From contig CP142456.1 in assembly GCA_038049695.1 (NCBI GenBank), positions 72,935,922 through 72,999,921 on the forward strand: 64,000 bases of DNA. Direction: 5' to 3'. The notes under the pieces were generated by a model. That model did no database searches and was not told the origin of the DNA. It saw nothing but the letters and a program-made list of their open reading frames with translations. Below are positions 1-64,000 of the stretch, piece by piece. How positions within the stretch are numbered: position 1 is the stretch's first letter; each line of letters begins with the position of its first letter. A program made the translations under genes and the position numbers. Origin of the DNA: Cinnamomum chago. Lineage: Eukaryota > Streptophyta > Magnoliopsida > Laurales > Lauraceae.

Positions 1-1100
1 TTAGAATTTTTGTCCTTTAGGCCCAAGGATCATAAGTTCGCTGTGAGGATATAATATTTCAAGCCTCATGTATAATAAGAATTGCGAAATTCATACAAAT
101 CTAGGCATATGGAATATCAACAATGGATAATGACTTCATTTAATAATTAAAGTTGCACAAAAGAATAAACAAAACTAACCAAGGAGTTAATTAATTACAC
201 TGGCACTACTCTAACACTAGAAGAAACTCGCTCATTATCTAAACCCACTTAAATATCTAAAATATAAATAATTATAATAATAATAAAATAAACGGGTCAA
301 TGGGCCTACTATTGGGCCCAACTGACCCAGTAAGGTCTTGGACCTTATAGAAAGTGGCTACCCAGATTTTTATTTTTTTCCATTTCTATTAAACATTACA
401 GGGCTGGACGGATTGATCATTAGACATTACAATCTTTTCATTGAGCTTTCAAACCGGTACCAACGGATGGATCAAAAACTTTGACAAGGAGAAGTTGATG
501 CTACACTTGGCCTGAAATCTAGCCAAACATCTTGACATCTAAAATACATACGCCAGAAATTCAAAATCAAGAAACCAGACGTCTAGAGTTGCGTTTAGAT
601 GTCAGGGGACAAGAAATCTAAAGATGATAGATGCCTAGGTTAATGTGAAGCAAAAGTTCCTTGTAGGGGATTTTATCGGAAAAACCCCCTTAAATTCGGT
701 GGAGACCAAAAACTAGAATGGTCATAGAGGCCCTTTTCAGTTTTTTTCTTTCTTTTATTGTATCGAGTAGCAATATTGCTGCTCCTCTGTAAATATTGGT
801 GCTCATTGCGTCACCTTCCTTCTTTTCTACTTTGCATGTCCACTATTCACTCATTCAACTAAGTAATGACGCTCAAATTATCTCCAAACTTCAAATCAAG
901 CAATCAATACTGCAAACGACCCAAATTATTATTGAATCATGAGCACTCATTTAAATTAAACAAACAACCCTTTGCCCCAAACGAGGAGACTTCCAGCTCA
1001 GAGCCATAAATATTCCTTTAGTATTACTTAAATTACAAAAACAAATACCTGGGATTTAGTAGAGGAGAAACTTCTCTAGCCAGAGAACTACACGACCAGT
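1..1100. other. AT-rich stretch with no recognisable gene
   Basis: I see no coding similarity here. Short open stretches exist (for example the part equivalent to 10193-10417 in U2) but lack family motifs. Short sub-repeats occur, such as the attgctgctc-type words near 775-815. This is where most U1-specific changes fall. Confidence 0.6.
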
Positions 1101-1109
1101 CTAGTTCTA

Positions 1110-1380
1110 TGGGCCCCACATACGCCCGCATTTGATCAATGCAGCTCCATTCGCAGTCTTTAGTCCCCATGATTTAGCACCATGTGCAACTTTGTGGTCA
1201 TCAAACCTTTCTTCGTCATTGGATTGAATTTCAATTTTCAAAATATCTACAGTTAAAAGACCATTAAATCTTAAGACTCTTAAATCGAGGACTACAATTG
1301 ACATTTTGCATGACCCTTATCGGTAAAAAGACCTTTCGCATCTACCTCTAATGGCACAAATGCATCCAAGTGGGCCCCAC
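1110..1380 (+). promoter_or_regulatory. Pair of TGGGCCCCAC motifs upstream of the terpene synthase fragment
   Basis: The 10-base word TGGGCCCCAC occurs at 1110-1119 and again at 1371-1380, about 640 and 380 bp before the start codon, and is conserved in all seven units. Its core contains TGGGCC, which in plants resembles the site II element bound by TCP-type factors. That link is from general knowledge; binding is not shown. The words could equally be leftovers of an older insertion. Confidence 0.25.
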
Positions 1381-1456
1381 GAGCTGGACTACAAGCAGAG
1401 TATGTGGTCTGCTCGTAGGTGAAGATTTTGATCCTTTAATTAGTAGGATTGGTTTT

Positions 1457-1683
1457 CTTTTAAATACTTCAGAAGAAAATTGGTCTCCTCTAGCAAACAA
1501 TCTCTTTTGGATTAGTAAACGGTTGCGACTGCTGAGTATTTAGGTAAAACATTCCTTTTGTGATTGAAACTAATATAAATACCAAGTTTTATAGCTAGCC
1601 AGACAGCTCAACGGCCTTAGCAAAAAACCCTTTTTGCTTGTCCTCTAGCAAACACATCCCTTTCCCACACACCTTTTAAATAC
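1457..1683 (+). repeat. Short duplicated words in the terpene synthase upstream region
   Basis: The 14-base word TCCTCTAGCAAACA occurs at 1486-1499 and 1641-1654. The word CTTTTAAATAC occurs at 1457-1467 and 1673-1683. In U2-U7 the first copy of the latter reads CTGTTAAATAC. The pairing suggests a small ancient duplication in the proximal promoter, though the two words are in opposite order in the two copies. Confidence 0.4.
1574..1682 (+). promoter_or_regulatory. Two TATA-like boxes before the terpene synthase start codon
   Basis: TATAAATA is at 1574-1581, 179 bp before the ATG, and TTTAAATA at 1675-1682, 78 bp before it. The first would give a leader of about 150 nt, the second about 45 nt. 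Both are retained in every unit. Which of them works, if either, cannot be read from the sequence. The choice matters because only the longer leader contains the upstream ATG at 1690. Confidence 0.4.
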
Positions 1684-1689
1684 CCAGCC

Positions 1690-1755
1690 ATGCCATGCTT
1701 TGATATATTCATACACATTTTAAATCAGATTTCCTTACACACACACACATTCTAG
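1690..1755 (+). other. Upstream ORF in the terpene synthase leader
   Basis: An ATG at 1690 opens a 21-codon frame that stops with TAG at 1753-1755, five bases before the main ATG at 1760. A second upstream ATG at 1695 stops after two codons. The 21-codon frame runs through the AC microsatellite, so its length depends on the number of AC units. In U6, with one AC fewer, the frame starting at 48729 misses the TAG and runs over the main start to a TAA at 48807-48809. It is relevant only if transcription begins upstream of 1690. Confidence 0.35.
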
Positions 1756-1759
1756 CAGT

Positions 1760-1903
1760 ATGGCTTCCCTAAGTTCCTCTCCTGTTGCTTCAGCCCTCCA
1801 TCCCACACCTCTAAATACAAACAAAAATGGTGCTGACCGTCCATCACCATTTCACCCTTCTGTTTGGGGAGATTACTTCCTTTCTTACTCCGACGGTCAC
1901 GAG
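1760..1903 (+). CDS. Terpene synthase exon 1 (partial CDS), U1
   Basis: It has 48 codons from ATG 1760 to the donor GAG|GTATAT at 1903/1904, in phase 0. I chose this ATG because it starts MASLSSSP, a common opening for the family, and lies about 35 residues before the conserved Trp (residue 36), as expected. The RP pair at residues 27-28 with Trp36 resembles the RP(X)8W signature of TPS-a enzymes but is one residue shorter. Reading past the donor gives a spurious 73-codon frame that stops at 1981. Confidence 0.85.
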
Positions 1904-2454
1904 GTATATATTCACACATTCTTTGTTTTGAGAAATGATCGCATGATGATGATTTTATACATGTCATGTCAACTACCGTGAGGCTCATCTTTGTTTGATC
2001 CAAGTCATTCATATCATGCAACTTCTCATGACGAGAAAGTCTCTCCAACTTTCATTCCATTAACTGGTTAATACGCAAATGTAAAGCAAAAGAGAGCTTG
2101 TTATGTTTGTGTATGTTTGTTTGTTTGTTAGATCCATTGTAGCGAAGGGATTTTTACAGTTTAGTATCTCTTAAACTTAATTTGCACATGAAAATGTTAC
2201 TAAAGACATAAAAAAATGTCACCAAAGTAACTTCACTGTATTTTATCTTTTCTAATTTTTGACAGTCTTGCCCATTCTTTGATCTGTGTTTTAACTTTTG
2301 AGGCTCTTTTTACCAAAATAAATAAATAAATTTTGAGGCCCTGAAGTGATTGAAGTATTATGTTGCAAGTAGGTTAACTTGTGTGATCGGGATTTAACCC
2401 CATCATTTACTACATTATAAGTTGTTTAGTTTGATCCCATCATATTCCTAGACC

Positions 2455-2710
2455 TTAAATGACCCCTCTACATTCCTGCTCAAGGAGGTTGTTTTGTTTT
2501 CCACCCCAGCCAAGGGGGCTGGGACCTACAATAGCACCTGGCACCCGCACACGTGAGAAGAAAGCCCGCACAAATGAAAAGAGAGTCTGCGTACACATGG
2601 AAAGGGAGTGTAAGCAGCTGAAAAGGGGTAACTTAAAAAAGGATCGAACTTTAGGTAGCTGAATGAGATTTGGAGTTGCCAATCAAGCAACCCCTTGTAC
2701 TCAAGAAAGT
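2455..2710 (-). mobile_element. Possible tRNA-derived SINE in intron 1 (minus strand)
   Basis: On the minus strand AGTTCGATCC (plus 2641-2650) is one base off the Pol III box B consensus GGTTCGANNC. A box A-like TTGCTTGATTGG (plus 2679-2690) lies 40 bp upstream of it, which is a normal A-to-B spacing. The downstream minus-strand body is comparatively GC-rich, with a CCAGCC..GGCTGG foldback at about 2507-2522. No target-site duplication or tail was established. It could instead be chance in an unusual GC-rich intron block. The equivalent in U2 starts at 11863, and all units carry it. Confidence 0.3.
2550..2555. promoter_or_regulatory. CACGTG G-box-like hexamer in intron 1
   Basis: A perfect CACGTG palindrome, the core recognised by plant bHLH and bZIP factors, sits in the GC-rich block of intron 1 in every unit. 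A hexamer is expected often by chance, so this is a weak observation. Confidence 0.15.
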
Positions 2711-2736
2711 TGGGTCCCAGTGCAGTTGGCTGCAGT

Positions 2737-2752
2737 AAAAAAAAAAAAAAAA
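2737..2752 (+). repeat. A16 homopolymer in intron 1
   Basis: A run of 16 A follows GGCTGCAGT. I counted exactly 16 A in all seven units. Homopolymers of this length change quickly, so the constant length points to very recent copying, or to consensus smoothing during assembly. Confidence 0.85.
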
Positions 2753-3029
2753 TCTTGACAGGGCTGAAAAATGATAACGGGCTTTATTTTTAGAAGATAA
2801 CGTCAGCCAGGTCAACACAAATCAGATGCATCTTATCCACCATTCTCCATGGGATATTTCCATCCGTCCTCAAAACATGATAGAACGTGGGGTATTAAGC
2901 AGGCCCCACAAGGAGGCCCTCCCTTCTATAGATTTGCAAAAAAGCATCACTTTTCTCATCTATCTTCCATGATAGAAATTATTATTTTTACCAACTAATC
3001 ACTTTTAATTTGCAATGGGACATGGACAG

Positions 3030-3285
3030 AAAATAGATGCATGGACTAGCAAGGTTGGAGAGTTGAAGGAAAAAGTGAAGAGGATGCTAATCACATCCAA
3101 GGGATCAGTTGAAGAAACGATCATGATTGATGACATCCAACGACTTGGAGTGGCCTATCACTTTGAAAAGGAGATCAACGACGCATTGGAACATATATAT
3201 GAGGCCAATGTTGATTATGATGATCTAAAAACAGTCGCTCTTCGATTCCAATTACCGAGGCAAAAGGGCTATAACATCTCTTGTG
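3030..3285 (+). CDS. Terpene synthase exon 2 (partial CDS), U1
   Basis: The acceptor is the CAG at 3027-3029, with a branch-point-like ACTAATC about 30 bp upstream. The exon is 256 bp, close to the usual length of exon 2 in this family, and ends TCTTGTG|GTAAAA in phase 1. That is the standard position after the GYN(V/I)SC block. The frame stays open into intron 2 and stops at 3345-3347, so an unspliced or prematurely polyadenylated transcript would encode a roughly 153-residue N-terminal fragment. The in-frame ATG at 3015 lies in the intron and is probably not a start. Confidence 0.87.
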
Positions 3286-3427
3286 GTAAAACTTCTTCAC
3301 TATTTTATATCACTCATTCTTGGCAAACTGGACAACAAACAAAATAATTAGATATATGTGGACATTTAATTACCAAAGGTAAGTGTGTCCCGCTATGGGG
3401 CCTATCGATATTTTATCCGGTAGGTAT

Positions 3428-3498
3428 GATACAATATGATTATTGTATCAATGGATCATGTTACATATAATTTCAAAGGTTCTTTCATTAACATGATC
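3428..3498. repeat. Two adjacent short hairpins downstream of exon 2
   Basis: GATACAAT (3428-3435) pairs with ATTGTATC (3442-3449) across a 6-base loop. GATCATGTTA (3454-3463) pairs perfectly with TAACATGATC (3489-3498). Both are kept in all units. They lie at the edge between the terpene synthase intron 2 remnant and the LTR-like segment. Confidence 0.55.
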
Positions 3499-3668
3499 TA
3501 CTTAGATTTACCAAAGATAAAGTACTACTTGGATTGAATCAATGGTGATGTATCCAAAACAATAAATCAATTCAAAACATAAAACATGTTAAGGACACAA
3601 CACAAACATAGTTTATCATGCTACAAATGATTTACCAAAAATAAAACAAAGCATGAAAAACATATGAT

Positions 3669-4170
3669 TAAGGAAAGTAGAGCCTACTTGGAGATTTAAC
3701 TTCATTAATCCAAGCTTTAGCTTTCCTAATGATCCCCTTCATCCCTTAGTTCATTTCCCTTCTATTTGCCTCAAAACCCCTCAAGGAGGGCCTTAAAATT
3801 CCCAACTTTTGGCAAAGGAAAGAACTCATATTTATAGCAAAAAGTGCCCAACGGCTAGTCCCCGGTCGACCTGCAAACAGGTCTCGGTCGATCGGGATCA
3901 CACAACGGTCAGAAATATGACCGTTGGTGCCCCAGGGCATTTTCTGCCTGCAGTGTTCCCGGTCGACCGGGACCCCTGGGCCGGTCAACCGGCCACACTG
4001 CTGGGACCAAAAAATTCAACTTTTGCATATTTCAAAGTTTATCTTTGTGGAACTTTTTGGACCATATAAGCAAGCTTAAAAACATGTTTTAAATCATTCT
4101 AAGGGTTTTAAAACATGAACCATAAAAAGCCTAAAACATTTTGAAAGATTTAAAACTCATAGGCTAGCTT
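3669..4170 (-). repeat. Left arm of the diverged inverted repeat (promoter-like)
   Basis: Read on the minus strand, this arm aligns in order with 6005-6480. Shared words include aaagcttggatt (plus 3707-3718 as complement; right arm 6426-6437, 12 of 12), agccgttgg (3848-3856; 6282-6290) and a ttaggc...ggttcat block (about 4095-4135; about 6045-6065). A TATAAATA box on the minus strand is at 3829-3836. Overall identity is modest, so the two arms are old relatives rather than a fresh duplication. Confidence 0.5.
3847..4000. repeat. GC-rich palindrome cluster
   Basis: In otherwise AT-rich DNA this block has a perfect 16-bp palindrome TCCCGGTCGACCGGGA (3957-3972), a hairpin CAACGGTCA/TGACCGTTG with a 6-base loop (3903-3926), a GACCTG/CAGGTC hairpin near 3869-3884 and a near-palindrome around GGCCGGTCAACCGGCC. 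Similar gtcgacc-rich blocks occur upstream of promoters in some plant LTR elements, which fits the fossil reading. It recurs in all seven units. Confidence 0.7.
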
Positions 4171-4599
4171 GATTTTCTAAAACTCTTTTCAAATCAAATG
4201 CATCCAAGATTAAAAACAAAACATGCATAAATCAAAACTTTTACAACTCTTAAAAACAATGCATGTTTAGAACAAGATTTCAAGATTTCTAAAATCAATG
4301 CATATGTGTGTGAATCAAATGATGCTAGAATGATTATGCATCCATCAAATTGCAATCTACAAAATTCCTAACAGTCATAACAGGCATACCATGATGACTT
4401 AGGAATCTAACTATGAGACAAATGGCGATCCATCTCTAGTCTCATAAATCTGGTATTAAAGTATCTTATGCACGATGAGGATGTCATGCATTATGCTCCT
4501 CCCACTATTTGATCACGGCTTCAAGTGCAGAGCTTCAATTGCAGTAATAACTGGTAAGACTAGGTCGATCCACATGGAGCTTTAGAAATAAGGCTTTCA

Positions 4600-5300
4600 A
4601 ACTCTGTCACATGCCCTAAATAAAATCTAATTTTAGCCTAAAATTTAGAAAAGTACATTCATCATTCCTACTTTAAACTAAAATTAAATACATTTCCAAA
4701 AATAAAATTTCCTAAATCTAAAAACCTAATCTAAAATGAATCACAAGTTGCTACAAAAGAACACACAAATTAGAAACAATCCAAAAATAAAACTTACCAA
4801 AAATAAAACTAAGAAGCTAAATTAAAAAAAAAATGAACCTAAGTTAGAAACCAAATCAATCAAAACATGCTCAACAAAGATTAGTAACAAATCAAATCAC
4901 TCAAAAAGAAAACAACCTACTTTCTAAAATTAGCATGCAAACCTTACTAAATTAGTTTCCTAAATTAGAAACTAGGTTAGTCAATTAGGGTTAATATATT
5001 TCCTAAGTTAGTGAATTGAGTTAATCAACTCCCTAAAGTTAAGGACTTTCCAAATAAATAAAGATTTTCAAATCTTAACAAATTTAGAAAGCACTAAGTC
5101 AATCATACCTTATGTTAGAATTTCCAAATCTTAAGAAACTTCCTAAGTTAAAATCTTCAATTAAAAAAAATTAGAAAGATCTTTTATTTGTGAAAATTAT
5201 CTAAATAATGTAAAACACAAAATCAAAAACTAATCCTAAAGTTAGAAAGTTAGTAATGCAATGTATGCCATGAGATGTTAGAAAATTCTAAGTCTAGAAA
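4600..5300. other. A-rich low-complexity block with recurrent cctaaatt/ttagaaa words
   Basis: There is strong A-over-T bias on the + strand, with many scattered copies of words such as ttagaaa, cctaaatt and cctaagtta and no regular period. No coding frame is present. It looks like noncoding internal DNA of the retroelement fossil. Confidence 0.6.
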
Positions 5301-6004
5301 ACTAGTATGCAAGGCTGTTTTTATGCATGATTTTTCCTAATCTAATGCAACCTAAAACTGAGTTTATTGGCTAGATTTTGAGCTACAATGATGTATGAAT
5401 CAAATAAAAAAAAAAACCAGAAGTGGAAAACGATTTAAAACGAATGAGATATGAGTGTATGATCATGACCTAAAAAAAAAACTATGCAGAAATTCTGCAC
5501 ACAGGTGGGTCCGACCAGCCATGTTTGAGCCACTGGTTCACCATCTTTCCAAAATTATTTTTGTTTGAAATTTGGGGGTTTAAAAATAAACTGATCAAAC
5601 TTTAATTTCCCAAAGTTTCATTGAAAAATAATGTGTTTTGATCAAGTTTCTAATCGCAAACTTTTTACACAAAATCTGTCCTGAAATTCCTGCAACAATG
5701 TGCTGAATTGTGGACTTTATATTCAGATCCAGATTTCCCAAAAAATATTTGGCCGAGATTATTGACTCAAATCTCTGATTTTTCTTGCTTATTCAATTTC
5801 AAACTCCGATTCCGGCAACTTAAACATATCTAAACTCCACCAATATGAATATGCATGCAATGCTAATTAGTACCAACCATAAACTATGCATAAAAATTCA
5901 CATAAACATATAAGAAGCAAAAGAAGAAAAGAAAACAACAAATGATTGAATTTAAATGTGTGGATTGCCTTTGTAATTGAAAAATTATGAATTGAAAATT
6001 TATT

Positions 6005-6480
6005 TTAATCATGAATGCCATGATCTTAGAATTTCAAAATCATCTTAGGCATTGATAGGTTCATATTTTGGAAAACACTTTTTGGATTTATTTAAACATG
6101 AAACCAAGCATGACTTCCATGACCTAAAATCCCACTTTGAAAATCACTTTCATTTCAAAAAATCTACTAGTAGATCACCAGTAGGTCAGCAGGAGTTCAG
6201 CCTACCTGAGGTCGGCTAGCCGCCTGTATATGTTAGTGACCGTTAGAATATGACCGTTAGACGTCGGCTAGTGGCCCAAAGAGCCGTTGGAACCTTTTTT
6301 TTACTATATATTTGAACCTATTCCTTGGGTTTTGAGCCAACACAATTGAATCTTTTGAGGTGTTTTGGAACCTAAGGAAGGAGAATCGATTAAGGAAGGC
6401 TTATGGGTCACTTAATTGGAAAGCAAAAGCTTGGATTCATTAGTAAAATCAATCTAAGTGGGTAAGATTTGTATTGAAGG
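6005..6480 (+). repeat. Right arm of the diverged inverted repeat (promoter-like)
   Basis: This is the plus-strand counterpart of 3669-4170, with a TATATATT box at 6305-6312 downstream of an accgttag...agccgttgg block. It also contains a perfect 14-bp palindrome ATCTACTAGTAGAT at 6162-6175, which has no equivalent in the left arm. The two arms would fire outward: the left toward the terpene synthase fragment on its antisense strand, the right toward the hAT-like element. Confidence 0.5.
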
Positions 6481-6907
6481 CCTATTTTAAACTTCCATTT
6501 ACTTGGCTCAAATAATCACATTCAAAGAATAAATCCAGATGAAGCTTATTAGTGTATGTTACTTGTAGATGTAGTGGTGATAACTTCAAAACAATAAATC
6601 AAGTTAATGGAAAAAAACTTGCAAAAGCACTTTTTACTTAGGGTTTATTTGTTTTCATTGAATATACATAGGAATTAATGGTCAAATGAGATTTTCAAAT
6701 TAACAAGGGTTATTAAAGAGCCAAGGGCGAAGAAAATGAGGTGTGAGGTGAAAGATGTATGGAAGCTATCTATATGGGACCCTGACTTTCATACTATATA
6801 TTTAAATTAATGAGGGCTGGATATTCACCTTTGACATTTCATTTTTAACGACTTATATAAATATACTCTTAAAATTCTTAGGAATTCAATTACATGAACC
6901 ACACAAG

Positions 6908-8364
6908 CTTTTAGGGCCTGTTCTTTACAACAATTCATAGAGTTTTTCTCTGGAAAATTTCAAAATCTCCGACAGCTATACCCTAATGTGGAATTCCTAA
7001 ATCCTCCTCTTGAATGGAACATTTGAAATTCAAGAAAAATGCATAGAGATTCCCATCATTAATTGGGAACAAATGTAACATCATATACTTAACACCATTT
7101 CGTCTCTGATAAAAAAAGATTTCTTTGATCACTCAACTAACATTCTGAATATTTTATGCCTAGAAAATGGATATTAAATGTTTCTATGCAAGATTGAGGG
7201 CCTACTCATTTAAGGATGAGTTAGAAAAAACACCACCTTAATCCAAATCAAACATGCGTGATTACAAAGATAGCAAGTGTAAACCACATAACGTACCGAG
7301 TAGAAGCACTTGATGTAACAACTCTCTCCGTTTTAATTTCTTATTAACTTCTTAGGGTAACACGAGGAGGAGTATGTTTATAATGATGCATTTTTAATAG
7401 CATTTTAGAATCTTAAATCCACAATTTCCTCTTATGTAGTGCAATGTGGTGATCATCATATCACGAGTTTTGAAAATAGCACTTATATTTTTCTTTTATA
7501 AAGATTGATTCTAATTGTGATTTTGACAATCCCATTATAATTCATAAAAGATGTTATTTGTATTATATTACATGTGCTAGACGCCGGTAGGTTAATTAAG
7601 CTAGTCTTAAAGATTTTTGAGATTTTCACAATTGATAGTGCAGTTTTTAAAGACTTGTTTCTTTGCAAGAATTTCTGACAGGAATTTAGGCTGTCTGTGC
7701 ATTCCTGAATTGTAGTCGGAAATTCCATGTTCACTTGCTTGCATTCCCAGCATTTGAGGCAAGTAGTATTTTGAAATTCCAAAAAAGTGGAATTCCCAAA
7801 TGCTCGCCTTGACTCCAGCATTTACAAATTCAAGCATTCTGAGAGGCTTGTTGGAACTTCGGCTCTCCCCCAACGATTGATTTTAATCTTCTCCTCTATT
7901 CTACTGTAACAAAATCAAGTCCAGACATCTTCTTCCTCCACCCTCCTTTCATATGTTTGCCTATTTTTCTCTTTTTTATTTTATTTTGCTGCATGCAATT
8001 TTTTCTAGAGGGTTTTGATGGAATGGAAAGAAGAAGGGTTTTTTTGGGGTCTTAATGGAATGGAATCAGTGGGTTCTCTTAGATCTGAACCGGATGGTAA
8101 GTTACAGGGGCTATTTGGTTGGATGGATGGATTGATTTGTGGCTTGTGTTGGCTGAGAGATGAAGAAATTCAAATGGATATGAAGTCGAAAATTTTTGGA
8201 GTTTAGGTAGCCTGAAATTCTCAGGGAGGAATTCTGGCCTAAAAGAAACAAAAAATTTAGGAATACCAGAATTAATAGGATTTTAAAATTCCACCATCTC
8301 AAATTCTACAAGTTCCAACATACATGAATTCTAAAAATTAATGCAAAGAAACAGGCCCGAAAAG
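6908..8364. mobile_element. hAT-like non-autonomous DNA transposon, U1
   Basis: The ends are imperfect terminal inverted repeats. The left end reads CTTTTAGGGCCTGTTCTTTA (6908-6927), and the right end, read on the minus strand, CTTTTCGGGCCTGTTTCTTT (8345-8364). GGGCCTGTT-type ends are common in plant hAT-related elements. Both subterminal zones are packed with ggaattcc/aaattcc-type words (for example near 6990, 7717, 7770, 7788 and 8227), as expected for hAT transposase-binding arrays. No transposase similarity is visible, so it would depend on enzyme from elsewhere. An 8-bp target duplication was not found, so the exact ends and superfamily are provisional. Reading frames inside, such as minus-strand 7483-7821, resemble nothing I recognise. 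Confidence 0.5.
8018..8096 (+). pseudogene. Possible captured first exon inside the hAT-like element
   Basis: A pyrimidine-rich, leader-like stretch (about 7920-8010) is followed by ATG at 8018 and 26 codons starting MEWKEEGFFWGLNG. A textbook splice donor GATG|GTAAGT follows at 8096/8097. Base composition changes from AT-rich to G-rich here. The combination resembles a host gene 5' end picked up by a transposon (Pack-type capture). I do not recognise the protein, and 26 codons is too short to be sure. The frame runs on to a stop at 8204-8206. The Leu codon near 8150 in U1 is Pro in U2-U6, but that lies past the donor. Confidence 0.3.
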
Positions 8365-8369
8365 TTAAG

Positions 8370-8750
8370 CAAAGAAATAATGTGAAACTTTCCCTTGTCC
8401 TTCTCCATATTTCTCTTATTTCTATTGGCTGAGTTGTTATTTCATTTTCTGGGTCCCTTTTCTTTTCCAACTTCAACGTAACACTACTCGTGGATAGGAT
8501 CAACATCAAGTCAGAATTGCTTTATTACCATAGGAACACTCCATTTCACGAGGAGTACTGTCTAGAGTTTATTAGACATTCTCACCTAAAAAAAGACAAC
8601 ATATTTTTTTATGTGGCTCACCTCGCTTCTCCTACATAGTTGGCACCAATCTATTTCACAATAATTTTATATGTACTTGCTAGTAAGAGTTGGAATATAA
8701 AAAGAATCGATTAATTTAAAGAAGATTGTACTTTGTGGCTAATTTTTATT
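8370..8750. other. AT-rich spacer with no recognisable gene
   Basis: I see nothing assignable between the hAT-like element and the tRNA-like relic. The base at 8482 is C in U1 and U2 and A in U3-U6, which makes it a useful marker. Confidence 0.6.
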
Positions 8751-8815
8751 GGATTGTTGTAGCTCAGCTAGTTAGGGTAAATGTCAGAATGCACGAGTTC
8801 AAATGAACAATTGTG
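8751..8815 (+). mobile_element. tRNA-like relic, probably a SINE head, U1
   Basis: TAGCTCAGCTAGTTAGGG at 8760-8777 matches the Pol III box A/D-arm pattern of tRNA genes closely. GAGTTCAAATG at 8795-8805 is a degenerate box B, 35 bp downstream, which is normal tRNA spacing. An acceptor-like pairing ATTGT/ACAAT brackets it. The T-arm stem does not pair properly and no good anticodon arm forms, so it is not a working tRNA. It is more likely the head of an old tRNA-derived SINE whose body runs on toward about 8930. Confidence 0.45.
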
Positions 8816-8929
8816 TTCTGCTCAAAGGAGAAAATTCACCAGTTAATATCAAGATAGTTATGAATTAAAAGTCGTCAGAACTTTGGGTTTCTCTTGGATT
8901 ATTGATGGAAATTAATGAAAAAAAATAAA

Positions 8930-9396
8930 AATAGGAAAGGAATAAAACATATTTGAAATCTTCACTCATATTGAAATATTCTTACTTTTGACGGTGTTTT
9001 TCACTTTCGTGCTGCACTTTTTGCTTAGGGGCTTGGTTTGGATAGGTGATTTTTGTGGGAGTGGTGGTCTCAGTGAAAAAAAAAATGAAAAACAAGCTTT
9101 TCCTATATTTAAAGCAATCCTAAAAATTCTAATCCTGTAAAAGGGGCTTCAATTAAAAAGTAAAACCGAAGAACCACAAATAGCCATTAAATAGTTTATT
9201 CGTAGATTAGAAAAACTAAAAGCAAGAAAAATCACAAGACTTGCAAAGAGTAAGTTTAGATGAGTAAAATGAAGTTTGACTTAGGTGAGGAAGCTTTTGG
9301 GTGAAAAAAATAGCCACAAGTGAGGTAGGAAGGTGTCACGTCCCCAGAACCCAATTAGAGAATAAACCGGATCCTTAGAGTGAAATTTAGGACTAA
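8930..9396. other. AT-rich stretch with no recognisable gene
   Basis: I see no gene. A ggcttggtttggatagg word near 9030-9046 and a GTGTCACGTCCCC word near 9333-9345 look like transposon-end fragments, but neither has a partner end within the unit. Confidence 0.5.
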
Positions 9397-11167
9397 TTAG
9401 AATTTTTGTCCTTTAGGCCCAAGGATCATAAGTTCGCTGTGAGGATATAATATTTCAAGCCTCATGTATAATAAGAATTGCGAAGTTCATACAAATCTAG
9501 GCATATGGAATATCAACAATGGATAATGACTTCATTTAATAATTAAAGTTGCACAAAAGAATAAACAAAACTAACCAAGGAGTTAATTAATTACACTGGC
9601 ACTACTCTAACACTAGAAGAAACTCGCTCATTATCTAAACTCACTTAAATATCTAAAATATAAATAATTATAAAAATAATAAAATAAACGGGTCAATGGG
9701 CCTACTATTGGGCCCAACTGACCCCAGTAAGGTCTTGGACCTTATAGAAAGTGGCTACCCAGATTTTTATTTTTTTCCATTTCTATTAAACATTACAGGG
9801 CTGGACGGATTGATCATTAGACATTACAATCTTTTCATTGAGCTTTCAAACCGGTACCAACGGATGGATCAAAAACTTTGACAAGGAGAAGTTGATGCTA
9901 CACTTGGCCTGAAATCTAGCCAAACATCTTGACATCTAAAATACATACGCCAGAAATTCAAAATCAAGAAACCAGACGTCTAGAGTTGCGTTTAGATGTC
10001 AGGGGACAAGAAATCTAAAGATGATAGATGCCTAGGTTAATGTGAAGCAAAAGTTCCTTGTAGGGGATTTTATCGGAAAAACCCCCTTAAATTCGGTGGA
10101 GACCAAAAACTAGAATGGTCATAGAGGCTCTTTTCAGTTTTTTTCTTTCTTTTATTGTATCGAGTAGCAATATTGCTGCTCCTCTGTAAATATTGCTGCT
10201 CATTGCGTCACCTTCCTTCTTTTCTACTTTGCATGTCCACTATTCACTCATTCAACTAAGTAATGACGCATCTTGTTCTCTTAAATTATCTCCAAACTTC
10301 AAATCAAGCAATCAATACTGCAAACGACCCAAATTATTGTTGAATCATGAGCGCTCATTTAAATTAAACAAACAACCCTTTGCCCCAAACGAGGAGACTT
10401 CCAGCTCAGAGCCATAAATATTCCTTTAGTATTACTTAAATTACAAAAACAAATACCTGGGATTTAGTAGAGGAGAAACTTCTCTAGCCAGAGAACTACA
10501 CGACCAGTCTAGTTCTATGGGCCCCACATACGCCCGCATTTGATCAATGCAGCTCCATTCGCAGTCTTTAGTCCCCATGATTTAGCACCATGTGCAACTT
10601 TGTGGTCATCAAACCTTTCTTCGTCATTGGATTGAATTTCAATTTTCAAAATATCTACAGTTAAAAGACCATTAAATCTTAAGACTCTTAAATCGAGGAC
10701 TACAATTGACATTTTGCATGACCCTTATCGGTAAAAAGACCTTTCGCATCTACCTCTAATGGCACAAATGCATCCAAGTGGGCCCCACGAGCTGGACTAC
10801 AAGCAGAGTATGTGGTCTGCTCGTAGGTGAAGATTTTGATCCTTTAATTAGTAGGATTGGTTTTCTGTTAAATACTTCAGAAGAAAATTGGTCTCCTCTA
10901 GCAAACAATCTCTTTTGGATTAGTAAACGGTTGCGACTGCTGAGTATTTAGGTAAAACATTCCTTTTGTGATTGAAACTAATATAAATACCAAGTTTTAT
11001 AGCTAGCCAGACAGCTCAACGGCCTTAGCAAAAAACCCTTTTTGCTTGTCCTCTAGCAAACACATCCCTTTCCCACACACCTTTTAAATACCCAGCCATG
11101 CCATGCTTTGATATATTCATACACATTTTAAATCAGATTTCCTTACACACACACACATTCTAGCAGT

Positions 11168-12693
11168 ATGGCTTCCCTAAGTTCCTCTCCTGTTGCTTCA
11201 GCCCTCCATCCCACACCTCTAAATACAAACAAAAATGGTGCTGACCGTCCATCACCATTTCACCCTTCTGTTTGGGGAGATTACTTCCTTTCTTACTCCG
11301 ACGGTCACGAGGTATATATTCACACATTCTTTGTTTTGAGAAATGATCGCATGATGATGATTTTATACATGTCATGTCAACTACCGTGAGGCTCATCTTT
11401 GTTTGATCCAAGTCATTCATATCATGCAACTTCTCATGACGAGAAAGTCTCTCCAACTTTCATTCCATTAACTGGTTAATACGCAAATGTAAAGCAAAAG
11501 AGAGCTTGTTATGTTTGTGTATGTTTGTTTGTTTGTTAGATCCATTGTAGCGAAGGGATTTTTACAGTTTAGTATCTCTTAAACTTAATTTGCACATGAA
11601 AATGTTACTAAAGACATAAAAAAATGTCACCAAAGTAACTTCACTGTATTTTATCTTTTCTAATTTTTGACAGTCTTGCCCATTCTTTGATCTGTGTTTT
11701 AACTTTTGAGGCTCTTTTTACCAAAATAAATAAATAAATTTTGAGGCCCTGAAGTGATTGAAGTATTATGTTGCAAGTAGGTTAACTTGTGTGATCGGGA
11801 TTTAACCCCATCATTTACTACATTATAAGTTGTTTAGTTTGATCCCATCATATTCCTAGACCTTAAATGACCCCTCTACATTCCTGCTCAAGGAGGTTGT
11901 TTTGTTTTCCACCCCAGCCAAGGGGGCTGGGACCTACAATAGCACCTGGCACCCGCACACGTGAGAAGAAAGCCCGCACAAATGAAAAGAGAGTCTGCGT
12001 ACACATGGAAAGGGAGTGTAAGCAGCTGAAAAGGGGTAACTTAAAAAAGGATCGAACTTTAGGTAGCTGAATGAGATTTGGAGTTGCCAATCAAGCAACC
12101 CCTTGTACTCAAGAAAGTTGGGTCCCAGTGCAGTTGGCTGCAGTAAAAAAAAAAAAAAAATCTTGACAGGGCTGAAAAATGATAACGGGCTTTATTTTTA
12201 GAAGATAACGTCAGCCAGGTCAACACAAATCAGATGCATCTTATCCACCATTCTCCATGGGATATTTCCATCCGTCCTCAAAACATGATAGAACGTGGGG
12301 TATTAAGCAGGCCCCACAAGGAGGCCCTCCCTTCTATAGATTTGCAAAAAAGCATCACTTTTCTCATCTATCTTCCATGATAGAAATTATTATTTTTACC
12401 AACTAATCACTTTTAATTTGCAATGGGACATGGACAGAAAATAGATGCATGGACTAGCAAGGTTGGAGAGTTGAAGGAAAAAGTGAAGAGGATGCTAATC
12501 ACATCCAAGGGATCAGTTGAAGAAACGATCATGATTGATGACATCCAACGACTTGGAGTGGCCTATCACTTTGAAAAGGAGATCAACGACGCATTGGAAC
12601 ATATATATGAGGCCAATGTTGATTATGATGATCTAAAAACAGTCGCTCTTCGATTCCAATTACTGAGGCAAAAGGGCTATAACATCTCTTGTG
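11168..12693 (+). pseudogene. Terpene synthase 5' fragment (exons 1-2), U2
   Basis: Exon 1 is 11168-11311 and exon 2 is 12438-12693. Splice sites and reading frame are as in U1, but the codon changed in U1 is the usual Leu here (RFQLLRQKGYN). This is the consensus form of the fragment, shared with U3, U4, U6 and U7. The catalytic exons are absent. Confidence 0.9.
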
Positions 12694-12767
12694 GTAAAAC
12701 TTCTTCACTATTTTATATCACTCATTCTTGGCAAACTGGACAACAAACAAAATAATTAGATATATGT

Positions 12768-15700
12768 GGACATTTAATTACCAAAGGTAAGTGTGTCCCG
12801 CTATGGGGCCTATCGATATTTTATCCGGTAGGTATGATACAATATGATTATTGTATCAATGGATCATGTTACATATAATTTCAAAGGTTCTTTCATTAAC
12901 ATGATCTACTTAGATTTACCAAAGATAAAGTACTACTTGGATTGAATCAATGGTGATGTATCCAAAACAATAAATCAATTCAAAACATAAAACATGTTAA
13001 GGACACAACACAAACATAGTTTATCATGCTACAAATGATTTACCAAAAATAAAACAAAGCATGAAAAACATATGATTAAGGAAAGTAGAGCCTACTTGGA
13101 GATTTAACTTCATTAATCCAAGCTTTAGCTTTCCTAATGATCCCCTTCATCCCTTAGTTCATTTCCCTTCTATTTGCCTCAAAACCCCTCAAGGAGGGCC
13201 TTAAAATTCCCAACTTTTGGCAAAGGAAAGAACTCATATTTATAGCAAAAAGTGCCCAACGGCTAGTCCCCGGTCGACCTGCAAACAGGTCTCGGTCGAT
13301 CGGGATCACACAACGGTCAGAAATATGACCGTTGGTGCCCCAGGGCATTTTCTGCCTGCAGTGTTCCCGGTCGACCGGGACCCCTGGGCCGGTCAACCGG
13401 CCACACTGCTGGGACCAAAAAATTCAACTTTTGAATATTTCAAAGTTTATCTTTGTGGAACTTTTTGGACCATATAAGCAAGCTTAAAAACATGTTTTAA
13501 ATCATTCTAAGGGTTTTAAAACATGAACCATAAAAAGCCTAAAACATTTTGAAAGATTTAAAACTCATAGGCTAGCTTGATTTTCTAAAACTCTTTTCAA
13601 ATCAAATGCATCCAAGATTAAAAACAAAACATGCATAAATCAAAACTTTTACAACTCTTAAAAACAATGCATGTTTAGAACAAGATTTCAAGATTTCTAA
13701 AATCAATGCATATGTGTGTGAATCAAATGATGCTAGAATGATTATGCATCCATCAAATTGCAATCTACAAAATTCCTAACAGTCATAACAGGCATACCAT
13801 GATGACTTAGGAATCTAACTATGAGACAAATGGCGATCCATCTCTAGTCTCATAAATCTGGTATTAAAGTATCTTATGCACGATGAGGATGTCATGCATT
13901 ATGCTCCTCCCACTATTTGATCACGGCTTCAAGTGCAGAGCTTCAATTGCAGTAATAACTGGTAAGACTAGGTCGATCCACATGGAGCTTTAGAAATAAG
14001 GCTTTCAAACTCTGTCACATGCCCTAAATAAAATCTAATTTTAGCCTAAAATTTAGAAAAGTACATTCATCATTCCTACTTTAAACTAAAATTAAATACA
14101 TTTCCAAAAATAAAATTTCCTAAATCTAAAAACCTAATCTAAAATGAATCACAAGTTGCTACAAAAGAACACACAAATTAGAAACAATCCAAAAATAAAA
14201 CTTACCAAAAATAAAACTAAGAAGCTAAATTAAAAAAAAAATGAACCTAAGTTAGAAACCAAATCAATCAAAACATGCTCAACAAAGATTAGTAACAAAT
14301 CAAATCACTCAAAAAGAAAACAACCTACTTTCTAAAATTAGCATGCAAACCTTACTAAATTAGTTTCCTAAATTAGAAACTAGGTTAGTCAATTAGGGTT
14401 AATATATTTCCTAAGTTAGTGAATTGAGTTAATCAACTCCCTAAAGTTAAGGACTTTCCAAATAAATAAAGATTTTCAAATCTTAACAAATTTAGAAAGC
14501 ACTAAGTCAATCATACCTTATGTTAGAATTTCCAAATCTTAAGAAACTTCCTAAGTTAAAATCTTCAATTAAAAAAAATTAGAAAGATCTTTTATTTGTG
14601 AAAATTATCTAAATAATGTAAAACACAAAATCAAAAACTAATCCTAAAGTTAGAAAGTTAGTAATGCAATGTATGCCATGAGATGTTAGAAAATTCTAAG
14701 TCTAGAAAACTAGTATGCAAGGCTGTTTTTATGCATGATTTTTCCTAATCTAATGCAACCTAAAACTGAGTTTATTGGCTAGATTTTGAGCTACAATGAT
14801 GTATGAATCAAATAAAAAAAAAAACCAGAAGTGGAAAACGATTTAAAACGAATGAGATATGAGTGTATGATCATGACCTAAAAAAAAAACTATGCAGAAA
14901 TTCTGCACACAGGTGGGTCCGACCAGCCATGTTTGAGCCACTGGTTCACCATCTTTCCAAAATTATTTTTGTTTGAAATTTGGGGGTTTAAAAATAAACT
15001 GATCAAACTTTAATTTCCCAAAGTTTCATTGAAAAATAATGTGTTTTGATCAAGTTTCTAATCGCAAACTTTTTACACAAAATCTGTCCTGAAATTCCTG
15101 CAACAATGTGCTGAATTGTGGACTTTATATTCAGATCCAGATTTCCCAAAAAATATTTGGCCGAGATTATTGACTCAAATCTCTGATTTTTCTTGCTTAT
15201 TCAATTTCAAACTCCGATTCCGGCAACTTAAACATATCTAAACTCCACCAATATGAATATGCATGCAATGCTAATTAGTACCAACCATAAACTATGCATA
15301 AAAATTCACATAAACATATAAGAAGCAAAAGAAGAAAAGAAAACAACAAATGATTGAATTTAAATGTGTGGATTGCCTTTGTAATTGAAAAATTATGAAT
15401 TGAAAATTTATTTTAATCATGAATGCCATGATCTTAGAATTTCAAAATCATCTTAGGCATTGATAGGTTCATATTTTGGAAAACACTTTTTGGATTTATT
15501 TAAACATGAAACCAAGCATGACTTCCATGACCTAAAATCCCACTTTGAAAATCACTTTCATTTCAAAAAATCTACTAGTAGATCACCAGTAGGTCAGCAG
15601 GAGTTCAGCCTACCTGAGGTCGGCTAGCCGCCTGTATATGTTAGTGACCGTTAGAATATGACCGTTAGACGTCGGCTAGTGGCCCAAAGAGCCGTTGGAA

Positions 15701-16068
15701 CCTTTTTTTTACTATATATTTGAACCTATTCCTTGGGTTTTGAGCCAACACAATTGAATCTTTTGAGGTGTTTTGGAACCTAAGGAAGGAGAATCGATTA
15801 AGGAAGGCTTATGGGTCACTTAATTGGAAAGCAAAAGCTTGGATTCATTAGTAAAATCAATCTAAGTGGGTAAGATTTGTATTGAAGGCCTATTTTAAAC
15901 TTCCATTTACTTGGCTCAAATAATCACATTCAAAGAATAAATCCAGATGAAGCTTATTAGTGTATGTTACTTGTAGATGTAGTGGTGATAACTTCAAAAC
16001 AATAAATCAAGTTAATGGAAAAAAACTTGCAAAAGCACTTTTTACTTAGGGTTTATTTGTTTTCATTG
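12768..16068. mobile_element. Fossil LTR-retrotransposon-like DNA, U2
   Basis: It has the same structure as 3360-6660: arms at about 13077-13578 and 15413-15888. It carries a private base at 13434 next to the palindrome cluster. Confidence 0.35.
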
Positions 16069-16315
16069 AATATACATAGGAATTAATGGTCAAATGAGAT
16101 TTTCAAATTAACAAGGGTTATTAAAGAGCCAAGGGCGAAGAAAATGAGGTGTGAGGTGAAAGATGTATGGAAGCTATCTATATGGGACCCTGACTTTCAT
16201 ACTATATATTTAAATTAATGAGGGCTGGATATTCACCTTTGACATTTCATTTTTAACGACTTATATAAATATACTCTTAAAATTCTTAGGAATTCAATTA
16301 CATGAACCACACAAG

Positions 16316-17772
16316 CTTTTAGGGCCTGTTCTTTACAACAATTCATAGAGTTTTTCTCTGGAAAATTTCAAAATCTCCGACAGCTATACCCTAATGTGGA
16401 ATTCCTAAATCCTCCTCTTGAATGGAACATTTGAAATTCAAGAAAAATGCATAGAGATTCCCATCATTAATTGGGAACAAATGTAACATCATATACTTAA
16501 CACCATTTCGTCTCTGATAAAAAAAGATTTCTTTGATCACTCAACTAACATTCTGAATATTTTATGCCTAGAAAATGGATATTAAATGTTTCTATGCAAG
16601 ATTGAGGGCCTACTCATTTAAGGATGAGTTAGAAAAAACACCACCTTAATCCAAATCAAACATGCGTGATTACAAAGATAGCAAGTGTAAACCACATAAC
16701 GTACCGAGTAGAAGCACTTGATGTAACAACTCTCTCCGTTTTAATTTCTTATTAACTTCTTAGGGTAACACGAGGAGGAGTATGTTTATAATGATGCATT
16801 TTTAATAGCATTTTAGAATCTTAAATCCACAATTTCCTCTTATGTAGTGCAATGTGGTGATCATCATATCACGAGTTTTGAAAATAGCACTTATATTTTT
16901 CTTTTATAAAGATTGATTCTAATTGTGATTTTGACAATCCCATTATAATTCATAAAAGATGTTATTTGTATTATATTACATGTGCTAGACGCCGGTAGGT
17001 TAATTAAGCTAGTCTTAAAGATTTTTGAGATTTTCACAATTGATAGTGCAGTTTTTAAAGACTTGTTTCTTTGCAAGAATTTCTGACAGGAATTTAGGCT
17101 GTCTGTGCATTCCTGAATTGTAGTCGGAAATTCCATGTTCACTTGCTTGCATTCCCAGCATTTGAGGCAAGTAGTATTTTGAAATTCCAAAAAAGTGGAA
17201 TTCCCAAATGCTCGCCTTGACTCCAGCATTTACAAATTCAAGCATTCTGAGAGGCTTGTTGGAACTTCGGCTCTCCCCCAACGATTGATTTTAATCTTCT
17301 CCTCTATTCTACTGTAACAAAATCAAGTCCAGACATCTTCTTCCTCCACCCTCCTTTCATATGTTTGCCTATTTTTCTCTTTTTTATTTTATTTTGCTGC
17401 ATGCAATTTTTTCTAGAGGGTTTTGATGGAATGGAAAGAAGAAGGGTTTTTTTGGGGTCTTAATGGAATGGAATCAGTGGGTTCTCTTAGATCTGAACCG
17501 GATGGTAAGTTACAGGGGCTATTTGGTTGGATGGATGGATTGATTTGTGGCTTGTGTTGGCCGAGAGATGAAGAAATTCAAATGGATATGAAGTCGAAAA
17601 TTTTTGGAGTTTAGGTAGCCTGAAATTCTCAGGGAGGAATTCTGGCCTAAAAGAAACAAAAAATTTAGGAATACCAGAATTAATAGGATTTTAAAATTCC
17701 ACCATCTCAAATTCTACAAGTTCCAACATACATGAATTCTAAAAATTAATGCAAAGAAACAGGCCCGAAAAG
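16316..17772. mobile_element. hAT-like non-autonomous DNA transposon, U2
   Basis: Same ends and interior as 6908-8364. The exon-like piece is at 17426-17504 with its GTAAGT donor intact. Confidence 0.5.
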
Positions 17773-18158
17773 TTAAGCAAAGAAATAATGTGAAACTTTC
17801 CCTTGTCCTTCTCCATATTTCTCTTATTTCTATTGGCTGAGTTGTTATTTCATTTTCTGGGTCCCTTTTCTTTTCCAACTTCAACGTAACACTACTCGTG
17901 GATAGGATCAACATCAAGTCAGAATTGCTTTATTACCATAGGAACACTCCATTTCACGAGGAGTACTGTCTAGAGTTTATTAGACATTCTCACCTAAAAA
18001 AAGACAACATATTTTTTTATGTGGCTCACCTCGCTTCTCCTACATAGTTGGCACCAATCTATTTCACAATAATTTTATATGTACTTGCTAGTAAGAGTTG
18101 GAATATAAAAAGAATCGATTAATTTAAAGAAGATTGTACTTTGTGGCTAATTTTTATT

Positions 18159-18223
18159 GGATTGTTGTAGCTCAGCTAGTTAGGGTAAATGTCAGAATGC
18201 ACGAGTTCAAATGAACAATTGTG
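18159..18223 (+). mobile_element. tRNA-like relic, U2
   Basis: Same as 8751-8815, with the box A-like TAGCTCAG intact. Confidence 0.45.
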
Positions 18224-20575
18224 TTCTGCTCAAAGGAGAAAATTCACCAGTTAATATCAAGATAGTTATGAATTAAAAGTCGTCAGAACTTTGGGTTTCT
18301 CTTGGATTATTGATGGAAATTAATGAAAAAAAATAAAAATAGGAAAGGAATAAAACATATTTGAAATCTTCACTCATATTGAAATATTCTTACTTTTAAC
18401 GGTGTTTTTCACTTTCGTGCTGCACTTTTTGCTTAGGGGCTTGGTTTGGATAGGTGATTTTTGTGGGAGTGGTGGTCTCAGTGAAAAAAAAAATGAAAAA
18501 CAAGCTTTTCCTATATTTAAAGCAATCCTAAAAATTCTAATCCTGTAAAAGGGGCTTCAATTAAAAAGTAAAACCGAAGAACCACAAATAGCCATTAAAT
18601 AGTTTATTCGTAGATTAGAAAAACTAAAAGCAAGAAAAATCACAAGACTTGCAAAGAGTAAGTTTAGATGAGTAAAATGAAGTTTGACTTAGGTGAGGAA
18701 GCTTTTGGGTGAAAAAAATAGCCACAAGTGAGGTAGGAAGGTGTCACGTCCCCAGAACCCAATTAGAGAATAAACCGGATCCTTAGAGTGAAATTTAGGA
18801 CTAATTAGAATTTTTGTCCTTTAGGCCCAAGGATCATAAGTTCGCTGTGAGGATATAATATTTCAAGCCTCATGTATAATAAGAATTGCGAAGTTCATAC
18901 AAATCTAGGCATATGGAATATCAACAATGGATAATGACTTCATTTAATAATTAAAGTTGCACAAAAGAATAAACAAAACTAACCAAGGAGTTAATTAATT
19001 ACACTGGCACTACTCTAACACTAGAAGAAACTCGCTCATTATCTAAACTCACTTAAATATCTAAAATATAAATAATTATAAAAATAATAAAATAAACGGG
19101 TCAATGGGCCTACTATTGGGCCCAACTGACCCCAGTAAGGTCTTGGACCTTATAGAAAGTGGCTACCCAGATTTTTATTTTTTTCCATTTCTATTAAACA
19201 TTACAGGGCTGGACGGATTGATCATTAGACATTACAATCTTTTCATTGAGCTTTCAAACCGGTACCAACGGATGGATCAAAAACTTTGACAAGGAGAAGT
19301 TGATGCTACACTTGGCCTGAAATCTAGCCAAACATCTTGACATCTAAAATACATACGCCAGAAATTCAAAATCAAGAAACCAGACGTCTAGAGTTGCGTT
19401 TAGATGTCAGGGGACAAGAAATCTAAAGATGATAGATGCCTAGGTTAATGTGAAGCAAAAGTTCCTTGTAGGGGATTTTATCGGAAAAACCCCCTTAAAT
19501 TCGGTGGAGACCAAAAACTAGAATGGTCATAGAGGCTCTTTTCAGTTTTTTTCTTTCTTTTATTGTATCGAGTAGCAATATTGCTGCTCCTCTGTAAATA
19601 TTGCTGCTCATTGCGTCACCTTCCTTCTTTTCTACTTTGCATGTCCACTATTCACTCATTCAACTAAGTAATGACGCATCTTGTTCTCTTAAATTATCTC
19701 CAAACTTCAAATCAAGCAATCAATACTGCAAACGACCCAAATTATTGTTGAATCATGAGCGCTCATTTAAATTAAACAAACAACCCTTTGCCCCAAACGA
19801 GGAGACTTCCAGCTCAGAGCCATAAATATTCCTTTAGTATTACTTAAATTACAAAAACAAATACCTGGGATTTAGTAGAGGAGAAACTTCTCTAGCCAGA
19901 GAACTACACGACCAGTCTAGTTCTATGGGCCCCACATACGCCCGCATTTGATCAATGCAGCTCCATTCGCAGTCTTTAGTCCCCATGATTTAGCACCATG
20001 TGCAACTTTGTGGTCATCAAACCTTTCTTCGTCATTGGATTGAATTTCAATTTTCAAAATATCTACAGTTAAAAGACCATTAAATCTTAAGACTCTTAAA
20101 TCGAGGACTACAATTGACATTTTGCATGACCCTTATCGGTAAAAAGACCTTTCGCATCTACCTCTAATGGCACAAACGCATCCAAGTGGGCCCCACGAGC
20201 TGGACTACAAGCAGAGTATGTGGTCTGCTCGTAGGTGAAGATTTTGATCCTTTAATTAGTAGGATTGGTTTTCTGTTAAATACTTCAGAAGAAAATTGGT
20301 CTCCTCTAGCAAACAATCTCTTTTGGATTAGTAAACGGTTGCGGCTGCTGAGTATTTAGGTAAAACATTCCTTTTGTGATTGAAACTAATATAAATACCA
20401 AGTTTTATAGCTAGCCAGACAGCTCAACGGCCTTAGCAAAAAACCCTTTTTGCTTGTCCTCTAGCAAACACATCCCTTTCCCACACACCTTTTAAATACC
20501 CAGCCATGCCATGCTTTGATATATTCATACACATTTTAAATCAGATTTCCTTACACACACACACATTCTAGCAGT

Positions 20576-22101
20576 ATGGCTTCCCTAAGTTCCTCTCCTG
20601 TTGCTTCAGCCCTCCATCCCACACCTCTAAATACAAACAAAAATGGTGCTGACCGTCCATCACCATTTCACCCTTCTGTTTGGGGAGATTACTTCCTTTC
20701 TTACTCCGACGGTCACGAGGTATATATTCACACATTCTTTGTTTTGAGAAATGATCGCATGATGATGATTTTATACATGTCATGTCAACTACCGTGAGGC
20801 TCATCTTTGTTTGATCCAAGTCATTCATATCATGCAACTTCTCATGACGAGAAAGTCTCTCCAACTTTCATTCCATTAACTGGTTAATACGCAAATGTAA
20901 AGCAAAAGAGAGCTTGTTATGTTTGTGTATGTTTGTTTGTTTGTTAGATCCATTGTAGCGAAGGGATTTTTACAGTTTAGTATCTCTTAAACTTAATTTG
21001 CACATGAAAATGTTACTAAAGACATAAAAAAATGTCACCAAAGTAACTTCACTGTATTTTATCTTTTCTAATTTTTGACAGTCTTGCCCATTCTTTGATC
21101 TGTGTTTTAACTTTTGAGGCTCTTTTTACCAAAATAAATAAATAAATTTTGAGGCCCTGAAGTGATTGAAGTATTATGTTGCAAGTAGGTTAACTTGTGT
21201 GATCGGGATTTAACCCCATCATTTACTACATTATAAGTTGTTTAGTTTGATCCCATCATATTCCTAGACCTTAAATGACCCCTCTACATTCCTGCTCAAG
21301 GAGGTTGTTTTGTTTTCCACCCCAGCCAAGGGGGCTGGGACCTACAATAGCACCTGGCACCCGCACACGTGAGAAGAAAGCCCGCACAAATGAAAAGAGA
21401 GTCTGCGTACACATGGAAAGGGAGTGTAAGCAGCTGAAAAGGGGTAACTTAAAAAAGGATCGAACTTTAGGTAGCTGAATGAGATTTGGAGTTGCCAATC
21501 AAGCAACCCCTTGTACTCAAGAAAGTTGGGTCCCAGTGCAGTTGGCTGCAGTAAAAAAAAAAAAAAAATCTTGACAGGGCTGAAAAATGATAACGGGCTT
21601 TATTTTTAGAAGATAACGTCAGCCAGGTCAACACAAATCAGATGCATCTTATCCACCATTCTCCATGGGATATTTCCATCCGTCCTCAAAACATGATAGA
21701 ACGTGGGGTATTAAGCAGGCCCCACAAGGAGGCCCTCCCTTCTATAGATTTGCAAAAAAGCATCACTTTTCTCATCTATCTTCCATGATAGAAATTATTA
21801 TTTTTACCAACTAATCACTTTTAATTTGCAATGGGACATGGACAGAAAATAGATGCATGGACTAGCAAGGTTGGAGAGTTGAAGGAAAAAGTGAAGAGGA
21901 TGCTAATCACATCCAAGGGATCAGTTGAAGAAACGATCATGATTGATGACATCCAACGACTTGGAGTGGCCTATCACTTTGAAAAGGAGATCAACGACGC
22001 ATTGGAACATATATATGAGGCCAATGTTGATTATGATGATCTAAAAACAGTCGCTCTTCGATTCCAATTACTGAGGCAAAAGGGCTATAACATCTCTTGT
22101 G
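20576..22101 (+). pseudogene. Terpene synthase 5' fragment (exons 1-2), U3
   Basis: Exon 1 is 20576-20719 and exon 2 is 21846-22101, identical in predicted protein to U2. No later exons follow. Confidence 0.9.
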
Positions 22102-22175
22102 GTAAAACTTCTTCACTATTTTATATCACTCATTCTTGGCAAACTGGACAACAAACAAAATAATTAGATATATGT

Positions 22176-25100
22176 GGACATTTAATTACCAAAGGTAAGT
22201 GTGTCCCGCTATGGGGCCTATCGATATTTTATCCGGTAGGTATGATACAATATGATTATTGTATCAATGGATCATGTTACATATAATTTCAAAGGTTCTT
22301 TCATTAACATGATCTACTTAGATTTACCAAAGATAAAGTACTACTTGGATTGAATCAATGGTGATGTATCCAAAACAATAAATCAATTCAAAACATAAAA
22401 CATGTTAAGGACACAACACAAACATAGTTTATCATGCTACAAATGATTTACCAAAAATAAAACAAAGCATGAAAAACATATGATTAAGGAAAGTAGAGCC
22501 TACTTGGAGATTTAACTTCATTAATCCAAGCTTTAGCTTTCCTAATGATCCCCTTCATCCCTTAGTTCATTTCCCTTCTATTTGCCTCAAAACCCCTCAA
22601 GGAGGGCCTTAAAATTCCCAACTTTTGGCAAAGGAAAGAACTCATATTTATAGCAAAAAGTGCCCAACGGCTAGTCCCCGGTCGACCTGCAAACAGGTCT
22701 CGGTCGATCGGGATCACACAACGGTCAGAAATATGACCGTTGGTGCCCCAGGGCATTTTCTGCCTGCAGTGTTCCCGGTCGACCGGGACCCCTGGGCCGG
22801 TCAACCGGCCACACTGCTGGGACCAAAAAATTCAACTTTTGCATATTTCAAAGTTTATCTTTGTGGAACTTTTTGGACCATATAAGCAAGCTTAAAAACA
22901 TGTTTTAAATCATTCTAAGGGTTTTAAAACATGAACCATAAAAAGCCTAAAACATTTTGAAAGATTTAAAACTCATAGGCTAGCTTGATTTTCTAAAACT
23001 CTTTTCAAATCAAATGCATCCAAGATTAAAAACAAAACATGCATAAATCAAAACTTTTACAACTCTTAAAAACAATGCATGTTTAGAACAAGATTTCAAG
23101 ATTTCTAAAATCAATGCATATGTGTGTGAATCAAATGATGCTAGAATGATTATGCATCCATCAAATTGCAATCTACAAAATTCCTAACAGTCATAACAGG
23201 CATACCATGATGACTTAGGAATCTAACTATGAGACAAATGGCGATCCATCTCTAGTCTCATAAATCTGGTATTAAAGTATCTTATGCACGATGAGGATGT
23301 CATGCATTATGCTCCTCCCACTATTTGATCACGGCTTCAAGTGCAGAGCTTCAATTGCAGTAATAACTGGTAAGACTAGGTCGATCCACATGGAGCTTTA
23401 GAAATAAGGCTTTCAAACTCTGTCACATGCCCTAAATAAAATCTAATTTTAGCCTAAAATTTAGAAAAGTACATTCATCATTCCTACTTTAAACTAAAAT
23501 TAAATACATTTCCAAAAATAAAATTTCCTAAATCTAAAAACCTAATCTAAAATGAATCACAAGTTGCTACAAAAGAACACACAAATTAGAAACAATCCAA
23601 AAATAAAACTTACCAAAAATAAAACTAAGAAGCTAAATTAAAAAAAAAATGAACCTAAGTTAGAAACCAAATCAATCAAAACATGCTCAACAAAGATTAG
23701 TAACAAATCAAATCACTCAAAAAGAAAACAACCTACTTTCTAAAATTAGCATGCAAACCTTACTAAATTAGTTTCCTAAATTAGAAACTAGGTTAGTCAA
23801 TTAGGGTTAATATATTTCCTAAGTTAGTGAATTGAGTTAATCAACTCCCTAAAGTTAAGGACTTTCCAAATAAATAAAGATTTTCAAATCTTAACAAATT
23901 TAGAAAGCACTAAGTCAATCATACCTTATGTTAGAATTTCCAAATCTTAAGAAACTTCCTAAGTTAAAATCTTCAATTAAAAAAAATTAGAAAGATCTTT
24001 TATTTGTGAAAATTATCTAAATAATGTAAAACACAAAATCAAAAACTAATCCTAAAGTTAGAAAGTTAGTAATGCAATGTATGCCATGAGATGTTAGAAA
24101 ATTCTAAGTCTAGAAAACTAGTATGCAAGGCTGTTTTTATGCATGATTTTTCCTAATCTAATGCAACCTAAAACTGAGTTTATTGGCTAGATTTTGAGCT
24201 ACAATGATGTATGAATCAAATAAAAAAAAAAACCAGAAGTGGAAAACGATTTAAAACGAATGAGATATGAGTGTATGATCATGACCTAAAAAAAAAACTA
24301 TGCAGAAATTCTGCACACAGGTGGGTCCGACCAGCCATGTTTGAGCCACTGGTTCACCATCTTTCCAAAATTATTTTTGTTTGAAATTTGGGGGTTTAAA
24401 AATAAACTGATCAAACTTTAATTTCCCAAAGTTTCATTGAAAAATAATGTGTTTTGATCAAGTTTCTAATCGCAAACTTTTTACACAAAATCTGTCCTGA
24501 AATTCCTGCAACAATGTGCTGAATTGTGGACTTTATATTCAGATCCAGATTTCCCAAAAAATATTTGGCCGAGATTATTGACTCAAATCTCTGATTTTTC
24601 TTGCTTATTCAATTTCAAACTCCGATTCCGGCAACTTAAACATATCTAAACTCCACCAATATGAATATGCATGCAATGCTAATTAGTACCAACCATAAAC
24701 TATGCATAAAAATTCACATAAACATATAAGAAGCAAAAGAAGAAAAGAAAACAACAAATGATTGAATTTAAATGTGTGGATTGCCTTTGTAATTGAAAAA
24801 TTATGAATTGAAAATTTATTTTAATCATGAATGCCATGATCTTAGAATTTCAAAATCATCTTAGGCATTGATAGGTTCATATTTTGGAAAACACTTTTTG
24901 GATTTATTTAAACATGAAACCAAGCATGACTTCCATGACCTAAAATCCCACTTTGAAAATCACTTTCATTTCAAAAAATCTACTAGTAGATCACCAGTAG
25001 GTCAGCAGGAGTTCAGCCTACCTGAGGTCGGCTAGCCGCCTGTATATGTTAGTGACCGTTAGAATATGACCGTTAGACGTCGGCTAGTGGCCCAAAGAGC

Positions 25101-25476
25101 CGTTGGAACCTTTTTTTTACTATATATTTGAACCTATTCCTTGGGTTTTGAGCCAACACAATTGAATCTTTTGAGGTGTTTTGGAACCTAAGGAAGGAGA
25201 ATCGATTAAGGAAGGCTTATGGGTCACTTAATTGGAAAGCAAAAGCTTGGATTCATTAGTAAAATCAATCTAAGTGGGTAAGATTTGTATTGAAGGCCTA
25301 TTTTAAACTTCCATTTACTTGGCTCAAATAATCACATTCAAAGAATAAATCCAGATGAAGCTTATTAGTGTATGTTACTTGTAGATGTAGTGGTGATAAC
25401 TTCAAAACAATAAATCAAGTTAATGGAAAAAAACTTGCAAAAGCACTTTTTACTTAGGGTTTATTTGTTTTCATTG
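22176..25476. mobile_element. Fossil LTR-retrotransposon-like DNA, U3
   Basis: Copy of 3360-6660, with arms at about 22485-22986 and 24821-25296. Confidence 0.35.
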
Positions 25477-25723
25477 AATATACATAGGAATTAATGGTCA
25501 AATGAGATTTTCAAATTAACAAGGGTTATTAAAGAGCCAAGGGCGAAGAAAATGAGGTGTGAGGTGAAAGATGTATGGAAGCTATCTATATGGGACCCTG
25601 ACTTTCATACTATATATTTAAATTAATGAGGGCTGGATATTCACCTTTGACATTTCATTTTTAACGACTTATATAAATATACTCTTAAAATTCTTAGGAA
25701 TTCAATTACATGAACCACACAAG

Positions 25724-27180
25724 CTTTTAGGGCCTGTTCTTTACAACAATTCATAGAGTTTTTCTCTGGAAAATTTCAAAATCTCCGACAGCTATACCCT
25801 AATGTGGAATTCCTAAATCCTCCTCTTGAATGGAACATTTGAAATTCAAGAAAAATGCATAGAGATTCCCATCATTAATTGGGAACAAATGTAACATCAT
25901 ATACTTAACACCATTTCGTCTCTGATAAAAAAAGATTTCTTTGATCACTCAACTAACATTCTGAATATTTTATGCCTAGAAAATGGATATTAAATGTTTC
26001 TATGCAAGATTGAGGGCCTACTCATTTAAGGATGAGTTAGAAAAAACACCACCTTAATCCAAATCAAACATGCGTGATTACAAAGATAGCAAGTGTAAAC
26101 CACATAACGTACCGAGTAGAAGCACTTGATGTAACAACTCTCTCCGTTTTAATTTCTTATTAACTTCTTAGGGTAACACGAGGAGGAGTATGTTTATAAT
26201 GATGCATTTTTAATAGCATTTTAGAATCTTAAATCCACAATTTCCTCTTATGTAGTGCAATGTGGTGATCATCATATCACGAGTTTTGAAAATAGCACTT
26301 ATATTTTTCTTTTATAAAGATTGATTCTAATTGTGATTTTGACAATCCCATTATAATTCATAAAAGATGTTATTTGTATTATATTACATGTGCTAGACGC
26401 CGGTAGGTTAATTAAGCTAGTCTTAAAGATTTTTGAGATTTTCACAATTGATAGTGCAGTTTTTAAAGACTTGTTTCTTTGCAAGAATTTCTGACAGGAA
26501 TTTAGGCTGTCTGTGCATTCCTGAATTGTAGTCGGAAATTCCATGTTCACTTGCTTGCATTCCCAGCATTTGAGGCAAGTAGTATTTTGAAATTCCAAAA
26601 AAGTGGAATTCCCAAATGCTCGCCTTGACTCCAGCATTTACAAATTCAAGCATTCTGAGAGGCTTGTTGGAACTTCGGCTCTCCCCCAACGATTGATTTT
26701 AATCTTCTCCTCTATTCTACTGTAACAAAATCAAGTCCAGACATCTTCTTCCTCCACCCTCCTTTCATATGTTTGCCTATTTTTCTCTTTTTTATTTTAT
26801 TTTGCTGCATGCAATTTTTTCTAGAGGGTTTTGATGGAATGGAAAGAAGAAGGGTTTTTTTGGGGTCTTAATGGAATGGAATCAGTGGGTTCTCTTAGAT
26901 CTGAACCGGATGGTAAGTTACAGGGGCTATTTGGTTGGATGGATGGATTGATTTGTGGCTTGTGTTGGCCGAGAGATGAAGAAATTCAAATGGATATGAA
27001 GTCGAAAATTTTTGGAGTTTAGGTAGCCTGAAATTCTCAGGGAGGAATTCTGGCCTAAAAGAAACAAAAAATTTAGGAATACCAGAATTAATAGGATTTT
27101 AAAATTCCACCATCTCAAATTCTACAAGTTCCAACATACATGAATTCTAAAAATTAATGCAAAGAAACAGGCCCGAAAAG
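25724..27180. mobile_element. hAT-like non-autonomous DNA transposon, U3
   Basis: Copy of 6908-8364 with both GGGCCTGTT ends. The exon-like piece is at 26834-26912. Confidence 0.5.
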
Positions 27181-27566
27181 TTAAGCAAAGAAATAATGTG
27201 AAACTTTCCCTTGTCCTTCTCCATATTTCTCTTATTTCTATTGGCTGAGTTGTTATTTCATTTTCTGGGTCCCTTTTCTTTTCCAACTTCAACGTAAAAC
27301 TACTCGTGGATAGGATCAACATCAAGTCAGAATTGCTTTATTACCATAGGAACACTCCATTTCACGAGGAGTACTGTCTAGAGTTTATTAGACATTCTCA
27401 CCTAAAAAAAGACAACATATTTTTTTATGTGGCTCACCTCGCTTCTCCTACATAGTTGGCACCAATCTATTTCACAATAATTTTATATGTACTTGCTAGT
27501 AAGAGTTGGAATATAAAAAGAATCGATTAATTTAAAGAAGATTGTACTTTGTGGCTAATTTTTATT

Positions 27567-27631
27567 GGATTGTTGTAACTCAGCTAGTTAGGGTAAATGT
27601 CAGAATGCACGAGTTCAAATGAACAATTGTG
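27567..27631 (+). mobile_element. tRNA-like relic, U3 (box A changed)
   Basis: Copy of 8751-8815, but G is replaced by A at 27578. TAGCTCAG becomes TAACTCAG, at a position strongly conserved in box A. If any Pol III activity remained in this relic, this copy and U4 should have the least. Confidence 0.45.
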
Positions 27632-29983
27632 TTCTGCTCAAAGGAGAAAATTCACCAGTTAATATCAAGATAGTTATGAATTAAAAGTCGTCAGAACTTT
27701 GGGTTTCTCTTGGATTATTGATGGAAATTAATGAAAAAAAATAAAAATAGGAAAGGAATAAAACATATTTGAAATCTTCACTCATATTGAAATATTCTTA
27801 CTTTTAACGGTGTTTTTCACTTTCGTGCTGCACTTTTTGCTTAGGGGCTTGGTTTGGATAGGTGATTTTTGTGGGAGTGGTGGTCTCAGTGAAAAAAAAA
27901 ATGAAAAACAAGCTTTTCCTATATTTAAAGCAATCCTAAAAATTCTAATCCTGTAAAAGGGGCTTCAATTAAAAAGTAAAACCGAAGAACCACAAATAGC
28001 CATTAAATAGTTTATTCGTAGATTAGAAAAACTAAAAGCAAGAAAAATCACAAGACTTGCAAAGAGTAAGTTTAGATGAGTAAAATGAAGTTTGACTTAG
28101 GTGAGGAAGCTTTTGGGTGAAAAAAATAGCCACAAGTGAGGTAGGAAGGTGTCACGTCCCCAGAACCCAATTAGAGAATAAACCGGATCCTTAGAGTGAA
28201 ATTTAGGACTAATTAGAATTTTTGTCCTTTAGGCCCAAGGATCATAAGTTCGCTGTGAGGATATAATATTTCAAGCCTCATGTATAATAAGAATTGCGAA
28301 GTTCATACAAATCTAGGCATATGGAATATCAACAATGGATAATGACTTCATTTAATAATTAAAGTTGCACAAAAGAATAAACAAAACTAACCAAGGAGTT
28401 AATTAATTACACTGGCACTACTCTAACACTAGAAGAAACTCGCTCATTATCTAAACTCACTTAAATATCTAAAATATAAATAATTATAAAAATAATAAAA
28501 TAAACGGGTCAATGGGCCTACTATTGGGCCCAACTGACCCCAGTAAGGTCTTGGACCTTATAGAAAGTGGCTACCCAGATTTTTATTTTTTTCCATTTCT
28601 ATTAAACATTACAGGGCTGGACGGATTGATCATTAGACATTACAATCTTTTCATTGAGCTTTCAAACCGGTACCAACGGATGGATCAAAAACTTTGACAA
28701 GGAGAAGTTGATGCTACACTTGGCCTGAAATCTAGCCAAACATCTTGACATCTAAAATACATACGCCAGAAATTCAAAATCAAGAAACCAGACGTCTAGA
28801 GTTGCGTTTAGATGTCAGGGGACAAGAAATCTAAAGATGATAGATGCCTAGGTTAATGTGAAGCAAAAGTTCCTTGTAGGGGATTTTATCGGAAAAACCC
28901 CCTTAAATTCGGTGGAGACCAAAAACTAGAATGGTCATAGAGGCTCTTTTCAGTTTTTTTCTTTCTTTTATTGTATCGAGTAGCAATATTGCTGCTCCTC
29001 TGTAAATATTGCTGCTCATTGCGTCACCTTCCTTCTTTTCTACTTTGCATGTCCACTATTCACTCATTCAACTAAGTAATGACGCATCTTGTTCTCTTAA
29101 ATTATCTCCAAACTTCAAATCAAGCAATCAATACTGCAAACGACCCAAATTATTGTTGAATCATGAGCGCTCATTTAAATTAAACAAACAACCCTTTGCC
29201 CCAAACGAGGAGACTTCCAGCTCAGAGCCATAAATATTCCTTTAGTATTACTTAAATTACAAAAACAAATACCTGGGATTTAGTAGAGGAGAAACTTCTC
29301 TAGCCAGAGAACTACACGACCAGTCTAGTTCTATGGGCCCCACATACGCCCGCATTTGATCAATGCAGCTCCATTCGCAGTCTTTAGTCCCCATGATTTA
29401 GCACCATGTGCAACTTTGTGGTCATCAAACCTTTCTTCGTCATTGGATTGAATTTCAATTTTCAAAATATCTACAGTTAAAAGACCATTAAATCTTAAGA
29501 CTCTTAAATCGAGGACTACAATTGACATTTTGCATGACCCTTATCGGTAAAAAGACCTTTCGCATCTACCTCTAATGGCACAAACGCATCCAAGTGGGCC
29601 CCACGAGCTGGACTACAAGCAGAGTATGTGGTCTGCTCGTAGGTGAAGATTTTGATCCTTTAATTAGTAGGATTGGTTTTCTGTTAAATACTTCAGAAGA
29701 AAATTGGTCTCCTCTAGCAAACAATCTCTTTTGGATTAGTAAACGGTTGCGACTGCTGAGTATTTAGGTAAAACATTCCTTTTGTGATTGAAACTAATAT
29801 AAATACCAAGTTTTATAGCTAGCCAGACAGCTCAACGGCCTTAGCAAAAAACCCTTTTTGCTTGTCCTCTAGCAAACACATCCCTTTCCCACACACCTTT
29901 TAAATACCCAGCCATGCCATGCTTTGATATATTCATACACATTTTAAATCAGATTTCCTTACACACACACACATTCTAGCAGT

Positions 29984-31509
29984 ATGGCTTCCCTAAGTTC
30001 CTCTCCTGTTGCTTCAGCCCTCCATCCCACACCTCTAAATACAAACAAAAATGGTGCTGACCGTCCATCACCATTTCACCCTTCTGTTTGGGGAGATTAC
30101 TTCCTTTCTTACTCCGACGGTCACGAGGTATATATTCACACATTCTTTGTTTTGAGAAATGATCGCATGATGATGATTTTATACATGTCATGTCAACTAC
30201 CGTGAGGCTCATCTTTGTTTGATCCAAGTCATTCATATCATGCAACTTCTCATGACGAGAAAGTCTCTCCAACTTTCATTCCATTAACTGGTTAATACGC
30301 AAATGTAAAGCAAAAGAGAGCTTGTTATGTTTGTGTATGTTTGTTTGTTTGTTAGATCCATTGTAGCGAAGGGATTTTTACAGTTTAGTATCTCTTAAAC
30401 TTAATTTGCACATGAAAATGTTACTAAAGACATAAAAAAATGTCACCAAAGTAACTTCACTGTATTTTATCTTTTCTAATTTTTGACAGTCTTGCCCATT
30501 CTTTGATCTGTGTTTTAACTTTTGAGGCTCTTTTTACCAAAATAAATAAATAAATTTTGAGGCCCTGAAGTGATTGAAGTATTATGTTGCAAGTAGGTTA
30601 ACTTGTGTGATCGGGATTTAACCCCATCATTTACTACATTATAAGTTGTTTAGTTTGATCCCATCATATTCCTAGACCTTAAATGACCCCTCTACATTCC
30701 TGCTCAAGGAGGTTGTTTTGTTTTCCACCCCAGCCAAGGGGGCTGGGACCTACAATAGCACCTGGCACCCGCACACGTGAGAAGAAAGCCCGCACAAATG
30801 AAAAGAGAGTCTGCGTACACATGGAAAGGGAGTGTAAGCAGCTGAAAAGGGGTAACTTAAAAAAGGATCGAACTTTAGGTAGCTGAATGAGATTTGGAGT
30901 TGCCAATCAAGCAACCCCTTGTACTCAAGAAAGTTGGGTCCCAGTGCAGTTGGCTGCAGTAAAAAAAAAAAAAAAATCTTGACAGGGCTGAAAAATGATA
31001 ACGGGCTTTATTTTTAGAAGATAACGTCAGCCAGGTCAACACAAATCAGATGCATCTTATCCACCATTCTCCATGGGATATTTCCATCCGTCCTCAAAAC
31101 ATGATAGAACGTGGGGTATTAAGCAGGCCCCACAAGGAGGCCCTCCCTTCTATAGATTTGCAAAAAAGCATCACTTTTCTCATCTATCTTCCATGATAGA
31201 AATTATTATTTTTACCAACTAATCACTTTTAATTTGCAATGGGACATGGACAGAAAATAGATGCATGGACTAGCAAGGTTGGAGAGTTGAAGGAAAAAGT
31301 GAAGAGGATGCTAATCACATCCAAGGGATCAGTTGAAGAAACGATCATGATTGATGACATCCAACGACTTGGAGTGGCCTATCACTTTGAAAAGGAGATC
31401 AACGACGCATTGGAACATATATATGAGGCCAATGTTGATTATGATGATCTAAAAACAGTCGCTCTTCGATTCCAATTACTGAGGCAAAAGGGCTATAACA
31501 TCTCTTGTG
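29984..31509 (+). pseudogene. Terpene synthase 5' fragment (exons 1-2), U4
   Basis: Exon 1 is 29984-30127 and exon 2 is 31254-31509, identical in predicted protein to U2 and U3. Confidence 0.9.
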
Positions 31510-31583
31510 GTAAAACTTCTTCACTATTTTATATCACTCATTCTTGGCAAACTGGACAACAAACAAAATAATTAGATATATGT

Positions 31584-34500
31584 GGACATTTAATTACCAA
31601 AGGTAAGTGTGTCCCGCTATGGGGCCTATCGATATTTTATCCGGTAGGTATGATACAATATGATTATTGTATCAATGGATCATGTTACATATAATTTCAA
31701 AGGTTCTTTCATTAACATGATCTACTTAGATTTACCAAAGATAAAGTACTACTTGGATTGAATCAATGGTGATGTATCCAAAACAATAAATCAATTCAAA
31801 ACATAAAACATGTTAAGGACACAACACAAACATAGTTTATCATGCTACAAATGATTTACCAAAAATAAAACAAAGCATGAAAAACATATGATTAAGGAAA
31901 GTAGAGCCTACTTGGAGATTTAACTTCATTAATCCAAGCTTTAGCTTTCCTAATGATCCCCTTCATCCCTTAGTTCATTTCCCTTCTATTTGCCTCAAAA
32001 CCCCTCAAGGAGGGCCTTAAAATTCCCAACTTTTGGCAAAGGAAAGAACTCATATTTATAGCAAAAAGTGCCCAACGGCTAGTCCCCGGTCGACCTGCAA
32101 ACAGGTCTCGGTCGATCGGGATCACACAACGGTCAGAAATATGACCGTTGGTGCCCCAGGGCATTTTCTGCCTGCAGTGTTCCCGGTCGACCGGGACCCC
32201 TGGGCCGGTCAACCGGCCACACTGCTGGGACCAAAAAATTCAACTTTTGCATATTTCAAAGTTTATCTTTGTGGAACTTTTTGGACCATATAAGCAAGCT
32301 TAAAAACATGTTTTAAATCATTCTAAGGGTTTTAAAACATGAACCATAAAAAGCCTAAAACATTTTGAAAGATTTAAAACTCATAGGCTACCTTGATTTT
32401 CTAAAACTCTTTTCAAATCAAATGCATCCAAGATTAAAAACAAAACATGCATAAATCAAAACTTTTACAACTCTTAAAAACAATGCATGTTTAGAACAAG
32501 ATTTCAAGATTTCTAAAATCAATGCATATGTGTGTGAATCAAATGATGCTAGAATGATTATGCATCCATCAAATTGCAATCTACAAAATTCCTAACAGTC
32601 ATAACAGGCATACCATGATGACTTAGGAATCTAACTATGAGACAAATGGCGATCCATCTCTAGTCTCATAAATCTGGTATTAAAGTATCTTATGCACGAT
32701 GAGGATGTCATGCATTATGCTCCTCCCACTATTTGATCACGGCTTCAAGTGCAGAGCTTCAATTGCAGTAATAACTGGTAAGACTAGGTCGATCCACATG
32801 GAGCTTTAGAAATAAGGCTTTCAAACTCTGTCACATGCCCTAAATAAAATCTAATTTTAGCCTAAAATTTAGAAAAGTACATTCATCATTCCTACTTTAA
32901 ACTAAAATTAAATACATTTCCAAAAATAAAATTTCCTAAATCTAAAAACCTAATCTAAAATGAATCACAAGTTGCTACAAAAGAACACACAAATTAGAAA
33001 CAATCCAAAAATAAAACTTACCAAAAATAAAACTAAGAAGCTAAATTAAAAAAAAAATGAACCTAAGTTAGAAACCAAATCAATCAAAACATGCTCAACA
33101 AAGATTAGTAACAAATCAAATCACTCAAAAAGAAAACAACCTACTTTCTAAAATTAGCATGCAAACCTTACTAAATTAGTTTCCTAAATTAGAAACTAGG
33201 TTAGTCAATTAGGGTTAATATATTTCCTAAGTTAGTGAATTGAGTTAATCAACTCCCTAAAGTTAAGGACTTTCCAAATAAATAAAGATTTTCAAATCTT
33301 AACAAATTTAGAAAGCACTAAGTCAATCATACCTTATGTTAGAATTTCCAAATCTTAAGAAACTTCCTAAGTTAAAATCTTCAATTAAAAAAAATTAGAA
33401 AGATCTTTTATTTGTGAAAATTATCTAAATAATGTAAAACACAAAATCAAAAACTAATCCTAAAGTTAGAAAGTTAGTAATGCAATGTATGCCATGAGAT
33501 GTTAGAAAATTCTAAGTCTAGAAAACTAGTATGCAAGGCTGTTTTTATGCATGATTTTTCCTAATCTAATGCAACCTAAAACTGAGTTTATTGGCTAGAT
33601 TTTGAGCTACAATGATGTATGAATCAAATAAAAAAAAAAACCAGAAGTGGAAAACGATTTAAAACGAATGAGATATGAGTGTATGATCATGACCTAAAAA
33701 AAAAACTATGCAGAAATTCTGCACACAGGTGGGTCCGACCAGCCATGTTTGAGCCACTGGTTCACCATCTTTCCAAAATTATTTTTGTTTGAAATTTGGG
33801 GGTTTAAAAATAAACTGATCAAACTTTAATTTCCCAAAGTTTCATTGAAAAATAATGTGTTTTGATCAAGTTTCTAATCGCAAACTTTTTACACAAAATC
33901 TGTCCTGAAATTCCTGCAACAATGTGCTGAATTGTGGACTTTATATTCAGATCCAGATTTCCCAAAAAATATTTGGCCGAGATTATTGACTCAAATCTCT
34001 GATTTTTCTTGCTTATTCAATTTCAAACTCCGATTCCGGCAACTTAAACATATCTAAACTCCACCAATATGAATATGCATGCAATGCTAATTAGTACCAA
34101 CCATAAACTATGCATAAAAATTCACATAAACATATAAGAAGCAAAAGAAGAAAAGAAAACAACAAATGATTGAATTTAAATGTGTGGATTGCCTTTGTAA
34201 TTGAAAAATTATGAATTGAAAATTTATTTTAATCATGAATGCCATGATCTTAGAATTTCAAAATCATCTTAGGCATTGATAGGTTCATATTTTGGAAAAC
34301 ACTTTTTGGATTTATTTAAACATGAAACCAAGCATGACTTCCATGACCTAAAATCCCACTTTGAAAATCACTTTCATTTCAAAAAATCTACTAGTAGATC
34401 ACCAGTAGGTCAGCAGGAGTTCAGCCTACCTGAGGTCGGCTAGCCGCCTGTATATGTTAGTGACCGTTAGAATATGACCGTTAGACGTCGGCTAGTGGCC

Positions 34501-34883
34501 CAAAGAGCCGTTGGAACCTTTTTTTTACTATATATTTGAACCTATTCCTTGGGTTTGAGCCAACACAATTGAATCTTTTGAGGTGTTTTGGAACCTAAGG
34601 AAGGAGAATCGATTAAGGAAGGCTTATGGGTCACTTAATTGGAAAGCAAAAGCTTGGATTCATTAGTAAAATCAATCTAAGTGGGTAAGATTTGTATTGA
34701 AGGCCTATTTTAAACTTCCATTTACTTGGCTCAAATAATCACATTCAAAGAATAAATCCAGATGAAGCTTATTAGTGTATGTTACTTGTAGATGTAGTGG
34801 TGATAACTTCAAAACAATAAATCAAGTTAATGGAAAAAAACTTGCAAAAGCACTTTTTACTTAGGGTTTATTTGTTTTCATTG
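31584..34883. mobile_element. Fossil LTR-retrotransposon-like DNA, U4
   Basis: Copy of 3360-6660, one base shorter. It shares a variant at 32391 with U5 only. Confidence 0.35.
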
Positions 34884-35130
34884 AATATACATAGGAATTA
34901 ATGGTCAAATGAGATTTTCAAATTAACAAGGGTTATTAAAGAGCCAAGGGCGAAGAAAATGAGGTGTGAGGTGAAAGATGTATGGAAGCTATCTATATGG
35001 GACCCTGACTTTCATACTATATATTTAAATTAATGAGGGCTGGATATTCACCTTTGACATTTCATTTTTAACGACTTATATAAATATACTCTTAAAATTC
35101 TTAGGAATTCAATTACATGAACCACACAAG

Positions 35131-36587
35131 CTTTTAGGGCCTGTTCTTTACAACAATTCATAGAGTTTTTCTCTGGAAAATTTCAAAATCTCCGACAGCT
35201 ATACCCTAATGTGGAATTCCTAAATCCTCCTCTTGAATGGAACATTTGAAATTCAAGAAAAATGCATAGAGATTCCCATCATTAATTGGGAACAAATGTA
35301 ACATCATATACTTAACACCATTTCGTCTCTGATAAAAAAAGATTTCTTTGATCACTCAACTAACATTCTGAATATTTTATGCCTAGAAAATGGATATTAA
35401 ATGTTTCTATGCAAGATTGAGGGCCTACTCATTTAAGGATGAGTTAGAAAAAACACCACCTTAATCCAAATCAAACATGCGTGATTACAAAGATAGCAAG
35501 TGTAAACCACATAACGTACCGAGTAGAAGCACTTGATGTAACAACTCTCTCCGTTTTAATTTCTTATTAACTTCTTAGGGTAACACGAGGAGGAGTATGT
35601 TTATAATGATGCATTTTTAATAGCATTTTAGAATCTTAAATCCACAATTTCCTCTTATGTAGTGCAATGTGGTGATCATCATATCACGAGTTTTGAAAAT
35701 AGCACTTATATTTTTCTTTTATAAAGATTGATTCTAATTGTGATTTTGACAATCCCATTATAATTCATAAAAGATGTTATTTGTATTATATTACATGTGC
35801 TAGACGCCGGTAGGTTAATTAAGCTAGTCTTAAAGATTTTTGAGATTTTCACAATTGATAGTGCAGTTTTTAAAGACTTGTTTCTTTGCAAGAATTTCTG
35901 ACAGGAATTTAGGCTGTCTGTGCATTCCTGAATTGTAGTCGGAAATTCCATGTTCACTTGCTTGCATTCCCAGCATTTGAGGCAAGTAGTATTTTGAAAT
36001 TCCAAAAAAGTGGAATTCCCAAATGCTCGCCTTGACTCCAGCATTTACAAATTCAAGCATTCTGAGAGGCTTGTTGGAACTTCGGCTCTCCCCCAACGAT
36101 TGATTTTAATCTTCTCCTCTATTCTACTGTAACAAAATCAAGTCCAGACATCTTCTTCCTCCACCCTCCTTTCATATGTTTGCCTATTTTTCTCTTTTTT
36201 ATTTTATTTTGCTGCATGCAATTTTTTCTAGAGGGTTTTGATGGAATGGAAAGAAGAAGGGTTTTTTTGGGGTCTTAATGGAATGGAATCAGTGGGTTCT
36301 CTTAGATCTGAACCGGATGGTAAGTTACAGGGGCTATTTGGTTGGATGGATGGATTGATTTGTGGCTTGTGTTGGCCGAGAGATGAAGAAATTCAAATGG
36401 ATATGAAGTCGAAAATTTTTGGAGTTTAGGTAGCCTGAAATTCTCAGGGAGGAATTCTGGCCTAAAAGAAACAAAAAATTTAGGAATACCAGAATTAATA
36501 GGATTTTAAAATTCCACCATCTCAAATTCTACAAGTTCCAACATACATGAATTCTAAAAATTAATGCAAAGAAACAGGCCCGAAAAG
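35131..36587. mobile_element. hAT-like non-autonomous DNA transposon, U4
   Basis: Copy of 6908-8364. The exon-like piece is at 36241-36319. Confidence 0.5.
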
Positions 36588-36973
36588 TTAAGCAAAGAAA
36601 TAATGTGAAACTTTCCCTTGTCCTTCTCCATATTTCTCTTATTTCTATTGGCTGAGTTGTTATTTCATTTTCTGGGTCCCTTTTCTTTTCCAACTTCAAC
36701 GTAAAACTACTCGTGGATAGGATCAACATCAAGTCAGAATTGCTTTATTACCATAGGAACACTCCATTTCACGAGGAGTACTGTCTAGAGTTTATTAGAC
36801 ATTCTCACCTAAAAAAAGACAACATATTTTTTTATGTGGCTCACCTCGCTTCTCCTACATAGTTGGCACCAATCTATTTCACAATAATTTTATATGTACT
36901 TGCTAGTAAGAGTTGGAATATAAAAAGAATCGATTAATTTAAAGAAGATTGTACTTTGTGGCTAATTTTTATT

Positions 36974-37038
36974 GGATTGTTGTAACTCAGCTAGTTAGGG
37001 TAAATGTCAGAATGCACGAGTTCAAATGAACAATTGTG
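36974..37038 (+). mobile_element. tRNA-like relic, U4 (box A changed)
   Basis: Copy of 8751-8815 with the same box A change as U3, at 36985. Confidence 0.45.
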
Positions 37039-39390
37039 TTCTGCTCAAAGGAGAAAATTCACCAGTTAATATCAAGATAGTTATGAATTAAAAGTCGTCA
37101 GAACTTTGGGTTTCTCTTGGATTATTGATGGAAATTAATGAAAAAAAATAAAAATAGGAAAGGAATAAAACATATTTGAAATCTTCACTCATATTGAAAT
37201 ATTCTTACTTTTAACGGTGTTTTTCACTTTCGTGCTGCACTTTTTGCTTAGGGGCTTGGTTTGGATAGGTGATTTTTGTGGGAGTGGTGGTCTCAGTGAA
37301 AAAAAAAATGAAAAACAAGCTTTTCCTATATTTAAAGCAATCCTAAAAATTCTAATCCTGTAAAAGGGGCTTCAATTAAAAAGTAAAACCGAAGAACCAC
37401 AAATAGCCATTAAATAGTTTATTCGTAGATTAGAAAAACTAAAAGCAAGAAAAATCACAAGACTTGCAAAGAGTAAGTTTAGATGAGTAAAATGAAGTTT
37501 GACTTAGGTGAGGAAGCTTTTGGGTGAAAAAAATAGCCACAAGTGAGGTAGGAAGGTGTCACGTCCCCAGAACCCAATTAGAGAATAAACCGGATCCTTA
37601 GAGTGAAATTTAGGACTAATTAGAATTTTTGTCCTTTAGGCCCAAGGATCATAAGTTCGCTGTGAGGATATAATATTTCAAGCCTCATGTATAATAAGAA
37701 TTGCGAAGTTCATACAAATCTAGGCATATGGAATATCAACAATGGATAATGACTTCATTTAATAATTAAAGTTGCACAAAAGAATAAACAAAACTAACCA
37801 AGGAGTTAATTAATTACACTGGCACTACTCTAACACTAGAAGAAACTCGCTCATTATCTAAACTCACTTAAATATCTAAAATATAAATAATTATAAAAAT
37901 AATAAAATAAACGGGTCAATGGGCCTACTATTGGGCCCAACTGACCCCAGTAAGGTCTTGGACCTTATAGAAAGTGGCTACCCAGATTTTTATTTTTTTC
38001 CATTTCTATTAAACATTACAGGGCTGGACGGATTGATCATTAGACATTACAATCTTTTCATTGAGCTTTCAAACCGGTACCAACGGATGGATCAAAAACT
38101 TTGACAAGGAGAAGTTGATGCTACACTTGGCCTGAAATCTAGCCAAACATCTTGACATCTAAAATACATACGCCAGAAATTCAAAATCAAGAAACCAGAC
38201 GTCTAGAGTTGCGTTTAGATGTCAGGGGACAAGAAATCTAAAGATGATAGATGCCTAGGTTAATGTGAAGCAAAAGTTCCTTGTAGGGGATTTTATCGGA
38301 AAAACCCCCTTAAATTCGGTGGAGACCAAAAACTAGAATGGTCATAGAGGCTCTTTTCAGTTTTTTTCTTTCTTTTATTGTATCGAGTAGCAATATTGCT
38401 GCTCCTCTGTAAATATTGCTGCTCATTGCGTCACCTTCCTTCTTTTCTACTTTGCATGTCCACTATTCACTCATTCAACTAAGTAATGACGCATCTTGTT
38501 CTCTTAAATTATCTCCAAACTTCAAATCAAGCAATCAATATTGCAAACGACCCAAATTATTGTTGAATCATGAGCGCTCATTTAAATTAAACAAACAACC
38601 CTTTGCCCCAAACGAGGAGACTTCCAGCTCAGAGCCATAAATATTCCTTTAGTATTACTTAAATTACAAAAACAAATACCTGGGATTTAGTAGAGGAGAA
38701 ACTTCTCTAGCCAGAGAACTACACGACCAGTCTAGTTCTATGGGCCCCACATACGCCCGCATTTGATCAATGCAGCTCCATTCGCAGTCTTTAGTCCCCA
38801 TGATTTAGCACCATGTGCAACTTTGTGGTCATCAAACCTTTCTTCGTCATTGGATTGAATTTCAATTTTCAAAATATCTACAGTTAAAAGACCATTAAAT
38901 CTTAAGACTCTTAAATCGAGGACTACAATTGACATTTTGCATGACCCTTATCGGTAAAAAGACCTTTCGCATCTACCTCTAATGGCACAAACGCATCCAA
39001 GTGGGCCCCACGAGCTGGACTACAAGCAGAGTATGTGGTCTGCTCGTAGGTGAAGATTTTGATCCTTTAATTAGTAGGATTGGTTTTCTGTTAAATACTT
39101 CAGAAGAAAATTGGTCTCCTCTAGCAAACAATCTCTTTTGGATTAGTAAACGGTTGCGACTGCTGAGTATTTAGGTAAAACATTCCTTTTGTGATTGAAA
39201 CTAATATAAATACCAAGTTTTATAGCTAGCCAGACAGCTCAACGGCCTTAGCAAAAAACCCTTTTTGCTTGTCCTCTAGCAAACACATCCCTTTCCCACA
39301 CACCTTTTAAATACCCAGCCATGCCATGCTTTGATATATTCATACACATTTTAAATCAGATTTCCTTACACACACACACATTCTAGCAGT

Positions 39391-40916
39391 ATGGCTTCCC
39401 TAAGTTCCTCTCCTGTTGCTTCAGCCCTCCATCCCACACCTCTAAATACAAACAAAAATGGTGCTGACCGTCCATCACCATTTCACCCTTCTGTTTGCGG
39501 AGATTACTTCCTTTCTTACTCCGACGGTCACGAGGTATATATTCACACATTCTTTGTTTTGAGAAATGATCGCATGATGATGATTTTATACATGTCATGT
39601 CAACTACCGTGAGGCTCATCTTTGTTTGATCCAAGTCATTCATATCATGCAACTTCTCATGACGAGAAAGTCTCTCCAACTTTCATTCCATTAACTGGTT
39701 AATACGCAAATGTAAAGCAAAAGAGAGCTTGTTATGTTTGTGTATGTTTGTTTGTTTGTTAGATCCATTGTAGCGAAGGGATTTTTACAGTTTAGTATCT
39801 CTTAAACTTAATTTGCACATGAAAATGTTACTAAAGACATAAAAAAATGTCACCAAAGTAACTTCACTGTATTTTATCTTTTCTAATTTTTGACAGTCTT
39901 GCCCATTCTTTGATCTGTGTTTTAACTTTTGAGGCTCTTTTTACCAAAATAAATAAATAAATTTTGAGGCCCTGAAGTGATTGAAGTATTATGTTGCAAG
40001 TAGGTTAACTTGTGTGATCGGGATTTAACCCCATCATTTACTACATTATAAGTTGTTTAGTTTGATCCCATCATATTCCTAGACCTTAAATGACCCCTCT
40101 ACATTCCTGCTCAAGGAGGTTGTTTTGTTTTCCACCCCAGCCAAGGGGGCTGGGACCTACAATAGCACCTGGCACCCGCACACGTGAGAAGAAAGCCCGC
40201 ACAAATGAAAAGAGAGTCTGCGTACACATGGAAAGGGAGTGTAAGCAGCTGAAAAGGGGTAACTTAAAAAAGGATCGAACTTTAGGTAGCTGAATGAGAT
40301 TTGGAGTTGCCAATCAAGCAACCCCTTGTACTCAAGAAAGTTGGGTCCCAGTGCAGTTGGCTGCAGTAAAAAAAAAAAAAAAATCTTGACAGGGCTGAAA
40401 AATGATAACGGGCTTTATTTTTAGAAGATAACGTCAGCCAGGTCAACACAAATCAGATGCATCTTATCCACCATTCTCCATGGGATATTTCCATCCGTCC
40501 TCAAAACATGATAGAACGTGGGGTATTAAGCAGGCCCCACAAGGAGGCCCTCCCTTCTATAGATTTGCAAAAAAGCATCACTTTTCTCATCTATCTTCCA
40601 TGATAGAAATTATTATTTTTACCAACTAATCACTTTTAATTTGCAATGGGACATGGACAGAAAATAGATGCATGGACTAGCAAGGTTGGAGAGTTGAAGG
40701 AAAAAGTGAAGAGGATGCTAATCACATCCAAGGGATCAGTTGAAGAAACGATCATGATTGATGACATCCAACGACTTGGAGTGGCCTATCACTTTGAAAA
40801 GGAGATCAACGACGCATTGGAACATATATATGAGGCCAATGTTGATTATGATGATCTAAAAACAGTCGCTCTTCGATTCCAATTACTGAGGCAAAAGGGC
40901 TATAACATCTCTTGTG
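39391..40916 (+). pseudogene. Terpene synthase 5' fragment (exons 1-2), U5, Trp-to-Cys
   Basis: Exon 1 is 39391-39534 and exon 2 is 40661-40916. A private G-to-C at 39498 turns TGG into TGC, so HPSVWGDYFL becomes HPSVCGDYFL. That Trp is among the most conserved N-terminal residues of the family, so the change suggests no selection on protein function in this copy. Confidence 0.9.
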
Positions 40917-40990
40917 GTAAAACTTCTTCACTATTTTATATCACTCATTCTTGGCAAACTGGACAACAAACAAAATAATTAGATATATGT

Positions 40991-43900
40991 GGACATTTAA
41001 TTACCAAAGGTAAGTGTGTCCCGCTATGGGGCCTATCGATATTTTATCCGGTAGGTATGATACAATATGATTATTGTATCAATGGATCATGTTACATATA
41101 ATTTCAAAGGTTCTTTCATTAACATGATCTACTTAGATTTACCAAAGATAAAGTACTACTTGGATTGAATCAATGGTGATGTATCCAAAACAATAAATCA
41201 ATTCAAAACATAAAACATGTTAAGGACACAACACAAACATAGTTTATCATGCTACAAATGATTTACCAAAAATAAAACAAAGCATGAAAAACATATGATT
41301 AAGGAAAGTAGAGCCTACTTGGAGATTTAACTTCATTAATCCAAGCTTTAGCTTTCCTAATGATCCCCTTCATCCCTTAGTTCATTTCCCTTCTATTTGC
41401 CTCAAAACCCCTCAAGGAGGGCCTTAAAATTCCCAACTTTTGGCAAAGGAAAGAACTCATATTTATAGCAAAAAGTGCCCAACGGCTAGTCCCCGGTCGA
41501 CCTGCAAACAGGTCTCGGTCGATCGGGATCACACAACGGTCAGAAATATGACCGTTGGTGCCCCAGGGCATTTTCTGCCTGCAGTGTTCCCGGTCGACCG
41601 GGACCCCTGGGCCGGTCAACCGGCCACACTGCTGGGACCAAAAAATTCAACTTTTGCATATTTCAAAGTTTATCTTTGTGGAACTTTTTGGACCATATAA
41701 GCAAGCTTAAAAACATGTTTTAAATCATTCTAAGGGTTTTAAAACATGAACCATAAAAAGCCTAAAACATTTTGAAAGATTTAAAACTCATAGGCTACCT
41801 TGATTTTCTAAAACTCTTTTCAAATCAAATGCATCCAAGATTAAAAACAAAACATGCATAAATCAAAACTTTTACAACTCTTAAAAACAATGCATGTTTA
41901 GAACAAGATTTCAAGATTTCTAAAATCAATGCATATGTGTGTGAATCAAATGATGCTAGAATGATTATGCATCCATCAAATTGCAATCTACAAAATTCCT
42001 AACAGTCATAACAGGCATACCATGATGACTTAGGAATCTAACTATGAGACAAATGGCGATCCATCTCTAGTCTCATAAATCTGGTATTAAAGTATCTTAT
42101 GCACGATGAGGATGTCATGCATTATGCTCCTCCCACTATTTGATCACGGCTTCAAGTGCAGAGCTTCAATTGCAGTAATAACTGGTAAGACTAGGTCGAT
42201 CCACATGGAGCTTTAGAAATAAGGCTTTCAAACTCTGTCACATGCCCTAAATAAAATCTAATTTTAGCCTAAAATTTAGAAAAGTACATTCATCATTCCT
42301 ACTTTAAACTAAAATTAAATACATTTCCAAAAATAAAATTTCCTAAATCTAAAAACCTAATCTAAAATGAATCACAAGTTGCTACAAAAGAACACACAAA
42401 TTAGAAACAATCCAAAAATAAAACTTACCAAAAATAAAACTAAGAAGCTAAATTAAAAAAAAAATGAACCTAAGTTAGAAACCAAATCAATCAAAACATG
42501 CTCAACAAAGATTAGTAACAAATCAAATCACTCAAAAAGAAAACAACCTACTTTCTAAAATTAGCATGCAAACCTTACTAAATTAGTTTCCTAAATTAGA
42601 AACTAGGTTAGTCAATTAGGGTTAATATATTTCCTAAGTTAGTGAATTGAGTTAATCAACTCCCTAAAGTTAAGGACTTTCCAAATAAATAAAGATTTTC
42701 AAATCTTAACAAATTTAGAAAGCACTAAGTCAATCATACCTTATGTTAGAATTTCCAAATCTTAAGAAACTTCCTAAGTTAAAATCTTCAATTAAAAAAA
42801 ATTAGAAAGATCTTTTATTTGTGAAAATTATCTAAATAATGTAAAACACAAAATCAAAAACTAATCCTAAAGTTAGAAAGTTAGTAATGCAATGTATGCC
42901 ATGAGATGTTAGAAAATTCTAAGTCTAGAAAACTAGTATGCAAGGCTGTTTTTATGCATGATTTTTCCTAATCTAATGCAACCTAAAACTGAGTTTATTG
43001 GCTAGATTTTGAGCTACAATGATGTATGAATCAAATAAAAAAAAAAACCAGAAGTGGAAAACGATTTAAAACGAATGAGATATGAGTGTATGATCATGAC
43101 CTAAAAAAAAAACTATGCAGAAATTCTGCACACAGGTGGGTCCGACCAGCCATGTTTGAGCCACTGGTTCACCATCTTTCCAAAATTATTTTTGTTTGAA
43201 ATTTGGGGGTTTAAAAATAAACTGATCAAACTTTAATTTCCCAAAGTTTCATTGAAAAATAATGTGTTTTGATCAAGTTTCTAATCGCAAACTTTTTACA
43301 CAAAATCTGTCCTGAAATTCCTGCAACAATGTGCTGAATTGTGGACTTTATATTCAGATCCAGATTTCCCAAAAAATATTTGGCCGAGATTATTGACTCA
43401 AATCTCTGATTTTTCTTGCTTATTCAATTTCAAACTCCGATTCCGGCAACTTAAACATATCTAAACTCCACCAATATGAATATGCATGCAATGCTAATTA
43501 GTACCAACCATAAACTATGCATAAAAATTCACATAAACATATAAGAAGCAAAAGAAGAAAAGAAAACAACAAATGATTGAATTTAAATGTGTGGATTGCC
43601 TTTGTAATTGAAAAATTATGAATTGAAAATTTATTTTAATCATGAATGCCATGATCTTAGAATTTCAAAATCATCTTAGGCATTGATAGGTTCATATTTT
43701 GGAAAACACTTTTTGGATTTATTTAAACATGAAACCAAGCATGACTTCCATGACCTAAAATCCCACTTTGAAAATCACTTTCATTTCAAAAAATCTACCA
43801 GTAGATCACCAGTAGGTCAGCAGGAGTTCAGCCTACCTGAGGTCGGCTAGCCGCCTGTATATGTTAGTGACCGTTAGAATATGACCGTTAGACGTCGGCT

Positions 43901-44291
43901 AGTGGCCCAAAGAGCCGTTGGAACCTTTTTTTTACTATATATTTGAACCTATTCCTTGGGTTTTGAGCCAACACAATTGAATCTTTTGAGGTGTTTTGGA
44001 ACCTAAGGAAGGAGAATCGATTAAGGAAGGCTTATGGGTCACTTAATTGGAAAGCAAAAGCTTGGATTCATTAGTAAAATCAATCTAAGTGGGTAAGATT
44101 TGTATTGAAGGCCTATTTTAAACTTCCATTTACTTGGCTCAAATAATCACATTCAAAGAATAAATCCAGATGAAGCTTATTAGTGTATGTTACTTGTAGA
44201 TGTAGTGGTGATAACTTCAAAACAATAAATCAAGTTAATGGAAAAAAACTTGCAAAAGCACTTTTTACTTAGGGTTTATTTGTTTTCATTG
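40991..44291. mobile_element. Fossil LTR-retrotransposon-like DNA, U5
   Basis: Copy of 3360-6660. It shares the variant at 41798 with U4, and a private base at 43799 breaks the symmetry of the 14-bp palindrome in the right arm. Confidence 0.35.
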
Positions 44292-44538
44292 AATATACAT
44301 AGGAATTAATGGTCAAATGAGATTTTCAAATTAACAAGGGTTATTAAAGAGCCAAGGGCGAAGAAAATGAGGTGTGAGGTGAAAGATGTATGGAAGCTAT
44401 CTATATGGGACCCTGACTTTCATACTATATATTTAAATTAATGAGGGCTGGATATTCACCTTTGACATTTCATTTTTAACGACTTATATAAATATACTCT
44501 TAAAATTCTTAGGAATTCAATTACATGAACCACACAAG

Positions 44539-45995
44539 CTTTTAGGGCCTGTTCTTTACAACAATTCATAGAGTTTTTCTCTGGAAAATTTCAAAATCTC
44601 CGACAGCTATACCCTAATGTGGAATTCCTAAATCCTCCTCTTGAATGGAACATTTGAAATTCAAGAAAAATGCATAGAGATTCCCATCATTAATTGGGAA
44701 CAAATGTAACATCATATACTTAACACCATTTCGTCTCTGATAAAAAAAGATTTCTTTGATCACTCAACTAACATTCTGAATATTTTATGCCTAGAAAATG
44801 GATATTAAATGTTTCTATGCAAGATTGAGGGCCTACTCATTTAAGGATGAGTTAGAAAAAACACCACCTTAATCCAAATCAAACATGCGTGATTACAAAG
44901 ATAGCAAGTGTAAACCACATAACGTACCGAGTAGAAGCACTTGATGTAACAACTCTCTCCGTTTTAATTTCTTATTAACTTCTTAGGGTAACACGAGGAG
45001 GAGTATGTTTATAATGATGCATTTTTAATAGCATTTTAGAATCTTAAATCCACAATTTCCTCTTATGTAGTGCAATGTGGTGATCATCATATCACGAGTT
45101 TTGAAAATAGCACTTATATTTTTCTTTTATAAAGATTGATTCTAATTGTGATTTTGACAATCCCATTATAATTCATAAAAGATGTTATTTGTATTATATT
45201 ACATGTGCTAGACGCCGGTAGGTTAATTAAGCTAGTCTTAAAGATTTTTGAGATTTTCACAATTGATAGTGCAGTTTTTAAAGACTTGTTTCTTTGCAAG
45301 AATTTCTGACAGGAATTTAGGCTGTCTGTGCATTCCTGAATTGTAGTCGGAAATTCCATGTTCACTTGCTTGCATTCCCAGCATTTGAGGCAAGTAGTAT
45401 TTTGAAATTCCAAAAAAGTGGAATTCCCAAATGCTCGCCTTGACTCCAGCATTTACAAATTCAAGCATTCTGAGAGGCTTGTTGGAACTTCGGCTCTCCC
45501 CCAACGATTGATTTTAATCTTCTCCTCTATTCTACTGTAACAAAATCAAGTCCAGACATCTTCTTCCTCCACCCTCCTTTCATATGTTTGCCTATTTTTC
45601 TCTTTTTTATTTTATTTTGCTGCATGCAATTTTTTCTAGAGGGTTTTGATGGAATGGAAAGAAGAAGGGTTTTTTTGGGGTCTTAATGGAATGGAATCAG
45701 TGGGTTCTCTTAGATCTGAACCGGATGGTAAGTTACAGGGGCTATTTGGTTGGATGGATGGATTGATTTGTGGCTTGTGTTGGCCGAGAGATGAAGAAAT
45801 TCAAATGGATATGAAGTCGAAAATTTTTGGAGTTTAGGTAGCCTGAAATTCTCAGGGAGGAATTCTGGCCTAAAAGAAACAAAAAATTTAGGAATACCAG
45901 AATTAATAGGATTTTAAAATTCCACCATCTCAAATTCTACAAGTTCCAACATACATGAATTCTAAAAATTAATGCAAAGAAACAGGCCCGAAAAG
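44539..45995. mobile_element. hAT-like non-autonomous DNA transposon, U5
   Basis: Copy of 6908-8364. The exon-like piece is at 45649-45727. Confidence 0.5.
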
Positions 45996-46381
45996 TTAAG
46001 CAAAGAAATAATGTGAAACTTTCCCTTGTCCTTCTCCATATTTCTCTTATTTCTATTGGCTGAGTTGTTATTTCATTTTCTGGGTCCCTTTTCTTTTCCA
46101 ACTTCAACGTAAAACTACTCGTGGATAGGATCAACATCAAGTCAGAATTGCTTTATTACCATAGGAACACTCCATTTCACGAGGAGTACTGTCTAGAGTT
46201 TATTAGACATTCTCACCTAAAAAAAGACAACATATTTTTTTATGTGGCTCACCTCGCTTCTCCTACATAGTTGGCACCAATCTATTTCACAATAATTTTA
46301 TATGTACTTGCTAGTAAGAGTTGGAATATAAAAAGAATCGATTAATTTAAAGAAGATTGTACTTTGTGGCTAATTTTTATT

Positions 46382-46446
46382 GGATTGTTGTAGCTCAGCT
46401 AGTTAGGGTAAATGTCAGAATGCACGAGTTCAAATGAACAATTGTG
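46382..46446 (+). mobile_element. tRNA-like relic, U5
   Basis: Copy of 8751-8815 with box A as in U1 and U2 (TAGCTCAG), unlike U3 and U4. Confidence 0.45.
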
Positions 46447-48796
46447 TTCTGCTCAAAGGAGAAAATTCACCAGTTAATATCAAGATAGTTATGAATTAAA
46501 AGTCGTCAGAACTTTGGGTTTCTCTTGGATTATTGATGGAAATTAATGAAAAAAAATAAAAATAGGAAAGGAATAAAACATATTTGAAATCTTCACTCAT
46601 ATTGAAATATTCTTACTTTTAACGGTGTTTTTCACTTTCGTGCTGCACTTTTTGCTTAGGGGCTTGGTTTGGATAGGTGATTTTTGTGGGAGTGGTGGTC
46701 TCAGTGAAAAAAAAAATGAAAAACAAGCTTTTCCTATATTTAAAGCAATCCTAAAAATTCTAATCCTGTAAAAGGGGCTTCAATTAAAAAGTAAAACCGA
46801 AGAACCACAAATAGCCATTAAATAGTTTATTCGTAGATTAGAAAAACTAAAAGCAAGAAAAATCACAAGACTTGCAAAGAGTAAGTTTAGATGAGTAAAA
46901 TGAAGTTTGACTTAGGTGAGGAAGCTTTTGGGTGAAAAAAATAGCCACAAGTGAGGTAGGAAGGTGTCACGTCCCCAGAACCCAATTAGAGAATAAACCG
47001 GATCCTTAGAGTGAAATTTAGGACTAATTAGAATTTTTGTCCTTTAGGCCCAAGGATCATAAGTTCGCTGTGAGGATATAATATTTCAAGCCTCATGTAT
47101 AATAAGAATTGCGAAGTTCATACAAATCTAGGCATATGGAATATCAACAATGGATAATGACTTCATTTAATAATTAAAGTTGCACAAAAGAATAAACAAA
47201 ACTAACCAAGGAGTTAATTAATTACACTGGCACTACTCTAACACTAGAAGAAACTCGCTCATTATCTAAACTCACTTAAATATCTAAAATATAAATAATT
47301 ATAAAAATAATAAAATAAACGGGTCAATGGGCCTACTATTGGGCCCAACTGACCCCAGTAAGGTCTTGGACCTTATAGAAAGTGGCTACCCAGATTTTTA
47401 TTTTTTTCCATTTCTATTAAACATTACAGGGCTGGACGGATTGATCATTAGACATTACAATCTTTTCATTGAGCTTTCAAACCGGTACCAACGGATGGAT
47501 CAAAAACTTTGACAAGGAGAAGTTGATGCTACACTTGGCCTGAAATCTAGCCAAACATCTTGACATCTAAAATACATACGCCAGAAATTCAAAATCAAGA
47601 AACCAGACGTCTAGAGTTGCGTTTAGATGTCAGGGGACAAGAAATCTAAAGATGATAGATGCCTAGGTTAATGTGAAGCAAAAGTTCCTTGTAGGGGATT
47701 TTATCGGAAAAACCCCCTTAAATTCGGTGGAGACCAAAAACTAGAATGGTCATAGAGGCTCTTTTCAGTTTTTTTCTTTCTTTTATTGTATCGAGTAGCA
47801 ATATTGCTGCTCCTCTGTAAATATTGCTGCTCATTGCGTCACCTTCCTTCTTTTCTACTTTGCATGTCCACTATTCACTCATTCAACTAAGTAATGACGC
47901 ATCTTGTTCTCTTAAATTATCTCCAAACTTCAAATCAAGCAATCAATACTGCAAACGACCCAAATTATTGTTGAATCATGAGCGCTCATTTAAATTAAAC
48001 AAACAACCCTTTGCCCCAAACGAGGAGACTTCCAGCTCAGAGCCATAAATATTCCTTTAGTATTACTTAAATTACAAAAACAAATACCTGGGATTTAGTA
48101 GAGGAGAAACTTCTCTAGCCAGAGAACTACACGACCAGTCTAGTTCTATGGGCCCCACATACGCCCGCATTTGATCAATGCAGCTCCATTCGCAGTCTTT
48201 AGTCCCCATGATTTAGCACCATGTGCAACTTTGTGGTCATCAAACCTTTCTTCGTCATTGGATTGAATTTCAATTTTCAAAATATCTACAGTTAAAAGAC
48301 CATTAAATCTTAAGACTCTTAAATCGAGGACTACAATTGACATTTTGCATGACCCTTATCGGTAAAAAGACCTTTCGCATCTACCTCTAATGGCACAAAC
48401 GCATCCAAGTGGGCCCCACGAGCTGGACTACAAGCAGAGTATGTGGTCTGCTCGTAGGTGAAGATTTTGATCCTTTAATTAGTAGGATTGGTTTTCTGTT
48501 AAATACTTCAGAAGAAAATTGGTCTCCTCTAGCAAACAATCTCTTTTGGATTAGTAAACGGTTGCGACTGCTGAGTATTTAGGTAAAACATTCCTTTTGT
48601 GATTGAAACTAATATAAATACCAAGTTTTATAGCTAGCCAGACAGCTCAACGGCCTTAGCAAAAAACCCTTTTTGCTTGTCCTCTAGCAAACACATCCCT
48701 TTCCCACACACCTTTTAAATACCCAGCCATGCCATGCTTTGATATATTCATACACATTTTAAATCAGATTTCCTTACACACACACATTCTAGCAGT

Positions 48797-50322
48797 ATGG
48801 CTTCCCTAAGTTCCTCTCCTGTTGCTTCAGCCCTCCATCCCACACCTCTAAATACAAACAAAAATGGTGCTGACCGTCCATCACCATTTCACCCTTCTGT
48901 TTGGGGAGATTACTTCCTTTCTTACTCCGACGGTCACGAGGTATATATTCACACATTCTTTGTTTTGAGAAATGATCGCATGATGATGATTTTATACATG
49001 TCATGTCAACTACCGTGAGGCTCATCTTTGTTTGATCCAAGTCATTCATATCATGCAACTTCTCATGACGAGAAAGTCTCTCCAACTTTCATTCCATTAA
49101 CTGGTTAATACGCAAATGTAAAGCAAAAGAGAGCTTGTTATGTTTGTGTATGTTTGTTTGTTTGTTAGATCCATTGTAGCGAAGGGATTTTTACAGTTTA
49201 GTATCTCTTAAACTTAATTTGCACATGAAAATGTTACTAAAGACATAAAAAAATGTCACCAAAGTAACTTCACTGTATTTTATCTTTTCTAATTTTTGAC
49301 AGTCTTGCCCATTCTTTGATCTGTGTTTTAACTTTTGAGGCTCTTTTTACCAAAATAAATAAATAAATTTTGAGGCCCTGAAGTGATTGAAGTATTATGT
49401 TGCAAGTAGGTTAACTTGTGTGATCGGGATTTAACCCCATCATTTACTACATTATAAGTTGTTTAGTTTGATCCCATCATATTCCTAGACCTTAAATGAC
49501 CCCTCTACATTCCTGCTCAAGGAGGTTGTTTTGTTTTCCACCCCAGCCAAGGGGGCTGGGACCTACAATAGCACCTGGCACCCGCACACGTGAGAAGAAA
49601 GCCCGCACAAATGAAAAGAGAGTCTGCGTACACATGGAAAGGGAGTGTAAGCAGCTGAAAAGGGGTAACTTAAAAAAGGATCGAACTTTAGGTAGCTGAA
49701 TGAGATTTGGAGTTGCCAATCAAGCAACCCCTTGTACTCAAGAAAGTTGGGTCCCAGTGCAGTTGGCTGCAGTAAAAAAAAAAAAAAAATCTTGACAGGG
49801 CTGAAAAATGATAACGGGCTTTATTTTTAGAAGATAACGTCAGCCAGGTCAACACAAATCAGATGCATCTTATCCACCATTCTCCATGGGATATTTCCAT
49901 CCGTCCTCAAAACATGATAGAACGTGGGGTATTAAGCAGGCCCCACAAGGAGGCCCTCCCTTCTATAGATTTGCAAAAAAGCATCACTTTTCTCATCTAT
50001 CTTCCATGATAGAAATTATTATTTTTACCAACTAATCACTTTTAATTTGCAATGGGACATGGACAGAAAATAGATGCATGGACTAGCAAGGTTGGAGAGT
50101 TGAAGGAAAAAGTGAAGAGGATGCTAATCACATCCAAGGGATCAGTTGAAGAAACGATCATGATTGATGACATCCAACGACTTGGAGTGGCCTATCACTT
50201 TGAAAAGGAGATCAACGACGCATTGGAACATATATATGAGGCCAATGTTGATTATGATGATCTAAAAACAGTCGCTCTTCGATTCCAATTACTGAGGCAA
50301 AAGGGCTATAACATCTCTTGTG
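48797..50322 (+). pseudogene. Terpene synthase 5' fragment (exons 1-2), U6
   Basis: Exon 1 is 48797-48940 and exon 2 is 50067-50322; the predicted protein is as in U2. The leader is two bases shorter (one AC unit), which makes the upstream ORF from 48729 overlap the main start codon. Confidence 0.9.
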
Positions 50323-50396
50323 GTAAAACTTCTTCACTATTTTATATCACTCATTCTTGGCAAACTGGACAACAAACAAAATAATTAGATATATGT

Positions 50397-53300
50397 GGAC
50401 ATTTAATTACCAAAGGTAAGTGTGTCCCGCTATGGGGCCTATCGATATTTTATCCGGTAGGTATGATACAATATGATTATTGTATCAATGGATCATGTTA
50501 CATATAATTTCAAAGGTTCTTTCATTAACATGATCTACTTAGATTTACCAAAGATAAAGTACTACTTGGATTGAATCAATGGTGATGTATCCAAAACAAT
50601 AAATCAATTCAAAACATAAAACATGTTAAGGACACAACACAAACATAGTTTATCATGCTACAAATGATTTACCAAAAATAAAACAAAGCATGAAAAACAT
50701 ATGATTAAGGAAAGTAGAGCCTACTTGGAGATTTAACTTCATTAATCCAAGCTTTAGCTTTCCTAATGATCCCCTTCATCCCTTAGTTCATTTCCCTTCT
50801 ATTTGCCTCAAAACCCCTCAAGGAGGGCCTTAAAATTCCCAACTTTTGGCAAAGGAAAGAACTCATATTTATAGCAAAAAGTGCCCAACGGCTAGTCCCC
50901 GGTCGACCTGCAAACAGGTCTCGGTCGATCGGGATCACACAACGGTCAGAAATATGACCGTTGGTGCCCCAGGGCATTTTCTGCCTGCAGTGTTCCCGGT
51001 CGACCGGGACCCCTGGGCCGGTCAACCGGCCACACTGCTGGGACCAAAAAATTCAACTTTTGCATATTTCAAAGTTTATCTTTGTGGAACTTTTTGGACC
51101 ATATAAGCAAGCTTAAAAACATGTTTTAAATCATTCTAAGGGTTTTAAAACATGAACCATAAAAAGCCTAAAACATTTTGAAAGATTTAAAACTCATAGG
51201 CTAGCTTGATTTTCTAAAACTCTTTTCAAATCAAATGCATCCAAGATTAAAAACAAAACATGCATAAATCAAAACTTTTACAACTCTTAAAAACAATGCA
51301 TGTTTAGAACAAGATTTCAAGATTTCTAAAATCAATGCATATGTGTGTGAATCAAATGATGCTAGAATGATTATGCATCCATCAAATTGCAATCTACAAA
51401 ATTCCTAACAGTCATAACAGGCATACCATGATGACTTAGGAATCTAACTATGAGACAAATGGCGATCCATCTCTAGTCTCATAAATCTGGTATTAAAGTA
51501 TCTTATGCACGATGAGGATGTCATGCATTATGCTCCTCCCACTATTTGATCACGGCTTCAAGTGCAGAGCTTCAATTGCAGTAATAACTGGTAAGACTAG
51601 GTCGATCCACATGGAGCTTTAGAAATAAGGCTTTCAAACTCTGTCACATGCCCTAAATAAAATCTAATTTTAGCCTAAAATTTAGAAAAGTACATTCATC
51701 ATTCCTACTTTAAACTAAAATTAAATACATTTCCAAAAATAAAATTTCCTAAATCTAAAAACCTAATCTAAAATGAATCACAAGTTGCTACAAAAGAACA
51801 CACAAATTAGAAACAATCCAAAAATAAAACTTACCAAAAATAAAACTAAGAAGCTAAATTAAAAAAAAAATGAACCTAAGTTAGAAACCAAATCAATCAA
51901 AACATGCTCAACAAAGATTAGTAACAAATCAAATCACTCAAAAAGAAAACAACCTACTTTCTAAAATTAGCATGCAAACCTTACTAAATTAGTTTCCTAA
52001 ATTAGAAACTAGGTTAGTCAATTAGGGTTAATATATTTCCTAAGTTAGTGAATTGAGTTAATCAACTCCCTAAAGTTAAGGACTTTCCAAATAAATAAAG
52101 ATTTTCAAATCTTAACAAATTTAGAAAGCACTAAGTCAATCATACCTTATGTTAGAATTTCCAAATCTTAAGAAACTTCCTAAGTTAAAATCTTCAATTA
52201 AAAAAAATTAGAAAGATCTTTTATTTGTGAAAATTATCTAAATAATGTAAAACACAAAATCAAAAACTAATCCTAAAGTTAGAAAGTTAGTAATGCAATG
52301 TATGCCATGAGATGTTAGAAAATTCTAAGTCTAGAAAACTAGTATGCAAGGCTGTTTTTATGCATGATTTTTCCTAATCTAATGCAACCTAAAACTGAGT
52401 TTATTGGCTAGATTTTGAGCTACAATGATGTATGAATCAAATAAAAAAAAAAACCAGAAGTGGAAAACGATTTAAAACGAATGAGATATGAGTGTATGAT
52501 CATGACCTAAAAAAAAAACTATGCAGAAATTCTGCACACAGGTGGGTCCGACCAGCCATGTTTGAGCCACTGGTTCACCATCTTTCCAAAATTATTTTTG
52601 TTTGAAATTTGGGGGTTTAAAAATAAACTGATCAAACTTTAATTTCCCAAAGTTTCATTGAAAAATAATGTGTTTTGATCAAGTTTCTAATCGCAAACTT
52701 TTTACACAAAATCTGTCCTGAAATTCCTGCAACAATGTGCTGAATTGTGGACTTTATATTCAGATCCAGATTTCCCAAAAAATATTTGGCCGAGATTATT
52801 GACTCAAATCTCTGATTTTTCTTGCTTATTCAATTTCAAACTCCGATTCCGGCAACTTAAACATATCTAAACTCCACCAATATGAATATGCATGCAATGC
52901 TAATTAGTACCAACCATAAACTATGCATAAAAATTCACATAAACATATAAGAAGCAAAAGAAGAAAAGAAAACAACAAATGATTGAATTTAAATGTGTGG
53001 ATTGCCTTTGTAATTGAAAAATTATGAATTGAAAATTTATTTTAATCATGAATGCCATGATCTTAGAATTTCAAAATCATCTTAGGCATTGATAGGTTCA
53101 TATTTTGGAAAACACTTTTTGGATTTATTTAAACATGAAACCAAGCATGACTTCCATGACCTAAAATCCCACTTTGAAAATCACTTTCATTTCAAAAAAT
53201 CTACTAGTAGATCACCAGTAGGTCAGCAGGAGTTCAGCCTACCTGAGGTCGGCTAGCCGCCTGTATATGTTAGTGACCGTTAGAATATGACCGTTAGACG

Positions 53301-53697
53301 TCGGCTAGTGGCCCAAAGAGCCGTTGGAACCTTTTTTTTACTATATATTTGAACCTATTCCTTGGGTTTTGAGCCAACACAATTGAATCTTTTGAGGTGT
53401 TTTGGAACCTAAGGAAGGAGAATCGATTAAGGAAGGCTTATGGGTCACTTAATTGGAAAGCAAAAGCTTGGATTCATTAGTAAAATCAATCTAAGTGGGT
53501 AAGATTTGTATTGAAGGCCTATTTTAAACTTCCATTTACTTGGCTCAAATAATCACATTCAAAGAATAAATCCAGATGAAGCTTATTAGTGTATGTTACT
53601 TGTAGATGTAGTGGTGATAACTTCAAAACAATAAATCAAGTTAATGGAAAAAAACTTGCAAAAGCACTTTTTACTTAGGGTTTATTTGTTTTCATTG
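50397..53697. mobile_element. Fossil LTR-retrotransposon-like DNA, U6
   Basis: Copy of 3360-6660 with no private change noticed. Confidence 0.35.
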
Positions 53698-53944
53698 AAT
53701 ATACATAGGAATTAATGGTCAAATGAGATTTTCAAATTAACAAGGGTTATTAAAGAGCCAAGGGCGAAGAAAATGAGGTGTGAGGTGAAAGATGTATGGA
53801 AGCTATCTATATGGGACCCTGACTTTCATACTATATATTTAAATTAATGAGGGCTGGATATTCACCTTTGACATTTCATTTTTAACGACTTATATAAATA
53901 TACTCTTAAAATTCTTAGGAATTCAATTACATGAACCACACAAG

Positions 53945-55401
53945 CTTTTAGGGCCTGTTCTTTACAACAATTCATAGAGTTTTTCTCTGGAAAATTTCAA
54001 AATCTCCGACAGCTATACCCTAATGTGGAATTCCTAAATCCTCCTCTTGAATGGAACATTTGAAATTCAAGAAAAATGCATAGAGATTCCCATCATTAAT
54101 TGGGAACAAATGTAACATCATATACTTAACACCATTTCGTCTCTGATAAAAAAAGATTTCTTTGATCACTCAACTAACATTCTGAATATTTTATGCCTAG
54201 AAAATGGATATTAAATGTTTCTATGCAAGATTGAGGGCCTACTCATTTAAGGATGAGTTAGAAAAAACACCACCTTAATCCAAATCAAACATGCGTGATT
54301 ACAAAGATAGCAAGTGTAAACCACATAACGTACCGAGTAGAAGCACTTGATGTAACAACTCTCTCCGTTTTAATTTCTTATTAACTTCTTAGGGTAACAC
54401 GAGGAGGAGTATGTTTATAATGATGCATTTTTAATAGCATTTTAGAATCTTAAATCCACAATTTCCTCTTATGTAGTGCAATGTGGTGATCATCATATCA
54501 CGAGTTTTGAAAATAGCACTTATATTTTTCTTTTATAAAGATTGATTCTAATTGTGATTTTGACAATCCCATTATAATTCATAAAAGATGTTATTTGTAT
54601 TATATTACATGTGCTAGACGCCGGTAGGTTAATTAAGCTAGTCTTAAAGATTTTTGAGATTTTCACAATTGATAGTGCAGTTTTTAAAGACTTGTTTCTT
54701 TGCAAGAATTTCTGACAGGAATTTAGGCTGTCTGTGCATTCCTGAATTGTAGTCGGAAATTCCATGTTCACTTGCTTGCATTCCCAGCATTTGAGGCAAG
54801 TAGTATTTTGAAATTCCAAAAAAGTGGAATTCCCAAATGCTCGCCTTGACTCCAGCATTTACAAATTCAAGCATTCTGAGAGGCTTGTTGGAACTTCGGC
54901 TCTCCCCCAACGATTGATTTTAATCTTCTCCTCTATTCTACTGTAACAAAATCAAGTCCAGACATCTTCTTCCTCCACCCTCCTTTCATATGTTTGCCTA
55001 TTTTTCTCTTTTTTATTTTATTTTGCTGCATGCAATTTTTTCTAGAGGGTTTTGATGGAATGGAAAGAAGAAGGGTTTTTTTGGGGTCTTAATGGAATGG
55101 AATCAGTGGGTTCTCTTAGATCTGAACCGGATGGTAAGTTACAGGGGCTATTTGGTTGGATGGATGGATTGATTTGTGGCTTGTGTTGGCCGAGAGATGA
55201 AGAAATTCAAATGGATATGAAGTCGAAAATTTTTGGAGTTTAGGTAGCCTGAAATTCTCAGGGAGGAATTCTGGCCTAAAAGAAACAAAAAATTTAGGAA
55301 TACCAGAATTAATAGGATTTTAAAATTCCACCATCTCAAATTCTACAAGTTCCAACATACATGAATTCTAAAAATTAATGCAAAGAAACAGGCCCGAAAA
55401 G
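53945..55401. mobile_element. hAT-like non-autonomous DNA transposon, U6
   Basis: Copy of 6908-8364. The exon-like piece is at 55055-55133. Confidence 0.5.
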
Positions 55402-55787
55402 TTAAGCAAAGAAATAATGTGAAACTTTCCCTTGTCCTTCTCCATATTTCTCTTATTTCTATTGGCTGAGTTGTTATTTCATTTTCTGGGTCCCTTTTCT
55501 TTTCCAACTTCAACGTAAAACTACTCGTGGATAGGATCAACATCAAGTCAGAATTGCTTTATTACCATAGGAACACTCCATTTCACGAGGAGTACTGTCT
55601 AGAGTTTATTAGACATTCTCACCTAAAAAAAGACAACATATTTTTTTATGTGGCTCACCTCGCTTCTCCTACATAGTTGGCACCAATCTATTTCACAATA
55701 ATTTTATATGTACTTGCTAGTAAGAGTTGGAATATAAAAAGAATCGATTAATTTAAAGAAGATTGTACTTTGTGGCTAATTTTTATT

Positions 55788-55852
55788 GGATTGTTGTAGC
55801 TCAGCTAGTTAGGGTAAATGTCAGAATGCACGAGTTCAAATGAACAATTGTG
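55788..55852 (+). mobile_element. tRNA-like relic, U6
   Basis: Copy of 8751-8815 with box A intact. Confidence 0.45.
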
Positions 55853-58204
55853 TTCTGCTCAAAGGAGAAAATTCACCAGTTAATATCAAGATAGTTATGA
55901 ATTAAAAGTCGTCAGAACTTTGGGTTTCTCTTGGATTATTGATGGAAATTAATGAAAAAAAATAAAAATAGGAAAGGAATAAAACATATTTGAAATCTTC
56001 ACTCATATTGAAATATTCTTACTTTTAACGGTGTTTTTCACTTTCGTGCTGCACTTTTTGCTTAGGGGCTTGGTTTGGATAGGTGATTTTTGTGGGAGTG
56101 GTGGTCTCAGTGAAAAAAAAAATGAAAAACAAGCTTTTCCTATATTTAAAGCAATCCTAAAAATTCTAATCCTGTAAAAGGGGCTTCAATTAAAAAGTAA
56201 AACCGAAGAACCACAAATAGCCATTAAATAGTTTATTCGTAGATTAGAAAAACTAAAAGCAAGAAAAATCACAAGACTTGCAAAGAGTAAGTTTAGATGA
56301 GTAAAATGAAGTTTGACTTAGGTGAGGAAGCTTTTGGGTGAAAAAAATAGCCACAAGTGAGGTAGGAAGGTGTCACGTCCCCAGAACCCAATTAGAGAAT
56401 AAACCGGATCCTTAGAGTGAAATTTAGGACTAATTAGAATTTTTGTCCTTTAGGCCCAAGGATCATAAGTTCGCTGTGAGGATATAATATTTCAAGCCTC
56501 ATGTATAATAAGAATTGCGAAGTTCATACAAATCTAGGCATATGGAATATCAACAATGGATAATGACTTCATTTAATAATTAAAGTTGCACAAAAGAATA
56601 AACAAAACTAACCAAGGAGTTAATTAATTACACTGGCACTACTCTAACACTAGAAGAAACTCGCTCATTATCTAAACTCACTTAAATATCTAAAATATAA
56701 ATAATTATAAAAATAATAAAATAAACGGGTCAATGGGCCTACTATTGGGCCCAACTGACCCCAGTAAGGTCTTGGACCTTATAGAAAGTGGCTACCCAGA
56801 TTTTTATTTTTTTCCATTTCTATTAAACATTACAGGGCTGGACGGATTGATCATTAGACATTACAATCTTTTCATTGAGCTTTCAAACCGGTACCAACGG
56901 ATGGATCAAAAACTTTGACAAGGAGAAGTTGATGCTACACTTGGCCTGAAATCTAGCCAAACATCTTGACATCTAAAATACATACGCCAGAAATTCAAAA
57001 TCAAGAAACCAGACGTCTAGAGTTGCGTTTAGATGTCAGGGGACAAGAAATCTAAAGATGATAGATGCCTAGGTTAATGTGAAGCAAAAGTTCCTTGTAG
57101 GGGATTTTATCGGAAAAACCCCCTTAAATTCGGTGGAGACCAAAAACTAGAATGGTCATAGAGGCTCTTTTCAGTTTTTTTCTTTCTTTTATTGTATCGA
57201 GTAGCAATATTGCTGCTCCTCTGTAAATATTGCTGCTCATTGCGTCACCTTCCTTCTTTTCTACTTTGCATGTCCACTATTCACTCATTCAACTAAGTAA
57301 TGACGCATCTTGTTCTCTTAAATTATCTCCAAACTTCAAATCAAGCAATCAATACTGCAAACGACCCAAATTATTGTTGAATCATGAGCGCTCATTTAAA
57401 TTAAACAAACAACCCTTTGCCCCAAACGAGGAGACTTCCAGCTCAGAGCCATAAATATTCCTTTAGTATTACTTAAATTACAAAAACAAATACCTGGGAT
57501 TTAGTAGAGGAGAAACTTCTCTAGCCAGAGAACTACACGACCAGTCTAGTTCTATGGGCCCCACATACGCCCGCATTTGATCAATGCAGCTCCATTCGCA
57601 GTCTTTAGTCCCCATGATTTAGCACCATGTGCAACTTTGTGGTCATCAAACCTTTCTTCGTCATTGGATTGAATTTCAATTTTCAAAATATCTACAGTTA
57701 AAAGACCATTAAATCTTAAGACTCTTAAATCGAGGACTACAATTGACATTTTGCATGACCCTTATCGGTAAAAAGACCTTTCGCATCTACCTCTAATGGC
57801 ACAAACGCATCCAAGTGGGCCCCACGAGCTGGACTACAAGCAGAGTATGTGGTCTGCTCGTAGGTGAAGATTTTGATCCTTTAATTAGTAGGATTGGTTT
57901 TCTGTTAAATACTTCAGAAGAAAATTGGTCTCCTCTAGCAAACAATCTCTTTTGGATTAGTAAACGGTTGCGACTGCTGAGTATTTAGGTAAAACATTCC
58001 TTTTGTGATTGAAACTAATATAAATACCAAGTTTTATAGCTAGCCAGACAGCTCAACGGCCTTAGCAAAAAACCCTTTTTGCTTGTCCTCTAGCAAACAC
58101 ATCCCTTTCCCACACACCTTTTAAATACCCAGCCATGCCATGCTTTGATATATTCATACACATTTTAAATCAGATTTCCTTACACACACACACATTCTAG
58201 CAGT

Positions 58205-59730
58205 ATGGCTTCCCTAAGTTCCTCTCCTGTTGCTTCAGCCCTCCATCCCACACCTCTAAATACAAACAAAAATGGTGCTGACCGTCCATCACCATTTCAC
58301 CCTTCTGTTTGGGGAGATTACTTCCTTTCTTACTCCGACGGTCACGAGGTATATATTCACACATTCTTTGTTTTGAGAAATGATCGCATGATGATGATTT
58401 TATACATGTCATGTCAACTACCGTGAGGCTCATCTTTGTTTGATCCAAGTCATTCATATCATGCAACTTCTCATGACGAGAAAGTCTCTCCAACTTTCAT
58501 TCCATTAACTGGTTAATACGCAAATGTAAAGCAAAAGAGAGCTTGTTATGTTTGTGTATGTTTGTTTGTTTGTTAGATCCATTGTAGCGAAGGGATTTTT
58601 ACAGTTTAGTATCTCTTAAACTTAATTTGCACATGAAAATGTTACTAAAGACATAAAAAAATGTCACCAAAGTAACTTCACTGTATTTTATCTTTTCTAA
58701 TTTTTGACAGTCTTGCCCATTCTTTGATCTGTGTTTTAACTTTTGAGGCTCTTTTTACCAAAATAAATAAATAAATTTTGAGGCCCTGAAGTGATTGAAG
58801 TATTATGTTGCAAGTAGGTTAACTTGTGTGATCGGGATTTAACCCCATCATTTACTACATTATAAGTTGTTTAGTTTGATCCCATCATATTCCTAGACCT
58901 TAAATGACCCCTCTACATTCCTGCTCAAGGAGGTTGTTTTGTTTTCCACCCCAGCCAAGGGGGCTGGGACCTACAATAGCACCTGGCACCCGCACACGTG
59001 AGAAGAAAGCCCGCACAAATGAAAAGAGAGTCTGCGTACACATGGAAAGGGAGTGTAAGCAGCTGAAAAGGGGTAACTTAAAAAAGGATCGAACTTTAGG
59101 TAGCTGAATGAGATTTGGAGTTGCCAATCAAGCAACCCCTTGTACTCAAGAAAGTTGGGTCCCAGTGCAGTTGGCTGCAGTAAAAAAAAAAAAAAAATCT
59201 TGACAGGGCTGAAAAATGATAACGGGCTTTATTTTTAGAAGATAACGTCAGCCAGGTCAACACAAATCAGATGCATCTTATCCACCATTCTCCATGGGAT
59301 ATTTCCATCCGTCCTCAAAACATGATAGAACGTGGGGTATTAAGCAGGCCCCACAAGGAGGCCCTCCCTTCTATAGATTTGCAAAAAAGCATCACTTTTC
59401 TCATCTATCTTCCATGATAGAAATTATTATTTTTACCAACTAATCACTTTTAATTTGCAATGGGACATGGACAGAAAATAGATGCATGGACTAGCAAGGT
59501 TGGAGAGTTGAAGGAAAAAGTGAAGAGGATGCTAATCACATCCAAGGGATCAGTTGAAGAAACGATCATGATTGATGACATCCAACGACTTGGAGTGGCC
59601 TATCACTTTGAAAAGGAGATCAACGACGCATTGGAACATATATATGAGGCCAATGTTGATTATGATGATCTAAAAACAGTCGCTCTTCGATTCCAATTAC
59701 TGAGGCAAAAGGGCTATAACATCTCTTGTG
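58205..59730 (+). pseudogene. Terpene synthase 5' fragment (exons 1-2), U7
   Basis: Exon 1 is 58205-58348 and exon 2 is 59475-59730, consensus form. Downstream of exon 2 this last visible copy enters the same LTR-like DNA as the others, so it too lacks exon 3. If an intact parent gene closes the array, it is further on. Confidence 0.9.
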
Positions 59731-59804
59731 GTAAAACTTCTTCACTATTTTATATCACTCATTCTTGGCAAACTGGACAACAAACAAAATAATTAGATAT
59801 ATGT

Positions 59805-62800
59805 GGACATTTAATTACCAAAGGTAAGTGTGTCCCGCTATGGGGCCTATCGATATTTTATCCGGTAGGTATGATACAATATGATTATTGTATCAATGGA
59901 TCATGTTACATATAATTTCAAAGGTTCTTTCATTAACATGATCTACTTAGATTTACCAAAGATAAAGTACTACTTGGATTGAATCAATGGTGATGTATCC
60001 AAAACAATAAATCAATTCAAAACATAAAACATGTTAAGGACACAACACAAACATAGTTTATCATGCTACAAATGATTTACCAAAAATAAAACAAAGCATG
60101 AAAAACATATGATTAAGGAAAGTAGAGCCTACTTGGAGATTTAACTTCATTAATCCAAGCTTTAGCTTTCCTAATGATCCCCTTCATCCCTTAGTTCATT
60201 TCCCTTCTATTTGCCTCAAAACCCCTCAAGGAGGGCCTTAAAATTCCCAACTTTTGGCAAAGGAAAGAACTCATATTTATAGCAAAAAGTGCCCAACGGC
60301 TAGTCCCCGGTCGACCTGCAAACAGGTCTCGGTCGATCGGGATCACACAACGGTCAGAAATATGACCGTTGGTGCCCCAGGGCATTTTCTGCCTGCAGTG
60401 TTCCCGGTCGACCGGGACCCCTGGGCCGGTCAACCGGCCACACTGCTGGGACCAAAAAATTCAACTTTTGCATATTTCAAAGTTTATCTTTGTGGAACTT
60501 TTTGGACCATATAAGCAAGCTTAAAAACATGTTTTAAATCATTCTAAGGGTTTTAAAACATGAACCATAAAAAGCCTAAAACATTTTGAAAGATTTAAAA
60601 CTCATAGGCTAGCTTGATTTTCTAAAACTCTTTTCAAATCAAATGCATCCAAGATTAAAAACAAAACATGCATAAATCAAAACTTTTACAACTCTTAAAA
60701 ACAATGCATGTTTAGAACAAGATTTCAAGATTTCTAAAATCAATGCATATGTGTGTGAATCAAATGATGCTAGAATGATTATGCATCCATCAAATTGCAA
60801 TCTACAAAATTCCTAACAGTCATAACAGGCATACCATGATGACTTAGGAATCTAACTATGAGACAAATGGCGATCCATCTCTAGTCTCATAAATCTGGTA
60901 TTAAAGTATCTTATGCACGATGAGGATGTCATGCATTATGCTCCTCCCACTATTTGATCACGGCTTCAAGTGCAGAGCTTCAATTGCAGTAATAACTGGT
61001 AAGACTAGGTCGATCCACATGGAGCTTTAGAAATAAGGCTTTCAAACTCTGTCACATGCCCTAAATAAAATCTAATTTTAGCCTAAAATTTAGAAAAGTA
61101 CATTCATCATTCCTACTTTAAACTAAAATTAAATACATTTCCAAAAATAAAATTTCCTAAATCTAAAAACCTAATCTAAAATGAATCACAAGTTGCTACA
61201 AAAGAACACACAAATTAGAAACAATCCAAAAATAAAACTTACCAAAAATAAAACTAAGAAGCTAAATTAAAAAAAAAATGAACCTAAGTTAGAAACCAAA
61301 TCAATCAAAACATGCTCAACAAAGATTAGTAACAAATCAAATCACTCAAAAAGAAAACAACCTACTTTCTAAAATTAGCATGCAAACCTTACTAAATTAG
61401 TTTCCTAAATTAGAAACTAGGTTAGTCAATTAGGGTTAATATATTTCCTAAGTTAGTGAATTGAGTTAATCAACTCCCTAAAGTTAAGGACTTTCCAAAT
61501 AAATAAAGATTTTCAAATCTTAACAAATTTAGAAAGCACTAAGTCAATCATACCTTATGTTAGAATTTCCAAATCTTAAGAAACTTCCTAAGTTAAAATC
61601 TTCAATTAAAAAAAATTAGAAAGATCTTTTATTTGTGAAAATTATCTAAATAATGTAAAACACAAAATCAAAAACTAATCCTAAAGTTAGAAAGTTAGTA
61701 ATGCAATGTATGCCATGAGATGTTAGAAAATTCTAAGTCTAGAAAACTAGTATGCAAGGCTGTTTTTATGCATGATTTTTCCTAATCTAATGCAACCTAA
61801 AACTGAGTTTATTGGCTAGATTTTGAGCTACAATGATGTATGAATCAAATAAAAAAAAAAACCAGAAGTGGAAAACGATTTAAAACGAATGAGATATGAG
61901 TGTATGATCATGACCTAAAAAAAAAACTATGCAGAAATTCTGCACACAGGTGGGTCCGACCAGCCATGTTTGAGCCACTGGTTCACCATCTTTCCAAAAT
62001 TATTTTTGTTTGAAATTTGGGGGTTTAAAAATAAACTGATCAAACTTTAATTTCCCAAAGTTTCATTGAAAAATAATGTGTTTTGATCAAGTTTCTAATC
62101 GCAAACTTTTTACACAAAATCTGTCCTGAAATTCCTGCAACAATGTGCTGAATTGTGGACTTTATATTCAGATCCAGATTTCCCAAAAAATATTTGGCCG
62201 AGATTATTGACTCAAATCTCTGATTTTTCTTGCTTATTCAATTTCAAACTCCGATTCCGGCAACTTAAACATATCTAAACTCCACCAATATGAATATGCA
62301 TGCAATGCTAATTAGTACCAACCATAAACTATGCATAAAAATTCACATAAACATATAAGAAGCAAAAGAAGAAAAGAAAACAACAAATGATTGAATTTAA
62401 ATGTGTGGATTGCCTTTGTAATTGAAAAATTATGAATTGAAAATTTATTTTAATCATGAATGCCATGATCTTAGAATTTCAAAATCATCTTAGGCATTGA
62501 TAGGTTCATATTTTGGAAAACACTTTTTGGATTTATTTAAACATGAAACCAAGCATGACTTCCATGACCTAAAATCCCACTTTGAAAATCACTTTCATTT
62601 CAAAAAATCTACTAGTAGATCACCAGTAGGTCAGCAGGAGTTCAGCCTACCTGAGGTCGGCTAGCCGCCTGTATATGTTAGTGACCGTTAGAATATGACC
62701 GTTAGACGTCGGCTAGTGGCCCAAAGAGCCGTTGGAACCTTTTTTTTACTATATATTTGAACCTATTCCTTGGGTTTTGAGCCAACACAATTGAATCTTT

Positions 62801-63105
62801 TGAGGTGTTTTGGAACCTAAGGAAGGAGAATCGATTAAGGAAGGCTTATGGGTCACTTAATTGGAAAGCAAAAGCTTGGATTCATTAGTAAAATCAATCT
62901 AAGTGGGTAAGATTTGTATTGAAGGCCTATTTTAAACTTCCATTTACTTGGCTCAAATAATCACATTCAAAGAATAAATCCAGATGAAGCTTATTAGTGT
63001 ATGTTACTTGTAGATGTAGTGGTGATAACTTCAAAACAATAAATCAAGTTAATGGAAAAAAACTTGCAAAAGCACTTTTTACTTAGGGTTTATTTGTTTT
63101 CATTG
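59805..63105. mobile_element. Fossil LTR-retrotransposon-like DNA, U7
   Basis: Copy of 3360-6660, complete within the window. Confidence 0.35.
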
Positions 63106-63352
63106 AATATACATAGGAATTAATGGTCAAATGAGATTTTCAAATTAACAAGGGTTATTAAAGAGCCAAGGGCGAAGAAAATGAGGTGTGAGGTGAAAGA
63201 TGTATGGAAGCTATCTATATGGGACCCTGACTTTCATACTATATATTTAAATTAATGAGGGCTGGATATTCACCTTTGACATTTCATTTTTAACGACTTA
63301 TATAAATATACTCTTAAAATTCTTAGGAATTCAATTACATGAACCACACAAG

Positions 63353-64000
63353 CTTTTAGGGCCTGTTCTTTACAACAATTCATAGAGTTTTTCTCTGGAA
63401 AATTTCAAAATCTCCGACAGCTATACCCTAATGTGGAATTCCTAAATCCTCCTCTTGAATGGAACATTTGAAATTCAAGAAAAATGCATAGAGATTCCCA
63501 TCATTAATTGGGAACAAATGTAACATCATATACTTAACACCATTTCGTCTCTGATAAAAAAAGATTTCTTTGATCACTCAACTAACATTCTGAATATTTT
63601 ATGCCTAGAAAATGGATATTAAATGTTTCTATGCAAGATTGAGGGCCTACTCATTTAAGGATGAGTTAGAAAAAACACCACCTTAATCCAAATCAAACAT
63701 GCGTGATTACAAAGATAGCAAGTGTAAACCACATAACGTACCGAGTAGAAGCACTTGATGTAACAACTCTCTCCGTTTTAATTTCTTATTAACTTCTTAG
63801 GGTAACACGAGGAGGAGTATGTTTATAATGATGCATTTTTAATAGCATTTTAGAATCTTAAATCCACAATTTCCTCTTATGTAGTGCAATGTGGTGATCA
63901 TCATATCACGAGTTTTGAAAATAGCACTTATATTTTTCTTTTATAAAGATTGATTCTAATTGTGATTTTGACAATCCCATTATAATTCATAAAAGATGTT
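63353..64000. mobile_element. hAT-like DNA transposon, U7, cut by the window end
   Basis: The left terminal repeat and first 648 bp of the copy of 6908-8364 are present. The right end lies outside the window. Confidence 0.48.

Follow-up and report, generated by a model that had tools for sequence, protein, structure and literature searches.

What kind of locus produces a head-to-tail repeat with a 9.4-kb unit that carries part of a gene? Such a repeat fills 64,000 bp of the Cinnamomum chago genome (the window, the whole stretch of DNA analysed here), and it has the form of a macrosatellite (head-to-tail, nearly identical units of more than 1 kb). A reading of the sequence alone had likened it to rDNA-like loci. 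As judged from its sequence, the array is a tandem cluster of terpene-synthase genes that includes a sub-array of pseudogenes, and the short units seen in the window are the 5' part of that cluster.

Organisation of the array

Autocorrelation of the window peaked at a lag of 9,408 bp, with further peaks close to multiples of that length. One unit of this length (s02, window 9397-18804, 9,408 bp) was taken as the reference unit, u, and used as the BLAST query for copies. Back-to-back copies 99.75-100% identical to u were recovered across the window without spacer, confirming the earlier claim that near-identical 9.4-kb units fill it. Short units are named s01-s12 and long units l1-l7, with counts as assembled (one assembly). 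Window coordinates are genome coordinates minus 72,935,921.

1-9396, + strand, short unit s01 (BLAST; edge of the array, the most divergent copy, with deletions totalling 12 bp)
9397-18804, + strand, short unit s02 (reference unit u, BLAST)
18805-28212, + strand, short unit s03 (BLAST)
28213-37619, + strand, short unit s04 (BLAST)
37620-47027, + strand, short unit s05 (BLAST)
47028-56433, + strand, short unit s06 (BLAST)
56434-64000, + strand, first 7,567 bp of short unit s07, the remainder lying beyond the window (BLAST)

The sequence-only reading counted seven spacer-free copies; the lack of spacer stands, and the count becomes six complete units, followed by the first 7,567 bp of a seventh. 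Its A16 run of constant length was found in all seven copies (starting at 2737, 12145, 21553, 30961, 40368, 49774 and 59182). Its estimate of a few bases of difference per 9.4 kb holds for s02-s12 (11 copies, five whole and one partial in the window), which differ by 0-8 substitutions per pair, but not for s01, which differs from the other short units by 13-18 substitutions and by deletions of 11 bp and 1 bp.

The window is a slice of an array at C6:72,934,916-73,159,499 in a 1.06-Gb genome, which starts about 1.0 kb before the window and extends about 160 kb past its end. A 1.0-kb edge piece is followed by 12 complete short units, six complete long units and a truncated seventh. Long units measure about 17-19.5 kb, compared with about 9.4 kb for the short ones, and the two forms are collinear except in two intervals. 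There is no N across C6:72,890,001-73,140,000. The left flank contains amino-acid-permease and enoyl-CoA-hydratase frames (Pfam, six of the 14 longest listed frames scanned), and the array therefore does not lie inside a satellite block.

Gene content of the short and long units

The gene fragment noted in the complex unit is a terpene synthase N-terminal domain (E 5e-26). All 12 short units carry terpene-synthase exons 1-2 only, and a search of them for exons 3-7, which encode the metal-binding catalytic domain, found these exons in none of the 12.

1760-1903, + strand, exon 1 of s01 (144 bp, from ATG)
11168-11311, + strand, exon 1 of s02 (144 bp, from ATG)
20576-20719, + strand, exon 1 of s03
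29984-30127, + strand, exon 1 of s04
39391-39534, + strand, exon 1 of s05
48797-48940, + strand, exon 1 of s06
58205-58348, + strand, exon 1 of s07
3030-3285, + strand, exon 2 of s01 (256 bp)
12438-12693, + strand, exon 2 of s02 (256 bp)
21846-22101, + strand, exon 2 of s03
31254-31509, + strand, exon 2 of s04
40661-40916, + strand, exon 2 of s05
50067-50322, + strand, exon 2 of s06
59475-59730, + strand, exon 2 of s07

It is most likely that the short units are pseudogenes, which would yield at best a truncated, non-catalytic N-terminal product.

Each of the six complete long units contains a 558-codon open frame (stop included) in seven exons of 144, 256, 373, 219, 139, 249 and 294 bp, with GT/AG intron borders inspected in l4. 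Both Pfam domains of the whole gene score above cut-off (PF03936, E 6e-95, 318 bits; PF01397, E 2e-57, 194 bits); an NCBIfam search gave one match, far below cut-off. The uninterrupted l4 frame includes DDIFD and DDIQSNEHE, which we take to be the aspartate-rich (DDxxD-type) and NSE-type metal motifs, respectively. The encoded protein is identical among l3-l6, and no amino-acid change listed for l1 or l2 falls in either motif. Among PDB chains, (-)-cyperene synthase and delta-cadinene synthase are the closest relatives, and by the names of these nearest chains the predicted product is sesquiterpene-synthase-like and TPS-a-like; we assume the genes to be of the TPS-a type class. We expect the six whole genes to yield enzyme. 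Between l1 and l4 there are six exon substitutions, four of them amino-acid changes, and with so few differences between copies purifying selection cannot be shown.

Over the upstream region and exons 1-2, short units and whole genes are about 99.5% identical. At u1-3462, s08 and l4 differ at 15 of 3,460 sites, and within exons 1-2 the short copies differ from the whole genes at one of 400 positions in 10 of the 12 copies and at two of 400 in s01 and s05.

The probable deletion joint

Where the long units have exons 3-7, the short units carry 915 bp from a dispersed LTR-like element, and the right end of this 915-bp stretch is the end point of 28 dispersed copies. The octamer ATGGATCA stands at the joint; it also occurs in intron 2 of the long units and within the LTR-like inserts of l1 and l5. 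These inserts are related to the element, are 2.3 kb long, and have TG...CA ends and 5-bp target duplications. The chance of at least 8 shared bases at random breakpoints is 0.0003, in a test that used l1's insert as a stand-in and was chosen after the joint had been seen. The second interval of difference lies further downstream, where 1,277 bp of the compared long units are missing from the short ones.

12859-12866, + strand, 8-bp microhomology at the joint of s02, ATGGATCA
3459-4373, + strand, 915-bp 3' part of LTR-like element, s01
12867-13781, + strand, 915-bp 3' part of LTR-like element, s02
22275-23189, + strand, 915-bp 3' part of LTR-like element, s03
31683-32597, + strand, 915-bp 3' part of LTR-like element, s04
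41090-42004, + strand, 915-bp 3' part of LTR-like element, s05
50496-51410, + strand, 915-bp 3' part of LTR-like element, s06
59904-60818, + strand, 915-bp 3' part of LTR-like element, s07
15864-15867, unstranded, joint of the second short/long difference in s02 (4-bp BLAST overlap)

The 915-bp insert has the look of a solo LTR (TGTTA...TAACA). Simple insertion of one was rejected, as the flanking 5-mers (GATCA and GTCAT) form no matching duplication and related elements extend left of that point; LTR-LTR recombination was dropped on the same grounds. The insert is a truncated piece because its left end is internal to the element.

Exchange between copies

The most divergent copies stand at the edges of the sub-arrays (s01, l1 and l7). 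Five of the six variants shared among short units are contiguous among neighbours (permutation p 0.0016). The exception joins the two ends, s01 and s12, which share a T also present in l1-l6, and we read it as the old state. At u89/245/278/943/957, the bases A, C, T, A, A are common to s01 and l3-l7, and G, T, A, G, G to s02-s12 and l1-l2; a G at u1664 is found in s11, s12 and l1. This block across the short/long border, together with the older states at edge copies, indicates that exchange homogenised both parts, and with the neighbour-shared variants it agrees with the earlier suggestion of very recent amplification or active homogenisation.

Origin of the array and alternative explanations

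We consider it probable (about 0.86) that duplication, element insertion, deletion and then amplification of the short unit with exchange shaped a single TPS-a-like gene cluster. A gene-bearing segment of about 17 kb would first have been duplicated head to tail, and an LTR-like element, roughly 2.3 kb long, may have inserted downstream of the gene in one copy. Two ATGGATCA octamers, in intron 2 and inside the element respectively, would have bounded a deletion that left the joint now visible and took out exons 3-7 together with the element's first part. The shortened unit, also without the 1,277 bp, would then have been amplified to 12 complete copies through unequal crossing over and/or gene conversion, processes that would also have swapped sequence with neighbouring long units. 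We infer this order of events, since no intermediate copy retaining the whole downstream element was found.

Some features could instead suggest that the assembler falsely turned one or a few units into many: s08 is identical to s09, s06 differs from both by only 2 bp, and about 27.7 kb (s07 u8806 to s10 u8320) contains no variant distinguishing the periods. This worry is lessened by the private and neighbour-shared variants lying in order along the copies, and by the N-free passage into a sub-array of different structure that has inserts of its own. We regard an artefact as improbable overall, though less so for the exact copy number. A true satellite or macrosatellite (rDNA-like or structural) that has a function of its own and only picked up a gene fragment would fit the unit size, head-to-tail order and homogeneity. 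However, all 19 matches at 98-100% to window 1-1000 fall inside this array (40 scored of 2,877 candidates), its units are collinear with whole-gene units, six whole genes occupy its other part, and genic frames flank it on the left. No Rfam match at gathering score was found in window 1-20000 (two complete units) and no tRNA in the 64,000 bases, and a structured-RNA array was rejected on these results. The rDNA-like or stand-alone satellite class was accordingly set aside, and we hold it to be very unlikely.

Somewhat less improbable than either, while still unlikely, is that the short sub-array acts as a regulatory locus for the whole genes, as a small-RNA source, silencer, enhancer or transcription-factor decoy. 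Its 12 copies of promoter and exons 1-2 lie directly 5' of the six whole genes that they so closely match, and tandem repeats at maize b1 are reported to generate siRNAs, to be needed for silencing and to be required for paramutation (PMC3798267). The b1 repeats resemble those here in being gene-linked and tandem; the siRNA silencing role is b1's. Against this, exchange alone accounts for the homogeneity. With equally slim odds, the 12 units might form a self-maintaining control array in which the amount of small RNA, or the strength of chromatin silencing or factor titration, would depend on the number of units; continued exchange would then keep its units sequence-matched to their target genes.

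Comparison with known systems

The amplified TPS-a-like cluster favoured here resembles plant TPS-a tandem clusters in its adjacent duplicated genes, TPS domains, seven exons and metal motifs, but differs in that 12 of 19 copies share one near-identical truncated form, which was amplified anew into a regular array of 9.4-kb units. D4Z4/DUX4 (PMC8350899) and ELOA3 (PMC10664989) are gene-bearing primate macrosatellites which share a head-to-tail unit with coding sequence; the units here, known from sequence, are by contrast degenerate versions of a metabolic gene and lie next to whole ones. The poplar NRX1 array (seven genes, about 100 kb) is likewise made up of closely similar plant genes in tandem, although a re-amplified truncated sub-array, present here, goes unmentioned in the accessible part of that account (PMC10460964).

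The locus sets side by side the stages from gene cluster to satellite-like repeat, with whole-gene units, a single truncating joint, re-amplification and exchange across the two forms. The array looks like a gene cluster in partial decay whose copies continue to be kept alike. Unequal exchange, edge effects and the influence of a pseudogene array on living neighbours can be tested directly here. Counting terpene-synthase genes by their N-terminal domains overstates the number of enzymes at this locus, as the exon for this domain also occurs, with no whole gene around it, in the truncated l7 and in each of the 12 complete short units.

Array structure and unit types

The sequence-only reading described a near-identical head-to-tail 9.4-kb repeat filling the window, and this is borne out: the period is 9,408 bp, identity to the reference unit (u, window 9397-18804; uN denotes a position in it) is 99.75-100%, and the copies follow each other without a spacer. 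The count of seven has to be amended, as six copies are complete and the last is cut by the window end, while the A16 run reported for every unit is present in all seven. The assembly comprises 1,061,006,199 bases in 14 contigs, with the window at C6:72,935,922-72,999,921; its terpene-synthase genes point to a plant, and short Rubisco large-subunit matches fit this. N bases are absent from the 64,000 bp of the window and from C6:72,890,001-73,140,000. The window yielded no tRNA, and its scanned part (1-20000) has no Rfam match.

Layout of the array on C6, from stitched loci
C6:72,934,916, array start (= u8403)
C6:72,935,922 to 73,048,804, twelve complete short units, s01-s12 (9.4 kb, terpene-synthase exons 1-2 only)
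3' of these, to C6:73,159,499, long units (whole-gene type), l1-l6 complete, then l7, which stops at this position

Among the six complete long units, l1 (19,461 bp) and l5 (19,306 bp) owe their extra length to inserts, and the other four measure 16,952-16,955 bp. Short and long units are collinear across u1-3470, u4386-6471 and u6468-9408. They differ at two places, the first holding 7,163 bp in the long unit versus 915 bp in the short, and the second 1,277 bp in the long unit and none in the short. A 186-bp stretch that is its own inverted repeat (83%), resembling a small foldback element (l4 7323-7508, C6:73109494-73109679), falls in the part lost from short units.

The terpene-synthase gene

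A frame at window 12417-12755, within a short unit, matches the terpene synthase N-terminal domain (E 5e-26); a weak match of this frame to a viral exonuclease family was under the family cut-off and was discarded. The other four scanned frames of the unit gave no domain match. In long units seven exons, whose GT/AG borders were inspected in l4, join into a frame of 558 codons (stop counted), which is open in all six complete copies. The protein is identical in l3-l6, with one change from l4 in l2 and four in l1; l7 retains exons 1-3 only. All 12 short units carry exons 1-2 only, as 133 open codons. The l4 protein matches PF03936 (318 bits) and PF01397 (194 bits), and scores best, among proteins of solved structure, with (-)-cyperene synthase (546 bits), followed by delta-cadinene synthase (542) and vetispiradiene synthase (515). 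Judged by these nearest relatives, it is probably of the TPS-a class.

Divergence and homogenisation

Units s02-s12 differ on average by 3.5 substitutions per 9,408 bp (0.037%), and s08 and s09 are identical. The earlier figure of a few bases per 9.4 kb therefore holds for these units and fails for s01, which differs from the other short units by 13-18 substitutions. Differences among l2, l3, l4 and l6 are 0.08-0.21%; the units at the edges of the long part, l1 and l7, stand further from l4. Between the types (s08 versus l4), divergence is 0.43% in u1-3462, 0.72% in u4386-6467, 0.88% in u6472-8402 and 1.0% in u8403-9408. At an assumed rate of 6.5e-9 substitutions per site per year, 1% would correspond to about 0.8 million years and 0.037% to about 30,000 years; exchange lowers both apparent ages, and the duplications themselves may be older.

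Six variants are common to 2-6 of the 12 short units, and five of them lie in neighbours (permutation p 0.0016, a guide, as variants within one copy are non-independent). The sixth is T at u8166; because it is present in s01, s12 and l1-l6, we read T as ancestral and C as a later change that spread through s02-s11. Positions u89/245/278/943/957 read A,C,T,A,A in s01 and l3-l7 and G,T,A,G,G in s02-s12 and l1-l2, a pattern indicating that one variant block crossed the short/long border. G at u1664 occurs in s11, s12 and l1, and G at u800 in s01 and l7 only. This ordering of variants along the array and the change of unit type along it speak against a unit falsely multiplied during assembly. From s07 u8806 to s10 u8320, however, the copy number may be wrong in either direction because about 27.7 kb (worked out by hand) has no mark by which periods could be counted.

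Origin of the short units

The 915-bp replacement of exons 3-7 is a member of a dispersed family. With 40 of 6,321 candidates scored, 12 full matches are the C6 array and 28 copies elsewhere (92-97%) extend to query position 916-918; 23 more short matches on the opposite strand (71-75%) lie inside positions 401-535. With a query across the right edge (40 of 2,467 candidates scored), 28 outside matches stop at 132-137 of 251, which is the joint, and one further outside match, a weak second match, stops at 123. A query across the left edge (22 of 22 scored) has four outside matches, three of which start at position 192, one base ahead of the octamer ATGGATCA; the fourth starts at 257, adjoining one of the three. 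The octamer occurs in long-unit intron 2 and within the related inserts of l1 and l5. These inserts (about 2.3 kb) start with TG and end with CA, and each lies between matching 5-bp repeats (GCCCC in one, TGGTT in the other); from such ends they are presumably solo LTRs.

Taken from the ends of the outside matches, the location of the octamer and the ends of the l1 and l5 inserts, the short unit thus holds the 3' part of such an LTR-like element: the right end is complete, with GTCAT following it, and the left part is truncated at the octamer. Sharing of at least 8 bases at random breakpoints between the unit and the l1 insert has a probability of 0.0003, in a test picked after the joint had been seen. 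In the simplest history, the element would have inserted downstream of the gene and a microhomology deletion would have followed; the intermediate copy was not seen. An inverted copy of the same family (78-86% identical; C6:72933984-72934891) ends 25 bp from the left edge of the array (72934916).

The short units are most likely a decay product, and it is improbable that they form a regulatory array for the whole genes. Tandem clusters of terpene-synthase genes, macrosatellites with genes in them, and pseudogenes are all familiar; no description of a sub-array of truncated genes being homogenised with one of whole genes was found in titles and the starts of abstracts, which is weak evidence that such a pair is new.

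Related sequences and surroundings

For window 1-1000, 40 of 2,877 first-look candidates were scored, so that weaker repeats are undercounted; 19 of these 40 (98-100%) all lie at C6 72.93-73.16 Mb and the other 21 show 86-93%. Twelve of the 21, located on C2 or C3, fall within window 350-1000, and three of the twelve adjoin a terpene-synthase exon on C3 (25.646, 25.691 and 25.725 Mb). The other nine, on six contigs (90-93%), fall within window 1-204, a short dispersed repeat of about 200 bp inside the unit. Six frames scanned in the left flank gave two amino-acid permease matches (one under its cut-off), one enoyl-CoA hydratase, one copia-type gag and, in two frames, only beta-propeller matches under their cut-offs, so that the array has both genes and transposons around it.

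Terpene-synthase N-terminal matches number at least 160 genome-wide (150 of 299 candidates scored), with clusters also on C2, C3, C7, C10 and C11, and the same search gave matches in none of 14 control genomes. Large family clusters lie at C2 66.5-69.0 Mb, C10 49.5-52.3 Mb and C11 3.14-3.28 Mb. At C7:7487446-7640383, five N-terminal exons of nearly equal score (85 bits) stand about 30-39 kb apart, a candidate second terpene-synthase tandem array, its copies possibly near-identical.
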